A stretch of 52,292 nt of DNA from a virus: IMG/VR virus record IMGVR_UViG_3300026118_000007, positions 1 through 52,292 of that record, one strand, 5' to 3'. Of the stretch, positions 1 through 52,292 are shown in pieces (the stretch's first letter is position 1; every line of letters starts with the position of its first letter). The position numbers were made by a program, and so were the translations under genes. The notes beneath the pieces were generated by a model that was given only the letters and a program-made list of their open reading frames with translations, did not search any database and was not told where the DNA came from.

Positions 1-99
1 AGACGAGTGCGACGATTCGTGACCTGCCTCAGGCTGTGTGGTACGGTAAGGTACACCAAGCAGGACAGTCAGGAAACCAGTTCGCTGGAGGTAACTGGT
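1..99. repeat. Terminal direct repeat, left copy
   Basis: These 99 bases are identical to positions 52194-52292. The reading frame of the neck gene that begins at 51833 continues without a break from the right copy into the sequence after the left copy. This is what a circular or circularly permuted genome looks like when an assembler leaves one overlap at the contig ends, giving a unique length of 52,193 bp. True short terminal repeats packaged by the phage are less likely, because the junction lies inside a structural gene. Confidence 0.95.
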
Positions 100-341
100 T
101 TAAGAAGTACCAGACCGCGGCCCGTAAGCAGCTAGGACCTGACGAAGACGATGAGGAAGTTGACAAGCTGGCGTTCAAGATGTTCGACCAGCGGTTGGCT
201 AAGCACGGTCCAGCACCGGCACCAAGCGTAGAGATCCCTGCACGTCCGTTTGTTGTCTTCCAGGATGAGGACATTGACGCCATCGAAGTCATCTTCGCCG
301 AATGGATCGAAGAGAAGGTCCGAGAGGCAGGGTTCCGATGA
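1..341 (+). CDS. Neck/virion morphogenesis protein, C-terminal part (continues from 51833)
   Basis: This is the 3-prime part of the gene that starts at 51833 and is cut by the contig ends. The frame is open from base 3 and stops with TGA at 339-341. The visible part carries WYGKVHQAG, a charged DEDDEEVDK segment and a C-terminal amphipathic helix ending REAGFR. Order (after the capsid and connector genes, before the tail terminator) and sequence style resemble Mu gpG-like virion morphogenesis or HK97 gp10-like neck proteins, which sit at the head-tail joint. It is coupled to the next gene by an ATGA overlap. Function is by position and style, not by a diagnostic motif. Confidence 0.75.
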   Translation, partial: TSATIRDLPQAVWYGKVHQAGQSGNQFAGGNWFKKYQTAARKQLGPDEDDEEVDKLAFKMFDQRLAKHGPAPAPSVEIPARPFVVFQDEDIDAIEVIFAEWIEEKVREAGFR

Positions 342-808
342 CGCAAGCGCAGTTCCCTTCACCTGTAGCCCAACGACTCTACGATCTGGTCAACGACAAC
401 AAGACTGCGCTCCTGACTGCCGATGGTCAGCTGCTGTACGGGGACCAGAACAGGATCGCGACGACACCGACACTGTGTGTCGAAAGTGGTCCGACGGGTC
501 GTGTGCTGGCAGGGGTAGGCGGCAACGGACGGACTGAGAACAATCATACGTGCTGGCTGATCCTGTACTACGCTAAGGTAGATACCAACCAGGACACCAA
601 GAAGGAGTCCGAACAAACGGCCGAGGCTATCGCAGCATACCTTGACCAGAACGTGCGCCTAGAGCGTAGTGGCGATGGCGGCATTGTCATCCATGGCTAC
701 GTTTCCAACATCGAGCCTGGCTACAGACTCAGGAACGAAGGCAAGACACTGATGCACGCCGTTCGCCTAACGTGGACGGGCAAGTCCAAGACGATATTGG
801 GGGCTTGA
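338..808 (+). CDS. Putative tail terminator/tail completion protein
   Basis: This 156-residue protein starts at ATG 338 inside the ATGA overlap with the previous gene; the frame is open further upstream, but that would cover the neck gene. It has no membrane segment or recognised catalytic motif. Position between the neck protein and the tail tube is that of the tail terminator, which caps the tube and binds the head connector, and the mixed beta-rich make-up (LYDLVND at the N-terminus, HAVRLTWTG at the C-terminus) fits such small proteins. The stop overlaps the next start as TGATG. Confidence comes mainly from gene order. Confidence 0.6.
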   Translation: MTQAQFPSPVAQRLYDLVNDNKTALLTADGQLLYGDQNRIATTPTLCVESGPTGRVLAGVGGNGRTENNHTCWLILYYAKVDTNQDTKKESEQTAEAIAAYLDQNVRLERSGDGGIVIHGYVSNIEPGYRLRNEGKTLMHAVRLTWTGKSKTILGA

Positions 809-1002
809 TGAAGTACCAAGTCACGAACAAGGGTCCAGCTCGCACTGTCGACTTCCTTGCCGTGTTCGCCGAGGGCGAGACGAAGGAGTTCACGCAGGCG
901 GAGGTGGAGGCCTTCCAGAGTATGGCAGGTGTTCCTGTCTACTCGTCCGTTCTGGCCGACGAGGACCAGTTCGAAGTGGTAGCTCTTGGGGAGGAGGCCT
1001 AA
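808..1002 (+). CDS. Small conserved-position head-tail protein, unknown
   Basis: A 64-residue acidic protein starts at ATG 808 in a TGATG overlap with the tail terminator and ends directly before the tail tube start at 1003. It begins MKYQVTNKGPARTV and contains ETKEFTQAEVEAF, a pattern seen in small head or tail accessory proteins with a beta-sandwich start and a short helix. The gene at 51023 has a similar EPGDEVTGLSKEDMKSL helix, so the two may share a fold. No function can be assigned. Confidence 0.6.
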   Translation: MKYQVTNKGPARTVDFLAVFAEGETKEFTQAEVEAFQSMAGVPVYSSVLADEDQFEVVALGEEA

Positions 1003-1935
1003 ATGGCATACGGTGTTGGTGCAGGTGGCATCATGGGCATCGCTCTGGAGGTGACCTCTGGGACGTACGTCGCACCCACCAAGTTCGTACCATTCAATAC
1101 TGAGAGCCTGAACTACCAGCAGGCCACGAACTGGCGTCGTTCGATCCGCAACAGTCCTGACATCAACTTCGCTGTGGCTGGCGATGCTCATGTCGAGGGC
1201 GATCTCGAGATGGACGCCACAGACGACATCCTGCCGTACTTCATGATGGCATCTCGGATGACAGTGGTGAAGACCGGTACGACGCCTAACTTCACCTACA
1301 CGGGCACCCCGAACGCAGACGCTACCCCGGCGAAGACGCTCTCGATCACGATCGTTCGGAACAGCCAAGTGTTCGCCTACACTGGCTGCGTGGTTGGCTC
1401 GTTCACCTTCGGCATGGACGAGGGTACCCTCACGTACGCCTGCAGCATTGTGGGCAACGACGAGGCCACGCAGTCCGCACCCACGCCGACCTGGCCTACG
1501 ACTACGCCCTTCGGTGCAGGTCAGTACATCGTCGAGATCCCGACAGGATCGACGGTGACAGACACTGACACCTTCGAGTTCCAGGTCGAGGACAATGCGG
1601 AGCCTCAGTTCCGTATGAAGAACACTGGCCGCGGCGCTGTCTTCGTCAAGTTCGGTGAGCGCGAAGTCACCACCTCGATGGAACGTGACTTCCAGACGCG
1701 GACTGACTACGATGCCTTCAAGGCACTGACCTCGCAGTCGATCACACTCACGGCCACTAAGGGTGCGAACAACAGCATTGTCATCCTCACACCCGTGGCG
1801 ATCAAGGACACCTACGAGGTGAACCTGAGCGGTCAGGGTGATCTGGTCCGCGGATCGATCAGCTACATGAACATGGTCGGACCGTCTACTGCTACGTACA
1901 CCATCACGGTGAAGTCGCAGGAAAACATCTCGTAG
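1003..1935 (+). CDS. Major tail (tube) protein
   Basis: This 310-residue protein has the features of siphovirus tail tube subunits: a glycine-rich start (MAYGVGAGGIMGIALE), a central beta-rich body with LEMDATDDILPYFMM and GSFTFGMDEGTLTYAC, and a Ser/Thr-rich end. It is the subunit that polymerises into the tail tube along the tape measure. It lies where expected, after the tail terminator and before the tail chaperones, and starts immediately after the previous stop. A hairpin follows its stop and a promoter lies further downstream, so it probably ends one transcript segment while the chaperones start another. Confidence 0.85.
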   Translation: MAYGVGAGGIMGIALEVTSGTYVAPTKFVPFNTESLNYQQATNWRRSIRNSPDINFAVAGDAHVEGDLEMDATDDILPYFMMASRMTVVKTGTTPNFTYTGTPNADATPAKTLSITIVRNSQVFAYTGCVVGSFTFGMDEGTLTYACSIVGNDEATQSAPTPTWPTTTPFGAGQYIVEIPTGSTVTDTDTFEFQVEDNAEPQFRMKNTGRGAVFVKFGEREVTTSMERDFQTRTDYDAFKALTSQSITLTATKGANNSIVILTPVAIKDTYEVNLSGQGDLVRGSISYMNMVGPSTATYTITVKSQENIS

Positions 1936-1944
1936 CACAGGAGC

Positions 1945-1980
1945 GCGGGCCGTGTGGAGTTTGGAGGACGCACGGCCCGC
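1945..1980 (+). terminator. Hairpin after the tail tube gene (possible terminator)
   Basis: GCGGGCCGTG at 1945-1954 is perfectly complementary to CACGGCCCGC at 1971-1980, a 10-bp GC-rich stem with a 16-base loop, starting 9 nt after the tail tube stop. The bases after it (TAGTTTAACA) are only weakly U-rich. It could end or lower transcription before the chaperone promoter at 2035. The dispersed GTGTGGAG element overlaps the left arm and loop. Confidence 0.6.
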
Positions 1981-1990
1981 TAGTTTAACA
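1952..1990 (+). repeat. Two-part dispersed element, copy E
   Basis: GTGTGGAG at 1952-1959 is followed, 31 bases from first base to first base, by GTTTAACA at 1983-1990. The same two blocks with 30-32 bp spacing recur at 21212, 21279(-), 29189(-), 29261, 35594, 35664(-) and 44658. Here the element lies in the gap between the tail tube gene and the chaperone promoter. Confidence 0.8.
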
Positions 1991-2034
1991 TGGTTACTGT
2001 TGGCCTTTGCGTACCAGGTCGGTTCACGTACGGG

Positions 2035-2064
2035 TTGCTTTAACATTGTTGTCCATAGTATAAT
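2035..2064 (+). promoter_or_regulatory. Late promoter before the tail chaperone genes
   Basis: A -35 box TTGCTT (2035-2040) and a -10 box TATAAT (2059-2064) are separated by 18 bases. The -10 is followed by CA, as in the promoters at 44099 and 48291. The transcript would start near 2071 and reach the chaperone start at 2093 with its AGAGGGAGAA ribosome site. Confidence 0.8.
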
Positions 2065-2092
2065 CAAGCATAACGTTCAGAGGGAGAACGAG

Positions 2093-2461
2093 ATGCCAGT
2101 TGCAGTTGTCACTAGCGAGCACCATCGGGAAGAGCTCAAGACTCTCCCGGGCGCCTTTGTGGTTGTCCGTGAGATGACCTACGGCGAGCGCCTGAACCGT
2201 TCAGGCCTTGCAGGTGCCATGAAGATTCTCAAGGATACCAAGTCCGACTACGCGGGCGAGATCTCTATGGAGACACAACGTCTCACATTGTGGGACTTCG
2301 CCAACCTCGTGGTTGAGCACAACCTTGAGGACACCGACGGCCGTACGCTGAACTTCAAGAATGAGCAGGACGTCCGCAAGCTCAACTCGCGCATCGGTGA
2401 TGAGGTCGGTCAGCTCATCGACAAGTGGAACAGCTTTGAGGATGTCGAAGAGGGAAACTAA
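2093..2461 (+). CDS. Tail assembly chaperone (short, unshifted form)
   Basis: This 122-residue protein starts at ATG 2093 after AGAGGGAGAACG. Contents such as REMTYGERLNRSGLAG and TLWDFANLVVEHNLED are typical of gpG-like tail assembly chaperones, which coat the tape measure before tube assembly and are not in the virion. Position directly upstream of the tape measure is diagnostic. The gene ends GGA-AAC-TAA on a slippery heptamer (2452-2458), so a fraction of ribosomes should produce the longer form. Conserved hydrophobic residues in the second half resemble those of other siphovirus chaperones. Confidence 0.85.
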   Translation: MPVAVVTSEHHREELKTLPGAFVVVREMTYGERLNRSGLAGAMKILKDTKSDYAGEISMETQRLTLWDFANLVVEHNLEDTDGRTLNFKNEQDVRKLNSRIGDEVGQLIDKWNSFEDVEEGN

Positions 2462-2700
2462 TTCACAGGATCCGTGCTTCGATTCTCACGAGCCGAAAAC
2501 CGGATCCTGATGTAGCAGAGTTCCTCAACTTGTACCACTTCTGTAGAGTGTTCGGTCAGCTGCCTAGGGCTGGAGGAGTCCTGGACCAGCCTGCCAGGTT
2601 GATGTACGTGTTCGAGCACATTAACTTGGCAGAGTCAGAACGCGATCTCAGGGACCAGCGTCAGCGAGAGGCGGCTCAGAATGCCCGCAACCGTCCGTGA
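2093..2700 (+). CDS. Tail assembly chaperone, -1 frameshift product (gpGT-like)
   Basis: Reading the first chaperone to AAC (2456-2458), then slipping back one base, opens a frame from CTA at 2458 to TGA at 2698-2700, giving about 202 residues. There is no good start codon or ribosome site for the second part, which is normal for lambda G/GT-type genes. The added domain contains AEFLNLYHFCRVFGQLPRAGG and a charged C-terminal helix, and its end overlaps the tape measure start at 2681. The long form normally links the chaperone to the tape measure. Confidence 0.85.
2452..2509 (+). promoter_or_regulatory. Programmed -1 frameshift signal (slippery site and hairpin)
   Basis: The heptamer G-GGA-AAC (2452-2458) is in the correct zero-frame phase (GGA at 2453, AAC at 2456) and directly precedes TAA. 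Seven bases downstream begins a perfect 9-bp hairpin, CAGGATCCG (2466-2474) with CGGATCCTG (2501-2509). Spacing and layout match the textbook signal, so frameshifting is well supported. Confidence 0.88.
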
Positions 2701-5700
2701 CATCCTCCTCCTGATTCGTGCAAAGGATGAAGCTTCGCGGTCCTTGACGAATCTGGGCGGATCGATGCGACGTGTTGCGGCGCAGGCCGATGCCGCCTCC
2801 GCTCGTGCTCGTGCTGCAGCACTACGCGCACAGGCTCAGCAGGCACGTCTGGCTGGTGCGGTTAGAGTGCAGCAGGCAAAGTTGGCTGGTGCTACTAGGG
2901 CACAGGTAGCAGCACTCCAGCAGGCGACAGCCTCACAGGTAGCCTCGCTACAATCGTCAGCTCGAGCGCATGATGAACACGCCCGTAGTGTCGAGCGCAA
3001 CGCCAAGTCATCCAAGGACTTGGCTGGTCGGATACAGAACGTGGGCCAAGTAGCTACTGTCACAGGCCTGTCTCTCGTAGCTGCTGGTGCTGCGGGTGCT
3101 TACGGTCTGAAGAAGACTGTCGATGCTGCTGTTGAGTGGGATAGGCAAGTACGTCTGACGTTCACTCAGGTCGACAAACGCTTCAAGCCTAGCCTGGAAG
3201 AGCTTGGCGATATCGGCTTGCGTGTGGCACGTGACGTGGCCGTGCCCTTCGATCAGATCCAGGGTGCATTGTTCGACGTCTTCTCGTCGACTGAAGCCAA
3301 CATGCCTCAGGCTGAGATGCTCCTACGGCAGTTCTCTAAGGCAGCTGTAGCTGGCCAGACAGATATTCAGACTGCTTCTCGTGCCACGATCGGTCTGATG
3401 AACTCCTTCAAGGTGCCCTTCAAGGACGTCAACAAGCTTCTGGATATTCAGTTCCAGCTGGTCCAGGAAGGTGTTGGTTCCTACGAGGAGTGGGCCGAGA
3501 AGATCGGTCTGGTGTCGCCGTCCGCTGTTCGCGCTGGTCAGTCAATTGAGGGCATGGCTGCAGCCTTGGCTACTGCCACACGACAGGGCATGAGTACCTC
3601 ACGTGCAGCTACTTCTGTGGCACGTGCCTTCGACGCAATGTCGAACCCGAAGACGGAAAAGGCTCTGGCTAAGATCGGTGTCAAGACACGTGATGCCAAG
3701 GGTAACTTCCGTCCATTGGTTGAGGTCCTTGCGGACTGGCGCAAGGAACTCGAGAAGATGCCGAAGGAAGACCGTATCAAGAACATCCTTGATACACTCA
3801 AGGGTGCTGGCGGTACGATTGAAGCTAGGCGTTTCCTCCAGAACATCCTGCTCACTAAGGGTGGTCTGGAACTCTTCCAGGGACAGATGAAGGAGTTCGC
3901 GACTGATAAGGGGGCCTTCCAGAAGGCGTACAATGAGATGGCTGGTAGCGTAGCTGCCAAGTCGCAGCTCCTGAAGAACAGTTGGGAGACCCTCAAGGTC
4001 ACTATTGGCAAGTCGTTGATGCCTATCTTCTCGAAGCTGATCGATATTGTCAAGAAGGCTGTCGACTGGTTCAACAAGCTACCCAAGCCTGTGCAGAACA
4101 CAATTGCGCAGTTCCTGTTCTGGGCTTCCGTCTTGACCATTGTGTTCGGTGCAGCACTGGTCCTAGTAGGTATCCTAATCACCTTTGCTGCGGTAGTTGC
4201 GGCTGCTGGTACTGCACTCATTCCTGTTGTAGCCGTCATGGCCGCAGTCGCTGCAGTGACTGCACTTGTCGCAGCAGGTATCGCAGGTCTTGTTGCACTG
4301 TTCGTGTTGCTATACAACAAGAGCAAGCCCTTCCGTGACATGATCAACTCCATCGGATCAGTGTTCGTTGCTGTAGGTAGTCGGATCAAGAAGTTCGCCC
4401 AGGACGTCTGGAAGGACTTCGAGACCTACCTACTGCCTTCCCTGAAGAAGTTGTGGGCAGTCATCGAGAAGGAGATCCTTCCGGAGATCACTAAGTTCGT
4501 CAACTGGTTCAAGAGCGAGCTCGAGCCGCGCCTGGCTATGGCTGCAGCACTCATTCGTGCACAGGTGGTTCCCGCCTTCCAGCAGCTAGCTGCGTACATT
4601 GAGTCGGACGTGATCCCAGCACTGCGCGAGCTGAAGACTTGGTGGCAACAGAACCAGTACTGGATCAAGCCTCTCGTCAGCCAGATCTTTGGCCTGATCC
4701 TGGTGCTTGGCCTGCTGACGGGCTTTGCCATCGCTTCGACCTTGACGTCGTTGCGTCTGCTGTCCTCAGCAACCATCAACGCTGGCCGCGTGTTCATGTT
4801 CTTGTCCACCATTGCTGGCAAGTCACTTGTGACAGACTTCAACCTCCTGCGTGCAGCGATCCAGCGGGTCATCGATTGGTTCCGTAACCTGGGAGACGGT
4901 GCCGGCGGCGGCATGCGTAAGGCGCGCAATGCTGTCACCACTGGCATAAACAGTATCAAGAGCTTCTTTGGCAATGCCGGCTCGTGGCTGCGTACGGCGG
5001 GCGGCGACTTGGTACGTGGTCTCATCAACGGCATCGACTCCATGCTTGGTCAGGCACGTGCTAAGGCGCAAGAGCTGGCGGCTACTGTCAAGGGCGCTGT
5101 GACGGCCTTCCTGGGGATTCGTTCACCGTCGAAGGTCTTCAAAGACATTGGTATGGACGTAGTCCGAGGCCTGACGCAGGGCATCTCGGCAAACGCCACA
5201 CGCAAGCAGTTGCAGACGGCCCTCTACCGTCTGTCGCGAGACATCACTCGGTCTATTAACGCGGCTGACATCAGTAAGAGTGCTAAGCGTGCTATGCTAA
5301 CGAAGTGGAATGCTCGGCTGGCTAACACGACGAAGATCCTGACTAACCTTGAGTCTAAGCGAGCTGGTCTGCAGACTAAGTTGGCAGCAGCTCAGAAGAG
5401 TGTCAACGACCAGATCAAGGAGCGTAACGAGCTAGCCGGCAAGATTTCCGAAGCGGTTACCAAGAGCTCGGATCTTACTTCTCTATCCGACACCGAGAAG
5501 CGTACGACGGGCCGAATGGTCGACTCGCTCAAGAAGCGCCTTGCCGACGTGAAGACGTTCCAGGCGAACCTGCGCAACCTGGCCTCTCGAGGGTTCGACA
5601 AGGAAACCATTGCCCAGCTTGCCCAGCAGGGTGTCGAAGGTGCGGGGCAGCTCGTAGCCACACTGGTGAAGGGTAGCAATTCCGACCTCGCACAGATCAG

Positions 5701-6178
5701 TAAGATCCAAGCCGAGATTCGGAAGATCGGCGGCGATACCGGTAGCAAGGTAGCGGGCGACTTGTACAATGCCGGTATCAAGGCTGGGCAGGGTCTGATC
5801 AAGGGCCTGCAAAGCCAGATCGCTTCCATCACCAAGATGATGGCACAGATCGCTACAGCGCTGGTGAAGCAGATCAAGAAGGAGCTTGGCATTAAGAGTC
5901 CTTCGAAGGTCTTCGAAGCAATCGGCATGAACACTGCTCGTGGCTACATCAACGGTTACGTACAGCAGATGAACCGGAACATGAACACACTGACGGGTGC
6001 AAGCCTCTTCACACCGGACCAAAGCCGTGTGGGGTTTGGTGGAGGCAATGGGCAGCCATTCGCCGGTACGAGTGTCTACAAGACGTACGACATCAAGCAG
6101 ACAATTCATACGCAGGAGATCGACCCACGCAAGACTGCTGCGGACTTGGGTTGGGAGCTGCAGGGGAGGTTGCCGTAG
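2681..6178 (+). CDS. Tail tape measure protein
   Basis: At 1165 residues this is the longest gene, as expected for the protein that sets tail length. An Ala/Gln/Arg-rich coiled coil fills about residues 25-120. A TP901-type tape measure domain follows (about 130-480), then a very hydrophobic stretch near 480-550 and a second near 665-690. The C-terminal half has two copies of a GI(R/K)SPSKVF...IGM motif (near 810 and 1070), each followed by a Gly/Asn turn. ATG 2681 overlaps the second chaperone frame by 20 bp. The stop TAG shares its last base with the GTG start of the next gene. Confidence 0.95.
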   Translation: MPATVRDILLLIRAKDEASRSLTNLGGSMRRVAAQADAASARARAAALRAQAQQARLAGAVRVQQAKLAGATRAQVAALQQATASQVASLQSSARAHDEHARSVERNAKSSKDLAGRIQNVGQVATVTGLSLVAAGAAGAYGLKKTVDAAVEWDRQVRLTFTQVDKRFKPSLEELGDIGLRVARDVAVPFDQIQGALFDVFSSTEANMPQAEMLLRQFSKAAVAGQTDIQTASRATIGLMNSFKVPFKDVNKLLDIQFQLVQEGVGSYEEWAEKIGLVSPSAVRAGQSIEGMAAALATATRQGMSTSRAATSVARAFDAMSNPKTEKALAKIGVKTRDAKGNFRPLVEVLADWRKELEKMPKEDRIKNILDTLKGAGGTIEARRFLQNILLTKGGLELFQGQMKEFATDKGAFQKAYNEMAGSVAAKSQLLKNSWETLKVTIGKSLMPIFSKLIDIVKKAVDWFNKLPKPVQNTIAQFLFWASVLTIVFGAALVLVGILITFAAVVAAAGTALIPVVAVMAAVAAVTALVAAGIAGLVALFVLLYNKSKPFRDMINSIGSVFVAVGSRIKKFAQDVWKDFETYLLPSLKKLWAVIEKEILPEITKFVNWFKSELEPRLAMAAALIRAQVVPAFQQLAAYIESDVIPALRELKTWWQQNQYWIKPLVSQIFGLILVLGLLTGFAIASTLTSLRLLSSATINAGRVFMFLSTIAGKSLVTDFNLLRAAIQRVIDWFRNLGDGAGGGMRKARNAVTTGINSIKSFFGNAGSWLRTAGGDLVRGLINGIDSMLGQARAKAQELAATVKGAVTAFLGIRSPSKVFKDIGMDVVRGLTQGISANATRKQLQTALYRLSRDITRSINAADISKSAKRAMLTKWNARLANTTKILTNLESKRAGLQTKLAAAQKSVNDQIKERNELAGKISEAVTKSSDLTSLSDTEKRTTGRMVDSLKKRLADVKTFQANLRNLASRGFDKETIAQLAQQGVEGAGQLVATLVKGSNSDLAQISKIQAEIRKIGGDTGSKVAGDLYNAGIKAGQGLIKGLQSQIASITKMMAQIATALVKQIKKELGIKSPSKVFEAIGMNTARGYINGYVQQMNRNMNTLTGASLFTPDQSRVGFGGGNGQPFAGTSVYKTYDIKQTIHTQEIDPRKTAADLGWELQGRLP

Positions 6179-7029
6179 TGGACGCGTTCTCGTACCAGCT
6201 AGGAGATTCTGGCACAGTCCTTAACCCAGTAGACACTACACCTCCCTTTGTGGACATCACTAAGGTGTCTGGTCTGGATAGTCCTGAGTACCGTACTACT
6301 GAGCGTGACCACGAAGGTGTCGACGGCGGCTTCTTGGATGCTGAGTTCGAGAAGATGCGGACGATCGTACTCGAAGGCCAGCTCATTGCTACTGTAACCA
6401 CAGCCGAGCCGTACTTGGATACCTTGAAGGGTGAGTGGTCACCTCGTAGGTCTTCCATTCCATTCAACTTCGCACATCCGGGTGTTGCTCAACGTACAGT
6501 GTTCGTCAAGCCCCTGGGCGTACGGTATGACAGTACTACCTTGCGCAACACCGGGTGCGCTGACATACAGTTCATGTGTCAGGCTGAAGACCCTCGCATC
6601 TATGACAGTGCTCTCCAGACCGTTGCATTGGTGACAGGCGTGCCCATCACTACAGGTATTGGGTTCTCCCTGGGCTTCGACTTTGGCTTCGGTGCGGCGG
6701 TGAGTCCTGAAGGTGTTACGGTCATCAATGGTGGTAACAGGCCTACGCCCGCGATCATCACTCTCCCAGGACCTGTAACAAATCCTGTCATCTACAATGA
6801 CACCTACAGTAACACGTTGGAGTTCGAGATCGACGTGGCGGCGAGCGACAACCTACAGATCGACCTTGGCAATCGTACTGTCAAGATCAATGGGTCGCAG
6901 TCACGTCGTGGTGCTCTACTGAACCCTGACTGGTTCCTATTGGAGTCTGGCGACAACTTCATCCGTTACCGTGCAAGCGCTGGAGGCTCTAACCCTGCCA
7001 GCATCGCTTTCCGAAATGCTTGGAGGTGA
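6178..7029 (+). CDS. Distal tail protein (Dit-like)
   Basis: This 283-residue protein starts at GTG 6178, which overlaps the tape measure stop (TAGTG) and is preceded by GGGGAGG 9 bases upstream; the open frame extends 27 bases further but has no better start. It follows the tape measure, where siphoviruses encode the distal tail protein that forms the ring joining the tube to the tip. Features such as YRTTERDHEGVDGG, a central FDFGFG segment and TLEFEIDVAASDNLQIDLGNRTV resemble the beta-sandwich Dit family. Confidence 0.75.
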   Translation: MDAFSYQLGDSGTVLNPVDTTPPFVDITKVSGLDSPEYRTTERDHEGVDGGFLDAEFEKMRTIVLEGQLIATVTTAEPYLDTLKGEWSPRRSSIPFNFAHPGVAQRTVFVKPLGVRYDSTTLRNTGCADIQFMCQAEDPRIYDSALQTVALVTGVPITTGIGFSLGFDFGFGAAVSPEGVTVINGGNRPTPAIITLPGPVTNPVIYNDTYSNTLEFEIDVAASDNLQIDLGNRTVKINGSQSRRGALLNPDWFLLESGDNFIRYRASAGGSNPASIAFRNAWR

Positions 7030-7032
7030 ACA

Positions 7033-8130
7033 ATGGCAGTAACTAACCCTCCCATTGCACTGCAGAACGCAGGCTCGACACATACAGCTGAGGTGCTTCG
7101 CAACGCTCTCAGTGGCATGCTGGTTGGTGCCCGCGCGAACAGTTCGATGGTGCCACGTGCAGGCGTACATCCCTCGATCGGTGGTGCGCTAGCAGTAACG
7201 CAGCAAGGCTCGCCTGCTATGGGTATCACTGTCGCTACCGGTATGTGCTACGTAGCGGGTACTGAAGGTACTTCGCAAGGAGCCTACTCCTGCTACGCGC
7301 CAACTACTACCAACGTCGCGGTCACTGCTGCTCACGCTTCCTTGTCTCGGATCGACTTGGTGGTGTATCGTGTCTACGACTCAGTGTTCAGTGGTGCGTC
7401 AAACACGTCGGCTCTGGAGGTCATTGCAGGCACTCCAGCTAGTTCGCCGTCTGCACCTGCGACGCCGAACAACTCCCTAGTCCTCGCGCAGATCCTGATC
7501 GGCCCAAGCGTGACGACTATCGTCAACGCCAACATCACCGATCGCCGTGCCTACCTCGGCATGGGAATCGTTCCCGTAGCTACGTTCGCTGACCTGCCCT
7601 CGGTGGGCTTGCATGTTGGTATGCAGGCATACGTACGCAGCGAGTTCACTGTGTACACGTGGGAGGGTGCTGCATGGACTCGTCCATACATCTTGACCAA
7701 GTCGCTACTGGAGGTCACCTCAACGGCCACCACTAGTGCCATCGGTACCACAGAGACAGTGTTCACCACTGCACCGTCAGGTACCTACAAGGCGAACACG
7801 GCGTACAAGTTGGAGTTCAAGGCCAGCTACGTTATGAGCTCGGCCACCTCATACCCGTACTTCTGGGTGCGAAAGACTGACGCCGCAGGCCAGACGATTG
7901 CCGACTTCTACCGTCAGCCTACTCCTGGCGTTGCGAGCCAGCCGATGGGATTCAGCCTGTACAGCTACTTCACCATTGGTGGCTCGGATGTCACCGCAAC
8001 GCTAGTGGGCGTAACGCGTGCAAGTTCAGGTACAGTCACTGTACAGGCTGGCACTGGTGCAGCTCGTACCCTTCGGATCATTGAGGCAGGAAGAGCTGCC
8101 GACTACCCCAACTGGCCTACGCTCACTTAA
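7033..8130 (+). CDS. Minor tail protein (baseplate/tail tip)
   Basis: A 365-residue protein starts at ATG 7033 three bases after the previous stop (ribosome site TGGAGGTGAACA). The N-terminal 180 residues (PPIALQNAGSTHTAEVLRN, then NITDRRAYL) look like the baseplate upper protein-type domain that attaches receptor-binding parts to the tail. The second half is Ser/Thr-rich beta sequence ending in TVTVQAGTGAARTLRIIEAG, as in tail-tip carbohydrate-binding folds. Exact role (tip structure or receptor binding) cannot be decided. Confidence 0.75.
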   Translation: MAVTNPPIALQNAGSTHTAEVLRNALSGMLVGARANSSMVPRAGVHPSIGGALAVTQQGSPAMGITVATGMCYVAGTEGTSQGAYSCYAPTTTNVAVTAAHASLSRIDLVVYRVYDSVFSGASNTSALEVIAGTPASSPSAPATPNNSLVLAQILIGPSVTTIVNANITDRRAYLGMGIVPVATFADLPSVGLHVGMQAYVRSEFTVYTWEGAAWTRPYILTKSLLEVTSTATTSAIGTTETVFTTAPSGTYKANTAYKLEFKASYVMSSATSYPYFWVRKTDAAGQTIADFYRQPTPGVASQPMGFSLYSYFTIGGSDVTATLVGVTRASSGTVTVQAGTGAARTLRIIEAGRAADYPNWPTLT

Positions 8131-8138
8131 GGAGTGAC

Positions 8139-9893
8139 ATGCCGTTCCCTGCATCACTCCAAATCATTACCGTGACAGGTAATTTCACTGTCTACCCAGG
8201 TAATGATCCGTCTAGTGGTTCAGTCAAGTTCACATCTACAAACTGGCTGTTCAGTCCTGACGACAACGAGATCGTTCCACCATTTGCTACAACTGCGAAC
8301 GTGACAGCAGGTGCGTTCACTATCGACCTGCCTGCAACTAACGATCCTCAGTGGGCGCCTGCTGGATGGTCATACGCTGTCGAGATCACCATCGACGGTA
8401 CCACGTTGACAGGCTCTATCATGCTGCCGTATGATGGCCCTGACCCTGTCGACATTGCTGACATCTTCACGCCTGCTTCCGCATCAGCTGGACAGCTGTT
8501 CATCCTGATCACGCAGAAGGGCTTTGCAGGTGGTGTAGCTGCTCTTGACGATGACGGTGATGTCATCGATGCTGCTGGAAACAAGATCTTGGGAGGTGGG
8601 GGTGGCGGTAGCGTAGCTTGGGATGATGTCACAGGAAAGCCTTCCACCTTCACTCCTTCGCTACATGCGTCTTCGCATGCCGACGGTGGTAGCGACGAGA
8701 TCAGTGTTGACGGTTCTCAAGTCACTTCTGGTACTGTACCGATTGCCAGAATTCCTACCGGTACTACAGGATCGACCGTTCCGTTCGGTAACGATGCAAG
8801 ATTCACTGACGCGCGCACTCCCACGGCTCATGCTGCCTCCCACCAGGATGGCGGTTCAGACGCGCTGGCTCTCGACGCCAGTCAGGTCACGTCTGGCTCG
8901 TTTGCCATTGGACGTATCCCGACTGGCAGTAGCTCGTCTACAGTTACCATTGGTAACGATGCTCGTCTGAGTGATGCTCGAACCCCTACGGCGCATGCGA
9001 CTTCACACCAAGATGGCGGTAGTGATGAGCTTGCCTTGGACGGCTCGCAGATCACTTCAGGCACAGTAGCTATTGGTCGTATCCCTACAGGTACGTCGGG
9101 TACGACAGTTCCATTCGGCAATGACAGTCGCTTCACCGATGCACGTACGCCAACTGCTCACGCAACGTCTCATCAGGACGGTGGTAGCGACGAGCTTGCA
9201 CTTGACGCCTCTCAGGTCACTACAGGCACGTTGGGTGTGGCTCGAGGCGGCACGGGCGTCGCATCTGTCACAGCGAACAGCTACATCAAAGGCAATGGTA
9301 CGTCAGCCGTTGTGGAGCGTACGTACGCCCAGGTGAAGACCGACCTTTCCTTGGACTTGGTCGACAACGTTAGCATCGTCGGACGCTTCAGCCTGATCAC
9401 GTCAGGTGAGGAGACTCTCGACCGTCTGCAAACGTTTGGTGACGTAGACATGGTGCTGGGTTCAGTGCACCTGACCTACTTCACTGCACGTAAGACCGAA
9501 ACCATCAACAATGTCGTCACGGCTATCCCGTCTACCGCTGGTGCCTCGAACACTACGTCACGTATTGGTATCTACACCATTGACGGCTCAGGCAACCTGA
9601 CGCTCACAGCATCCACAGCCAACGACACTGCACTGTGGACCTCTACTGGTACTCGCACCAAGGCACTGTCCTCGTCCTGGTCCAAGGTAGCTGGAACGCG
9701 TTATGCTGTAGGCATGTTGACTATCGGTGGCACACCGGCACAGCCTGGGGGCGTCTTCACCATCCCTAGCCTTTCAGGCACTGCTCCTCGTGTCGCTGGC
9801 GAGATGACTGGACAGTCTAGCCTTCCGTCAAGCATCAGTGTCGGAAGCATTGTTGACAGCTACCGAATGTACCAGGTACTATTCACACCGTAA
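8139..9893 (+). CDS. Tail fibre protein with 55-residue repeats
   Basis: This 584-residue protein has an N-terminal beta domain (about 1-145), a GGGGGG hinge near 150, an array of 55-residue repeats at about 175-370, a GTLGVARGGTG segment, and a C-terminal beta-sandwich of about 200 residues. Each repeat carries H-A-x-SHxDGGSDE, then QVTSGT, I-x-RIPTG, and FGNDxRFTDARTPT. Such repeats form trimeric fibre shafts, and the C-terminal domain would bind the host surface. It lies between other tail genes and the lysis genes. Receptor is unknown. Confidence 0.85.
   Translation: MPFPASLQIITVTGNFTVYPGNDPSSGSVKFTSTNWLFSPDDNEIVPPFATTANVTAGAFTIDLPATNDPQWAPAGWSYAVEITIDGTTLTGSIMLPYDGPDPVDIADIFTPASASAGQLFILITQKGFAGGVAALDDDGDVIDAAGNKILGGGGGGSVAWDDVTGKPSTFTPSLHASSHADGGSDEISVDGSQVTSGTVPIARIPTGTTGSTVPFGNDARFTDARTPTAHAASHQDGGSDALALDASQVTSGSFAIGRIPTGSSSSTVTIGNDARLSDARTPTAHATSHQDGGSDELALDGSQITSGTVAIGRIPTGTSGTTVPFGNDSRFTDARTPTAHATSHQDGGSDELALDASQVTTGTLGVARGGTGVASVTANSYIKGNGTSAVVERTYAQVKTDLSLDLVDNVSIVGRFSLITSGEETLDRLQTFGDVDMVLGSVHLTYFTARKTETINNVVTAIPSTAGASNTTSRIGIYTIDGSGNLTLTASTANDTALWTSTGTRTKALSSSWSKVAGTRYAVGMLTIGGTPAQPGGVFTIPSLSGTAPRVAGEMTGQSSLPSSISVGSIVDSYRMYQVLFTP
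8664..9240 (+). repeat. 165-bp coding repeats in the tail fibre
   Basis: The HA(S/T)SH start of each unit is encoded at 8664, 8829, 8994 and 9159, exactly 165 bp apart (55 codons), giving three full units and a shorter fourth. Synonymous codons differ between units while residues stay alike, showing selection on the protein repeat. Confidence 0.9.
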
Positions 9894-9903
9894 GGAGACG
9901 GAA

Positions 9904-10047
9904 ATGGATCTTGCGGCTATTCTTTGGATCTTCGCACTGGTGCTTTTCGTCGTCAGTGCTTTCGTCAACCCTCCTCGTGTGTCACTAGTCAGCATTGGAC
10001 TGGCATGTCTCACAGGAGGCTTTCTGGTTGCCGGACACGTTTTCTAG
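9904..10047 (+). CDS. Small membrane protein, possible holin-type
   Basis: A 47-residue protein starts at ATG 9904 (ribosome site TAAGGAGACGGAA, shared with the fibre stop). It has two hydrophobic segments, AILWIFALVLFVVSAFV and VSLVSIGLACLTGGFLVAG, joined by NPPR, so it is a membrane hairpin. Position just before the endolysin suggests a lysis role (holin or antiholin), but a second holin-like gene lies at 13093 after two further tail genes. Confidence 0.65.
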   Translation: MDLAAILWIFALVLFVVSAFVNPPRVSLVSIGLACLTGGFLVAGHVF

Positions 10048-10056
10048 GAGGTGAAC

Positions 10057-10206
10057 ATGAACCCGCATCCAGTCGATGAGGACCCTGAAGAGCACATCGG
10101 CCCACCAGTAGAGGAGGAAGACAATGGCATGGGTCCTGGTGGAACCGCTGAAGGACTTCCGAACGCAACTGAACGTAGAGGCACCGGAGAGGGACACGGA
10201 GAGTGA
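10057..10206 (+). CDS. Possible 49-residue acidic protein overlapping the endolysin start
   Basis: A frame opens at ATG 10057 after a very strong TAGGAGGTGAAC ribosome site and ends at TGA 10204-10206. It is rich in Glu, Pro and Gly (starts MNPHPVDEDPEEHIG). It covers the endolysin start at 10124, which has its own GAGGAGGAAGA site. It may be a real small protein, or a short upstream frame that couples translation to the endolysin. Composition alone does not prove coding. Confidence 0.4.
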   Translation: MNPHPVDEDPEEHIGPPVEEEDNGMGPGGTAEGLPNATERRGTGEGHGE

Positions 10207-10879
10207 CGGCTCCGTAGGCGACTGGCAACACCAGCAGGGTGACAGCGACCACAACCCAGACGACACTGGCAAGGGCAATGCGGGGTGGGACGGCGACCCT
10301 GATAGCACCGAAGAAGTTCGTGCCATTGACGTCGACAAGGACTTCAATGCAGACTTCACACCAGCTGAGTTCCTGGCTCACCTGCTGAAGTACTGCCGCA
10401 ATGGTACCTTCTGGTGGATCCGCTACATCATCTTCGAAGGCCACATCTACCACAAGAACGTCAACAACTACGAGAAGCGCGTCTACACTGGTGAGAACAA
10501 GCATGATCACCACTTCCACATCAGTTCTGATCACACCCAGAAGGCTGACAACTACAAGGCTGCCAACTACCGATTCGAGGAGCTGAGTACTTTGAACCAG
10601 CAGGACCGTGACTGGCTCGCGTCACTCGTACGCACCGAGGTCGCCAAGGCTGTCCAGGCAGCTCAGGCAGCTACGGCGGCGATCAAGGACTCTGTGGAAC
10701 TGTCGTCCTGGACGACCGGCGGTGGCCTGAAGAGCGAGGTGGGCAACGCTGTACTCAATGCTGGCTGGCCCCTTGAGGAGGGTGCACAGCGCACTCCGAA
10801 CTGGGCAAACCTTCAGGAGGTATACGCACTACTGAAGACCCTCGAAGAGCGTACTCGCCCTGTGGAGCCCCCGGCATGA
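10124..10879 (+). CDS. Endolysin, M15-type (VanY-like) peptidase
   Basis: This 251-residue protein has the zinc-binding pattern of M15/D-Ala-D-Ala carboxypeptidase-fold lysins: SDHNPDDTGKGNAGW (about 43-57), RAIDVDKDF (about 68-76) and HDHHFHIS (about 128-135), giving the His/Asp/His ligands. It should cleave peptide bonds in host peptidoglycan at lysis. The C-terminal 110 residues (NQQDRDWLASLVRTEVAKAVQAA and onward) are helical with a repeat-like charged pattern, as in cell-wall or oligomerisation domains of actinophage lysins. No signal peptide is present, so a holin is needed. ATG 10124 follows GAGGAGGAAGACA. Confidence 0.85.
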   Translation: MAWVLVEPLKDFRTQLNVEAPERDTESDGSVGDWQHQQGDSDHNPDDTGKGNAGWDGDPDSTEEVRAIDVDKDFNADFTPAEFLAHLLKYCRNGTFWWIRYIIFEGHIYHKNVNNYEKRVYTGENKHDHHFHISSDHTQKADNYKAANYRFEELSTLNQQDRDWLASLVRTEVAKAVQAAQAATAAIKDSVELSSWTTGGGLKSEVGNAVLNAGWPLEEGAQRTPNWANLQEVYALLKTLEERTRPVEPPA

Positions 10880-11049
10880 CAGACCTGTACGAAGGCGAAG
10901 AGGAAATGGATCGGAGTCAGCCCGACTTCAACGGTCCATACGATGCGGAGAAGAACGGTCGCTGCGCGTTCACTCATCCACTGAACGGGTTTGGTCGCTG
11001 CGAACCTCTCAACAAGATTCCGCGGGAGTGCCCGCCCAAGGAAGAGTAG
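10876..11049 (+). CDS. 57-residue cysteine-containing protein, unknown
   Basis: This frame starts at ATG 10876 in an ATGA overlap with the endolysin stop and ends at TAG 11047-11049, eleven bases before the next tail gene. The protein has an acidic N-terminus (EGEEEMDRS) and three cysteines (GRCAFTHP, GRCEPL, RECPP) that could bind a metal. Tight coupling to the endolysin suggests it is expressed with it. No family recognised. Confidence 0.6.
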   Translation: MTDLYEGEEEMDRSQPDFNGPYDAEKNGRCAFTHPLNGFGRCEPLNKIPRECPPKEE

Positions 11050-11059
11050 GAACTAGTCC

Positions 11060-12142
11060 ATGCCGAGCGAGATCAGGTACGTATTCGTTGACGCGCTGTC
11101 TGGTGAGATCCTCGAAGAGATCCCACTGCAGAGCGTCACGATGGGCTTGACACTCAATGGTGGAGAGTTCAACGCTACGTTCGGCTTGGACCTTACCGGG
11201 TACAGTAATGACCAGCTCGTCTCAGCTACCATCCCAGGACGGACTCTACTGGTGATGGAGACCGACTCAGTGGTGCTCTGGGGCGGGCTGGTCTGGACTC
11301 GCACCTACCAAAGCCAAGCCAAGTCAGTTCAACTCTACGCCAAGACATTGGATCAGTATCCTACCAAGCGAATGGTCACTACTGATCGTTCCTTTACGAA
11401 TACTGACCCTCGCAACATCATGCGACAGCTGTACACCGACATGCAGTTCGATCCCAACAGTATCCAAGTCGACTTGCCCTCAGCGTTCAGTACTGCCAAC
11501 ACAATCGACTTGGACGTTGCAGTTTCGGAACAGAAGACCTACCGTGCAGTGATCGACCAAGTTGCTACAGGCGCCGACGGCTTCGAATGGACTATTGACT
11601 GGCGTCGAGAAGGTAACAGCTACAAGAAGACGTTGCGCATTGGCATGCCGTTGGGTTCTCTGCCTGGTGACAACAGCCCTGTGTTTGAGTATCCTGGCAA
11701 CATTCTCAACTACTGGCGCAACGACACGATCGGTGCTGGAGGTACCAATATCTTTGGTATCGGTGCAGGGGAGGGGGAGAACATGACAGTAGTTGAAGTG
11801 GAACACACTGCGCTGCTGTCGGCAGGCTTCCCTCGTCTGGATGCCAGTGTCACTTTCAAGGACGTAGAGGACATCAACATCCTGGAGCAGATGACTCTAG
11901 TGCAGGCACAACTCTCCAAGGTACCGCAGCCAGTGTACACAGTACAAATGAAGGCTGACCGCGAGCCTGCCTTTGGTGACTACGGACTCGGCGACTACTG
12001 CAAGTTGGTCATCAAGGATCCTTTGCACCCTTCACCAGGTACTACCTTCATTACCCGCATCTTGGGATGGGACTACAGACCTGCGTCCAGTGACGGTGTA
12101 GAGGAAGTTCAGTTGATCTTCCAGGGAGATGATGACGCATGA
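11060..12142 (+). CDS. Minor tail protein (ReqiPepy6 Gp37-like)
   Basis: A 360-residue protein starts with MPSEIRYVFVDALSGEILEEIPL, then GGEFNATFGLDL and WGGLVWTRTYQSQAKSVQL, the pattern of the Gp37-like family found in actinophage tail tips. The middle has DGFEWTIDWRREG, and the C-terminus GDYGLGDYCKLVI and TRILGWDY, like the hub-type fold of tail-tip proteins. It probably forms part of the tip complex. ATG 11060 lies behind a weak ribosome site (AGGAACTAGTCC). The stop overlaps the next start in ATGA. Confidence 0.75.
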   Translation: MPSEIRYVFVDALSGEILEEIPLQSVTMGLTLNGGEFNATFGLDLTGYSNDQLVSATIPGRTLLVMETDSVVLWGGLVWTRTYQSQAKSVQLYAKTLDQYPTKRMVTTDRSFTNTDPRNIMRQLYTDMQFDPNSIQVDLPSAFSTANTIDLDVAVSEQKTYRAVIDQVATGADGFEWTIDWRREGNSYKKTLRIGMPLGSLPGDNSPVFEYPGNILNYWRNDTIGAGGTNIFGIGAGEGENMTVVEVEHTALLSAGFPRLDASVTFKDVEDINILEQMTLVQAQLSKVPQPVYTVQMKADREPAFGDYGLGDYCKLVIKDPLHPSPGTTFITRILGWDYRPASSDGVEEVQLIFQGDDDA

Positions 12143-12840
12143 GTGAAGTACGTCAGCATCGTGAACAGCCTGACCTTCTCAAGATGGTTGCTGACCTGCA
12201 GCGTCGCCTAGTGGCTCTCGAGAATTCTCGGAGACTTGGTAATGCATCCATTGACGGTGGCGAACTAACTGTCCGTGGCGGGGACATTGTTGTTCGCAAT
12301 GACAACAACGAGGAAGTGCTCCGCATTCAACATGGCGCTGCCCCTACTGTCACCCTGACACCTGACTACGGTCTGGACGCTTACAAGGCGTCCATATTTG
12401 CTTGGGAGTCGGAAGGTCAGGGCGCAGCCCTCGAGATGGGCATCAGGACTAGTGCAGATGTACGGGATGGCAGCAAGCTGCTCCTTATGAAGGACGTTGC
12501 CTACCTCACGCACTCACCCAATGGTGGCGAAGAGGCGTTCCTCTCCATCTCACAGTATGCGGCAGCGACTTTGTACCTTCGCGGCAAGTGGCTGGTAGGT
12601 GATCAGAGGGAGGCGAGTGATGCCATTGTCTTCGGCATCGAGAGCATCGGAGCAGGGTTCGGTGCTGCGAGCGTCAACTTCACTATCCCGTTCGACAGCA
12701 CACCCTTCTTCACGTACTCCCTATTCAGTTCCGTAGGACCTGTGTCACATAACATTGCGACGCTCTCCAGTTCCAGCTTCACCATCAGCTGGTCAGGTAC
12801 TACTGCAAAGACCATCTACTGGCAGGCTTGGAGACAGTAA
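12139..12840 (+). CDS. Minor tail/tip protein with N-terminal coiled coil
   Basis: This 233-residue protein begins with a coiled coil (LLKMVADLQRRLVALENSRR, about 13-32), followed by a beta domain (GGELTVRGGDIVVRNDNNEEV) and a C-terminal sandwich (AASVNFTIPFDSTPFFTYS to the final WQAWRQ). Actinophages often carry such a trimeric tip protein downstream of the Gp37-like gene. It may contact the host. ATG 12139 overlaps the previous stop; the TAA stop overlaps the next start as TAATG. Confidence 0.7.
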   Translation: MSEVRQHREQPDLLKMVADLQRRLVALENSRRLGNASIDGGELTVRGGDIVVRNDNNEEVLRIQHGAAPTVTLTPDYGLDAYKASIFAWESEGQGAALEMGIRTSADVRDGSKLLLMKDVAYLTHSPNGGEEAFLSISQYAAATLYLRGKWLVGDQREASDAIVFGIESIGAGFGAASVNFTIPFDSTPFFTYSLFSSVGPVSHNIATLSSSSFTISWSGTTAKTIYWQAWRQ

Positions 12841-13343
12841 TGAAGATCCGCTACGAAGACCTGCAGGTCCATGATGGGAAAGTAACAGTAACGGCCGTCA
12901 TTGGCGAAGGACAAAACTCCACACGCCAGATGCATAGCTTCTCAGTGCAGGCACTCGCTAGATGGCAGGAGACGTTAGGTCTGCAGACGGAGGACGAAAC
13001 CATCGATGCCCTCTTGCGCGAGCCGTTTCCCGAAGGTGACATAGAACCCATAACAAAAGAACACCGCGACAAGATCAAGAAGGAGAGCAGCAATGGGAAG
13101 GTACACGAAAGCGATCTCGGCGCTGGTCGCAGGACTGGCAGTGGCGATTCCGTCACTCGTCGCAGCTTCGCAGGACAACAACATCTCGGTGCAAGAGTGG
13201 CTGACGGCGGCGGGGCTGTTCTTCCCAGCAATCGTCGTCGCGTTGTCCCCCGCGAACGCTTTGGCCGAGAACCAGCTGGTGGAGCAAGTACGGAACCACC
13301 CAGCCTACGCCCGGATCCTGGAACGCCTCCGTGGATCCTCTGA
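12840..13343 (+). CDS. Unknown protein overlapping the holin gene
   Basis: ATG 12840 overlaps the previous stop. Residues 1-84 look like a normal small soluble protein (MKIRYEDLQVHDGKVTVTAV, then EPFPEGDIEPITKEHRDKIKK). From 13093 the frame runs through the holin gene in another phase and becomes Arg/Gly/Pro-rich, as expected for a shadow frame, until TGA at 13341. The real protein may end early through a lost stop or base error, or the genes may truly overlap by 251 bp. CTCCACAC at 12917-12924 is a minus-strand copy of the dispersed GTGTGGAG block. Confidence 0.55.
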   Translation: MKIRYEDLQVHDGKVTVTAVIGEGQNSTRQMHSFSVQALARWQETLGLQTEDETIDALLREPFPEGDIEPITKEHRDKIKKESSNGKVHESDLGAGRRTGSGDSVTRRSFAGQQHLGARVADGGGAVLPSNRRRVVPRERFGREPAGGASTEPPSLRPDPGTPPWIL

Positions 13344-13374
13344 GCCGAAGCAGCCTCCTACGTTTGGTATCTGA
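13093..13374 (+). CDS. Holin-like membrane protein
   Basis: A 93-residue protein starts at ATG 13093 with GAAGGAGAGCAGCA upstream. It has a hydrophobic helix AISALVAGLAVAIPSLVAA (about 7-25), a short polar NNISVQEW turn, a second helix LTAAGLFFPAIVVALSPANAL, and a charged C-terminal tail. Two helices with SVQEWLTAA between them are typical of actinophage holins that form the membrane lesion for endolysin release. It is the last gene of the rightward block, directly before the 13379-13452 terminator. Confidence 0.75.
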   Translation: MGRYTKAISALVAGLAVAIPSLVAASQDNNISVQEWLTAAGLFFPAIVVALSPANALAENQLVEQVRNHPAYARILERLRGSSEPKQPPTFGI

Positions 13375-13378
13375 TACC

Positions 13379-13452
13379 AAATAGACGCCTGGCCTGCTAC
13401 CCTACGGTATTCCTCCCCCGTAGTCCCTTGGTAGCAGGCCAGGTCTCTATTT
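13379..13452. terminator. Two-way terminator between the late and early blocks
   Basis: AAATAGACGCCTGGCCTGCTACC-type left arm (13379-13401) pairs with the right arm at 13430-13452, 23 bp with two mismatches around a 28-base loop. The arms end in A-runs on the left and T-runs on the right, so it works in both directions. It lies exactly where the rightward late genes meet the leftward early genes and overlaps the TAG stop of the resolvase gene at 13447. Confidence 0.9.
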
Positions 13453-13908
13453 GAGTTTGTTCAGCCAGATGTTGTCGTTCAGTCTGAACGTGGTGTAGTG
13501 GAGCCAGTGCCTAGTGGCATCGCGTTCGTGTCTACGCTCCTTACCAGGAATCCACAACCCCACACGCTTGAGCTTGTCATCCGTCCAGAAGCCTTTGCCC
13601 TGCGACGCTGACTGCACCGTATACGGTGTGTGAGTGATCTGGCACCAGAGCGCACAGACCCCTACGAGCTCACCCGTCGAGTAGTCGATGTACTCCCTGT
13701 TCTGTGCATCCTCCTTCCTGTACTCGAAGGACTCGTAGATGAGATGGTCCTTTTCGGGATCCACCATCTGCATCATCCACATGTACAGGTGTAGGTGAGG
13801 ATCCTTGATGAGGCCGTCTGTGTAGTCCAGCGTGACCCTGTGGGGCTGGCCGTCCTTCATGTAGAAGATACCTGTGTGAGGCCCAGGATCAATCGCGTAG
13901 TCCGTCAT
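13447..13908 (-). CDS. RuvC-like Holliday junction resolvase
   Basis: This 153-residue protein has the RNase H-fold layout of phage RuvC-like resolvases: DPGPHTGIFY near residue 7 with the first catalytic Asp, an acidic YESFEY near residue 60, and a C-terminal ERDATRHWLHY with the final Asp/His. It should cut branched DNA from recombination and replication before packaging. It is the last leftward gene. ATG 13908 lies 20 bp inside the previous gene. The family is assigned from the motifs; catalysis is inferred. Confidence 0.75.
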   Translation of the reverse strand: MTDYAIDPGPHTGIFYMKDGQPHRVTLDYTDGLIKDPHLHLYMWMMQMVDPEKDHLIYESFEYRKEDAQNREYIDYSTGELVGVCALWCQITHTPYTVQSASQGKGFWTDDKLKRVGLWIPGKERRHERDATRHWLHYTTFRLNDNIWLNKLK

Positions 13909-14326
13909 ACGACTTTCCTGTCATGGTGATAATGGCTGGCTGACGTAGGATACGGTAGCCTCTTTCCCAGACGTACTCCATGTTGTCGATGGCGAAATCG
14001 AACGTACGAACGCCTCGCTCATTGGCCAGGTAGTCCGACATATCCCACACGGCCTTGCGTACGTCTGTGAGGACGCCAAGGTGTACTTCCTTGAGGGGTA
14101 CTCCTTCTGCATGCACATGCGGGAGCATTCGCTCGCAAGGGTTCCAGTCTGTTGTCTCGATGTATTTGAGCACCTCGTTCGTAACGCGTGCGGTCTCTAC
14201 ATGGCTTGCTGCACAGACGATCACACGGCTCCAGTACGGATACTTGTCTTGCTCCGTCCCCTCCAGGAGCCACTTGATGAGCTCAGTCGTCTTACCTTCT
14301 TGTCTGTCCCTCACTATAACTTGCAT
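13889..14326 (-). CDS. P-loop ATPase-like protein
   Basis: This 145-residue protein begins with a Walker A-like RDRQEGKTTELIKWLLEG (about 6-23) and has a Walker B-like FDFAIDNMEY near residue 110. It is too small for a helicase. Similar short phage P-loop proteins sit beside resolvases or replication genes; a nucleotide-binding role in DNA handling is likely but unproven. The 3-prime end overlaps the resolvase start. Ribosome site GAGGGGATTC precedes ATG 14326. Confidence 0.6.
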   Translation of the reverse strand: MQVIVRDRQEGKTTELIKWLLEGTEQDKYPYWSRVIVCAASHVETARVTNEVLKYIETTDWNPCERMLPHVHAEGVPLKEVHLGVLTDVRKAVWDMSDYLANERGVRTFDFAIDNMEYVWERGYRILRQPAIITMTGKSYDGLRD

Positions 14327-14342
14327 CTGAATCCCCTCGCCC

Positions 14343-14350
14343 GTGTGGAG
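14343..14350 (+). repeat. GTGTGGAG half-element, copy H
   Basis: CCCGTGTGGAGTTTGG lies just upstream of the P-loop gene, on the opposite strand to its transcription. No GTTTAACA follows at 31 bases; instead GGTTAGACGAGAG, the arm of the large inverted repeat, starts 26 bases downstream. Confidence 0.65.
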
Positions 14351-14364
14351 TTTGGTCTTGTGTC

Positions 14365-14448
14365 GATTGGTTAGACGAGAGATAGCCGAGCAAGATCCCT
14401 AGGCTGCAGTTAGGTCTTTAGCTAGCGTTATCTCTCGTCTAACCAATC
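14365..14448. repeat. 20-bp perfect inverted repeat
   Basis: The 20 bases at 14365-14384 are the exact reverse complement of 14429-14448, with a 44-base loop. The arms contain GGTTAGACGAGAGATA, almost repeated at 42896-42911 (14 of 16 bases). The left arm lies 38 bp upstream of the P-loop gene start at 14326. It could end the upstream transcript or bind a regulator; there is no U-tract. Confidence 0.75.
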
Positions 14449-14450
14449 TG

Positions 14451-14651
14451 CTAACTTGTCTGTTCTCCTACTCTAACGATTAGGCCTAATCTAGCAAGAT
14501 TACAAGTGCCACAGACTAGGCCATCGTCAGTCTCGTAGAGGTTATGGTTGCAAATTTGTCCTTTACAGCCACGACACTGAAACTCCTGGTCTCTGAGTAG
14601 TCGCCATGTGCGTGACGATACACGCTTCGCGTACCTACCCGACTGAACCAT
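14451..14651 (-). CDS. Small zinc-ribbon-like protein
   Basis: A 66-residue basic protein (starts MVQSGRYAKRVSSRTWRLL) with two CxxC pairs: CRGCKG (about 27-32) and CGTCNL (about 47-52). This is a four-cysteine zinc ribbon, suited to DNA, RNA or protein binding. ATG 14651 lies 17 bp inside the HNH-like gene, so the two are translated together. The 20-bp inverted repeat begins directly after it. Confidence 0.65.
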   Translation of the reverse strand: MVQSGRYAKRVSSRTWRLLRDQEFQCRGCKGQICNHNLYETDDGLVCGTCNLARLGLIVRVGEQTS

Positions 14652-14952
14652 TGAGTTCCTCTTCGAGGTCTTTGATCAGTGCTTGCCTGTCCTCGATCTC
14701 GGCACGAAGCCTGGCAATGCGTGACTGAACACTCTTGGTGCTTGTAGTAGCCAACTCGATGTTGTCTGGGTCCAAGTTGCTCTTGTTGCCGTCAGCGAAG
14801 ATGGCTCGCTCGCCCGATCGAAGCTTCCGCCCAAGTTTCTCTTCCAGGACGAGTGTGTGCTTGCCGACCCACCCAGTCTCTGTCTTGACTTGGGTGTAGC
14901 CGTTGGCATTGACTGTTTCGGTCCCGACTGGACTCGTTCTCCCCCTAGGCAT
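14635..14952 (-). CDS. HNH-like protein, degenerate active site
   Basis: This 105-residue protein matches the HNH_3 layout seen in phages (NANGYTQVKTETGWVGKHTLVLEEKLGR, then FADGNKSNLDPDNIELA). The second motif normally reads HHxDGNKxNNxxxNL; here the histidine pair is replaced by IFAD, so cutting activity is doubtful. A coiled coil (SRIARLRAEIEDRQALIKDL, about 78-97) forms the C-terminus. It may act as a DNA-binding protein. ATG 14952 overlaps the previous stop (TAATG). Confidence 0.65.
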   Translation of the reverse strand: MPRGRTSPVGTETVNANGYTQVKTETGWVGKHTLVLEEKLGRKLRSGERAIFADGNKSNLDPDNIELATTSTKSVQSRIARLRAEIEDRQALIKDLEEELNGSVG

Positions 14953-15224
14953 TAGTTCCCCCGGTAGACCGTCTTGTCCTGCGGATCGAGCTCGTCGGCC
15001 TTGGCACGGAGGATACCTGCCAGTACGGACTTGCTGGTCGATGTGAGATCATCAGTCATGATCCACTCGGCGCGAGGCCTCGCTGCAGGTCGCACCGCTT
15101 CGGATGTGCCCTTTGCTACAGGCTTCTGTAGCTCATCCTGGTCAGGCTGCTCGACCCATTCCGTGTACTCTTCTACACGAACGCGATACTTAGTGACTTT
15201 GACTTGTGCTTTGTAGTAACCCAT
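14952..15224 (-). CDS. 90-residue protein downstream of the polymerase, unknown
   Basis: It starts MGYYKAQVKVTKYRVRVEEY, a basic beta segment, then a Pro/Ala-rich linker, then a helix (TSKSVLAGILRAKADELDPQ). ATG 15224 follows the polymerase stop (15233) by 8 bases with TCTAGGAGGAGTA as ribosome site, a very strong match. Coupling to the polymerase suggests a replication accessory, but no family is recognised. Confidence 0.6.
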   Translation of the reverse strand: MGYYKAQVKVTKYRVRVEEYTEWVEQPDQDELQKPVAKGTSEAVRPAARPRAEWIMTDDLTSTSKSVLAGILRAKADELDPQDKTVYRGN

Positions 15225-15232
15225 TACTCCTC

Positions 15233-17704
15233 CTAGAGGTCACCCCATGAGTGACCGTAGCTGACGTCTACTTCAAACGGTACGTAGGTGGTAATGCGAC
15301 GAGCCGCTTCGACCATCTCAGATCGAAGCATGTCTGACACGATCTCCAGTCGTGACTCAGATGCCTCGACGACCAGAGCGTCGTGAATCGTGAGTCTAAT
15401 GAACCCAATGCCCCGAAGCTTTGGACGTAGACGAATGAGAGCACTGAGGCAAATGTCTGAAGCAGTTGATTGCGGTAGGTAGCTGAGAGCCTCGTTGAAG
15501 ACGTCTTTCTGGTTCTGCGGGGTGATGAGTGAGAAACGGCGTCGCCGACCGAAGGGGGAAATGAGATCCTTGCCTTCGAGTATGCGCTCCTTGATTGATC
15601 CCTGCCAGGCAACGGTCTGTGGGATCGTTTCCAGGAACGCATAGTAGTCACGCTGCGCCTCGTCCATCGGGAGCTTGTACTCCTTGGCAATGGAGTAGTA
15701 CTCTCGACCGAAGCCGATGCCGTAGAAGAATGCTTTTGTCCGAACACGTCTTTCCTTTGCTAGTGCGGAGCCGTCATGGAGTTCTTCCACGGAACACCTA
15801 TAGAGGCCTGACCCAAGCATGTCGAACAGATCCTGCTCAGGATTGACGAAGATACTACGAAGGTACTCATCTTGAGCAAGCCAAGCAATGACGCGTCCCT
15901 CCGCCTGCTTATAGTCGGCCTGAATGAGGATGTTACCAGGCTTTGATGCAACGAACTGCCGCCGAATAGCCTGGCTCCGAACAATGTTTTGTAGGTTCGG
16001 GTTCCTAGACGCCAGACGTCCGGAGGTGGTGCCGTGGAGCAGGTAGTTGGTAAAGACACGATTGCCATAAAGTCTTTGCCGTATACCTTTGACAAAGGTG
16101 CCGTAGCGCTTTGCCTCGAAACGGTGTTCCAGTAGTCCTGTAACGAACATCCCTGCCGGGAGCGTAGGATCGAGACGTTCAGAGAGGCCATTGAGCACGT
16201 CCTTGTCTGTACTGGCTACCTTGATCCCCTGGGTCAAGAGGAACTCCTTGACCTGCTTAGGCGACCTAGGGTTGATGAAGGGTGTTTCGCCACGGGTAGC
16301 GAACTTGACGATCTCGCTGAGACCGTCCTCCATCTCGTTGAGCTTCTTCATGTACTCGAGTGACAACTTGGTGTTGTACTGAACGTCTACCGCGATGCCG
16401 TTGAGTTCCAAGTACACGAGTTGGTTACTCGCTGCCACCAGGAAGTCATGCCAGTCCCGGAGAGACTTGACAGGCAGCTCAGGGTAAGGCCACTCGTCAG
16501 TCGTAGGTGCATCCATCTCGGCAGCAAACAGCTCGAACAAGTTCCACGTACAGGCAACATCCAGTGCGTTGTATTTGTAGAGGATCTCCCTGGGAATGCT
16601 TGCATAATTTCCGCCGCGAGGTACATACTGTTTGATCTCGTCGTCGTATGCAGGTGCACCCAGACGTTCCACGGCCAGGACCTTGAGACCATGCCCGCCT
16701 GAACGTTCATCCAGAGCGTAGTGCGCGAGCATTGTATCGAACCAGAGTTCCAGTCCCGGGAAGATGGGGTAGAGGCCTGCGAGGTCGAACTTGCCGTTGT
16801 GTGCGATGAGACGGGATCGTCGTAGAAGACGATCGAGACGTCCCTTAACCTGCGCATTCTTCATCGCCTCCTCTCCGATGACCATCGCCTGGCCTCTGTC
16901 CCAGGCCAGACCGACACAAAGCATTTGGTACATGTTCGGGTGATCGAAGGCGGTATCCTTCTCAATGCCGACCTCGATGTCCACAACCAACTCGTACCTA
17001 CCGTGCTGCCTTTGCCAAGCGAGGAGCCAGTCGAGCGCCTTGACAGCCAGTAGAGGTTCGTCCCAGTAGTTCCAGAACGGCTCCGACCAGTCATCCAGCG
17101 TGTGCTGGTTGACCTTGCCGATGTCCGCTACGAGGGTTGGGAAGGCGTCAGAATTTCGAAGCGTGTAAGCGGGGTGCCAGGTCGGAATAACCCTTTCAAC
17201 AAGGCTTCCGTCAAGCGCTCGTGTCGGTCGCTTTGGGGGCCCGACTCGTAGAGTGGTAATGGTTCTTGGATCGTCAACGAGAGCAGATGTGGCTGTTCCT
17301 CCCAACGCAACAACAGTTCCCACTCCAGAGGAGTGGAGCTCACCAATGAGACGTCCACGACACGCAGCTTGTGCTGACGCAGGTGGCGTAGCATTATCTG
17401 GCGGACGACAAAGGCACACATTCGTGTAGAGAACGTCCTTGCGACTAAAGCCATGGTGATCCAACACCCTATCCAGTAGCTTGCCGGAGGGCCCTTTGAA
17501 GGGCTCACCGTAGATGGTTTCCTGAAAGCCTGGTGCTTCGCCCACCACTGCCAGACGAGGCCGTCCCTCGGGAATGAGGGACGGCGCCATACGTTCGTCT
17601 TTGAGTGGGCACGAAGAGCAGTTAGCTCCTGGTGCCTTTGGTTCCACTGGCCCACCCCAAGTAGGTCTTGATGTTACGGTCGAGCAGCTCCCCGTCGAGA
17701 ACAT
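15233..17704 (-). CDS. polA: Uracil-DNA glycosylase-DNA polymerase I fusion
   Basis: The first 200 residues form a family 4-like iron-sulphur uracil-DNA glycosylase: CSSC at 29-32, GEAPG at 55-59, CRPPDN at 99-104, a further Cys at 115 and PTWHPAYTLR near 174-183. A 3-5 exonuclease follows with all three motifs (DIE at 242-244, HNGKFD at 302-307, YNALD at 378-382). The family A polymerase has motif A ADYKQAEGR (D597), motif B RRVRTKAFFYGIG (about 652-664) and motif C IHDALVVE (D775, usual HDE replaced by HDA). It should copy phage DNA with proofreading and uracil removal. ATG 17704 overlaps dpdA by 83 bp; GTG 17647, after GGGGTGGG and nine codons before CSSC, is a credible shorter start. Confidence 0.9.
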   Translation of the reverse strand: MFSTGSCSTVTSRPTWGGPVEPKAPGANCSSCPLKDERMAPSLIPEGRPRLAVVGEAPGFQETIYGEPFKGPSGKLLDRVLDHHGFSRKDVLYTNVCLCRPPDNATPPASAQAACRGRLIGELHSSGVGTVVALGGTATSALVDDPRTITTLRVGPPKRPTRALDGSLVERVIPTWHPAYTLRNSDAFPTLVADIGKVNQHTLDDWSEPFWNYWDEPLLAVKALDWLLAWQRQHGRYELVVDIEVGIEKDTAFDHPNMYQMLCVGLAWDRGQAMVIGEEAMKNAQVKGRLDRLLRRSRLIAHNGKFDLAGLYPIFPGLELWFDTMLAHYALDERSGGHGLKVLAVERLGAPAYDDEIKQYVPRGGNYASIPREILYKYNALDVACTWNLFELFAAEMDAPTTDEWPYPELPVKSLRDWHDFLVAASNQLVYLELNGIAVDVQYNTKLSLEYMKKLNEMEDGLSEIVKFATRGETPFINPRSPKQVKEFLLTQGIKVASTDKDVLNGLSERLDPTLPAGMFVTGLLEHRFEAKRYGTFVKGIRQRLYGNRVFTNYLLHGTTSGRLASRNPNLQNIVRSQAIRRQFVASKPGNILIQADYKQAEGRVIAWLAQDEYLRSIFVNPEQDLFDMLGSGLYRCSVEELHDGSALAKERRVRTKAFFYGIGFGREYYSIAKEYKLPMDEAQRDYYAFLETIPQTVAWQGSIKERILEGKDLISPFGRRRRFSLITPQNQKDVFNEALSYLPQSTASDICLSALIRLRPKLRGIGFIRLTIHDALVVEASESRLEIVSDMLRSEMVEAARRITTYVPFEVDVSYGHSWGDL

Positions 17705-18377
17705 GTACCTTGTCGAAGTAATCCTTCGGTCTTGCGACCCCAGGACTAGCTTCTGTCAGCAGCTCACCAGCGATGGTGAAGTTGTACGGCATGCTGGTGT
17801 CCACACCTCTTACCCATGAGAAGGCTTCGGCGAGGGTCTTGATCTCTGCAGGGTGCTTCGGATGGGTACCAAGAAGATGCACCGTCCAGTGTCCCCAGTT
17901 GTTCTCGATGTATGTGAGCACGTGAGCTCTAGCGGAACTGTCGTGGAGCGTCTCCAACAGGTGGCGGGGGATGCCCAGCGTAGCTTTGGGCCACGTTTCG
18001 CAGAAGACGTCTATACAGTGGAATACTTCCTCCAGGGTACGTCCCTGCACCACCAGCATAGGCTTGGTGAAGCTAGGCAAGTAGAACTTCTGCAGGAACT
18101 TGGTTGCATAGGCTACCGTAGCCTTCATGTCACGGAGCACGTCAGGCACGACGACTTCGTTGGCGCCGTACGCGTACATCGCGTTGATCAGGACGTCATC
18201 GGTGACAAGCTGGCCTTCTGCTGCACCATTGTCAAGGATGACAAAGTCCTCTTCGTCTACCAGGTTGCTGTACAGATGTTCGTACCGGTCGAAGGAGACC
18301 TGTGGCAGGACAAGATGGTAGTCGGAACGTAGTGCAGTATTGAAGTACCCGCGAGGAGGGATCAGTGCTGCTCTCAT
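17622..18377 (-). CDS. dpdA: DNA guanine transglycosylase (DpdA-like)
   Basis: This 251-residue protein belongs to the phage DpdA group, distant relatives of tRNA-guanine transglycosylase, which exchange guanine in DNA for a 7-deazaguanine. Visible group motifs are ILDNGAAEG (about 47-55), VVPDVLRDMKAT (about 75-86), VQGRTLEE, GIPRHL, HLLGTHPKHPAEI (about 168-180) and VRGVDTSMPYNF (about 189-200); the Asp residues in these are the likely catalytic ones. It is smaller than bacterial DpdA, as in phages. It is coupled to the queCDE-folE set upstream and overlaps the polymerase gene downstream, so base exchange and replication are co-expressed. Confidence 0.85.
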   Translation of the reverse strand: MRAALIPPRGYFNTALRSDYHLVLPQVSFDRYEHLYSNLVDEEDFVILDNGAAEGQLVTDDVLINAMYAYGANEVVVPDVLRDMKATVAYATKFLQKFYLPSFTKPMLVVQGRTLEEVFHCIDVFCETWPKATLGIPRHLLETLHDSSARAHVLTYIENNWGHWTVHLLGTHPKHPAEIKTLAEAFSWVRGVDTSMPYNFTIAGELLTEASPGVARPKDYFDKVHVLDGELLDRNIKTYLGWASGTKGTRS

Positions 18378-18715
18378 TCAGGCATTCCTCCCTGGAATAG
18401 CGTACCTTGCTTGCCCAACATCTCCTTGCCAGCGATGGGCGCAGCTGTGCTTCGATCTGTCTGAATGCGAACGAGTCCGTCCTGCAGGAGACGTAGCTTG
18501 ATGTACGTCATCCGAATGTAGTTGCCCATGTCGACAACCTCATCGAGTGCATGCTCGATAGTGTCGATACCGAGCCAAGTACCGGGACCGTACTTCTCCT
18601 CGCCCAGTGTGTGCTTGTGAAAGCAGCGCTCGTCGAACTCTCGACTGTACTCGTTGATCTTGTCCGCGATCTCACTCACCGAAGTGCTCCTTCTCGAAGG
18701 CTTCGCGTGCCGCAT
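18374..18715 (-). CDS. MazG-fold nucleotide pyrophosphohydrolase-like protein
   Basis: A 113-residue helical protein containing FHKHTLGEEKYGPGTW (about 32-47), E-H-A-L-DEVVDMGNYIRM (about 54-68). H..KYG..W plus ExxDE..D..NY is the pattern of phage dATP/dGTP pyrophosphohydrolase-type MazG-fold enzymes. These can lower specific nucleotides such as dGTP, which would fit a phage that replaces guanine, but substrate is unproven. The start overlaps the upstream MazG gene by 44 bp; an internal start is possible. The stop overlaps the dpdA start (ATGA). Confidence 0.6.
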   Translation of the reverse strand: MRHAKPSRRSTSVSEIADKINEYSREFDERCFHKHTLGEEKYGPGTWLGIDTIEHALDEVVDMGNYIRMTYIKLRLLQDGLVRIQTDRSTAAPIAGKEMLGKQGTLFQGGMPE

Positions 18716-19076
18716 CGTCTGGCTTGATGCACTGAAGACCGAAGCGGTTCTCGTTGAACTGTCGCTTCTCGTCCCAGATCTTCTTCCAGTCGACGCCCTC
18801 GAACTCCTTAGCGCCCATCAGGTTGCAGAGGTAGATTAGACAGTCGATAACCTCCTCCTGCAGTGTAGCGCCCGACTTGTACTCCTCGTCCATTGCGTAC
18901 TCGAGGGTCATCGATCCGCGGACGATCTTCTTGACGAGATTCGCGACCTCACCGACCTCGCCGGCCAGGCACAGTACGAGGTTCGGAAGCGTCTGAGCCT
19001 TGCCGGGGAACCAGCGACCACTGTCCTCGACACAGTCACCGACCATGTCGCCGAGCTGCATGTACCCGAAGTTCAT
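18672..19076 (-). CDS. mazG: MazG-like nucleotide pyrophosphohydrolase
   Basis: This 134-residue protein shows the MazG signature: LAGEVGEVANLVKK (about 37-50) as the first Glu pair and LQEEVIDCLIYLCNLMG (about 73-89) as the second E..D motif, both Mg-binding. Phage MazG enzymes hydrolyse (d)NTPs or alarmones. It is the second MazG-fold protein in tandem, directly between folE and dpdA. Its start overlaps the previous gene in ATGA (19076). Confidence 0.8.
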   Translation of the reverse strand: MNFGYMQLGDMVGDCVEDSGRWFPGKAQTLPNLVLCLAGEVGEVANLVKKIVRGSMTLEYAMDEEYKSGATLQEEVIDCLIYLCNLMGAKEFEGVDWKKIWDEKRQFNENRFGLQCIKPDDAAREAFEKEHFGE

Positions 19077-19261
19077 CCGATTGCCTTCTCTTCCATGTAG
19101 ATGCTGACCACATCTGAGTTGTACTGCAGCGTACGAGTCTCGTCAGCTCTGTGAATGTCCCGCAGAAGCCCTCTCTCGTCGAGCCAGTCGATGAACTCCT
19201 GCAGAATCTTGGTAGCGACATCATCGTCGATGTCAGCGTCCTTAGTAACACGTACCCTCAC
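19073..19261 (-). CDS. 62-residue protein between folE and mazG, unknown
   Basis: A frame starting at GTG 19261 overlaps the folE stop as GTGA and ends in an ATGA overlap with mazG. It encodes an acidic helical protein (VRVRVTKDADIDDDVATKIL, then RTLQYNSDVVSIYMEEKAIG). The longer open frame upstream is only a shadow of folE. Double coupling within the modification operon makes it real. No family recognised. Confidence 0.7.
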   Translation of the reverse strand: MRVRVTKDADIDDDVATKILQEFIDWLDERGLLRDIHRADETRTLQYNSDVVSIYMEEKAIG

Positions 19262-19851
19262 CGGATGCCCTCCATGAACTCTGCCTTGGCCGTCTTGCTG
19301 TGGTCCGCGAAGACCCCAGAAGTTTTCACGGTTCGTGTCATAGTACCTGGAACTTGTGCCCCACGAAGGGTCATGCACAAGTGTTCTCCCTCCATGACGA
19401 CCATGATGCCCTTGGTGTGCATGTTGAGGTGGATGTAGCCGTGGACCTGTGCGGTGAGCTCCTCCTGTACCTGTAGCCGTCGGGCGAAGTGGTTGACCAC
19501 TCGTGCGAACTTGGACAGTCCGACGATCTTGTCCTCGGGGACGTAGCCGATCCAGGCGTAGCCGTAGAACGGGACCACGTGGTGGTTGCACACGCTGTAG
19601 TACGGGATCTTCTTGACGATGATCATCTCGTCCGAGGGGGACTCGAACGTCTTCCACTTGATGCAGGAACCGTCGCAGTTCTTGTGAGCCGTGAGTTCTT
19701 CCAGCATCTGGAGGAACCTCTGCGGAGTGTCCTTACCGTGAGGAGAGGTCATATCCAGCCCTGCATGCAGTGCGAGCATGTCCTCTACACAGTCAGGCGT
19801 TGCGTGCAGCTCGTCCTGCTGGCGAACTGTAAAGGCGGTCGGGAAGTCCAA
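19258..19851 (-). CDS. folE: GTP cyclohydrolase I
   Basis: FolE opens GTP to dihydroneopterin triphosphate, the first step to preQ0. Signature segments are present: YSVCNHHVVPFYG (zinc Cys and His pair), VGLSKFARVVNHFARRLQVQE, and GIMVVMEGEHLCMTLRGA with the second zinc Cys. I chose TTG 19851, which follows the queE stop at once and has TTGGAG six bases upstream; it gives about 197 residues, normal for the family. ATG 19902 would overlap queE by 50 bp and has no ribosome site. Confidence 0.9.
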   Translation of the reverse strand: MDFPTAFTVRQQDELHATPDCVEDMLALHAGLDMTSPHGKDTPQRFLQMLEELTAHKNCDGSCIKWKTFESPSDEMIIVKKIPYYSVCNHHVVPFYGYAWIGYVPEDKIVGLSKFARVVNHFARRLQVQEELTAQVHGYIHLNMHTKGIMVVMEGEHLCMTLRGAQVPGTMTRTVKTSGVFADHSKTAKAEFMEGIR

Positions 19852-19852
19852 C

Positions 19853-20554
19853 TCAGACTCCAATCTTGTCGGGGTGCCAGATGAACTTGTGCGTCTGTAC
19901 ATTCAGGCGCCAGGGCAGGTTGTCGTTCGACATCCACTGGCAGAGCTTCTCAGTGGTCAACTCCTGTCCCCACACGACGCCGGCATAGACCATAGGTTCC
20001 TCGGTGCGATCCTTGATCTCGTTGAGGTAACGCGACTTCGCTACGTCGTAGTCAGCACGATCCTTGATCGTGAACTTGACAGCGTCGTGGCTCTCGAGGT
20101 AGTCGAAGTTGGATCGGAAGCTACTACTTGGACCGTACTCCTCTCCACTGCCAGGGAGCTTCCAGTCCAGGATGAAGGTGTCGATCATGTAGGGCAAATC
20201 TTCGCCCCAGTCCAGAGCACCGTTGGTGAAGCACTCCACCTCGATGGTCTCCCGTGAACTCTTCAGTCCATTGATGAACTGGGCTAGGTCCTTCTTGTTC
20301 TGAAGGAAGACCTCGCCGCCTGTGAGGCAGATGTTGTCAGTGTCGAAGGTGAGGACGTGATCTGCCAGGCGAGTCGGATCCCAGTAGGACTGGAGTGGGA
20401 TGTACTTCTTGGGATCGATGGCGTGCTGCGTGTCGCAAGGCCACCCAGGGCACTTGAAGTTGCAGCCCGCAAAACGGACGAAGACAGTGGGCCGAGTGGT
20501 GTTCGGTCCCTCTCCCTGGTAGGACGCATACGTCTCCACTACTCGAAGTGTCAT
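19853..20554 (-). CDS. queE: 7-carboxy-7-deazaguanine synthase
   Basis: This radical SAM enzyme turns 6-carboxy-tetrahydropterin into 7-carboxy-7-deazaguanine. The 233-residue protein starts MTLRVVETYASYQGEGP, with the QueE-type FxSxQGEG pattern altered to YASYQGEG. The iron-sulphur motif is CNFKCPGWPC, CX3CX4C rather than the usual CX3CX2C, followed by DTQ. LTGGEVFLQ is the GGE SAM-binding motif and EVECFTNGAL follows. ATG 20554 overlaps the upstream micro-gene stop (ATGA); GAAGAGGAAGAAGC is the ribosome site. A slightly longer start at GTG 20578 is possible. Confidence 0.9.
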   Translation of the reverse strand: MTLRVVETYASYQGEGPNTTRPTVFVRFAGCNFKCPGWPCDTQHAIDPKKYIPLQSYWDPTRLADHVLTFDTDNICLTGGEVFLQNKKDLAQFINGLKSSRETIEVECFTNGALDWGEDLPYMIDTFILDWKLPGSGEEYGPSSSFRSNFDYLESHDAVKFTIKDRADYDVAKSRYLNEIKDRTEEPMVYAGVVWGQELTTEKLCQWMSNDNLPWRLNVQTHKFIWHPDKIGV

Positions 20555-20652
20555 CGCTTCTTCCTCTTCAGGTACCACATCTCTGTACGTATGATCAGAA
20601 GTGTGGTTAGCATTCCCAATGCGAACGTAAGGAACAACAGCTGCGCTGTCAC
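20551..20652 (-). CDS. 33-residue single-helix membrane protein between queD and queE
   Basis: GTG 20652 overlaps the queD stop (GTGA), and the TGA stop at 20551 overlaps the queE start (ATGA). It encodes one hydrophobic helix, AQLLFLTFALGMLTTLLII, and a basic tail WYLKRKKR, so the C-terminus should stay in the cytoplasm. Coupling on both sides argues for a real gene. It may tether a complex to the membrane or act on the host; nothing similar is recognised. Confidence 0.65.
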   Translation of the reverse strand: MTAQLLFLTFALGMLTTLLIIRTEMWYLKRKKR

Positions 20653-21197
20653 TGCTGAACCCTCGTTCCCGTACCGGTGTAGGTCACAAGCACCTCGGCA
20701 CCGTTGGTCTTGGTCTCGTCGATGCGACAGATTACGTCGCAGTGGAACTCTGCGGCAGCCCACTGTGCGATCCACTTGGCGAGGTTCTCTACCGTCGGTT
20801 CGCCAGGGACTAGCGACAGCCCTGGCAGGAAGACCTGGTCGCTTGTGGCATCGAACTTGGCCTTGAGTTGGTGCTTCGCCTGCTCGACGAGCTCCTTCTC
20901 GGTGTACTCGACGATGAACTCCTTGGCCATGTAGATCGGGCCGGCGAAAGGGTCTTCCTGGTTGAGCACGAGCCGGTGGTCGTACGTCGAATCGATGTAG
21001 TCGCGGAACCTACGCTTCGCAGATCCGAACTCGATCGTCTCGCCGAAGCGCGTCACGGCCATGCCGTTCTCGCCTTCTTCGAGGTTCATGAAGACCAACT
21101 CGACCTGCATCCCGTGACCATGGATCTGCTTGCACTTCGTTGTGTCCTTGGATAGGCGGTGAGCCATCTCCATATTGTGCCGAATCTTCAACCGCAT
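20649..21197 (-). CDS. queD: 6-carboxy-tetrahydropterin synthase
   Basis: QueD converts the FolE product to 6-carboxy-tetrahydropterin. This 182-residue protein has the family pattern: NMEMAHRLSKDTTKCKQIHGHGM (catalytic Cys and the HGH zinc ligands, first His at about 13), YDHRLVLN (about 73-80), PTVENLAKWI (about 134-143) and a C-terminal acidic RIDETKTNGAEV. It is longer than bacterial QueD (about 120) through an insert at about 85-125. ATG 21197 follows the F/G palindromic element, so it may start a transcript. The stop overlaps the membrane micro-gene. Confidence 0.9.
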   Translation of the reverse strand: MRLKIRHNMEMAHRLSKDTTKCKQIHGHGMQVELVFMNLEEGENGMAVTRFGETIEFGSAKRRFRDYIDSTYDHRLVLNQEDPFAGPIYMAKEFIVEYTEKELVEQAKHQLKAKFDATSDQVFLPGLSLVPGEPTVENLAKWIAQWAAAEFHCDVICRIDETKTNGAEVLVTYTGTGTRVQQ

Positions 21198-21211
21198 TGA
21201 GGACCTCGCCC

Positions 21212-21279
21212 GTGTGGAGTAGTGTGTTCCAAGTCTACCGTTGTTAAACAGGCGCGTGAAGCTCTCACAAACTCCACAC
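21212..21279. repeat. Palindromic pair of two-part elements (copies F and G)
   Basis: Plus-strand GTGTGGAG at 21212 and minus-strand GTGTGGAG read from 21279 point towards one shared core, TTGTTAAACA (21241-21250). Distances from each outer block to the core are 31 and 30 bases. It lies in the gap upstream of queD and downstream of the secreted-protein gene. A smaller hairpin forms within the right half (GGCGTGTG with CACGCGCC, one mismatch). Confidence 0.8.
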
Positions 21280-21298
21280 GCCTGTCTGTCCTGTGTCC

Positions 21299-21808
21299 TT
21301 ACGAACAGATCACGCAGCGGATTCCGATGCTCGTGATCGTGTGGTACAGCTTCAGCGTGGAGCCGGCCGGGGACTGGTAGGTGTAGTTGTTCAGGTTGTC
21401 CATGTTGAACGTGCTACCGGCCGCGCCGAGGTAGCCGATCACCTTCCACTGCCCGGAAGTGTTGCAGTTGGCCCAGTTGAACACCGTGATGGCGTACTGG
21501 GTGTAGCCGCTCGACTGGGTGTACCACATCAGCGAACCGGTGTTGTCGTTCACCGGCGTTCCGTTGTCCCATGTCGCACCGGCCAGGTTGATGCAGCCGT
21601 CATGTGCCACGGTGAAGTTGAAGTAGGTCGACTGCCACCGGTCGCCCTCGACCTGTGCACCCAATCCAGTCCACTGGTAGGCGCAGAACGCGTCAGCGGC
21701 ACAGTATCCGCCGAACGCAGCCTGTGCAGGCGTAGCAGTGGCTGCGAGACCAAACCCCACCACGATACTGGCAGCGAGAGCGGCGAACGCCCTCTTGAGC
21801 TTATACAT
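21299..21808 (-). CDS. Secreted protein with Sec signal, I36-inhibitor-like
   Basis: This 169-residue protein has a typical actinobacterial signal peptide: MYKLKRAFAALAASIVVGFG, then ATATPAQA with cleavage expected after AQA (about residue 30). The mature part has six cysteines (GGYCAADAFCAYQW, GCINLAG, NCNTSG, GIRCVICS) and aromatic-rich strands, resembling the peptidase inhibitor I36 family and related Streptomyces secreted proteins. It would leave the infected cell. Ribosome site AGGAGAGTAAC precedes ATG 21808. It looks like a moron inside the modification operon. Target is unknown; I36 membership is tentative. Confidence 0.75.
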   Translation of the reverse strand: MYKLKRAFAALAASIVVGFGLAATATPAQAAFGGYCAADAFCAYQWTGLGAQVEGDRWQSTYFNFTVAHDGCINLAGATWDNGTPVNDNTGSLMWYTQSSGYTQYAITVFNWANCNTSGQWKVIGYLGAAGSTFNMDNLNNYTYQSPAGSTLKLYHTITSIGIRCVICS

Positions 21809-21835
21809 GTTACTCTCCTATCTCCCTGGTGGTAC

Positions 21836-21952
21836 TCACCAGAAGTTCTTGCCTCGAGCTGCGGCGATGATGGCCGAGACGGCGAAGGCGATGACTAGGA
21901 TGAGGCACACAGTGCCCCAGAAGTGTTCGAACACGAACTTAAGAACGGTCAC
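21836..21952 (-). CDS. 38-residue membrane protein overlapping queC
   Basis: GTG 21952 starts inside the end of queC and the frame ends at TGA 21836-21838, 27 bases before the secreted-protein start. The product has one helix, TVCLILVIAFAVSAIIAAA, with a short polar start (VTVLKFVFEHFW) and a tail RGKNFW. GGCGGCAGG lies upstream as a modest ribosome site. Membrane character and location match the micro-gene after queD. Confidence 0.55.
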   Translation of the reverse strand: MTVLKFVFEHFWGTVCLILVIAFAVSAIIAAARGKNFW

Positions 21953-22811
21953 TGACTACCTGCCGCCAGAAGTCGTAGTCCTCGTACTCAGTCTCGTCCA
22001 GTCCGACGCCACGAGTGATGTCCTCGTTGGTGAGACGGCTCTGTGCTTCGGCGATGGCTTCCATCCGCTCCACACAGGTACCGCACTTGCCGCAGTGCTT
22101 CTCGCCTCCCTTGTAGCAGCTCCAGGTCTCGTGGAGGGGTACGTCCAACCGCATGGCGCGGAAGGCAATGTCTGCCTTGGACGCGTTCAGGAACGGTGCG
22201 TAGATGAACGAACGGATCGCTGCGTCCATGACTGCCTTGTCTTCGAAGGGTCCGAAGCCTTCGTTGCCGGCCACGATGGCAGCGTCCATGATCTGGATGA
22301 ACTGCGGACGGCAGTCCGGGTACACGAAGTGGTCGCCGGCGTGAACTCCAGTGGCGAGGTGCTTGTAGTTGTTGTTGACAGCGATGCCAGCCGCGATGGA
22401 CAACATGATCATGTTCCGGTTCGGGACGACCGTCTTCTTCATGTTGTCTTCAGCGTAGTGACCCTCTGGCACCTCGATGACTGGCTTGATGCCGTTCTCA
22501 TCGCTGTCGTCGAGTCCGCCCTGGGTAAGGGCTGAGTTGCTGATCAGGTGGGTCAGTCCGGTGAGATCGACGATGTCGTGCCGCAGACAGAGCCTCTGTG
22601 CCGTCCGCATTGCGTAGGTGAGTTCCTTGCTGTGTCGCTGTCCGTAGTTGAAGCTGATCAGGTGAGGTGTCATGCCCTTGGCCAGCATGTCGTAGACCAG
22701 CGTGGTGGAGTCCAGGCCGCCCGAGAAGATGGCGACACTGTCAGGGTCCTTGTGGAAGTCCAGGTTGCGCCGACGGAAGTCGAGATACGACTCTTCGGTG
22801 TTCTGATTCAC
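21939..22811 (-). CDS. queC: 7-cyano-7-deazaguanine (preQ0) synthase
   Basis: QueC uses ATP and ammonia to turn 7-carboxy-7-deazaguanine into preQ0. The 290-residue protein has the PP-loop SGGLDST (about 30-36), the QueC-type FNYGQRH, PNRNMIMLSIAAG, and four zinc cysteines in WSCYKGGEKHCGKCGTC. There is no N-terminal amidotransferase domain as in Gat-QueC fusions, so the pathway should stop at preQ0. It is the first gene of the modification set and overlaps the primase stop in ATGA. The N-terminal 25 residues (NQNTEESYLDFRRRN) are an extra helix. Confidence 0.92.
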   Translation of the reverse strand: MNQNTEESYLDFRRRNLDFHKDPDSVAIFSGGLDSTTLVYDMLAKGMTPHLISFNYGQRHSKELTYAMRTAQRLCLRHDIVDLTGLTHLISNSALTQGGLDDSDENGIKPVIEVPEGHYAEDNMKKTVVPNRNMIMLSIAAGIAVNNNYKHLATGVHAGDHFVYPDCRPQFIQIMDAAIVAGNEGFGPFEDKAVMDAAIRSFIYAPFLNASKADIAFRAMRLDVPLHETWSCYKGGEKHCGKCGTCVERMEAIAEAQSRLTNEDITRGVGLDETEYEDYDFWRQVVSDRS

Positions 22812-24997
22812 TTGGGTCCTCCTGTCAGTGGGTGGTAAATCTGTCCACCCGATGGTGTACGGGACATACTGATCTGTCCGCGTTGGATGAGAGTATCGAA
22901 GGTCTGATTGGCACTTTGTGACGTCAGGTGGTAGCTCTGCATGAGTTGACTACGGCTGATGCCTGGGCGCTTGATGATGGCCGTGAGGATACGTTCAAGG
23001 TCACGTTCGTAGGATGTCTTGCCGATCCCATTGACAACCTCGATGGCGTACGCTCGCCACTGCTTGCAGTACCTGATCGCATGCAGGATGTCGATGACCT
23101 CTACAGTCACGCCCTCCTTGCCTACGTGACGTGCCGCAGAGATGAGAACGGCCGCCTTCAACGTGTTCTTGCTGAGTCGGTCGAACAGAGGCGTCATGAG
23201 TTCAGGCTTCTCCGACTCCAGCCCGCTCTGGACTAGTGCAGCCTCCAGCTCGTTGTACCTCTGCCACGCCTCAGGTGTTAGCTGTGCACTTGTCTGTACG
23301 TTCTCCTGTACCGACTCCCCTCTGGCCTTGATGTGCACTGTGCGACTTTGTCCGTAGTGGTTAACCAAGGCCTCCATCCTGGCGAGGAGGAGGTCACGGT
23401 TGCCTAGGTCCTTAACGGTTGGGGGCCCAAGAGGTTGAAGGCGACTGGTGTCAGATTCGGCCGTGACAAAAATGAAGCGAGGAATGAATCCGGACGAGAC
23501 GTGTTCATGAGTAAGGAGGCCCTGAACACGATTTCGAATGCCTCCTGCGAGGATGAGGAGGATCGGATGACGTACAGTGATCTCCTCTTTGCGCAGGATT
23601 CGCTTCTGCATCTTTCCATCATACAGCTTGGTGAGCACTTCCGCCATACCAGCATAGTAGTCCTTCTTAGTGATCATCTCCAGTAGACCTGAGAACTCGT
23701 CACGCAAGAAGATCGAGGGGCGCTTCGGCCTCGTGGATAGACCTTGCATAAGGCCTTCCACCGAGCCGTCCGTCGCCAGGATCGCATCCGGGTCCACCTC
23801 CTCCAAGAGGTCGGTCGCGATGTCCATCGCCGTCGACTTCCGCGTCAGCGTCGTGTCGCCCAGAATCATGAACCATAGGTTTGGGACAACGGGTCCATAG
23901 GAAGTCGGTAGGGTCACTCTCCCGGAGAGCAGAGCAGACAGGATCGTGAACGCACCTGCCTGGTGGTACTGCGTTGCCGCATCGCCAAGAGAACTCGCCC
24001 ATTCGATGTACTCCTCTACGAATCCTTCCTGTTGACTGGCCAGCTCCTCCTCTTCAGGAGTCATGAGGTCGCTCACTACAGCACCAGGAAACATGACAGC
24101 ATTGACACGTTCCTGGTAGGCTACGAACGCCCTACAGATCTCCACCCAGAGGTACTCTGGACTCTTACCGTCTCGTTGGTACTTGTTGCACTTCGACTCC
24201 CATGCTACCGTGAACACCTCTTCGCGGGTCATACCCATCTCGAAGAGGAGCATCTCCAGCTTCCAGAGACGCTCACTCCACTCACCGTCTGGTGTGACAC
24301 TGAACAGGTCGTAGGTGGCTGGTAGCAGTGCGTGTTGGTAGTCCTGCAGAATGTCCTCTGCGGGCTTGTCTGGTAGTTCCTCGGCAGTAGGCATTGGCGT
24401 CTTCAGGAAGGCGCTATGCTTCACCTCAGGGTAGTTCTTGAAGTCGTTCAGTGTGAACAGACCCTGCCGAAGTTCCACCAAGGCCACCATGGGATGGCCG
24501 GTGTACTTGTAGTTGAAGCTGGACGGTACACGAAGTAGCTGAGTCAGGTCCCAGCCACTTCTGTCACATCCATCCTCTGCGTGGAAGTAGGCAATGCGCT
24601 TCGCGATGTCTTCGGCTACATGTGGCGCAACTGGGTGGGCAAGACTCCACAGGCCCTGATACCTGCCAGGTGAAGACTCAACCACCAAGTTAGGTCGGAC
24701 CTGCATCCTGCCTGGCGGACATTCGTCAAGGTCTGCCCAGATGGTGGGACAGCTCTTCACGTTGTCCTTGCGCCTACGCTTGGTCTCGAACAGTTGAGGA
24801 CAATAGTACACGTCTGCTTGGTACTTACCATCCTCGACTGCACGAGCTGCTTGGTCGACCTGGTCAGGGTACAGGAAGAACCGTTCCGTCATCTCGCGCT
24901 TCTGGCCGCCATGGTTGGCGAGGAGCGCAACACAAATGTAACCCTTGGCCTCAGGGCCGAAGGCCACCTTGAAGAAGGTCTTGACTGCTGATTCCAT
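22808..24997 (-). CDS. Primase-helicase (AEP-type primase plus DUF3987-like ATPase)
   Basis: A 729-residue replication protein. The N-terminal 200 residues look like an archaeo-eukaryotic-type primase (IWADLDECPPG with the Asp pair near 89-91, VVESSPGRYQGLWSL, and RSGWDLTQLLRVPSSFNYK). The second half matches DUF3987-type helicases, with Walker A GDTTLTRKST (about 370-379), an acidic FLRDEFSGLLE (about 415) and IPRFIFVTAE. A winged helix (PGISRSQLMQSYHLTSQSAN) ends it. It should prime and unwind the fork with the PolA fusion. A terminator hairpin lies between it and the DUF669 gene, so it may have its own transcript. Confidence 0.8.
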   Translation of the reverse strand: MESAVKTFFKVAFGPEAKGYICVALLANHGGQKREMTERFFLYPDQVDQAARAVEDGKYQADVYYCPQLFETKRRRKDNVKSCPTIWADLDECPPGRMQVRPNLVVESSPGRYQGLWSLAHPVAPHVAEDIAKRIAYFHAEDGCDRSGWDLTQLLRVPSSFNYKYTGHPMVALVELRQGLFTLNDFKNYPEVKHSAFLKTPMPTAEELPDKPAEDILQDYQHALLPATYDLFSVTPDGEWSERLWKLEMLLFEMGMTREEVFTVAWESKCNKYQRDGKSPEYLWVEICRAFVAYQERVNAVMFPGAVVSDLMTPEEEELASQQEGFVEEYIEWASSLGDAATQYHQAGAFTILSALLSGRVTLPTSYGPVVPNLWFMILGDTTLTRKSTAMDIATDLLEEVDPDAILATDGSVEGLMQGLSTRPKRPSIFLRDEFSGLLEMITKKDYYAGMAEVLTKLYDGKMQKRILRKEEITVRHPILLILAGGIRNRVQGLLTHEHVSSGFIPRFIFVTAESDTSRLQPLGPPTVKDLGNRDLLLARMEALVNHYGQSRTVHIKARGESVQENVQTSAQLTPEAWQRYNELEAALVQSGLESEKPELMTPLFDRLSKNTLKAAVLISAARHVGKEGVTVEVIDILHAIRYCKQWRAYAIEVVNGIGKTSYERDLERILTAIIKRPGISRSQLMQSYHLTSQSANQTFDTLIQRGQISMSRTPSGGQIYHPLTGGPK

Positions 24998-25020
24998 ACA
25001 CTGCCCTGTTTAGTTGGGGA

Positions 25021-25058
25021 AAGGTTCCCTAGCCGAGGTGCGCGACTAGGGAACCCTT
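25021..25058 (-). terminator. Hairpin terminator between the ssDNA-binding and primase genes
   Basis: AAGGTTCCCTAG (25021-25032) pairs with CTAGGGAACCCTT (25046-25058), 12 bp with one bulged base and a 13-base loop. On the minus strand it is followed by TTTCCCC, a short U-tract. It would end or lower the transcript coming from the nuclease/ATPase operon. Confidence 0.7.
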
Positions 25059-25067
25059 CGAGGTGGA

Positions 25068-25553
25068 TCAGGAAGGCAGCAGCGAACCGCTACCCGGCTT
25101 GGCGTTGGCTGCCGGCGCACCGTCCTTCACGGACTTGTAGCCACCGATGTCGTTGCGAGCCTCGTACTCCTTCTCCTCACCCGTCTGCGGGTCGCGAACC
25201 TTCCGCTTCGGGGTGATCTTGACCTTGGCCCACAGCTCCTGGCCGAGCAGCTCCTCCGGCTCCGGCACCTCGACCTCGCCGGCCTCCGTCTCGATGCCCA
25301 GCCCGTTGAGCAGCTGGTTCAGGGAGTACAGTGCACCGGCGAAGAGCATGACGTTGGAGAAGACCTTCCGGCCCTCGTGGTCACCTTCGGCCACGGTGTG
25401 TTCCACCGCGTAGTAGGGCTTGCCGTAGTTCTTGTCCGACTTGCTCTCGCGGAGCTCGACGTCCGAGATGGTGACCTTGTACCAGCCAGAAGGAATCGGC
25501 TCCAGAACCTTGGAGCTGGCTTCCTGCTCGGTCATTACAACCTTGATACCCAT
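25068..25553 (-). CDS. DUF669-like single-stranded DNA-binding protein
   Basis: This 161-residue protein begins MGIKVVMTEQEASSKVLEPI, then SGWYKVTISDVELRESKSDKNYGKPYY and FAGALYSLNQLLNGLGI, the pattern of the DUF669 family that accompanies Sak4/RecA-like recombinases in actinophages. A C-terminal part with strands (LWAKVKITPKRKV) ends in a flexible GSGSLLPS tail. It probably coats single-stranded DNA during replication and annealing. Its gene follows the ATPase gene by 8 bases. Confidence 0.75.
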   Translation of the reverse strand: MGIKVVMTEQEASSKVLEPIPSGWYKVTISDVELRESKSDKNYGKPYYAVEHTVAEGDHEGRKVFSNVMLFAGALYSLNQLLNGLGIETEAGEVEVPEPEELLGQELWAKVKITPKRKVRDPQTGEEKEYEARNDIGGYKSVKDGAPAANAKPGSGSLLPS

Positions 25554-25561
25554 TTACGTTT

Positions 25562-26323
25562 TCACTTTCCCTTGTTGTAGTAGTTCAGGATGGTTTCCAT
25601 CGTGACAGTTTCGTCGGCACCGATGATCTGAGGCATCGTTGCGCCACGCACCTTGGCGACAGCGATGTCCGTCTGACCAGTGAGCATCAACCGACGTTGC
25701 TCACCATCGACCTCTTGGTTGTACATGAAGAAGACGATGTCGGGGATCGTGGGGACCTTCATCTGGGCCTTACCGTTCAGCAGTGGCATCCACTTGTGCT
25801 TGCCACCCTTGAGCTGAACACGCTCGGCGTGAGCGATGAAGATCACATTCATAGGAAGGTCACGGTAGAGACGAATGAGACGAAGGAGTCGAACCTGCAG
25901 CTTGCCCCATTCACGAATGCTAGGGATGTCTTCGTCCCTAGTCTCGTTCTCTGGGTCAGCTTTCATCTCTACCATGACCTGGTCTTTGCACTGCTCGAGG
26001 ATCTCCGACAGTGAGTCCAGAACCACTGTTCTGTAGGAATGTCCTCCGGCCTTGAGAGCGTTGTAGATGTCGATGTAGGCCTTCCAGTTCTTAGCGGGAA
26101 GGATCTCGACGTCGGGGTGTTCTCGGAGCGTAGCCTTGCCGGCCTCCGCGTCCACATACAGAACGTTCCGCATGCTGGGCACACGCGAAGCCGAACCAGC
26201 CAGCCACGTCTTGCCAACGCCAGCCTCCCCGTAGATGAGCATGTTCAGCTTGCTGATCTCGTGAACGTCAGGGCGCTCGATCTTGAGACCGGCAAAGCTA
26301 GTAGGAGTGAGGATATCAACCAC
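25562..26323 (-). CDS. RecA-like (Sak4-type) ATPase
   Basis: A protein of about 253 residues with Walker A YGEAGVGKTW (near residue 32), Walker B TVVLDSLSE (near 100), and NVIFIAHAE and LTGQTDIAVAKVRG later on. This is the AAA_24/Sak4 pattern, single-strand annealing recombinases related to RecA. It is paired with the DUF669 gene. The start is uncertain: GTG 26323 has TTGGAG nine bases upstream and overlaps the stop of the membrane micro-gene; TTG 26338 is the longer alternative. Confidence 0.8.
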   Translation of the reverse strand: MVDILTPTSFAGLKIERPDVHEISKLNMLIYGEAGVGKTWLAGSASRVPSMRNVLYVDAEAGKATLREHPDVEILPAKNWKAYIDIYNALKAGGHSYRTVVLDSLSEILEQCKDQVMVEMKADPENETRDEDIPSIREWGKLQVRLLRLIRLYRDLPMNVIFIAHAERVQLKGGKHKWMPLLNGKAQMKVPTIPDIVFFMYNQEVDGEQRRLMLTGQTDIAVAKVRGATMPQIIGADETVTMETILNYYNKGK

Positions 26324-26411
26324 AGCTGAACGCTCCAAGGTAGGTCAGGATGACTGCGACGATGGCATACAAGGCGACTCCGCAAGCTGCGCCCAAGAAG
26401 AACTTGGTCAC
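26316..26411 (-). CDS. 31-residue single-helix membrane protein
   Basis: GTG 26411 overlaps the stop of the 81-residue membrane protein (GTGTGA) and the frame ends at TGA 26316-26318, eight bases inside the RecA-like gene. It encodes VTKFFLGAACGVALYAIVAV and then ILTYLGAFSCG, one helix. The tight overlap at both ends copies the arrangement of the micro-genes near queD and queC. Confidence 0.6.
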   Translation of the reverse strand: MTKFFLGAACGVALYAIVAVILTYLGAFSCG

Positions 26412-26653
26412 ACCCATCCTCCAGTCAGGAAGTGTGCACCGAGCCAGAACATGAATGCTGCAAGGACGAACCTACGGAACTGAACCCATCCAGTCTTCTC
26501 GCGGCCCTTGGAGGTGCCGAACCAGATCCAGACGTGTTCGCTCAGAGTGTCGCCAGGCTTCGAGTTGAAGAGGGCAATGCCTTCGAGCACCAGGAAGTAG
26601 ACGAGCCAGGCCAGCCACCCGATCGTTGCTGGATCGGTGTACGTGATGGTCAT
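26408..26653 (-). CDS. 81-residue two-helix membrane protein
   Basis: Helix 1 is IGWLAWLVYFLVLEGIALF (about 11-29), a polar loop with SKPGDTLSEHVWIWFGTSKG follows, then helix 2 RFVLAAFMFWLGAHFLTGGW. Related small membrane proteins occur in early operons of actinophages; role unknown. ATG 26653 overlaps the nuclease stop (ATGA), so it is expressed with recombination genes and is not a lysis gene by position. Confidence 0.7.
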   Translation of the reverse strand: MTITYTDPATIGWLAWLVYFLVLEGIALFNSKPGDTLSEHVWIWFGTSKGREKTGWVQFRRFVLAAFMFWLGAHFLTGGWV

Positions 26654-27945
26654 AGCTTCTCCATGTGCTTGTCCGTCGTGGGCTCTGCCTCTTCCCAGTA
26701 GTGGCGATCCAGCTTCTGGTACATGGTGTCCAGTGCGTACTGGTAGTCCTCACCACGATTCTTACCAAGACAGGGATCCCAGAAGGCACAGCCACTGTAC
26801 GCTCCAAGACCCTTGCAGTGGAAGCGTCCCTGGTTGGGATAGATGTGCAGGTTCGGATTGGTCATCTCTCCCGCCTCCATCCACAAGTTGATCCCAGCCT
26901 GTACGCATTCCTCTTCATTGCGGAAGACAGGGTGCCACCGATGGAACTGAGGTCCTTCTTCCTTCAAGTACTGAATGAAGTCTGTGTACAGTCCACGTCC
27001 GTAGGCTTCAGGATCGTTCTCCTGAACGGTTCTCTCGTACAGCTCCCAGTTGGTCTCCAGGTTCCTACTCACGCTGAAGCGACGACCTAGGCGAGTGACC
27101 TTGAGAGGCTCAGGCTCTTCGGGGACAGCCTTCTTGATCTCGGCATAAATAAACCCAACCACAGGCAGACCAATAAGGCGCAGAGCCCAAACGTAACCAG
27201 TGATCTGGTCATCGTTCCAGAGGTACTCGTCCGATGTCTCGGTCCCTGATAGTCGTGTCGCGGTCTTCCAGTCACCGATCCAGAGGTTCCCTTCAGAGTC
27301 CTCGAACAGGATATCGAGTCGGCCACCGAACGTTACCGGCAGACCCTTCCACTTGGTGCGTCCGTGTGTACCTGTTAGGGCATCGAAAGCTTCGATGTGT
27401 TGCTGTCCCTGGTTGGCTAGCCACTTCCTGTACCGCCTGAAGCACCAGTCACAATTGCACCAGAGGTCCTGCTCGCCTGTGTACGGGTTCGCGATGGGGA
27501 CTTCGAACTTGATCTCGACCTTGACGGGCTTGAGACCCTTGTGTTGGTTCGGAGCTACGTGAGTGAAGTAGTACTCCAACATCGCCACGCCAAGACGTAC
27601 ACGGTCGTCGTAGTCCGCAGCCATCTCATCGTCGATACCGTTGTTCAGACGGATGAACTTGAGACGCTGTTCTCGCGTGATACGCTTGAAGGTGGCAACC
27701 GCAATGGCCAGAGAAGCAGCTGGGTCAGGATTGACGAACAGACCCAGGTATGACTTGTAGTACTCCTCCATTGCAGCGTGAAAGGCAACGCCGAACTCGA
27801 GCGGACGTGCAGTGATGTTCGGGTAGTAGAACTGTCGCGAGATCCAGTCCCACCGTCGACGGCAGCCACGGAACGACCTTCGCTCACTGGTGTGAATTGA
27901 ATGGGTCAGACCGGCGTTGATGTAGTCGTTTACCGTTTCGAGCAT
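26650..27945 (-). CDS. Cas4/RecB-family nuclease (PD-(D/E)XK)
   Basis: A 431-residue nuclease. FGVAFHAAMEEYY (about 51-63) is the family His/Glu motif, GGRLDILFED...LWIGDWKTAT (about 208-230) holds the catalytic Asp and D-x-K, and QITGYVWAL (about 244) is the helix Gln motif. Cys24 and Cys in FHCKGLGAYSGCAFWDPC (about 387-404) can bind an Fe-S cluster as in Cas4 and AddB. It probably makes single-stranded DNA for the RecA/Sak4 partner. It opens a three- to five-gene operon with its own promoter at 27978-28006. Confidence 0.85.
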   Translation of the reverse strand: MLETVNDYINAGLTHSIHTSERRSFRGCRRRWDWISRQFYYPNITARPLEFGVAFHAAMEEYYKSYLGLFVNPDPAASLAIAVATFKRITREQRLKFIRLNNGIDDEMAADYDDRVRLGVAMLEYYFTHVAPNQHKGLKPVKVEIKFEVPIANPYTGEQDLWCNCDWCFRRYRKWLANQGQQHIEAFDALTGTHGRTKWKGLPVTFGGRLDILFEDSEGNLWIGDWKTATRLSGTETSDEYLWNDDQITGYVWALRLIGLPVVGFIYAEIKKAVPEEPEPLKVTRLGRRFSVSRNLETNWELYERTVQENDPEAYGRGLYTDFIQYLKEEGPQFHRWHPVFRNEEECVQAGINLWMEAGEMTNPNLHIYPNQGRFHCKGLGAYSGCAFWDPCLGKNRGEDYQYALDTMYQKLDRHYWEEAEPTTDKHMEKL

Positions 27946-27977
27946 ACGCTTTTCCCTTGTTGTTCTTTGTTAGAGAT

Positions 27978-28006
27978 AGTATATAGTGCCCTCAATGGGA
28001 AATCAA
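27978..28006 (-). promoter_or_regulatory. Promoter for the recombination operon
   Basis: On the minus strand TTGATT (28006-28001), 17 bases, then TATACT (27983-27978). The transcript would start near 27971 and reach ATG 27945 with AACAAGGGAAAAGC as ribosome site. Good match to sigma-70/HrdB consensus. Confidence 0.75.
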
Positions 28007-28024
28007 CGCCGGCATTTGATCTAG

Positions 28025-28195
28025 CTATCGCTGCGGCATCCCGAAGCCATCGGAGTAGTCAGCGTCGTACAGTTCCCGGCACTTACAGTAGCCAGGACTC
28101 CTCTTGGAGGGGCACTCTGGGTGATGTCTCTTCTCCAATGGCTTCTCTTTGAACTCTTCCTCATACGGTCCAAAGAAGTCCTCATTGTCGTTCAC
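28025..28195 (-). CDS. 56-residue cysteine-containing protein, unknown
   Basis: GTG 28195 follows GGAGAGAAAC; the longer frame upstream is shadow sequence. The protein starts VNDNEDFFGPYEEEF, then PECPSKRSPGYCKCREL, a C-x8-C-x-C cluster that may bind zinc. It is the last gene before the operon promoter at 28006. Confidence 0.55.
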   Translation of the reverse strand: MNDNEDFFGPYEEEFKEKPLEKRHHPECPSKRSPGYCKCRELYDADYSDGFGMPQR

Positions 28196-28421
28196 GTTTC
28201 TCTCCTTTCCTACGTATGACGACCTCGCACCCGAGAGAGTTGATAATGCGTAGGGCCTTGGATAGAGTGATGTCCTTGCCATCCGCCTCAATGGCGGCCA
28301 CAAACGAACGTGACACCTCTGACATACTTGCCAGTCCCCTTTGCGAGACTGCTCGTCTGGTCCGTTCAGTGCCTACGACGTAGCCAAAGCCACTGGTGTT
28401 ACCAATCACGTACTCGTTCAT
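28182..28421 (-). CDS. Small HTH (XRE-like) DNA-binding protein
   Basis: From ATG 28421 the 79-residue protein reads MNEYVIGNTSGFGYVVGTER, then RTRRAVSQRGLASMSEVSRSFVAAIEADGKDITLSKA-type text, an XRE/HipB helix-turn-helix (SQRGLASMSEVSRSFVAAIE as the recognition region) followed by a RIINSLGCEVVIRRK strand. It is a candidate early regulator or antitoxin-like protein; no toxin partner is visible. ATG overlaps the upstream stop (ATGA) and its end overlaps the next gene by 14 bp. Confidence 0.7.
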   Translation of the reverse strand: MNEYVIGNTSGFGYVVGTERTRRAVSQRGLASMSEVSRSFVAAIEADGKDITLSKALRIINSLGCEVVIRRKGEKRERQ

Positions 28422-28816
28422 CGACGCTCGTCCTCGTGCCGCCATGGCTTGCGGTTGGCCCGGAAGCTCATGGTATAGATCCGGTCTCGCGGGTCGGTAC
28501 CTGCACCCTCGATGAGGTTGTACGGATGGATGTAGTTGGTCGGACGAGGCTTGGCGCACTTGGCATGTACGTACCAGCCGTACTTAGCGGAGCGCGCACT
28601 CTTGCCTGCATAGTCGGGACAGTCACAGAACTTGGTCGGCACTGCATACATCTGCGGCACCTTCCACCCCTCGCCGGTCTGTACGCGGAACTCCTTTGTG
28701 CCCTCCACAAGAGGAGGTTCTACCGGTACCGTGTACATGACATCACCACGCTTGATGGCCTCGACGAAGGCTTCGGCCTCATCGTTGTCAGGAATCTCCA
28801 CTACTACGAACCGCAT
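28418..28816 (-). CDS. 132-residue protein with CDC motif, unknown
   Basis: ATG 28816 gives MRFVVVEIPDNDEAEAFVEA, a basic-acidic alpha/beta start, then FCDCPDYAGK and WYVHAKCAKPRPTNY, which supply three cysteines and a histidine for possible metal binding. The frame upstream of 28816 is shadow. It is coupled to the HTH gene by ATGA. No family recognised. Confidence 0.65.
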   Translation of the reverse strand: MRFVVVEIPDNDEAEAFVEAIKRGDVMYTVPVEPPLVEGTKEFRVQTGEGWKVPQMYAVPTKFCDCPDYAGKSARSAKYGWYVHAKCAKPRPTNYIHPYNLIEGAGTDPRDRIYTMSFRANRKPWRHEDERR

Positions 28817-29150
28817 TGAGAACCTCCGAGATGTTCTGGTCAATGTTCTGCAGGAGCTTGGTCTGCTTCTTCGACTCGACGAGCATGCCAGCGGCAGCGC
28901 GCGACAGTGCGAGCACACTGTACATGATGCATTGTGTCATGTTCCAGCGGTTGTCGGCGATGAGACTCTTTGCCTTGGTACTACTCAGGAACTTCTGCTT
29001 AGCGTCCTCCGGTACGTGCATGCCTCGACCACGCACCCTGAACGCTGCCACAGCCTCACGCATGCCCTGGTAGATCTTCTCACGGGCGTCGATAGCTCGC
29101 CGCGCCATTTGCTCAGCGTTGCGTACGTACGTCTCTACTGATTCAGACAT
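28788..29150 (-). CDS. 120-residue helical protein, unknown
   Basis: ATG 29150 is preceded by GGGAGGTTTAACA, so the ribosome site and the GTTTAACA block of element copy B are fused. The product is nearly all helical (MSESVETYVRNAEQMARRAI, AKSLIADNRWNMTQCIMYSV, ESKKQTKLLQNIDQNISEVL) and probably a coiled-coil oligomer. It overlaps the next gene by 29 bp. Function unknown. Confidence 0.7.
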   Translation of the reverse strand: MSESVETYVRNAEQMARRAIDAREKIYQGMREAVAAFRVRGRGMHVPEDAKQKFLSSTKAKSLIADNRWNMTQCIMYSVLALSRAAAGMLVESKKQTKLLQNIDQNISEVLNAVRSSGDS

Positions 29151-29189
29151 TGTTAAACCTCCCCTCATGTCTCCCACAGAACTCCACAC
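29151..29189 (-). repeat. Two-part dispersed element, copy B
   Basis: Minus-strand GTGTGGAG (29189-29182) and GTTTAACA (29158-29151), 31 bases apart. GTTTAACA abuts the ATG of the gene at 29150. The copy points in the direction of that gene. Confidence 0.8.
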
Positions 29190-29260
29190 GCCGATGTCCA
29201 CGTGAAATCTCGAATGAACTTGTCACGAAGTCCAGAGCTCTCGTGAATGAACCAGCGCCC

Positions 29261-29299
29261 GTGTGGAGTACTGAAGCGGCACGCTACGGTTGTTTAACT
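29261..29299 (+). repeat. Two-part dispersed element, copy D
   Basis: GTGTGGAG at 29261 and GTTTAACT at 29292, 31 bases apart, on the plus strand, back to back with copy B. Its second block supplies the TAA stop of the leftward gene ending at 29294. The 143-bp gap between 29151 and 29293 holds only these two copies and no gene. Confidence 0.75.
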
Positions 29300-29518
29300 A
29301 GGTAGTGCAACGACGTTATGCGGAGGAGGTTCGACTCCGTAGAAGTCGTGCTCACGTCCTTTGCAGGTCTCCTCAGCTCGATGGTGGTGGACGACGGAGG
29401 TCTCTTGCCGCTTCTCCAGTTGGATACGGCTCTGCTGAGCCACAACAGCCGGATCGATACGGTCAGCGATCACGTACTTGTGGTGATCGGCCTGAATGCC
29501 ATTGACGACATTAGCCAT
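29294..29518 (-). CDS. 74-residue His-rich protein, unknown
   Basis: ATG 29518 lies 8 bp inside the previous gene. The protein starts MANVVNGIQADHHKYVIADR and has a charged helix (VAQQSRIQLEKRQETSVV), HHH, and C-K-G-R-E-H-D. It ends VVALPS. No family recognised. Confidence 0.55.
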   Translation of the reverse strand: MANVVNGIQADHHKYVIADRIDPAVVAQQSRIQLEKRQETSVVHHHRAEETCKGREHDFYGVEPPPHNVVALPS

Positions 29519-29693
29519 TGTTGTCCTTCTCCACTGCACGAATGGCACTGTACCAGATGGTGTACTTGTAGCCCATGAGCAGGTGCATAGCCTGCTCCTG
29601 CGTGAAGCCTGCACGTACCCAGGAGATGAACATCTCGTGGTCCTCTACGGCCGCTGAGTCGAGCGTAGCGTCGTAGAGGTTGTCGTCAGGCAC
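29511..29693 (-). CDS. 60-residue protein, unknown
   Basis: A small acidic helical protein (MPDDNLYDATLDSAAVEDHE, then FISWVRAGFTQEQAMHLLMG) whose second half resembles a UBA-like or HTH helix pair. It overlaps both neighbours by 8 bp (start 29693, end 29511), consistent with a coupled operon. Confidence 0.6.
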   Translation of the reverse strand: MPDDNLYDATLDSAAVEDHEMFISWVRAGFTQEQAMHLLMGYKYTIWYSAIRAVEKDNNG

Positions 29694-29958
29694 CGTCGAC
29701 CACCTCGATCTTGAACTGCTGGGGGTCCCTGATGTCCAAGTTGGTGAAGTACTCCTCAGGCGCGATGTCGCCGTGGAGTACGTAGCGCTTCTCGTACATA
29801 GCCATGTCCTGTACGGTCATGGCCTGTTGCTCCTCCAGAGTGGTTTCCTTCTCTAGCTTCGGGTCTTCGTCGTCGGTGTAGACGACAAGAAAGTTCTCCT
29901 TCTTGACGAAGTCGGTGATGTCGACGTTGATCCGCAGCATGATCCGAGGGTCTGCCAT
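29686..29958 (-). CDS. 90-residue acidic protein, unknown
   Basis: ATG 29958 follows the previous stop (29961) by two bases with GGAAGTGGTAGTA upstream. The product starts MADPRIMLRINVDITDFVKK and contains VVYTDDEDPKLEKETTLEEQ. No motif recognised. Confidence 0.55.
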   Translation of the reverse strand: MADPRIMLRINVDITDFVKKENFLVVYTDDEDPKLEKETTLEEQQAMTVQDMAMYEKRYVLHGDIAPEEYFTNLDIRDPQQFKIEVVDGA

Positions 29959-29960
29959 TA

Positions 29961-30281
29961 CTACCACTTCCTTCCGGTGACATCCTTGTGTACTGGGCTC
30001 TTCGTTGTGGACTTATGTCCCACAAGGCAGGGGAGCGCGTAGCTGACGGTCTGGTACTGCCCAAAGGGGAGGCCCTTCTCATTGAAGGTGCCGTCCTTCA
30101 CGACGATGTCCTCGTGTGCCGCGAGCGAGTGGGAACATTTACCTCCGCCGCTCATGACGGGCAGCTGTCCCGTGTTACGCTTGGCGTGGTACGGAAGTCG
30201 CTTCTTCCGCCTCGGGTTACGTCGGGCAGAGATGACACCGTTCTGAGCATTGATATCGAACCAGTACTGTCCAGCGTACAT
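29961..30281 (-). CDS. 106-residue basic protein downstream of the helicase, unknown
   Basis: ATG 30281 sits two bases after the helicase stop (30284), after GAAGGGATAACC. It starts MYAGQYWFDINAQNGVISAR, is basic (RRNPRRKKRLPYHAKR) and ends with HKDVTGRKW. A CSHSLAAHED segment and C-L-V-G-H might bind metal. Coupling suggests it works with the helicase. Confidence 0.55.
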   Translation of the reverse strand: MYAGQYWFDINAQNGVISARRNPRRKKRLPYHAKRNTGQLPVMSGGGKCSHSLAAHEDIVVKDGTFNEKGLPFGQYQTVSYALPCLVGHKSTTKSPVHKDVTGRKW

Positions 30282-30283
30282 GG

Positions 30284-31747
30284 TTATCCCTTCTGGGGTG
30301 TGAGGATGGACTTGAGCCAAGTCCATTTCATTTCGATCTTGTCGTTACGTTGTCGGTCGATAGTCTCACGGGCAACAAGTGTGAGGATGAGCACGGCGTT
30401 CTTCTGTCCCAGACGGTGTAGACGATCCTCCGCCTGACGGTTGGCTGAGGGGCTCCAGGCACGATCCAGGAAAACACAGATCGTAGCAGCAGTGAGAGTG
30501 ATACCGACCCCGCCCGCCTTAATGGTACTGCAAAAGACTCGCAGGCGACCAGATTGGAACTTCTCAATATACTGATCACGATCCGCTTGTTTCGTGTCAC
30601 CAGTAAGAACCCCAAAGGATACGCCAGCTTTTTCAAGGCGGGCTGCCAAGAGGTTGATGGCCTGTTTTGATTGTCCGAAAACCACGATCTGTTCATTGGT
30701 CGCTCCAATGATATCCATGACCGCGTCGAGCTTGCTGCTCGGCTCGTCCAACACTAACTGGTGTAGTGGTGCACCGTTCTTGTACACCAGCTCCATCTTA
30801 CCGTACGCTACAGCGAACTGCTGCAGACGTACCAGCTGACTAATGACTGCTGGAGCTGCCACGGGCTGGTCTTCGTGAGCACCAACCCATGCCAGCATGT
30901 CCTTGGCCATCATGTCGTACGTGCGACGCTGCTTCGGGTCCAGTTCGACAACTCGGTCCTCGTAGGTCTTCTCCGGGATGTCCTTCCAGACCTCTTCCTT
31001 CGTCCGCCGGATGTAGCCCCAACCCATCCTGCTGTGGATGAGCTGCTGGTCGTGTACTCCGACGATCTCAGTGAACGGACGCTTGTGACTCTTGCCACAC
31101 TCGTCAGCGAGACAGTAGCCTTCGTTGTGCTTCTTCTGCAGAACGTGGTGGTTGAAGAAGCCCCAGTAGGAACTGAAGGTCTTCGGCCAGAGCCAGTTAA
31201 GCACTGACCAGGCATCGTCGGGCCTGTTGTCAGCCCATGTGCCACTGAGCCCTGTCTTGTAGTAGGTCTTCAGCTTCTTGAAGGCCTGGGTCTGTTGCGC
31301 CTTGCGGTTCTTGATGTTGTGAATCTCGTCGCCGATGATGTGGAACCAGTTCACTAGGTTGATATCTTCGGCGATAAACCTCAGTACCTGCCAGTGGCAC
31401 ACGAAGACGTGATACTCCGGCAGCCCACGACCATTCCGGGCCTTCAGTGCCGCGACGAACTCGTTCCGGTTCTTCCTGTTGATCACCTTCACTTTGAGCC
31501 AAGGTGCCCACTCCTTGTAGTGGCTCTCCCATGCGCCCATGACGGACGTCTGTGTGACTACCAAGGTCTGTGCACTGTACGAGCAGTTGTGCTTCTTCCG
31601 CTTCATCTGGTCTAGAGTGATGGCCTCCACCGTCTTACCAAGGCCCATGTCGTCACCGATGAGGAAGCTACGATCGTCCGTCTCAGGGTGCCTAGGGTTC
31701 ATGCCCTGACGAACGCAAGCCTCTTGGAAGTCGTACAGCTTCAGCAC
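30284..31747 (-). CDS. SNF2-family DNA helicase/translocase
   Basis: This 487-residue protein has the SF2 motifs of the SNF2 group: motif I GDDMGLGKT (about 31-39), Ia VVTQTSVMGAW, II DEIH (about 136), III LSGTWADN, V STIKAGGVGITL (about 417-428), VI RQAEDRLHRLGQ (about 446-457). It would remodel or unwind DNA forks, as in other actinophages. GTG 31747 follows the previous stop directly. No nuclease domain is fused. Confidence 0.88.
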   Translation of the reverse strand: MLKLYDFQEACVRQGMNPRHPETDDRSFLIGDDMGLGKTVEAITLDQMKRKKHNCSYSAQTLVVTQTSVMGAWESHYKEWAPWLKVKVINRKNRNEFVAALKARNGRGLPEYHVFVCHWQVLRFIAEDINLVNWFHIIGDEIHNIKNRKAQQTQAFKKLKTYYKTGLSGTWADNRPDDAWSVLNWLWPKTFSSYWGFFNHHVLQKKHNEGYCLADECGKSHKRPFTEIVGVHDQQLIHSRMGWGYIRRTKEEVWKDIPEKTYEDRVVELDPKQRRTYDMMAKDMLAWVGAHEDQPVAAPAVISQLVRLQQFAVAYGKMELVYKNGAPLHQLVLDEPSSKLDAVMDIIGATNEQIVVFGQSKQAINLLAARLEKAGVSFGVLTGDTKQADRDQYIEKFQSGRLRVFCSTIKAGGVGITLTAATICVFLDRAWSPSANRQAEDRLHRLGQKNAVLILTLVARETIDRQRNDKIEMKWTWLKSILTPQKG

Positions 31748-32014
31748 TTAACACCACCTGCAAAGTTGTCTTGGGCCGTACTTGACGTACAGCGGTCCGC
31801 GTCCTGCTAGCCATGCCTCGGCATCCGAGAAGGCCAGGAGTGCGATGTGCTTAGGCGATATGGTCTGACCACACTGTGCACGGATGTCTGCTATCAGGAG
31901 TGGGTCAGCCCTTATCAGTTGCGAGCGTCCGTGGTCCACTCTATGTAGCACTACTGCTTGTTGGTGTACACTAGTGAACCAGTCGAACGCTAACCACCTG
32001 ACCACTACCACCAC
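31748..32014 (-). CDS. 88-residue protein upstream of the helicase, unknown
   Basis: The frame begins with a run of GTG codons at 32014 (true start may be the GTG at 32005) and ends two bases before the helicase start. The product starts basic and hydrophobic and has DIRAQCGQTISPKHIALLAF, a possible helix-turn-helix, then AWLAGRGPLYVKYG. The start is not well supported by a ribosome site. Confidence 0.5.
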   Translation of the reverse strand: MVVVVRWLAFDWFTSVHQQAVVLHRVDHGRSQLIRADPLLIADIRAQCGQTISPKHIALLAFSDAEAWLAGRGPLYVKYGPRQLCRWC

Positions 32015-32341
32015 CTATTCCGGATGATCACCCTGATCACGTACATCAGTGCCAGTACTACCAGGACTAGTCCTACGATCTTCACCCAGCACCACCGTCT
32101 CTAAGACGTCTCCTGTCTCTTTACAGTACCAGTGGATGTAGCTCTTGCCGTTGTACCGTTCAGGTTTGAAGCCGAGCAAGGAAGACTTGTAGCCGTGCCT
32201 CTGCCGATGGTGTTTACACCAGACGCCGTCAAGCTTGTGTGCAGAGGACGTGTCAGGCGTCCAAGTCGCTCCCTGGTACTTCTTCCTCTTCCGGTACTGT
32301 CGAGTCGGTTCGCTTCCACTTCCCCAACTTGAAGTACTCAT
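32015..32341 (-). CDS. Basic zinc-binding-like protein, frame overlapping its neighbour
   Basis: ATG 32341 lies 88 bp inside the previous gene, read in another frame; no ATG, GTG or good TTG occurs nearer. The 108-residue product contains WCKHHRQRHGYKSS and HWYCKETGD, a Cys/His set suited to zinc binding, then ETVVLGEDRRT. The first 35 residues overlap the HTH gene. The second part looks real; translation could begin by the overlapping start or by frameshift from the gene above. Confidence 0.5.
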   Translation of the reverse strand: MSTSSWGSGSEPTRQYRKRKKYQGATWTPDTSSAHKLDGVWCKHHRQRHGYKSSLLGFKPERYNGKSYIHWYCKETGDVLETVVLGEDRRTSPGSTGTDVRDQGDHPE

Positions 32342-32534
32342 CGGCAGCCTCCACGTCGACCACCGTCCGTCCGCACGAGCAGTGCTCAGGCACCACCTTG
32401 TGGTTGCGGATAGCAGCGTAGACCTTCTGAGGGTAGATGCCACGCGACTTGGCATACGGGATGGGCGCCATCTTCGAAGCGCCCTCGAGGTCGCCCAGTC
32501 GCATCTCTTCGATCGCGTCGTCGATGCCGCCCAT
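32253..32534 (-). CDS. Excisionase-like HTH protein
   Basis: This 93-residue protein starts MGGIDDAIEEMRLGDLEGAS, followed by YAKSRGIYPQKVYAAIRNHK, a winged-helix/MerR-type recognition pattern, and ADEYFKLGKWKR. HCSCGRTVVD adds a Cys-x-Cys. It ends with an EEEE run. Likely a small DNA-binding regulator. It follows a membrane micro-gene by five bases. Confidence 0.65.
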   Translation of the reverse strand: MGGIDDAIEEMRLGDLEGASKMAPIPYAKSRGIYPQKVYAAIRNHKVVPEHCSCGRTVVDVEAADEYFKLGKWKRTDSTVPEEEEVPGSDLDA

Positions 32535-32539
32535 GCCAG

Positions 32540-32653
32540 TCAGTCCAGTCCTCGCCGAGGCGGCCTCGGCTTGTTGCGACCGATCGTACTCACGATGATG
32601 ATCGTGAAGCAGATCGCAGCTATGGAGTTGAATATTGCTTCCGGCCAGCTCAT
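32540..32653 (-). CDS. 37-residue single-helix membrane protein
   Basis: ATG 32653 is one base after the TGA of the winged-helix gene, and the frame ends at TGA 32540-32542, five bases before the next start. It encodes MSWPEAIFNSIAAICFTIII, then VSTIGRNKPRPPRRGLD, one helix and a basic Pro/Arg tail, so the C-terminus probably faces the cytoplasm. Same pattern as the other micro-genes. Confidence 0.6.
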   Translation of the reverse strand: MSWPEAIFNSIAAICFTIIIVSTIGRNKPRPPRRGLD

Positions 32654-32654
32654 G

Positions 32655-33050
32655 TCAGTCCACCAGAGTCATCTTGTAGATCTTACCGTCGTCGATGTCC
32701 TCCACGAGGAGGTAGTTCGGACGCTGCTTGATCACCTCGACCGTGAGCTTGTCCAAGGTGGGCTGCGCTGGCTCGCCGTACTTGTCTGCGGCAAGCTCCT
32801 GCTTCTCGACGAAACGCCACATGCCTGTCGAGAGCTTCTCCACGCGTTCCACGAGAGGGTTGGTCGCACGCGTCCCGCCCTTCCTGTTCCAGCTGGACTC
32901 AGCCAGGGCGTGCATGACCTTGTGGCGCGCCCACCCAGTCTTCTCAGCGAGCTCCTCGGCCGTAACGGACTTGTTCGGGTGCTTGGCCAGGTAGTTCAAG
33001 CAGTCGCGGAGGCAGCCCCTCTTGAACCTCGGCTGTAGTTCTTCCGTCAT
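32655..33050 (-). CDS. Winged-helix DNA-binding protein
   Basis: A 131-residue protein: KRGCLRDCLNYLAKHPNKSV, then AEELAEKTGWARHKVMHALA, the helix-turn-helix of a winged-helix domain, then a wing with RATNPLVERVEKLSTGMWRF. The C-terminal 35 residues form a separate small unit (LTVEVIKQRPNYLLVEDIDD). Its start faces the GTTAGAC array at 33074-33171, so it may regulate itself. ATG 33050; ribosome site GAGAGAAGAGAAAA. Confidence 0.7.
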   Translation of the reverse strand: MTEELQPRFKRGCLRDCLNYLAKHPNKSVTAEELAEKTGWARHKVMHALAESSWNRKGGTRATNPLVERVEKLSTGMWRFVEKQELAADKYGEPAQPTLDKLTVEVIKQRPNYLLVEDIDDGKIYKMTLVD

Positions 33051-33073
33051 TGGTTTTCTCTTCTCTCGTGGTA

Positions 33074-33171
33074 GTTTAGACTGTTGTTGGACGAGTTAGA
33101 AGGTAGGTTAGACGCGAGTTTCCCAAGTGTTAGTCAGGTCTCTGTAGGTCGTTTAGACCTTGTGGTTAGAC
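33074..33171. repeat. GTTAGAC-type iteron array
   Basis: Six related words lie in one gap: GTTTAGAC (33074), GTTAGAAG (33095), GTTAGACG (33107), GTTAGTCA (33129), GTTTAGAC (33151), GTTAGACT (33165). Spacings are 21, 12, 22, 22 and 14, mostly near one or two helical turns, so a protein could bind one DNA face. The array lies upstream of the winged-helix gene. The 127-bp gap holds nothing else recognised. Confidence 0.6.
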
Positions 33172-33177
33172 TTGATG

Positions 33178-33498
33178 CTACCCGTGGACTTCGTGTCCGG
33201 GACGTTGCTCCAGTTCCACCTGACGTGCCAGTGCATCGTGCACCATCTGCTTGCGAGCAGAAGACATAGACGTACGCGGGAAGAACTTCTCCCGCTGGTC
33301 CGGTGGCGTGACGTCGGGAATGCTTCCGTCGGATCGAGTCTGCACGATCCAGCCCATCTCGTGGTACTTGCAGTTGTCTTCGGGACAGATCAACGTGATT
33401 AGTTGACCGCCTCCCTGGACAGGCTTCCTCGAGGTGACCTTGCCTTGGAACTGTCCGTCACGAGGACAGCGGCTGGCTTCCTCCCACGTAGCGCTCAT
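33178..33498 (-). CDS. Zinc-ribbon-like protein
   Basis: From ATG 33498 the 106-residue protein reads MSATWEEASRCPRDGQFQGK, then GGQLITLICPEDNCKYHEMGW: one Cys in the first strand, CPEDNC and a His in the second, as in a zinc ribbon. The C-terminus is a charged helix (SARKQMVHDALARQVELEQR). It is likely a nucleic acid or protein binder. It overlaps the preceding membrane gene by 4 bp. Confidence 0.6.
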   Translation of the reverse strand: MSATWEEASRCPRDGQFQGKVTSRKPVQGGGQLITLICPEDNCKYHEMGWIVQTRSDGSIPDVTPPDQREKFFPRTSMSSARKQMVHDALARQVELEQRPGHEVHG

Positions 33499-33629
33499 GG
33501 GAACAACACCACGATTCCCAGAGCCAGTACGGCAATGACGAACAACAGAACGACCCCTTCTAGTATGACCGTCAGACACCCAGAGTCTTCCTCTTCGGAG
33601 CCCCAGATCTCGTTATCCCCATCCTCCAT
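33495..33629 (-). CDS. 44-residue single-helix membrane protein
   Basis: ATG 33629 starts a product with an acidic N-terminus (MEDGDNEIWGSEEEDSGC) and one C-terminal helix (LTVILEGVVLLFVIAVLALG, then IVVLFP). It overlaps the previous micro-gene by 17 bp and the next gene by 4 bp (ATGA). Confidence 0.6.
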   Translation of the reverse strand: MEDGDNEIWGSEEEDSGCLTVILEGVVLLFVIAVLALGIVVLFP

Positions 33630-33699
33630 TGATCCACCACCCCAAAGCGATGAGTCCGAAACATGCCCCGATGACCAGTGTGAGTATGAGACAGCCCAT
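33613..33699 (-). CDS. 28-residue membrane micro-protein
   Basis: ATG 33699 starts two bases after the previous stop (TGA, then T) and ends at 33613 in an overlap with the gene at 33629. The whole product is one helix, MGCLILTLVIGACFGLIALG plus WWINGGWG. Small, but position and coupling resemble the other micro-genes. Confidence 0.5.
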   Translation of the reverse strand: MGCLILTLVIGACFGLIALGWWINGGWG

Positions 33700-33700
33700 A

Positions 33701-34168
33701 TCACTTGGCTGCCTCCAGCTTCCGCTCGACGACTTGCAGCCGCATCTCCAGACGCTCGATGTCGTCCTGTAGCGACTGCGACAGGCGCATGAGGTCATGC
33801 GTCCGCTGCTCGAGCTGATGGGTCTTACCCTTGGGTGCACGCTTGCGCTCCAAGATCTGCCTGAAGGTCTCCTCCTCTGGAGGAAACTTCAAGAGCCACT
33901 TGGACGTAGCAGAGCCTCCACCACGGCGTAGCTGTTCGATACAGCCCTGCGCCTTAAGCGCCGCCATGATCTTGGTGTAGTAGGGGTTGGCAATCTGCAG
34001 CTCTGCGAACAGCCGCGTCAGATGGCCGATGTACACATCGACCTGTCGATAGCCCGACGGATCATCGAGGTCTTCGACCTCTTCTCTGTTGCTGCGCTTG
34101 TGCATCTCCTCGTACAGCCGCTTGGCGTGCTCGAAGAGAGCTGGTGTCAGCTCCTCCACGTCACTCAC
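33701..34168 (-). CDS. Winged-helix protein with C-terminal coiled coil
   Basis: A 155-residue protein: PYYTKIMAALKAQGCIEQLR and GGGSATSKWLLKFPPEEE form a winged-helix unit (about 61-100), followed by a coiled coil (THQLEQRTHDLMRLSQSLQD, DIERLEMRLQVVERKLEAAK). It is likely a dimeric DNA-binding regulator of the early region. It overlaps the upstream gene by 8 bp. Confidence 0.65.
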   Translation of the reverse strand: MSDVEELTPALFEHAKRLYEEMHKRSNREEVEDLDDPSGYRQVDVYIGHLTRLFAELQIANPYYTKIMAALKAQGCIEQLRRGGGSATSKWLLKFPPEEETFRQILERKRAPKGKTHQLEQRTHDLMRLSQSLQDDIERLEMRLQVVERKLEAAK

Positions 34169-34358
34169 AGTCCTGCTCCAGGTGCTCCTTGAGTGCTACC
34201 ATCGTACCGTAGTCGTCCTTGAGCTCCACATGTGCCTTGAGCATCTCTTCCGGCGACGTATACGTTCCGTCGGACTGATGATGCTCCAGCATCGCGTCTA
34301 TGGACTCGATGGTCTCCCCTACGATCCGTGCAGCTCTCTGTCTGTCGAACTCTACCAT
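34161..34358 (-). CDS. 65-residue helical protein, unknown
   Basis: MVEFDRQRAARIVGETIESI starts an acidic helical protein. ATG 34358 lies only three bases after the TATAAT of a promoter and has no ribosome site, so the mRNA would be leaderless or the real start lies further in. No family recognised. Confidence 0.55.
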   Translation of the reverse strand: MVEFDRQRAARIVGETIESIDAMLEHHQSDGTYTSPEEMLKAHVELKDDYGTMVALKEHLEQDCE

Positions 34359-34361
34359 CTA

Positions 34362-34391
34362 ATTATACCCTAGTTCTACAAGGGAAGTCAC
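34362..34391 (-). promoter_or_regulatory. Early promoter P34
   Basis: Minus strand GTGACT (34391-34386), 18 bases, TATAAT (34367-34362). It follows the terminator at 34425-34474, so it begins a new operon (34358 leftwards). Confidence 0.65.
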
Positions 34392-34424
34392 GATGTAACA
34401 TTGTTAAAACCGATGGAGCTTAAA

Positions 34425-34474
34425 GGAAAGCCCCCAAGCTGGGGTCGCGGGGGGCGATGGCTTGAGGGCTTTCC
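34425..34474 (-). terminator. Rho-independent terminator after the 211-residue gene
   Basis: GGAAAGCCCCCAAGC (34425-34439) pairs with GCTTGAGGGCTTTCC (34460-34474), 15 bp with one mismatch and a 20-base GC-rich loop. On the minus strand TTTAAG follows. It separates the 34513 gene from promoter P34. Confidence 0.85.
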
Positions 34475-34512
34475 GGCGAAGCGGCTGCTTTGGGGTACGC
34501 CGCTAACCCTTG

Positions 34513-35148
34513 TTACTCGGCCTCGACGATCGGGGCCTGCTCGGCGACCTCGGTCGGGGCGTCTCCACTCTTGGACTCGCTGCCCTTGGCCGCCTTCTTG
34601 GCCGCCTTCTCCGCAGCGCCAGCCTTCTGGGCCTTGACGCGCAGGTCCTTGGCGTCCCACCATTCCAGGCCGGCCTGCGGCTCGACGACGGCAGTGCGGC
34701 CCTCGGCCTTGGTGGCCGGGAACGGGTTCTTGCTCTCCGGGCCGTTGTTCTTGATGTAGCTGTACACGACCTGCGGCGCGACGCTCTGTCCCTCCGGCAG
34801 TCGCACACCGAGCTCCGGGTGCTCCTGGCGCAGGTGCTCCGACAGGATCTTGGCGAACTGGACCGGGCTGACCTTGCCCTCGGGAACCGGCGGACGCGTC
34901 GACTCCTTCTTGTCCTTGGCCGGCTTCTCGCCCTCGACTGGTGCGGCCACCGTGTCCTCGGAGGCCTCGGCCGGCGCGTCCACGTCGACGTCCACGTTCT
35001 CGAAGTCCGGTTCGGCGAACTGGGGTTCGGTTGCGGTGCTCATCTCGATGTTCTCCTGGTTCTCGTTGGTGATGTCAGTTTCAGGACTCTTGCCGTCGTT
35101 GCGAACCTCTTCGGTCGCCGTCTTGGTTCGGCTCTTCCTCAGTGCCAT
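34513..35148 (-). CDS. 211-residue acidic protein with a YxYxxN helix motif, unknown
   Basis: The N-terminal 85 residues are disordered and acidic (EPQFAEPDFENVDVDVDAPA). The middle has FAKILSEHLRQEHPELGVRL, then VAPQVVYSYIKNNGPESKNP and GLEWWDAKDLRVKAQKAG. The C-terminus is Ala/Lys-rich (AAEKAAKKAAKGSESKSG). The central part resembles the gene at 43484, so both may share a DNA-binding helix domain. ATG 35148 lies six bases after a TAGAAT -10 box and has no ribosome site, so a leaderless mRNA is likely. Confidence 0.65.
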   Translation of the reverse strand: MALRKSRTKTATEEVRNDGKSPETDITNENQENIEMSTATEPQFAEPDFENVDVDVDAPAEASEDTVAAPVEGEKPAKDKKESTRPPVPEGKVSPVQFAKILSEHLRQEHPELGVRLPEGQSVAPQVVYSYIKNNGPESKNPFPATKAEGRTAVVEPQAGLEWWDAKDLRVKAQKAGAAEKAAKKAAKGSESKSGDAPTEVAEQAPIVEAE

Positions 35149-35154
35149 GATTTA

Positions 35155-35183
35155 ATTCTACTCCCTTTCCTTGCTCTTGTCAC
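35155..35183 (-). promoter_or_regulatory. Promoter for the 211-residue gene, leaderless type
   Basis: Minus strand GTGACA (35183-35178), 17 bases, TAGAAT (35160-35155), six bases, ATG (35148). The expected start base is the A of the ATG, the classic leaderless layout of Actinobacteria. Confidence 0.75.
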
Positions 35184-35188
35184 GACTG

Positions 35189-35392
35189 TCATCTAGGAAA
35201 GTTCGTGATCTTTTTGTGGACCTCTTTGTCCGTCTCTGCTACCACTGCAGGCTCTGTGAACCAGCAGTTGACTCTGTCGCGGAGGCTAATGCCCTCGATA
35301 GGTACGTCAATGCTCTCCGGAGCCTCTACTAGCTCCCGAATCAAGTCGGCTGCCATGCCTACAGCGTCAATGTACTCATCCTTGGTGGCCAT
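35189..35392 (-). CDS. 67-residue protein, unknown
   Basis: MATKDEYIDAVGMAADLIRE starts an acidic helical protein that ends with ETDKEVHKKITNFPR. Ribosome site CTGGAGGGGCAA precedes ATG 35392, and a promoter lies upstream at 35422-35451. No family recognised. Confidence 0.6.
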   Translation of the reverse strand: MATKDEYIDAVGMAADLIRELVEAPESIDVPIEGISLRDRVNCWFTEPAVVAETDKEVHKKITNFPR

Positions 35393-35421
35393 TTGCCCCT
35401 CCAGCTTTTTGCGCTAATTCA

Positions 35422-35451
35422 ATTATAGCGCAGCGCCTTAGGACTCTTCAA
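35422..35451 (-). promoter_or_regulatory. Early promoter P35 with TAGCGC leader
   Basis: Minus strand TTGAAG (35451-35446), 18 bases, TATAAT (35427-35422). The leader reads TTAGCGCAAAAAGCTGGAGG, closely matching the leader of promoter P38 (TGTAGCGCGAAAAGCTAAGG), so the two units share ancestry. It overlaps the end of the Pro-rich gene. Confidence 0.75.
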
Positions 35452-35851
35452 GAGGTGCCACTGGAGCACTTTTTGTTACCGTGAAGGTTGGCTGCGGAGC
35501 CCTACTCGAAGGTGGTGGCGCAGTCCGCGTTCGCACAGGTGTAGCTGAAGTCCTAGATGGTCTTGGAGACACACTAGACGGAGTCAGCCGCGCGTGTGGA
35601 GTTTTGGTTGGCCTTGGCCTCCCTTGTTTAACAACCGTTGGAGTGGTAGGAACAAACACCACACGGGCCTTTGACGTCTGTCTAACGTCTTGTTCCTGTG
35701 TGCGCTCTCCCATCCCTGTTGAGTGTTCTACCTGAACACCAGTACTCGGTGGAGGCTCACTACGGAACGTCTCACCTAGCACCATACCTAGTGCTACTGC
35801 AGGACCAATTCCGGCAGCTACTACGACACTGAATACAGTTACAGGTTTCAC
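35438..35851 (-). CDS. Membrane-anchored Pro/Thr-rich protein
   Basis: GTG 35851 gives VKPVTVFSVVVAAGIGPAVA, a signal anchor, then a long Pro/Thr/Ser/Arg-rich chain (VVKQGRPRPTKTPHARLTPS and similar). It would extend across or outside the membrane. There is no clear ribosome site, because the start abuts the tRNA-like element (35853-35946). Copies C and K of the dispersed element lie inside the frame. Whether the full frame is translated is uncertain. Confidence 0.5.
   Translation of the reverse strand: MKPVTVFSVVVAAGIGPAVALGMVLGETFRSEPPPSTGVQVEHSTGMGERTQEQDVRQTSKARVVFVPTTPTVVKQGRPRPTKTPHARLTPSSVSPRPSRTSATPVRTRTAPPPSSRAPQPTFTVTKSAPVAPLEES
35594..35664. repeat. Palindromic pair of two-part elements (copies C and K)
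   Basis: Plus-strand GTGTGGAG at 35594 and minus-strand GTGTGGTG read from 35664 point towards a shared core, TTGTTTAACAACCG (35624-35637). Both distances to the core block are 32 bases. The layout equals the F/G pair at 21212-21279, although the spacer sequences differ. Confidence 0.8.
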
Positions 35852-35852
35852 G

Positions 35853-35946
35853 TACGCCTGGCAGGAATCGAACCTGCACTTCCTGTTGCCCTCATGACCC
35901 AACGGGCGGATCCCTTCCGGTGGCCGCCCGCCGAGATCTCAGGCGC
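35853..35946 (-). tRNA. tRNA-like element 1 (abnormal central arms)
   Basis: On the minus strand GCGCCTG (35946-35940) pairs with CAGGCGT (35860-35854) as a 7-bp acceptor with one G-U pair, and GCAGG-TTCGATT-CCTGC is a perfect T arm in the right place. The centre is not a normal cloverleaf: a 7-bp stem CGGGCGG/CCGCCCG holds an inner GGAA tetraloop, and a second hairpin (GTTG/CAAC) shows TCATGA in an 11-base loop. Length is 94 nt; no CCA is encoded. It may be a degenerate or unusual tRNA, or a tRNA mimic. Confidence 0.5.
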
Positions 35947-35997
35947 ACCCCCAACCCCATGAAGTGTAGGCGCACTTCAAGTTAGGGTGTAAAGCTA

Positions 35998-36177
35998 CTA
36001 CAGTCCTCTCCCCGATCCTCCGCCGTTGGCGTGACGGTCAGGTGCTGGATCGAAGATCTTGTCGCCGTACTTTTCCAACAACGTCCAGGTGGACGCTCTA
36101 GTTGAAATGAGGTACATACCTGGTTCCTGCTCGATCACTACCGTGTGAGGGAGTTCCGGATCCAGTATTACTTCCAT
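35998..36177 (-). CDS. 59-residue protein, unknown
   Basis: ATG 36177 gives MEVILDPELPHTVVIEQEPG, then STRASTWTLLEKYGDKIFDP and a Gly-rich tail. It lies inside the end of the previous gene by 80 bp, with GAGGGAGAAGCCAG as ribosome site. No family recognised. Confidence 0.5.
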   Translation of the reverse strand: MEVILDPELPHTVVIEQEPGMYLISTRASTWTLLEKYGDKIFDPAPDRHANGGGSGRGL

Positions 36178-36379
36178 CTGGCTTCTCCCTCGAGTAGTTC
36201 TGGAGTAGTGCCTGCTTGCTGGTACGTAGGGCTTTCCACCCGCTGAGGTACCAGGTCTTGTAGTACACGCAGTCACCGACGACTTTGGTGACGATGTACT
36301 CTTGACCCAGCACTCCACGCTTCTGGTGCTGATGCACTCTGTACCAGCGACCTAGGAGGTCTTCCTCACCGTCGGGCAC
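36098..36379 (-). CDS. 93-residue beta-rich protein, unknown
   Basis: It starts GTG 36379: MPDGEEDLLGRWYRVHQHQK, then LGQEYIVTKVVGDCVYYKTW, an SH3-like beta pattern (RWYRV, EYIV, WYLSGWKALRT). The last third overlaps the 36177 gene and is less convincing. Function unknown. Confidence 0.5.
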   Translation of the reverse strand: MPDGEEDLLGRWYRVHQHQKRGVLGQEYIVTKVVGDCVYYKTWYLSGWKALRTSKQALLQNYSREKPDGSNTGSGTPSHGSDRAGTRYVPHFN

Positions 36380-36531
36380 AGCGTGAGCCTCCCATTCCCG
36401 TCGATGCCTAGGTCGAAGTCGTACACAGCGTTTGGAAGCAGGGGCCCTTCCGTGACAATGTAGACCTCAGGGTCATCATTGTCGTCGATCACCTCGAGCT
36501 GACCTTCCGACAGTAGCTTCGACAGCTTCAC
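36352..36531 (-). CDS. 59-residue protein, unknown
   Basis: GTG 36531 overlaps the stop of the previous gene as GTGA. VKLSKLLSEGQLEVIDDNDD, then YIVTEGPLLPNAVYDFDLGI: a small acidic alpha/beta protein. The frame upstream is shadow of the 304-residue gene. Confidence 0.55.
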   Translation of the reverse strand: MKLSKLLSEGQLEVIDDNDDPEVYIVTEGPLLPNAVYDFDLGIDGNGRLTLCPTVRKTS

Positions 36532-37442
36532 TTGTCCTCCAGGACCTTCTGCACGCCCTTGACGTAGTCGGCGATCGGGATGGACCGCTCGCGGTCGACG
36601 ACCTTGAGGGTCTTCATGCCCTCCGTGCTCAGGAACTCGATGAGGCTGACCCACTCCACCTTGCTCGGTGCACGGCTGCCCGTGACGAACCACCACTCGC
36701 CGCTCTTGATGGCCACGTAGTAGTACGTGACACCGCTGTGGAAGTTCTTCTCGAAGGTGAGCACCTGGCCGTCGCCGAAGGTGTCCGTCTGCGGAATGGC
36801 CCGCAGCACTTCGGCTCGAGCCAGCATGCGAGCTGCCTCGCGCTCCAGGAACTCAGGGTCGAGCGAGCTGTTCATGTCGTCCTCCTTGTAGTTGGTGCTG
36901 ACTCCTTCAACACCGTATGCCGTGCAGTAGTGACCGATGGTGTCCCGTGTGATCTTGCCGATTGTCTCGACCTGAACATAGGCGACGTTGGGATCGTGTA
37001 GCGCCTTGGCCGCATCGTACAGATCCGCTCGCATCTGTGCGAGTGCGGCGTACTGTTCGTGCGACATGTACGCAGCACCAATAGGTTTCAAGTTGATCGT
37101 CACCTCCTTGCCTACCAGGTCGTTCGGATCGTCGGACCACTTGCTGGCTTCGATCTTTCGTGGCTGCAGAGAGCCTGGGCGATCCAGGATGTAGAAGTCG
37201 TCACCCCTTTCGGCCATTCGGATGATGTTGTCGATCTGGTCACGCTGGATCATTCCGAACTCCGGGAACTTGCGACACTGCACAACCTCCAGGCGACTGT
37301 CCCACCTGCCGAAGACAACGTCACGGATGAACTTGAGATAGTTCAACCGCGCCTGCTTCGGCGACAGAGGCTTGAAGTCCACGTCTTCGAGATCGCCGTC
37401 TCCCTGACCACTCTCTAGAACGTACGCGTCCCAGTCATTCAT
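36528..37442 (-). CDS. 304-residue early protein, unknown
   Basis: ATG 37442 follows GAAGGGAGGGAAAT and lies 25 bases downstream of tRNA-like element 2; the open frame before it covers that element and is not coding. Recognisable pieces are LNYLKFIRDVVFGRWDSRLE, a helix with DNIIRMAERGDD, and C-terminal strands (SGVTYYYVAIKSGEWWFVTG). It is the largest unknown early protein. No catalytic motif is apparent. Confidence 0.7.
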   Translation of the reverse strand: MNDWDAYVLESGQGDGDLEDVDFKPLSPKQARLNYLKFIRDVVFGRWDSRLEVVQCRKFPEFGMIQRDQIDNIIRMAERGDDFYILDRPGSLQPRKIEASKWSDDPNDLVGKEVTINLKPIGAAYMSHEQYAALAQMRADLYDAAKALHDPNVAYVQVETIGKITRDTIGHYCTAYGVEGVSTNYKEDDMNSSLDPEFLEREAARMLARAEVLRAIPQTDTFGDGQVLTFEKNFHSGVTYYYVAIKSGEWWFVTGSRAPSKVEWVSLIEFLSTEGMKTLKVVDRERSIPIADYVKGVQKVLEDK

Positions 37443-37466
37443 ATTTCCCTCCCTTCTATAGATACG

Positions 37467-37543
37467 AGCTCCTGGGGAGATTCGAACTCCCAACCTCTAC
37501 GCGTCCCTTAGACCTGGCCGAGCCAATCGCAGCGTACAGGAGC
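37467..37543 (-). tRNA. tRNA-like element 2 (abnormal central arms)
   Basis: On the minus strand GCTCCTG (37543-37537) and CAGGAGC (37474-37468) form a perfect 7-bp acceptor, and GGGAG-TTCGAAT-CTCCC a perfect T arm; AGGTT precedes the T arm as in a normal variable loop. Length is 77 nt. A D stem GCTG/CGGC with ATTGG in its loop is possible, but no 5-bp anticodon stem with U33 can be drawn (best TCTA/TAGA with GAC in the loop). It may be a decayed or unusual tRNA. Confidence 0.5.
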
Positions 37544-37572
37544 AGGTGGGCGGCCGAAGCCGCCCCGTACTA

Positions 37573-37758
37573 CTAGTCCTGAATGTTCTCCTTGATGGCC
37601 TGCAGCGTGGTGTCGAGGTTGTGCTCGGCCTCCTTGAGCGTGACCTGCTCACCGTCGAAGGTCTGGTACTCCTGAACGGCGTTCACGATCAGTGCGAACA
37701 GAGCCTCCTTGCCCTCCAGCCCCGTGAACTCCTCAGCGATCCTGGTGATGTTGTCCAT
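37573..37758 (-). CDS. 61-residue acidic protein, unknown
   Basis: MDNITRIAEEFTGLEGKEAL, then IVNAVQEYQTFDGEQVTLKE: a small acidic helical protein of the type encoded in early phage regions. Ribosome site AAGGAGAGTACT precedes ATG 37758, just after the stop at 37769. Confidence 0.6.
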   Translation of the reverse strand: MDNITRIAEEFTGLEGKEALFALIVNAVQEYQTFDGEQVTLKEAEHNLDTTLQAIKENIQD

Positions 37759-37768
37759 AGTACTCTCC

Positions 37769-37900
37769 TTACTCGGCAGCCGTGTGCTGGCCGTTGTTCT
37801 TTCGCCGGCAGATGTACCTGCCGTTGGTGTGGATCAGACCAGTCCTGTCGTCCGGAGTGTGTACAGTCTCGTCACACTGAGAATTCTTACACACGCGCAT
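37769..37900 (-). CDS. 43-residue zinc-binding-like protein
   Basis: ATG 37900 lies 14 bp inside the previous gene. MRVCKNSQCDETVHTPDDRT, then HTNGRYICRRKNNGQHTAAE: three cysteines and histidines (CKNSQC, H, C) make a possible one-zinc finger. No family recognised. Confidence 0.5.
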   Translation of the reverse strand: MRVCKNSQCDETVHTPDDRTGLIHTNGRYICRRKNNGQHTAAE

Positions 37901-38141
37901 GTGCCTTCTCCAGTTCCTTGAGACGATTCCTGAACGTACGCTCGACCAACATCTGGAAGAACTCGTTCGGCTGGTTGACCACCTGGTGGTGGAAGCTGTG
38001 AGCGATACTGATCCTGCCGAAGTTGATGAAGGTACCCGTTTGGGTCTCCTTCCAGAACTCCTCAGCGAGCCGTGACGCACACTGCTCTGCGACGAGGATG
38101 TTGTACTCGACCATCTGTACCTGGAATTCCAGGTTGGTCAC
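37887..38141 (-). CDS. 84-residue helical protein, unknown
   Basis: GTG 38141 follows TAAGGAGGACAAG. It reads MTNLEFQVQMVEYNILVAEQ, then AHSFHHQVVNQPNEFFQMLV and a basic helix (RTFRNRLKELEKAHARV). It is transcribed from promoter P38 just upstream. Confidence 0.6.
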   Translation of the reverse strand: MTNLEFQVQMVEYNILVAEQCASRLAEEFWKETQTGTFINFGRISIAHSFHHQVVNQPNEFFQMLVERTFRNRLKELEKAHARV

Positions 38142-38172
38142 CTTGTCCTCCTTAGCTTTTCGCGCTACATTA

Positions 38173-38202
38173 ATTCTATCGCATGACAGTAGAACCTTTC
38201 AA
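38173..38202 (-). promoter_or_regulatory. Early promoter P38 with TAGCGC leader
   Basis: Minus strand TTGAAA (38202-38197), 18 bases, TAGAAT (38178-38173). The leader (TGTAGCGCGAAAAGCTAAGG) matches that of P35 in the -10 to ribosome-site region. Confidence 0.75.
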
Positions 38203-38230
38203 GGGATCACTTTGCAAAATCTTTTAGCCC

Positions 38231-38359
38231 TTACAGGATACACACCACGATGAACGTGAGCAGTCCACCGACAGCCAGCAGGAACACTATGGCAGCCACG
38301 GCCTCACCGATGCCCGAAGGCGTACCATGCTCGAGTCGAATTAGCTCTTCCTCGTCCAT
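38231..38359 (-). CDS. 42-residue single-helix membrane protein
   Basis: ATG 38359 overlaps the previous stop (TGATG). MDEEELIRLEHGTPSGIGEA, then VAAIVFLLAVGGLLTFIVVC and IL: an acidic N-terminus and one C-terminal helix, expected to be tail-anchored with the N-terminus in the cytoplasm. Unknown role. Confidence 0.65.
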   Translation of the reverse strand: MDEEELIRLEHGTPSGIGEAVAAIVFLLAVGGLLTFIVVCIL

Positions 38360-38907
38360 CAGAGGATCTTGCAGTTCGGTTCGAACAGGTGCTGGTGCTT
38401 CTTCGGGATCGCAGACTGCATCCACAGGTTCCTTGTACGGATGATGGGCTGCTCGGTCTCCGGGTCGATGTCGAAGATCGACACGTTCGCCTTCAGCTTC
38501 TCCCAGTCCTTGCCGAAGTATCGAATGCGGAACTGACTCCCACCGAACCCTGCTGGACTGTTCGCACCATCGGGGTGAACGCGATAGTGCTTGTAGTCGG
38601 AGGTGATCAGAGCGTTCGACTGATCCTTGAGCTGTTCCATCCAGTACTCGTCGCCCGAGTCGTCGAACGGTCCCTCGATTCGAACCTTCGTTCCGTCCGA
38701 GGCGACGATGTACAGCTCCTGCTCCCGAAGCTCCTCGTCCACGTAGAACTTCGTATGGCTGTAGACCCACTTCTTCTGTCCGTCGTACAGGGCAGGCGAT
38801 CGCGTCGAGAACCGGTAGCCGTCCTTCTGGCCGATCTCGTCGATCTTGGCCAGCACCTTCAACCATCCAGGATGAGGTTCCTGGTTCAGCACGTCCATAA
38901 AGCTCAT
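38359..38907 (-). CDS. 182-residue soluble early protein, unknown
   Basis: MSFMDVLNQEPHPGWLKVLA, then FSTRSPALYDGQKKWVYSHT and NALITSDYKHYRVHPDGANS. It is a mixed alpha/beta protein without a recognised motif. ATG 38907 overlaps the HTH-like gene stop (ATGA), and its stop overlaps the membrane gene. Confidence 0.65.
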   Translation of the reverse strand: MSFMDVLNQEPHPGWLKVLAKIDEIGQKDGYRFSTRSPALYDGQKKWVYSHTKFYVDEELREQELYIVASDGTKVRIEGPFDDSGDEYWMEQLKDQSNALITSDYKHYRVHPDGANSPAGFGGSQFRIRYFGKDWEKLKANVSIFDIDPETEQPIIRTRNLWMQSAIPKKHQHLFEPNCKIL

Positions 38908-39179
38908 CGATCCAACTCCTCGTAGTGCGACAGGTCGTTCGCTGCCGACATGTACACCTTGGCCATCATCAGGCTCTGGAGAGTCCAGAAGTGCTGGATG
39001 CGAGGACTGTTCTCCTGTGCCTCGTCAGCCAGGTCCGAAGCGGTCACGCCGGCCTCGTGCATCGCAGCGATCCGAAGATCATTGCCAATCTCCCGAAGCC
39101 TTGCCAAGTGATCTGCTTCCGGGTTCATCACCACATCGTTCAGGAGCTCACCCAGGTGCTTCAGCTTGGTCTTCTCCAT
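38904..39179 (-). CDS. 91-residue HTH-like protein
   Basis: MEKTKLKHLGELLNDVVMNP, then RLREIGNDLRIAAMHEAGVT and ASDLADEAQENSPRIQHFWT, which suggest a helix-turn-helix like those of small phage regulators. GAAGGAGGGTCAA is the ribosome site for ATG 39179. A hairpin-forming repeat lies 44 bases upstream (39223-39249). Confidence 0.6.
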   Translation of the reverse strand: MEKTKLKHLGELLNDVVMNPEADHLARLREIGNDLRIAAMHEAGVTASDLADEAQENSPRIQHFWTLQSLMMAKVYMSAANDLSHYEELDR

Positions 39180-39222
39180 TTGACCCTCCTTCGCTCAACC
39201 GTTCCGGTGAGCCTTTACGGTC

Positions 39223-39249
39223 TCATCAGGCCCAGCATCACTGGACGAC
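39223..39249. repeat. 27-bp hairpin repeat, copy 1
   Basis: TCATCAGGCCCAGCATCACTGGACGAC-type sequence matches 40011-40037 in 22 of 27 bases. The centre pairs as CCAG/CTGG here and CCAC/GTGG in copy 2, a compensating base-pair change. The gap 39180-39281 around it holds no gene. Confidence 0.6.
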
Positions 39250-39281
39250 CCTCCCCACTTGCGGTGGTTCGGGTTTCGACC

Positions 39282-39473
39282 TTACCTCTTGCGTGGTTGT
39301 GCACCCTTCGGACGCATCTGCACACCTTCGCGGAACAGTGCTCCATACACACTGCCGTACGCACGACCAAGTTTCGCCATGATTTCCCGAATGGTCATGC
39401 CACTCTCGTACATCGAAGCCATCCGAAGACTCTCACCCCTCGAGATCTTCCGCCTCACAGGATCACCTGCCAC
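39282..39473 (-). CDS. 63-residue HTH protein
   Basis: SRGESLRMASMYESGMTIRE, then IMAKLGRAYGSVYGALFREG: a resolvase/transposase-type helix-turn-helix with a basic C-terminus (MRPKGAQPRKR). No catalytic domain follows, so it is a stand-alone DNA-binding protein, likely a regulator. ATG 39473 lies 19 bp inside the upstream gene. Confidence 0.65.
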   Translation of the reverse strand: MAGDPVRRKISRGESLRMASMYESGMTIREIMAKLGRAYGSVYGALFREGVQMRPKGAQPRKR

Positions 39474-39808
39474 AGGGGCTTCTCTTGCTCGTTGGCAATG
39501 GCTGCAATCTCCATGAAGTCCTCATCGGCCAAACGCGACAGGTGGAAGTAGGAGTGCCAGATCCACCACCACTTGCCCTCCGCGTCCTGGAAGGTGATGT
39601 TCCGTCTGGCCAGGTACTCCTCGTCGTTTCCAGCGTCCTCGACGATGTGCCAGGTTTCTGCGTGCGTAGCGTACTGCCTGGTAAAGTGATATTCCTCCCT
39701 GTTACCGAGGAATGCCTTCGGCGGCCTCACAGACACCACACGCCCGTGACTTCCTGTCCTTTGATCTTTCAGGCCTTCGTGCTCGATCGGATCGTACTCC
39801 TCGGTCAT
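39455..39808 (-). CDS. 117-residue protein, unknown
   Basis: ATG 39808 overlaps the previous stop (ATGA). MTEEYDPIEHEGLKDQRTGS, then REEYHFTRQYATHAETWHIV and GKWWWIWHSYFHLSRLADED. The Trp/His-rich centre suggests a beta fold. No family recognised. Confidence 0.6.
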   Translation of the reverse strand: MTEEYDPIEHEGLKDQRTGSHGRVVSVRPPKAFLGNREEYHFTRQYATHAETWHIVEDAGNDEEYLARRNITFQDAEGKWWWIWHSYFHLSRLADEDFMEIAAIANEQEKPLWQVIL

Positions 39809-39996
39809 CGCGTTCTCTTCCACTCGATGCTGTCCAGCTGCTTCGCGTCCTCCTTGGTGAGGTTTTCGGCTAGGCACGCTGCGATGAGAACGTACTGCTC
39901 GTACGACATCTTGGCAGTAACCTCCCCGTTCACGTATTCCTCGATCTCGGCAGCTCGCCGCTCCGAGATCTCATCTCCATAGTCGTCGTCCGGCAT
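39805..39996 (-). CDS. 63-residue acidic protein, unknown
   Basis: ATG 39996 follows CTCTGGAGGTAAT. MPDDDYGDEISERRAAEIEE, then SYEQYVLIAACLAENLTKED: a small acidic helical protein. Hairpin repeat copy 2 lies directly before its ribosome site. Confidence 0.6.
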   Translation of the reverse strand: MPDDDYGDEISERRAAEIEEYVNGEVTAKMSYEQYVLIAACLAENLTKEDAKQLDSIEWKRTR

Positions 39997-40010
39997 ATTA
40001 CCTCCAGAGC

Positions 40011-40037
40011 TCGTCAGGCCCACTGTCAGTGGACGAC
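40011..40037. repeat. 27-bp hairpin repeat, copy 2
   Basis: Matches 39223-39249 in 22 of 27 bases. The centre CCACTG-T-CAGTGG is a 6-bp palindrome. It lies at the mRNA leader of the gene at 39996. The rest of the 40024-40071 gap is empty. Confidence 0.6.
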
Positions 40038-40071
40038 AGCCGACCCCTTTCGAAGTCGAACTGTTTCGCTC

Positions 40072-40269
40072 TCAGGTTCCCAAGTGCTTGCTCAGGGGTA
40101 CGTCGTCCCTACGCTTCTGCTCGGCAATCGAGGCGGAAAGCATCCTCCCCCAAGCTTCCCTGACCTGCCCAGTCGTCTGCCTGCACTTGGCCGTGTTCCT
40201 GTCGATCTCCTTGTTCAACTCCTTGTCGGTCAAGGTCCTGCACCACTCGCGGTACTTCTCGTAGCTCAC
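40072..40269 (-). CDS. 65-residue basic protein, unknown
   Basis: GTG 40269 overlaps the previous stop as GTGA (a GTG two codons earlier is the alternative). SYEKYREWCRTLTDKELNKE, then NTAKCRQTTGQVREAWGRML: a charged helical protein with two cysteines. Confidence 0.55.
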   Translation of the reverse strand: MSYEKYREWCRTLTDKELNKEIDRNTAKCRQTTGQVREAWGRMLSASIAEQKRRDDVPLSKHLGT

Positions 40270-40529
40270 CGGCACATTTTCCCCTCATGTGAGGAGGCAT
40301 CGCAGTCCTCGTCGCACTCCTCGTCTGCGAACATCTCGTCCCAAGCCGCCTGGCACGTCCCGGTCAGCAGAATTTCTCGTTCTCCTGCAGGAAGCAGAGG
40401 CAACGCATCTTGGACGAACGGAATCTTCCCCTCCGTCCACATCTTGTAACCGGCGACCATCTCAGCTGGGATCTCCACCTCGTGCTGAACGTTGTGCGCC
40501 AGACACGCGTGCTTGGCTGTGACCTTCAT
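40266..40529 (-). CDS. 87-residue protein with C-terminal CDEDC, unknown
   Basis: ATG 40529 gives MKVTAKHACLAHNVQHEVEI, then EREILLTGTCQAAWDEMFAD and DEECDEDCDASSHEGKMCR. The first part has a C/H pair and the end is cysteine- and acid-rich, both possible metal sites. No family recognised. Confidence 0.55.
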   Translation of the reverse strand: MKVTAKHACLAHNVQHEVEIPAEMVAGYKMWTEGKIPFVQDALPLLPAGEREILLTGTCQAAWDEMFADEECDEDCDASSHEGKMCR

Positions 40530-40610
40530 CTGTGTCCTCTCCAGTGCTTGTGATGTCTCCACCATTGACCGCAACCACACCGGGTGCAGTCTGAACATAG
40601 GCAGTAGCGC

Positions 40611-40871
40611 TTACGCGCCCGCTTCGAAGTTCTCATCTTCCACCATCACCTGTAGGTCTTCCCACTTGCAGGGGCACTCCTTGCCCATGTACGAAGCGTT
40701 CTCCTTGGTGACCTCCACGTCGCGTGCAAGTCCCAAGTAGTGCAACGAACGGTAAATCGGGTGCTTCGTCGACCACCGTAGGTCTGGGTGGTTCTTACAG
40801 GTCATGGTGAAGAGCCCACCAATGTCGTTCCAAGAGGGCCACTTGAACTCATTTACCGGTACGAGCTTCAT
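40611..40871 (-). CDS. 86-residue cysteine-containing protein, unknown
   Basis: ATG 40871 overlaps the previous stop (ATGA). MKLVPVNEFKWPSWNDIGGL, then MTCKNHPDLRWSTKHPIYRS and MGKECPCKWEDLQVMVEDEN. CKNH and CPC could bind zinc; similar small proteins are common in actinophage early regions. Confidence 0.6.
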   Translation of the reverse strand: MKLVPVNEFKWPSWNDIGGLFTMTCKNHPDLRWSTKHPIYRSLHYLGLARDVEVTKENASYMGKECPCKWEDLQVMVEDENFEAGA

Positions 40872-41047
40872 ACCTTGGCCTCCAACCTCTCCCATTCCTG
40901 GGCCAGCATGGCACCCAACTCCTCCAGGTACTCTACCTTTCGCATCTTACCGTTTCGGTAGTCCGTCGAGAGCTTCTCGACCAATACAGGGAAGGTCTCC
41001 TTTCCGCCAGCAGCCAACAGTTCCTCGATGTAGTCCATGGATGGCAT
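40868..41047 (-). CDS. 59-residue helical protein, unknown
   Basis: ATG 41047 follows AAAGGAGCAAGAGGACTA. MPSMDYIEELLAAGGKETFP, then LSTDYRNGKMRKVEYLEELG: short, charged, helical. The GTGTGGAG half-element and a hairpin terminator lie upstream. Confidence 0.6.
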   Translation of the reverse strand: MPSMDYIEELLAAGGKETFPVLVEKLSTDYRNGKMRKVEYLEELGAMLAQEWERLEAKV

Positions 41048-41099
41048 TAGTCCTCTTGCTCCTTTGCTATGTGTAACCAGGTAAGAAGCGGACATCAAA

Positions 41100-41157
41100 G
41101 GCACAAAACTCCACACGGCCGAGGTCTCCTCTTCAGAGGAGACACCAGTTTTGTGCC
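41100..41157 (-). terminator. Nested hairpin terminator carrying GTGTGGAG copy I
   Basis: Outer arms GGCACAAAACT (41100-41110) and AGTTTTGTGCC (41147-41157) enclose an inner perfect hairpin GTCTCCTC-TTCA-GAGGAGAC (41124-41143). On the minus strand it follows the gene ending at 41172. CTCCACAC at 41109-41116 (minus GTGTGGAG) sits at the edge of the outer arm; no GTTTAACA is found at 31 bases. Confidence 0.65.
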
Positions 41158-41171
41158 AATGAAACCCGTTC

Positions 41172-41411
41172 CTACAGGTGGTACTGCTTCCATCCGAAAG
41201 CTTCGAACGGCGTCGGATCCTTCCTCACCGGATCGTCGTCCTCCACGTGAAGGTAGTCGACCAGCGCCGGATAGGCCTCGACTTCCAGTCCCATCGCTCC
41301 AAGGAGCTGCCCAGCCAGTGTCGGAAGGTCAGCCTTGCTCAGCGCCACCAGGAACTCACCGTTGTCCAGCAGTTCGAAGTGACCCTTCTCAGCGTTCCAG
41401 ACCAGTGTCAT
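41172..41411 (-). CDS. 79-residue acidic protein, unknown
   Basis: ATG 41411 overlaps the upstream micro-gene stop (ATGA). MTLVWNAEKGHFELLDNGEF, then SKADLPTLAGQLLGAMGLEV and LHVEDDDPVRKDP. No family recognised. Confidence 0.6.
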   Translation of the reverse strand: MTLVWNAEKGHFELLDNGEFLVALSKADLPTLAGQLLGAMGLEVEAYPALVDYLHVEDDDPVRKDPTPFEAFGWKQYHL

Positions 41412-41572
41412 CGTTCCAACCTCTCTGCTGCGTCCTTCAGGATCTTCTCGGCATCGACCTCGGCGAAGATGCCCTGCCACTTCTTCCGTTCCTCCTGGTA
41501 CTCCTCGAGCGACAGCTTCTGCCCTTCGCCACAGTCGAGGTAGTTCAGGTACAGCTTCTCGATCTCGGTCAT
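41408..41572 (-). CDS. 54-residue charged helical protein, unknown
   Basis: ATG 41572 and TGA 41408-41410 each overlap a neighbour in ATGA. MTEIEKLYLNYLDCGEGQKL, then LEEYQEERKKWQGIFAEVDA: two charged helices. The double coupling supports it. Confidence 0.65.
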   Translation of the reverse strand: MTEIEKLYLNYLDCGEGQKLSLEEYQEERKKWQGIFAEVDAEKILKDAAERLER

Positions 41573-41949
41573 CGTCCGAACGCCTTTCGTCCTTGTGCAT
41601 CGGAAACCACACCTTGCGGCTCCCGGACTACCGTTGTTACGTAGGAACCCTGTGTTGTGTTCGCGTTCCTAGCTGACCTGAGGAGGCCGATCTCCTCTTT
41701 CCTAGTCTTGCAACCAGTCCCTTCGGCCTCGATCATCCGAAGCTCCGAAGCCATCCTACTCCGGCTCCCTCCAGGTACACCTCGAAGGTTCCGCTCGAAC
41801 GTGTTCTGCATCTTGTAACCCAGTGGTTTGCTCTTCTTTTTGGCCGGTACTTCCTTGTTACCTCTGCGGACCACAGCGTCCGTCGAACGCAACCTACGGA
41901 GCTGTAGTTCGCGAATTTTGTCCTCGAGTGCTTTGTTTTGCTTCGGCAC
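41569..41949 (-). CDS. 126-residue basic protein with N-terminal coiled coil
   Basis: MPKQNKALEDKIRELQLRRL starts a coiled coil, followed by a Lys/Arg-rich region (GNKEVPAKKKSKPLGYKMQN) and TTVVREPQGVVSDAQGRKAF. The positive charge suggests nucleic acid binding. Ribosome site CTACGGAGCGAGAC is weak. The promoter candidate lies at 41996-42026. Confidence 0.6.
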   Translation of the reverse strand: MPKQNKALEDKIRELQLRRLRSTDAVVRRGNKEVPAKKKSKPLGYKMQNTFERNLRGVPGGSRSRMASELRMIEAEGTGCKTRKEEIGLLRSARNANTTQGSYVTTVVREPQGVVSDAQGRKAFGR

Positions 41950-41995
41950 GTCTCGCTCCGTAGGTTAGGAGTTTTTGTTTTGAGGTTTTCTTTTT

Positions 41996-42026
41996 ATTTT
42001 ACAGGGAACCTCGTAGACCTTTGCAA
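41996..42026 (-). promoter_or_regulatory. Possible early promoter P42
   Basis: Minus strand TTGCAA (42026-42021), then 19 bases and TAAAAT (42001-41996), or 17 bases and TGTAAA. The long A/T-rich leader (41950-41995) runs to the 41949 gene. The match is moderate. Confidence 0.45.
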
Positions 42027-42029
42027 GGA

Positions 42030-42191
42030 CTACTTTTGATGCTCTTCGAACGCTGTGAGGATCTTGGCGACCTTCGCGTTCACGTACGTCTTGCCCCGGG
42101 ACGCTTTGGGGTTAATGTTCGGTGCGTCGAGGACGATCTCGGCTACAATGTTCTTTAGGTCCTCGATTAGTGCTACTCGCTTCCGATCCAT
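42030..42191 (-). CDS. 53-residue protein, unknown
   Basis: ATG 42191 overlaps the previous stop (TGATG) and the frame ends TAG at 42030-42032. MDRKRVALIEDLKNIVAEIV, then INPKASRGKTYVNAKVAKIL. It is a small basic helical protein. Confidence 0.6.
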   Translation of the reverse strand: MDRKRVALIEDLKNIVAEIVLDAPNINPKASRGKTYVNAKVAKILTAFEEHQK

Positions 42192-42565
42192 CAGTAGCTA
42201 CCCCGTGCGACCAGCTGACCCGTACGCCGTTCCTTGCTTGTGGTCATTACTAGTACACGCTTCTCCGGACGTCCCTGTCGACGCTCTGTGTCCTCGGGGT
42301 AGTTGTAGTCCGCGTTCCGAAGGAGCTCCAACACCTGGTTCCAGGTGAGCTGGAACCTCTCACACGAAACCTGCCCGTCGGACGCGATTTGTGTGATCGC
42401 CGTGTTCGCAGGAGCATCGGGCATTGCGAACCTCCAGTGCCGGTCAGGGGCCAAGACCTCAGCATCCTTATACCAAGTCTCGACCGACCAGGCAGGCATT
42501 TCGACCTTGAACGTTAGTCCAGGGCGGGACGAATCAGCCGTGGTGACGATGACGAATGTGTGCAC
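42191..42565 (-). CDS. 124-residue protein at the start of the early operon, unknown
   Basis: GTG 42565 follows AGAGAGGAGAAAAG. It starts MHTFVIVTTADSSRPGLTFK, then MPAWSVETWYKDAEVLAPDR and FQLTWNQVLELLRNADYNYP. It is the first gene left of the origin-like region. No family recognised. Confidence 0.6.
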   Translation of the reverse strand: MHTFVIVTTADSSRPGLTFKVEMPAWSVETWYKDAEVLAPDRHWRFAMPDAPANTAITQIASDGQVSCERFQLTWNQVLELLRNADYNYPEDTERRQGRPEKRVLVMTTSKERRTGQLVARGSY

Positions 42566-43066
42566 CTTTTCTCCTCTCTTAACCTAGTTCTATTTTACTA
42601 CGAAACCAAGATCGACTCACGTTAGAATCGTTTGACTTTCAAGGTGATTCCTAACGATTCTAATGGAGCCATAGGGGTGGCACTTACGATTCTAATGTAC
42701 CCCAGTGAGTTATAGGTCGCTATTGCGTGTAACTGGAATTCGGCCATTATAACTCACTGCAGAACACCGACTCGGAAAATCCCCCGAAACCCTCCCTAAA
42801 CCAGGCCAAAAGCAGCGTCGTTCTCTAACTAAATGTCCGACATACAGTTCGCGAACTCTATATGGGTCTTATTATTTCTATGCTATATATAACTAGGTTA
42901 GAAGAGAGATGATGTTACATGGCAGGTTCGTTCCCCTTTTTCCTATCCTGATTCCCGTTTCGTGTTTTTATTCCACTTGACCGAGTGTTTTTCCTAACTA
43001 AGCCACAATTGTGATTTTAGTATCACGTGATCTTAATCTTGTAAACGTGTACTTTAGGAGACCCGC
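42566..43066. other. AT-rich repeat region, candidate replication origin
   Basis: No gene is seen in these 500 bases. Three copies of ACGATTCTAA(C/T)G lie at 42619-42632 (minus), 42654-42666 and 42686-42698. GTGAGTTATA (42705-42714) and TATAACTCAC (42748-42757) form a perfect 10-bp inverted repeat. Palindromes AGTTCGCGAACT (42846-42857), CACAATTGTG (43004-43013) and ATCACGTGAT (43022-43031) follow, with a very AT-rich run at 42858-42895. GGTTAGAAGAGAGATG (42896-42911) resembles the inverted repeat at 14365. This is the expected make-up of an iteron-type origin; no function is proven. Confidence 0.55.
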
Positions 43067-43068
43067 CC

Positions 43069-43111
43069 GTGTGGAGTTTTGCTTCGGAGGGGCCCCGGGT
43101 TCGGAACCCCT
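43069..43111. repeat. GTGTGGAG copy J followed by a GC-rich hairpin
   Basis: GCCCGTGTGGAGTTTTG (43065 onwards) precedes CGGAGGGGCCCC...CCCCTTCCG, a stem of about 8 bp with one bulge (43085-43115). The hairpin lies directly downstream of the micro-gene that ends at 43117 and could terminate it on the minus strand. Confidence 0.55.
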
Positions 43112-43116
43112 TCCGA

Positions 43117-43212
43117 CTAACCCCACTTCATAGCAGTGAGTACCACCATCAACAGGTACGCCGGGCCCAACTTCCCGACCCCCCAGATGAAGAGGTCGAA
43201 CAGATCCTTCAC
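43117..43212 (-). CDS. 31-residue membrane micro-protein
   Basis: GTG 43212 overlaps the previous micro-gene stop (GTGA); TAG at 43117-43119. VKDLFDLFIWGVGKLGPAYL, then LMVVLTAMKWG: an amphipathic start and a helix. It is the third of three micro-genes in a row. Confidence 0.55.
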   Translation of the reverse strand: MKDLFDLFIWGVGKLGPAYLLMVVLTAMKWG

Positions 43213-43310
43213 TTGTCCGACTCCTTGGTCATCTGCTCCATACGGATGATGGACATGATCTCCATCAACTTGAAGATGGCCCAAGTACTCGGTGCGAACT
43301 CTTCCGACAT
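43209..43310 (-). CDS. 33-residue soluble micro-protein
   Basis: ATG 43310 follows GAGAGGTTCATACC. MSEEFAPSTWAIFKLMEIMS, then IIRMEQMTKESDK: an amphipathic helix rich in Met. Its TGA overlaps the next GTG. It lies between two membrane micro-genes. Confidence 0.5.
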   Translation of the reverse strand: MSEEFAPSTWAIFKLMEIMSIIRMEQMTKESDK

Positions 43311-43322
43311 GGTATGAACCTC

Positions 43323-43397
43323 TCAGTTGGAAGTGACGATGACTAGAACGACTACGGCAGTCAGGAAGACTACCGCGATCCACTTGTTGATGTTCAC
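43323..43397 (-). CDS. 24-residue single-helix membrane micro-protein
   Basis: GTG 43397 follows CTTGGAGGCACA, a good ribosome site. VNINKWIAVVFLTAVVVLVI, then VTSN. It is the first gene after the 43454-43479 terminator. Its shortness makes it tentative, but the helix and ribosome site are clear. Confidence 0.5.
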   Translation of the reverse strand: MNINKWIAVVFLTAVVVLVIVTSN

Positions 43398-43453
43398 TGT
43401 GCCTCCAAGGTCACTAAAGATACCTAGGCCTTCTAGGTACCCATAACCACCTT

Positions 43454-43479
43454 GGAGGGCCCCTTTCGGGGCCCCCTCC
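43454..43479 (-). terminator. Strong hairpin terminator after the first early gene
   Basis: GGAGGGCCCC (43454-43463), loop TTTC, GGGGCCCCCTCC (43468-43479): a very stable GC stem. It follows the stop of the gene at 43484 on the minus strand. The U-tract is weak (AAGG), but stem strength is high. Confidence 0.75.
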
Positions 43480-43483
43480 CGGG

Positions 43484-43822
43484 TCAGTTCGCGTACTTGT
43501 TCACGTACTTGGTGGCGAAGGCCTTCACCTCGTCCTTGGTGTACCGGATCTCCTTCGCGGATCCCTTCTTACCCTTCACGATCATACCGTTCCGGGTGTA
43601 GTTGTACATCATCTGGGTCGGGATCACCTTCGCGATCTCCAGGACCTTGAAGGCCCCGTTCACCACGTTCGCGATCTTGTAGGCCGTGACCTCCTCGTCG
43701 GTCCCGAACGCGGTCTCCGTCAGCTCCGCGACGACGGACTCCACGGTCAGCTCCTCCGACTCCTCGATCTCGACGTCCTCGACGAGGATGGTCTCGAGGT
43801 CCTGGATCTGCTGCTCGGTCAT
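43484..43822 (-). CDS. 112-residue acidic/basic protein related to the 34513 gene
   Basis: The N-terminal 40 residues are very acidic (ILVEDVEIEESEELTVESVV). The second half has AYKIANVVNGAFKVLEIAKV, IPTQMMYNYTRNGMIVKGKK and IRYTKDEVKAFATKYVNKYA, the same P-x-Q-xx-Y-x-Y-x-(R/K)-N helix as in the 34513 gene, so they are probably paralogues with DNA-binding domains. The ribosome site AGAAGGAGATAGTC is strong. It is the first gene of the leftward block. Confidence 0.7.
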   Translation of the reverse strand: MTEQQIQDLETILVEDVEIEESEELTVESVVAELTETAFGTDEEVTAYKIANVVNGAFKVLEIAKVIPTQMMYNYTRNGMIVKGKKGSAKEIRYTKDEVKAFATKYVNKYAN

Positions 43823-44151
43823 GACTATCTCCTTCTTCTAGATCCTAGGTCTCTCCTAAGATCCTGTAAGGACCTTACCAGAGGGTAAGGGCCAAACAGA
43901 TCCTTAGGTTTTTGGGCATGGAGTTGTCAAAGAACAGGGTTTAGGTTTTTTTTTTTTTTTTTTTTTTTGTTATAACTATATTATAATGCGGATCTTGCAA
44001 AGCAACACGCCCGGTACGTGTATATGGAAACTATTGAATTTCTTAATGTTAAACATGGTAAGAAATGGTGGAGCTATTGACACAAACGAGTGACGTACTT
44101 GCAGGAATTACGAACTCGTGATATAATCAGCTCACTACCCTAGGAGGTCTA
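43823..44151. promoter_or_regulatory. Bidirectional control region with poly-T tract
   Basis: This 329-bp gap separates the leftward and rightward blocks. Near 43875-43895 CCTTAC...GTAAGG forms a small hairpin. T runs from 43946 to 43968 (23 bases), followed by GTTATAACTATATTATAATG. A minus-strand TTGACA lies just left of the poly-T, but its -10 (TAAGGA after 18) is weak; the minus-strand TATAAT near 43983 has no good -35. The rightward promoter is at 44099-44127. No gene is seen. Confidence 0.6.
44099..44127 (+). promoter_or_regulatory. terS: Late promoter for terS
   Basis: TTGCAG (44099-44104), 17 bases, TATAAT (44122-44127) with TGA before it (extended -10). TGACGTACTTGC at the -35 recurs at the 48291 promoter, and all three rightward promoters end TATAATCA. 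It leads into ATG 44152 with CTAGGAGGTCTA as ribosome site. Confidence 0.85.
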
Positions 44152-44520
44152 ATGGACGACGAACTCGACGCTGACTACCGTCACGCTCTCGATCGGCAGA
44201 GGGCTTGGGTGTCAGACCGCGAACTGGCTGCGCTTGGGATGGAGAGGGCATCGGGATTCAAGTCAGTCGATGGCTTGCCAGAGTCCCACGTAGACCAGGC
44301 GAGCCGAATGCTTCGAGAGGCTGCGCCGCTTGCCGCTTCTACCCTTGTGCGTCTTTGCCAAAACGGAGAGACCGAGACTGTGCGGTTGAAGGCTGCGATT
44401 GAGATCCTCAATCGCGTTCAGGCACAGGGTACCGCTGCTGATGGTCGCGAGCCGTGGGCTGAGGTGTACGACCAGGTACTGGCGACTACCGACGTGGAGA
44501 ACTTCGCCAACGGCCAGTAG
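44152..44520 (+). CDS. terS: Terminase small subunit (probable)
   Basis: This 122-residue protein lies upstream of the large terminase. It is helical, with SDRELAALGMERASGFKSVD as a possible HTH and HVDQASRMLREAAPLAASTL, then RLKAAIEILNRV, the oligomer helices typical of TerS. It would bind phage DNA for packaging start. Three membrane genes separate it from terL, an unusual distance. ATG 44152 has a strong ribosome site. Confidence 0.65.
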   Translation: MDDELDADYRHALDRQRAWVSDRELAALGMERASGFKSVDGLPESHVDQASRMLREAAPLAASTLVRLCQNGETETVRLKAAIEILNRVQAQGTAADGREPWAEVYDQVLATTDVENFANGQ

Positions 44521-44539
44521 CAACTAAAGGTTGCTACTG
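44515..44539 (+). terminator. Hairpin at the end of terS
   Basis: CAGTAGCAAC (44515-44524) and GTTGCTACTG (44530-44539) form a perfect 10-bp hairpin with a 5-base loop that includes the TAG stop. There is no U-tract, so it could be an attenuator or an mRNA-protecting stem. Confidence 0.55.
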
Positions 44540-44657
44540 CTAGAAAGTGGAGCGGAGTTATACCGGTATATTATAGGGCTGATTTCCTACGGCGTCCGAG
44601 TCGAACCAGCCAAGCACACGCAAGCCAAGCGAAGTGAAGCGGCAGACAACCAGGGGC

Positions 44658-44697
44658 GTGTGGAGTTTTGGTTAGCGACATGGGAGGTTGTTTAACA
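44658..44697 (+). repeat. Two-part dispersed element, copy A
   Basis: GTGTGGAG (44658-44665) and GTTTAACA (44690-44697), 32 bases apart, in the gap before the first membrane gene. The rest of 44521-44657 holds the terS hairpin, a TACCGGTATATTATA stretch and no gene. Confidence 0.8.
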
Positions 44698-44712
44698 CGG
44701 TTGGGAGCCGGG

Positions 44713-44916
44713 GTGACGATAGACCAGTACAAGATGCGTTTCCTGACTGTTGTGTTGTCCGTATGGGGGGTAGTCGTTGGAGCATCTTTGTACGTGTACC
44801 TATTCCGTGCAGGCTCGCTTCCGGACCCAGTATTGCTAGGCATTCCGACGGGGACATGGCTGGCGGTGTTCCCACCATTACCTAGACCGAGAGATGAGGC
44901 CAATGCAGGGACTTAA
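44713..44916 (+). CDS. Small two-helix membrane protein 1 between terS and terL
   Basis: GTG 44713, 10 bases after the GGGAGCC site, is preferred to the TTG at 44668 that would lie in element A. The 67-residue product has helix RFLTVVLSVWGVVVGASLYV, then YLFRAGSLPD and a second segment VLLGIPTGTWLAVFPPL. The polar tail RDEANAGT follows. It is the first of three overlapping membrane genes. Confidence 0.6.
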   Translation: MTIDQYKMRFLTVVLSVWGVVVGASLYVYLFRAGSLPDPVLLGIPTGTWLAVFPPLPRPRDEANAGT

Positions 44917-45109
44917 CTACGGCGTGCAAGTGGCCATAGCAGTAGGTAGCATGTCCTTAGGCGGCTGGACTATTGGCGTAGTGGTCGAGTTGATTCGGAG
45001 AAAGGTGCACCGTGCAAACGCTATCTCCTCCATGGCGCCGGGTACTAATCGGGTCGTGGATCATGATCGCCGTGCTCAGCGTCGTGACCCTGGTATTGTA
45101 CGTAGATAA
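44894..45109 (+). CDS. Small membrane protein 2 between terS and terL
   Basis: ATG 44894 (or ATG 44903) overlaps the previous gene. The 71-residue product has one helix, YGVQVAIAVGSMSLGGWTIG, then VVVELIRRKVHRAN and a basic tail rich in Arg. The tail overlaps the next gene, so its last third may be a side effect of the overlap. Confidence 0.55.
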   Translation: MRPMQGLNYGVQVAIAVGSMSLGGWTIGVVVELIRRKVHRANAISSMAPGTNRVVDHDRRAQRRDPGIVRR

Positions 45110-45350
45110 CAAACGTACCAGGGACTGCATTGCTACCTATATGGTGGCCGACCAGAAGAACTCGGAGACGCGATCTGACTTGGCAAGTGAGGAGCGTGCC
45201 CTGTTCAGGAAGACGTTGGTCACCGTTGTGAGCGATCCTGACCGTGAGAAGCGTGTTGGTGCGATCAATGCCTACATAGCGCTCTTGGACAAGAACGACC
45301 AGATCCGTAAGGACAACCCATTGCTCCCAGTGCCGACGGAGTGTAACTGA
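45012..45350 (+). CDS. Membrane-anchored helical protein 3 between terS and terL
   Basis: GTG 45012, with GGAGAAAGG upstream. The 112-residue product begins MQTLSPPWRRVLIGSWIMIA, a signal anchor reaching to about residue 30, followed by a charged helical part (CIATYMVADQKNSETRSDLA, SDPDREKRVGAINAYIALLD) that should lie outside the membrane; it is spanin-like in layout (an N-terminal anchor plus a periplasmic-type coiled coil), but function is open. The stop is one base before the terL ATG. Confidence 0.6.
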   Translation: MQTLSPPWRRVLIGSWIMIAVLSVVTLVLYVDNKRTRDCIATYMVADQKNSETRSDLASEERALFRKTLVTVVSDPDREKRVGAINAYIALLDKNDQIRKDNPLLPVPTECN

Positions 45351-45351
45351 C

Positions 45352-46794
45352 ATGCCAGCCGTAGACAAGCACAAGTTCTTCCAGCACGTAGGCTACGAGC
45401 CACACAAGAAGCAGTGGCTCTTCCACAACTCGTCTGCGCGCTTCCGTGTGCCTGTCTGCGGTCGACGGTTCGGTAAGTCGCGGATGTCTGCAATGGATGA
45501 AGCCCCAGGGCTAATGATCCCACAGCGGCGTGGGTGGATTGTGGGGCCCACTTATGACTTGGCTGAGAAGGAGTTCCGTGTCCTTTGGGACTTATTCATC
45601 CTCCAGCTTGGCTTCGGAAGGAACAAGCGAGTCAAGAAGGCGTACAATAAGCGCTCTGGTGAGATGTACATTGAGTTCCCTTGGCGTACACGTGTCGAAT
45701 GTCGCTCTGCAGATCACCCTGAGAACCTGGTTGGTGAGAAGCTCGATTTTGCCCTCATGTCGGAGGCCGCGAAGCATAAGAAGGATACCTGGGAGCGGTT
45801 CGTTCGCCCTGCTCTTGCTGACAAGCGGGGCAATGCCACATTCCCTACAACTCCTGAAGGTTTCAACTGGCTTCATGGTCTTTGGCAGACTGGCCGTGAT
45901 CCGAACGAGCCTTCCTACGAATCTTGGCAGTTCCCATCGTGGGACAATCCATACGTCTACCCTCTTGGCCGTCAAGATCCGGAGATCCTCGAGATTGAGC
46001 GAACGACTGCTCACGAGTGGTTCCTTCAGGAGTATGGTGCCGACTTCTCGGCCTTCGTAGGCAAGATCTACGGCGAGTTCCAGGAGAGTGTACATGTCAC
46101 AGATGTCAAGTTCAATCCGGCCTGGGATAGCTACGTTGGGTATGACCCCGGTTATACGAACCCGTGGGCCTGGGTCTTCTTCCAGATCGATCCACAGGAC
46201 AACGTATATGTATGGCGGGAGCACTACAAGCCGTACATGCAGCTGGCTGAGCACATCGCTTTTCTTCGCAACATGCCACAGCCTGAAGGTTACCATTTGG
46301 ACTTGGCGTTCGGAGACGCGGCAGATCCTGAAGCCTGCGCTAGTATCTCCGAGAACTTCGTCCCTGCGTTTGCGGAACCCGAGGCCAAGAAGAACTGGCG
46401 CGAAGGCATTGACCTTGTCAAGAGCTTCCTAAAGCTACAGGATGTCTACACACCTTCAGGGACGCTTGTCGTCTGCGACGAGTACGGGACACCTAAGAAG
46501 CGGCCGAAGCTCTTTATCGATCATTCGTGTAAGAACCTCATCTACGAGTTCAATAACTATCGGGCGCCGGATACTCGCCCGGAACAAAACGTGCGGGAGC
46601 AGGCGAAGAAGCACGCTGACCATGCGCTCGATGCACTTCGCTACGGACTCATGCATATCGTCAAACTGGGCTGCAATTCGCGGCTTACCGATCTCTACTC
46701 CGGACTGAACCAGGAGAGCATTTCGGACACGGGCAGTAATGCCTTCGAGCTCTCAGGTGATGGTGGCTTCTTCAATTGGGAAATGGAGTTCTGA
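45352..46794 (+). CDS. terL: Terminase large subunit
   Basis: A 480-residue packaging motor. ATPase: Walker A VCGRRFGKSRM (about 35-45), Walker B KLDFALMSEAAK with the Asp-Glu pair near 131-137. Nuclease (RNase H-fold): YDPGYTNPWAW (about 265), FGDAADPEA (about 322) and DHALDALRYG (about 424). It cuts and pumps DNA into the prohead with TerS. ATG 45352 lies one base after the upstream stop. TGATG links it to the portal gene. Confidence 0.95.
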   Translation: MPAVDKHKFFQHVGYEPHKKQWLFHNSSARFRVPVCGRRFGKSRMSAMDEAPGLMIPQRRGWIVGPTYDLAEKEFRVLWDLFILQLGFGRNKRVKKAYNKRSGEMYIEFPWRTRVECRSADHPENLVGEKLDFALMSEAAKHKKDTWERFVRPALADKRGNATFPTTPEGFNWLHGLWQTGRDPNEPSYESWQFPSWDNPYVYPLGRQDPEILEIERTTAHEWFLQEYGADFSAFVGKIYGEFQESVHVTDVKFNPAWDSYVGYDPGYTNPWAWVFFQIDPQDNVYVWREHYKPYMQLAEHIAFLRNMPQPEGYHLDLAFGDAADPEACASISENFVPAFAEPEAKKNWREGIDLVKSFLKLQDVYTPSGTLVVCDEYGTPKKRPKLFIDHSCKNLIYEFNNYRAPDTRPEQNVREQAKKHADHALDALRYGLMHIVKLGCNSRLTDLYSGLNQESISDTGSNAFELSGDGGFFNWEMEF

Positions 46795-48278
46795 TGCAGG
46801 GTACATTGTTCGAGCTGCCTCCTGATGGAGATCCTGGTTCTGTCGCCTTGGCGGAGCTCCTCGAGGCATACGAGCTGGTGGATGCTACTGATGATGCGAT
46901 CATCATGGCTGAGCGTCCTACGCAGCTAGCCGAGGTCGTAGCTGTTGGTCCTGAGCTGGGCTACTCCAGTCCTTCTCCGTGGACTGCCTGGACCCGAGAG
47001 GAGTGGAACCCGAAGCTCCGCGACAAGCTTGGCATTACTGAGTACTACCGTATGAAGCGTCTCGACGGTATCATCCGCGGCTCACTGCGGCAGTTCAAGA
47101 CTCCAGTACTCTCAGCGCGTTGGTTCATGCAGCCAGGTTCGGACTCTGCGCGGGACAAGAACGTAGCCGAGTGGGTTCAGGACAATCTGAGCGAGCGGAT
47201 GACTACCTCCTGGTCGCGAACGCTTGAGGACATCCTCCTCATGTGCGATTACGGCTACATGCCGATGGAGAAGGTGTACCAGCTCGACTCTGATGGCAAG
47301 GTGAGTCTTCGCAAGCTGGCTCCTCGGCACCCTGCAGATGTCAAGGAGTTCCGGTACGACATCCATGGAGGCCCTCGGGCGATCGTGATGGAGCCTCAGA
47401 CCTCGATCGGCTCGTTCGATCCTGACGATGGCATTCCGATCCCGATCGACAAGTTGGTCATCTTCACCTTGGAGGCTGAGGCTGGAGACCTCCAGGGTAT
47501 CTCGATCCTTCGGTCGGCATACAAGCACTACAAGTACAAGGACACGTTGTACAAGATCGATGCTATCCAGAAGGAGCGTCACGGCATCGGTGTGCCTGTG
47601 ATCAAGATGCCTCCCGGCTGGAAGGATCCTGACAAGAAGCTGGCTGAGATGATCGGTCGGAACCTTCGTACCAACGAACGTTCCCACATCACGCTGCCGC
47701 CTCAGTGGGAGATCTACTTCGCCAAGCTCGAAGGCCAGCCGGTGGACTCGTTGCCCTCGATCGAGCACCACAACGACATGATCATGGCGAACGTACTTGC
47801 GCCCTTCCTGGCCTCTGTGAACCAGAAGAAGGAAGGGCTAGAGACGTTCTACAAGGCAACGAGGTACGTTGCAGACTCCATCGCTGACACGATGAACCGT
47901 TACGTGATCGAGCCCTTGGTGAAGCTGAACTACTCTCGAGTGAAGACTCCCAAGCTTCGCGTGCGCCGTATTGGTGAGTGGGAAGATCAGCGTACTCAGT
48001 CCTTCACGCTTCGTAACTACGTCGGTGCCGGACTGATCCTTCCGGATGAGACCCTTGAGAAGCAGCTGCGCGAGGAGAACGACCTCCCCGAGATCGACTT
48101 CGAAACGCGTCGCGAGCCTCCAGAGTTGCAGCCGCAGAACCCTCTTGAGGAGGACAATGGTACTGACAACGATGTCCAGCCCGCCCAACCTCCTCGTGTT
48201 GGGCCTCCTCGACAGGGACGTCCCAGTGCACGTCCGCCTGCGGCTAACGCTGGACGAGATGGCTCTGGCAGGGGTTAA
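46794..48278 (+). CDS. Portal protein
   Basis: This 494-residue protein starts at ATG 46794 in a TGATG overlap with terL. It has the portal layout: an N-terminal wing (ELGYSSPSPWTAWTREEWNP), the DUF935-type core (YGYMPMEKVYQLDSDGKVSL, IPIDKLVIFTLEAEAGDLQG, ISILRSAYKHYKYKDTLYKI), and a C-terminal crown with Pro/Arg-rich end. It forms the DNA entry ring at one capsid vertex. Confidence 0.9.
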   Translation: MQGTLFELPPDGDPGSVALAELLEAYELVDATDDAIIMAERPTQLAEVVAVGPELGYSSPSPWTAWTREEWNPKLRDKLGITEYYRMKRLDGIIRGSLRQFKTPVLSARWFMQPGSDSARDKNVAEWVQDNLSERMTTSWSRTLEDILLMCDYGYMPMEKVYQLDSDGKVSLRKLAPRHPADVKEFRYDIHGGPRAIVMEPQTSIGSFDPDDGIPIPIDKLVIFTLEAEAGDLQGISILRSAYKHYKYKDTLYKIDAIQKERHGIGVPVIKMPPGWKDPDKKLAEMIGRNLRTNERSHITLPPQWEIYFAKLEGQPVDSLPSIEHHNDMIMANVLAPFLASVNQKKEGLETFYKATRYVADSIADTMNRYVIEPLVKLNYSRVKTPKLRVRRIGEWEDQRTQSFTLRNYVGAGLILPDETLEKQLREENDLPEIDFETRREPPELQPQNPLEEDNGTDNDVQPAQPPRVGPPRQGRPSARPPAANAGRDGSGRG

Positions 48279-48290
48279 CCAATGACGTAC

Positions 48291-48320
48291 TTGCTCTCGC
48301 TAGAGTGGGTGCTATATAAT
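48291..48320 (+). promoter_or_regulatory. Late promoter before the capsid genes
   Basis: TTGCTC (48291-48296), 18 bases, TATAAT (48315-48320), with TGACGTACTTGC at the -35 as at terS. The gap 48279-48354 gives the leader; CAGGGAGGTGAACA is the ribosome site for 48355. It would raise capsid gene output. Confidence 0.85.
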
Positions 48321-48354
48321 CAGACCAGCCTAGTCAGGGGCAGGGAGGTGAACA

Positions 48355-49611
48355 ATGGCACGTTTCGGTTACTACGCAGACCTCCGGGGGCTGGCCTTTT
48401 CTGAAGGCCAAAAGAAGTGGATCCAGGCCATGCGCGTAGGCAACTACGCCCACCCGACCTACGGACAGATCAGCTTCACGGCAGACCGCCTAGTGCGCTT
48501 TGCTGACTCTGTCAAGAGGAAGGTCCGTGGTATCGCACTGGACATCGACTACGACCACAAGGCCGACCCTGCCCGTGGCAATGAGGCCGCAGGGTGGGTG
48601 GAGGACGCTAAGGTAGAAGGTGACGCCCTCTACCTTCTCGTGGAGTGGACTAAGACAGCAGCGGAGAAGATCAAGGAGGGTGCCTACCGTTACTTCAGTC
48701 CGGAGTTCCAGGACGAGTGGACGGATGCATCTGGAGTACAGCACCGTGACGTTCTCTTCGGTGGCGGAATCACGAACCGTCCGTTCCTGAAGGACTTGCT
48801 TCCGGTCAACCTGAGCGAGCTGACGTTCGCAGAACAGAAGAGTGAAGGGGAAGGTATGAAGATCGAGGAGCTCCGCGCTCTCTACGGTCTGCCTAGCGAC
48901 GGCTCGCAGGACGACAAGATCGTCGAGCGGGCGAAGGCCGATCGTGAAGCAGCCACTTCGAAGAGCCAGCCGGTGGACCGTACGGCCACTACTCACGCAC
49001 CGAACAACGCCGCAGTCACCAGTCCGCAGGGTACGCTGAACGGTCTCCCGTTCGATGCCACCACGGCGACCCAGGTGAACGACAAGGGCGAGATGGTGAC
49101 GCCGGAGGAGGTCCAGCTCTCCGAGCTCGCCAAGACCAACCCGGCTCTGGCCGCAATGATGCGTGCCCAGCTGGCTCAGAACAAGGCACTGTCCGAGCAG
49201 GTCGCCCTCCTGGCCCAGTCGAACAAGCTGTCCGAGATCCGCGTGCGCCTCAACGAGTACCGTACGGGCCAGACCATCGTGGCGCCGGCCGTGCTCGACG
49301 AGGCTGCGAAGCTCCTGGCGAAGCTCCCGGTCCAGCTTCACGAAGATCTGCACGTGCTGCTCAAGCTCGTCCAGGGCGGCAACACTACTGTGCAGCTCGG
49401 CGAGGTCGGCACTTCGGGCAATGTCACGGCTGTCAACGGTGGAAAGTCGGCTTCGGAAGAGGCTGAGGCCAAGATCGCCGCGACGCGCAAGCAGTTCCAC
49501 GAGGCTTCGGGCAAGGAGCTCTCGTACGCTGACGCGATGACTGACGTCTTCGCCAGCGACCCCGAGCTCTACGCTCGGTACCAGGCTGAGTCGTACGCGT
49601 TCAAGATCTGA
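48355..49611 (+). CDS. Mu gpI-like prohead protease-scaffold fusion
   Basis: Residues 1-165 match the Mu I-type protease: GIALDIDYDHKADPARGNEA (about 62-81), VEDAKVEGDALYLLVEW, YRYFSPEFQDE and GGGITNRPFLKDLLPVNLSE. Residues 168-418 are an acidic, Ala/Gln-rich scaffold with long helices (LAQNKALSEQVALLAQSNKL) and a C-terminal capsid-binding segment. It shapes and matures the prohead; the protease would then remove the scaffold. An internal start at 48856 is likely. Confidence 0.85.
   Translation: MARFGYYADLRGLAFSEGQKKWIQAMRVGNYAHPTYGQISFTADRLVRFADSVKRKVRGIALDIDYDHKADPARGNEAAGWVEDAKVEGDALYLLVEWTKTAAEKIKEGAYRYFSPEFQDEWTDASGVQHRDVLFGGGITNRPFLKDLLPVNLSELTFAEQKSEGEGMKIEELRALYGLPSDGSQDDKIVERAKADREAATSKSQPVDRTATTHAPNNAAVTSPQGTLNGLPFDATTATQVNDKGEMVTPEEVQLSELAKTNPALAAMMRAQLAQNKALSEQVALLAQSNKLSEIRVRLNEYRTGQTIVAPAVLDEAAKLLAKLPVQLHEDLHVLLKLVQGGNTTVQLGEVGTSGNVTAVNGGKSASEEAEAKIAATRKQFHEASGKELSYADAMTDVFASDPELYARYQAESYAFKI
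48856..49611 (+). CDS. Nested scaffold protein (internal start)
   Basis: ATG 48856 in the same frame as the protease gene has GAAGGGGAAGGT just upstream, a strong ribosome site, at the boundary between the protease and scaffold domains (residue 168). Mu I/Z and lambda C/Nu3 make their scaffold this way. The 251-residue product would be the free scaffold, starting MKIEELRALYGLPSDGSQDD. Confidence 0.6.
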   Translation: MKIEELRALYGLPSDGSQDDKIVERAKADREAATSKSQPVDRTATTHAPNNAAVTSPQGTLNGLPFDATTATQVNDKGEMVTPEEVQLSELAKTNPALAAMMRAQLAQNKALSEQVALLAQSNKLSEIRVRLNEYRTGQTIVAPAVLDEAAKLLAKLPVQLHEDLHVLLKLVQGGNTTVQLGEVGTSGNVTAVNGGKSASEEAEAKIAATRKQFHEASGKELSYADAMTDVFASDPELYARYQAESYAFKI

Positions 49612-49625
49612 GAGGGGGTTCCTAA

Positions 49626-50030
49626 ATGGCTGGTCCGAACTACGTTCTCGACAAGGGGTTCAACCTCTCCAACTCGGGTGCGGCCCAGAGCATCTACCGG
49701 TTCGTCAAGTTCAACGCTGACGAGAACAAGGTGATCGAGTGCTCAGCGGTCACTGATAAGGCCATCGGCGTTGTCCAGCAGCGTGTCGACGCTGCTGACT
49801 CTGCTACTGGCAACGTGCAGGTCGACGTGCGCATCCTTGGCATCACCAAGGTCGAGGCTGCCGCTGCCATCTCGCTGATGGACTCGGTCGCACCGTCGGC
49901 CAACGGTCGAGCGCAGACGGCCGTGGCAACCCAGTTCGCCATGGGCATCGCGCTCCAGGCGGCCACCGCTGCGGGACAGTGGATTGACGTCCTACTGCTC
50001 CCGTACCACTTCACCATCGCGAAGGCCTGA
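49626..50030 (+). CDS. Capsid decoration protein (DUF2190-like)
   Basis: A 134-residue protein: MAGPNYVLDKGFNLSNSGAA, then AIGVVQQRVDAADSATGNVQ and VDVRILGITKVEAAAAISLM. A beta-barrel of this style upstream of the major capsid is the DUF2190/Shp-type decoration protein that stabilises the full head. Confidence 0.75.
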   Translation: MAGPNYVLDKGFNLSNSGAAQSIYRFVKFNADENKVIECSAVTDKAIGVVQQRVDAADSATGNVQVDVRILGITKVEAAAAISLMDSVAPSANGRAQTAVATQFAMGIALQAATAAGQWIDVLLLPYHFTIAKA

Positions 50031-50041
50031 GAGGAGGTATC

Positions 50042-51013
50042 GTGGCAGTCTACAACCCCAATGGTGGCGGCAACGTCCACATTGACAAGATCCTCACTCA
50101 GATCTCCGTCGGTTGGCCGAACAACGGTTTCGTTGGCGAAGCACTGTTCCCCACGGTGCAGGTCAACAAGCAGTCGGACATCTACTACGTCTACGGACGT
50201 GAGGGCTGGCTCCCGGAGCGTGGCGACGAGCGCGCACCGGGTACCGAGGCCAACGAGATCCCCGGCATGCAGGTCTCGACTCAGCCGTACTACGCCAAGG
50301 AGCACGCGCTCCAGATCGCAGTGACGGACGAGGAGCGAGAGAACGCCGACAGTCCTCTCTCGCCTGACCGTGATGCCACTGAGCTGCTGACCAGCAAGAT
50401 CATGCTGGGCAAGGAGCTGCTCATCCGCAACCTGGCCGTGACCGCTGCCAACTACGCGACCGGCAACACGGTCACGCTGGCTGGCGTGGACCGGTGGGAC
50501 TCCGGCGACGCTGCCGGCTCTCACCCGATCGCGGACATCCGTGCCGGCTTCACGGCGATCCACGCGAAGCTCTTCATGCGGCCCAACACGGCCATGGTCC
50601 CCTACCAGGTCATGACCGCTCTGGAAGACCACAACGACTTCCTGGATCGCATCAAGTACTCCGAGCGTGCGATCTTCGCTCCCGAGCTGATGTCGGCGAT
50701 CTTCGGCCTCGACCGGTGGATCGTGCCCGGCGTAGGCTACAACACCGCCGTCAACTACGGTGCCACGGAGACGCTCGGGTACGTCTGGGGCGACGATGTG
50801 GTCTTGGCGTGGGTCCCTCCGCGTCCGGGTCTGAAGACGCCGGCCTACGGCTACGAGTTCCGTTGGGGCCCGCAGTTCGTGGACCGGTGGCGGGAGGAGA
50901 AGCGTGCTTCGGACCTGATCCGTCTGCGGCGTCGCTACGATCTGAAGCACATCGCCCTCGACGGTTCCAGCAAGGTCGTCGCCGGCTATCTCATCAAGGA
51001 CGTTCTGGCCTAA
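50042..51013 (+). CDS. Major capsid protein
   Basis: This 323-residue protein starts GTG 50042 after GAGAGGAGGTATC. It has the actinophage HK97-fold pattern: MAVYNPNGGGNVHIDKILTQ, an extended arm (GFVGEALFPTVQVNKQSDIY), a spine helix (ATELLTSKIMLGKELLIRNL) and a C-terminal domain (IVPGVGYNTAVNYGATETLG, VWGDDVVLAWVPPRPGLK). It forms the head shell. Confidence 0.9.
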   Translation: MAVYNPNGGGNVHIDKILTQISVGWPNNGFVGEALFPTVQVNKQSDIYYVYGREGWLPERGDERAPGTEANEIPGMQVSTQPYYAKEHALQIAVTDEERENADSPLSPDRDATELLTSKIMLGKELLIRNLAVTAANYATGNTVTLAGVDRWDSGDAAGSHPIADIRAGFTAIHAKLFMRPNTAMVPYQVMTALEDHNDFLDRIKYSERAIFAPELMSAIFGLDRWIVPGVGYNTAVNYGATETLGYVWGDDVVLAWVPPRPGLKTPAYGYEFRWGPQFVDRWREEKRASDLIRLRRRYDLKHIALDGSSKVVAGYLIKDVLA

Positions 51014-51022
51014 GGAGGCACC

Positions 51023-51319
51023 ATGGCCAACCAGTTCTGGGCCACTACGAAGATCAAGTTCGGCAAGCGTGCCGAGGACGGTTCTCAGGAAGGAAAGTAC
51101 GAGTCCAAGGTCTTCGAGCCGGGCGACGAGGTCACCGGCCTGTCCAAGGAGGACATGAAGAGCCTTTGGGATGCTGGGGCTCTCACGCAGACCCGTCCTG
51201 AGGGTCGGGAAGACTCGTCCGAAGGCGACGACGAGGAAGCGAAGGGGGCCCAGTCCACCCCTAAGCCCACCAAGTCGACGCCGGCTAAGACTGCGACTCC
51301 GCCGTCGTCGCAGTCTTAG
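51023..51319 (+). CDS. 98-resid. head-associated protein, unknown
   Basis: MANQFWATTKIKFGKRAEDG, then EPGDEVTGLSKEDMKSLWDA and a Pro/Thr/Ser-rich tail (STPKPTKSTPAKTATPPSSQ). The N-terminal part resembles the 808-1002 gene (small SH3-like plus helix). AAGGAGGCACC precedes the ATG at 51023. It probably binds the capsid or connector; role unknown. Confidence 0.65.
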   Translation: MANQFWATTKIKFGKRAEDGSQEGKYESKVFEPGDEVTGLSKEDMKSLWDAGALTQTRPEGREDSSEGDDEEAKGAQSTPKPTKSTPAKTATPPSSQS

Positions 51320-51321
51320 CA

Positions 51322-51363
51322 CGAGGGGGCCTCAGTTAGCTGTCTCGCCTTCTGAGGCCCCCT
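51322..51363 (+). terminator. Hairpin terminator after the capsid genes
   Basis: GAGGGGGCCTCAG (51322-51334) pairs with CTGAGGCCCC and the following CCTC (51351-51364), a GC-rich stem of about 12-13 bp with a 16-base loop. There is no U-run. It lies between the capsid and connector genes and may attenuate transcription. Confidence 0.7.
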
Positions 51364-51385
51364 CACCGACTCGAAAGGAGCTAGT

Positions 51386-51820
51386 ATGGCAAGTCTGATT
51401 ACGATCCAGGAAGCACAAGCCTGGGGTGAGAAGACCAAGCTGGCTCCTGCCTGGGTAAGTGGTCTCGATGAGGCCCTCCTTGAGCAGATTCAGGCGGAGG
51501 TGTTGGCCAACATCGCCTCTGTTGCTGACACTTCCACCTGGGTCTCCTCAGTCACTACTCCTGCACTAGTCAAGACGATTCTGGCGAAGCTGTACGTCGC
51601 ATGGGTCATTGACCGTCAGTACTCCGAAGATGCTGACCTCTCTGACTACTCAGCACTGCTTCGTGCTGGTGCAATGGGGCTTCTGACTTCGATTGTTGAG
51701 TCGGAGATCGACATCCCGGGTACAGTCACTGCAACGCCTGGTGATGGACTGCCCTCGGTGTACCCAACCGACACTGATCCCGAATGCGGTCCATACTTCC
51801 GTATGGATGCAGTCTTCTGA
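51386..51820 (+). CDS. Head-tail connector (adaptor) protein
   Basis: A 144-residue helical protein: MASLITIQEAQAWGEKTKLA, then SVTTPALVKTILAKLYVAWV and SDYSALLRAGAMGLLTSIVE, the pattern of gp6/gp15-like connectors that dock on the portal. AAAGGAGCTAGT precedes ATG 51386. Order (capsid, connector, neck) fits. Confidence 0.75.
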   Translation: MASLITIQEAQAWGEKTKLAPAWVSGLDEALLEQIQAEVLANIASVADTSTWVSSVTTPALVKTILAKLYVAWVIDRQYSEDADLSDYSALLRAGAMGLLTSIVESEIDIPGTVTATPGDGLPSVYPTDTDPECGPYFRMDAVF

Positions 51821-51832
51821 GAGGAGGTCAAC

Positions 51833-52292
51833 ATGGCAGGACTAGCGGACATGGTGACAGCTTCTCAAATTGCTGCAGCCGTCGACTTGATGCGATTCGA
51901 CCGACAGATCACGTCCTTCGAGTTCAAGCCCTCTTTGGGCATTGTGGCTAAGCGTGTTGCTATGCTGGCTGAAGAACTCGAGGACATGCACGAGCCTCTG
52001 ACTAAAGCTGTCGACGATGTCATGACTGTCTCGATCCTGGAGAACTTCGTCTCTGGTGGACGTCCTGAATGGGAAGGCCTGTCGCCTGTCACTTTGGCTC
52101 GGCGCAAGAAGGAAGGTTCGGGCTCGATGATCCTAGTGCGCAGTGGTGCACTAGGTGAGGCAGCGTCTTCCCGAGGCATCTGGTCTATTGGTAAGACGAG
52201 TGCGACGATTCGTGACCTGCCTCAGGCTGTGTGGTACGGTAAGGTACACCAAGCAGGACAGTCAGGAAACCAGTTCGCTGGAGGTAACTGGT
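51833..52292 (+). CDS. Neck/virion morphogenesis protein, N-terminal part (continues at base 1)
   Basis: ATG 51833 follows GAGAGGAGGTCAAC. The frame runs off the contig end and, because of the 99-bp repeat, continues into bases 3-341, giving about 232 residues in all. The visible part has RQITSFEFKPSLGIVAKRVA, EGLSPVTLARRKKEGSGSMI and LVRSGALGEAASSRGIWSIG, close to Mu gpG/phage virion morphogenesis style. It completes the head-tail joint. Confidence 0.75.
   Translation, partial: MAGLADMVTASQIAAAVDLMRFDRQITSFEFKPSLGIVAKRVAMLAEELEDMHEPLTKAVDDVMTVSILENFVSGGRPEWEGLSPVTLARRKKEGSGSMILVRSGALGEAASSRGIWSIGKTSATIRDLPQAVWYGKVHQAGQSGNQFAGGNW
52194..52292. repeat. Terminal direct repeat, right copy
   Basis: Identical to bases 1-99. 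See the left copy. Confidence 0.95.

Follow-up and report, generated by a model that had tools for sequence, protein, structure and literature searches.

The repeated element that recurs along this phage genome most likely serves as a docking site for a phage control protein, not as an integration site. We analyzed the window, i.e. the complete stretch of DNA (a virus record of 52,292 bp whose terminal repeat measures 99 bp), together with its relatives, and hold, with confidence slightly above even, that the repeats form an operator, bipartite and directional, for a DNA-binding protein encoded by the phage, which would control transcription at chosen gene starts. This reading draws on what the genomes display directly (sequence, conservation, position, orientation and the absence of co-variation between arms), from which we infer binding by a protein, its origin in the phage genome and an effect on transcription, more likely exerted through an operator or roadblock than through a promoter. 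In one unit, the asymmetric arm (CGTGTGGAGTTTTG) would be separated by about three helical turns from the AT-rich core (GTTWAACANGG), both on the same face. Late genes would be served by one unit directed with transcription, and early-operon loci often by two opposing units, as a core-sharing double or a back-to-back pair, through which both transcription directions could be controlled.

Late genes are read rightward, from 44 kb past the window end to 13.4 kb, and early genes leftward, from 44 kb to 13.4 kb, both labels being derived from gene content. The early set comprises DNA polymerase A, PTPS/QueD, MazG-like and HNH-like proteins, a PD-(D/E)XK nuclease, an SNF2 helicase and an AAA_24 ATPase. 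Direct terminal repeats measure 99 or 127 bp in the relatives; we discounted them as biology, since lengths of 99/127 bp look like k-mer overlaps of circular assemblies. A megablast search with bases 1-25000 of the window found no match among isolated phages, and two early proteins had no relative among isolates. Scanning IMG/VR with the motif pattern returned 26 loci in 21 records, most of them relatives with ~72% nucleotide identity over about half of the genome, or nearer. These near relatives, found via the motif itself and then fetched whole, carry the same element at corresponding places. The matches in G020 and G021, which show no similarity to the window, look like chance.

The CGTGTGGAGT arm is present in 11 exact copies in the window, compared with 0.18 expected from shuffles, and exact arm-plus-core composites number seven (eight when up to two arm mismatches are allowed), compared with none in 100 shuffles; near genomes hold 4-9 composites each. 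Two pairs around a common core, which an initial annotation of this DNA had placed at ~21.2 and ~35.6 kb, were recovered as head-on doubles at 21211-21280 and 35593-35665, an arrangement that appeared in 0 of 100 dinucleotide-shuffled windows. In both, the arms are directed toward a core lying 31-33 bp from the arm 5' end. A further window locus (29150-29300) contains two elements back to back. The relevant features of the window are:

21211..21280, no single strand: double D, with exact arms at 21211-21220 (+) and 21271-21280 (-) and core GTTAAAC at 21243-21249, upstream of the queD-like gene
20649..21197, minus strand: QueD-like gene with a PTPS domain, downstream of double D
35593..35665, no single strand: double E, with an exact arm at 35593-35602 (+), core GTTTAAC at 35626-35632 and a second arm at 35656-35665 (-; CGTGTGGTGT, one mismatch), within a Pro-rich membrane-protein frame in the window and upstream of 34513-35148
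1951..1989, plus strand: single element B, pointing late, placed after gene 1003-1935 and ahead of the next gene with its conserved start at 2093
2035..2064, plus strand: sigma70-like promoter (TTGCTT-18-TATAAT), located 3' of element B and also kept in G017 and G019
29152..29190, minus strand: single element C-early, with ribosome-binding site, core and ATG (GGGGAGG-TTTAACA-ATG) in an order kept in several relatives
29260..29298, plus strand: single element C-late, back to back with C-early and antisense to early genes
44657..44696, plus strand: single element A, late direction, 16 nt 5' of the GTG start of a small gene ahead of the terminase operon
14342..14470, plus strand: variant locus F, late direction, in which TTAGAC repeats and a long hairpin come after the arm
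12916..12925, minus strand: coreless arm
41108..41117, minus strand: coreless arm within a nested hairpin
43068..43077, plus strand: coreless arm, followed by a hairpin
33701..34168, minus strand: candidate binding protein, winged helix and C-terminal coiled coil
35451-35422: sigma70-like promoter

A set of 72 non-redundant composites gave the consensus CGTGTGGAGTTTTG-N18-GTTWAACANGG, composed of an asymmetric 14-bp arm and a palindromic 7-bp AT-rich core. The arm-to-core offset ranges from 31 to 35 and is 32 or 33 in 56 of the 72; the centre-to-centre distance averages 31.0 bp, or ~three helical turns, which places arm and core on the same DNA face. Single copies are polar, with A at +7 and G at +10 each in 30 of 31, while the base preceding their core is unconstrained. 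The doubles are two polar units that have the palindromic GTTWAAC in common, and an opposite arm (up to one mismatch) is found at 32 of 66 composites versus 0.3% of random positions. Comparing the composites bore out the earlier proposal that single copies, including those in the window, are halves of the double arrangement. The spacer has diverged while arm and core are retained, for example at locus A in nine genomes, which we count in favor of the operator reading. Counted against it are arms that are coreless or lie inside genes; in the window, GTTWAAC is missing at four arms (12925-, 14342+, 41117- and 43068+). An Rfam search yielded no match, and a literature search with the motif letters found no phage paper.

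Orientation differs between the two operons. In the late operon, every copy points late, as a single at locus A in 10/10 near genomes and at locus B in 8/8 genomes. Early-operon copies that point early often have a late-pointing partner, which shares their core or stands back to back with them. Locus D, before the QueD-like gene, carries a double in nine near genomes (the window, G001, G003, G005, G006, G007, G017, G019 and G022) and a single copy in G013 and G023; locus E carries a double in the window (G000), G003, G006, G017 and G019 and a single in G001, G007 and G013. At locus C, before 28788, eight genomes have an early copy, accompanied in the window, G007, G017 and G019 by a separate back-to-back late copy. 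G006 shows one shared-core double there instead of two separate elements, so the symmetric double is not the conserved unit, and both directions seem, judging from these arrangements, to matter more at early loci than a common core. The initial annotation had seen in the geometry a protein engaging core and arms. Same-face phasing (31.0 bp) and the retention of doubles in relatives agree with that part, but the symmetric double on which it was modeled does not hold as the unit. Its related expectation that relatives should not lose one arm of a pair likewise survives in part: both arms are kept at 21.2 kb in the window and eight near relatives, whereas one is lost at the 35.6-kb locus in G001 and G007.

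Relative to genes, single copies mostly lie directly upstream of starts and point with the gene, and the core of most sense singles is 0-16 nt 5' of the start codon. Among intergenic exact arms, sense arms tend to precede a start codon and antisense arms tend not to, in both the near and the distant group. The late-pointing copies in the early operon have no gene downstream, a further count against the operator reading. As a separate observation, G009 (L058, near 6000) and G011 (L060, near 6150) are 96% identical contigs with one letter-identical double; their similarity ends exactly at the arm end of this double and the next small gene differs, marking a cassette boundary.

Distant relatives, reached via the 43484 protein and fetched whole, have most genes in common with the window at 30-60% identity. 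No CGTGTGGAGT composite was found in them and the GTTWAAC core is also missing, an absence that counts against the operator reading. Seven of these genomes repeat CCCTGTGGGT as an arm, with a similar T-rich/G tail after it, and G036 repeats CGTGTGGAG[T/C] without a core. The operator thus differs between lineages of one conserved phage family, much like the ESAS sequence between cluster K subclusters, and co-divergence of operator and protein would produce such a pattern.

One candidate binder is the predicted winged-helix protein of 33701-34168, which is shared by near genomes and CCCTGTGGGT genomes and modeled as a winged helix followed by a coiled coil (pLDDT 82.5). Its fold matches are weak (best E 0.004), with RepA_N-type plasmid initiators on top and MarR-type repressors also present, and the search is too weak to assign the protein to a family. 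The presumed recognition-helix region reads NPYYTK in one group and VPYYTT in the other. Since other small proteins are equally conserved, this protein is only a lead; that several candidate binders share this conservation is also counted against the operator reading. The small conserved DNA-binding candidates besides it are the proteins of 43484-43822, 34513-35148 and 14635-14952. An HTH_3 frame (28182-28559) was rejected as binder, being present only in near-identical genomes, and no family-wide repressor was recognized. We would regard as tentative, and rather unlikely in its entirety, the fuller scenario of non-integrating phages using a polar bipartite operator in opposing pairs to govern both transcription directions at early-operon loci, with an arm whose specificity switched between lineages (CGTGTGGAGT to CCCTGTGGGT) in step with a conserved regulator, perhaps that of 33701-34168. 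Separately, the protein of 14635-14952, conserved in the phage family, is HNH_3-like, with IFADGN apparently standing where a catalytic HH is usual and with a coiled-coil-like C-terminal tail; it possibly binds DNA without nuclease activity.

By analogy, the elements are best read as a lineage-specific operator system akin to the SAS/ESAS repeats of cluster K and the stoperators of cluster A. SAS is a 13-bp sequence (GGGATAGGAGCCC) just 5' of start codons in cluster K mycobacteriophages, and ESAS a 17-bp imperfect inverted repeat with a short spacer and SigA-like hexamers whose sequence differs between subclusters (PMC3203893, PMC11373665); their function was still called unclear in 2024 (PMC11373665). 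Likenesses include several intergenic copies near starts, mostly in one orientation, an inverted-repeat extension in part, lineage-specific sequence and an unknown binding protein (PMC3203893, PMC11373665). The window element differs in combining a 14-bp arm with a palindromic 7-bp core at a distance of three turns and in forming head-on doubles. It lies near starts as SAS does but has no sequence in common with it, and, unlike in ESAS, its arm does not resemble its core, at which TANNNT is missing. Stoperators are asymmetric sites across the genome that are oriented with transcription (PMC4351075; PMC9283540). The same orientation is seen here, with A and B pointing late wherever present and most early singles sense, but the opposing copies at D, C and E depart from it. 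Each stoperator is also one short asymmetric site recognized by the immunity repressor of a temperate phage, in contrast to two boxes with opposing copies; no integrase or resolvase was found in nine genomes of the window family. Cluster O mycobacteriophages (Corndog), apparently non-temperate, carry 17-bp dyad repeats of unknown function genome-wide (PMC4351075); these are symmetric, exceed 30 copies and are not tied to starts, whereas the window element is polar, less numerous and start-associated. The window element resembles SAS/ESAS and stoperators in position and polarity and belongs to neither in sequence or architecture, and we file it as a new variant among start-associated operator repeats with a presumed mechanism. 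It adds to the start-associated repeats of phages a second, independent system that has a clear consensus, a polarity rule and a natural variant series spanning about 20 genomes. Comparing the arm's switch between lineages with the conserved candidate proteins could offer a direct route to the reader protein of such sites, and the paired opposing copies within an operon suggest control of antisense transcription.

Phage-specific promoters are an unlikely alternative, in which the arm would act as a -35-like box, the core as a -10-like box and GG as the discriminator, and doubles would be overlapping bidirectional promoters with a common palindromic -10. The polar two-box build, the spacing play of +-1 bp, the AT-rich core and the orientation with genes, including late copies ahead of the terminase and tail operons, all fit such an arrangement, and the comparable cluster K ESAS repeat has been read as containing promoters (PMC11373665). 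At locus C, however, the ribosome-binding site lies upstream of the core, with ATG 0-1 nt after the core in the relatives seen (AGGAG-GTTTAAC-AATG in G001); some distant relatives carry both ribosome-binding site and start codon only 17-35 nt past the arm, the ribosome-binding site at about 17-25 nt. A transcript starting after the core would lose these signals, and a simple promoter reading would therefore fail. Arm and core are, moreover, three turns apart instead of the two of -35/-10, and the core has no TANNNT match. A Sigma70_r4 profile search found none; a T7-type RNA_pol search was silent, as was its control.

Less probable still are replication sites, with arm plus core or the TTAGAC repeats serving as initiator or priming sites and locus F as origin. 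In many relatives, locus F couples an arm with a long hairpin and tandem, iteron-like TTAGAC repeats, and RepA_N-type initiators head the fold matches of the winged-helix candidate. Against this, those matches reach E 0.004 at best and include MarR-type repressors, and most elements sit at gene starts, oriented by transcription. The hairpin of locus F (14342-14470) is long and near-perfect (GGTTAGACGAGAGATA...TATCTCTCGTCTAACC; z -5.7 for the DNA strand), and in many relatives, including several that carry the CCCTGTGGGT arm, its stem persists although the letters differ; the locus is a possible replication origin or structured RNA. A nested hairpin at 41060-41165 (GGCACAAAACT...AGTTTTGTGCC) encloses GTCTCCTC-TTCA-GAGGAGAC and has a lone arm inside (z -3.6). 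In G001 and G003, the locus between 40611-40895 and 41569-41949 carries arm and core.

An RNA leader element, in which arm and core in the 5' leader would govern translation or processing and the double would fold as an arm-arm stem, is slightly less probable again. Sense copies do lie in the presumed leader beside the ribosome-binding site, and the arms of a double are able to pair (z -2.5 for D), but the E stem is no better than shuffles (z -0.95) and the polar consensus is complete in late-pointing copies, which lie on the strand opposite to the early mRNA. Where the two arms differ (window E, G001 D, G003 E, G005 D, G007 D, G019 D and E), pairing is broken without a compensating change. 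That differing arms never co-vary argues for a protein on DNA and against an RNA stem, and led us to reject arm-arm hairpin pairing. We also rejected a reading of the core as a boxA antitermination signal, which its central W and palindrome do not fit.

An attachment or synapsis site for site-specific recombination, suggested by the core-and-arms geometry and by the G009/G011 break at the arm end, is highly improbable: homologous exchange where a gene boundary is conserved explains this single break equally well, genomes carry several composites instead of one site, and Phage_integrase (PF00589) and Resolvase (PF00239) profiles were absent in nine genomes with positive controls, so that the reading fails. 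The initial annotation had itself found no recombinase, in accordance with this absence of tyrosine and serine recombinases; its comparison to att sites or replication origins is not supported, given the several composites per genome, the placement of most of them at gene starts and their orientation with transcription.

Two observations concern the surroundings of double D. The gene run at 17622-22811 resembles 7-deazaguanine (preQ0-type) DNA modification and is kept in most relatives, with the QueD-like gene assigned by its PTPS match and QueE-, QueC-, FolE- and DpdA-like frames by eye. Adjoining the double, 21299-21808 encodes a secreted-looking 169-aa protein that is missing there in most relatives and has a 36% relative in G009/G011.
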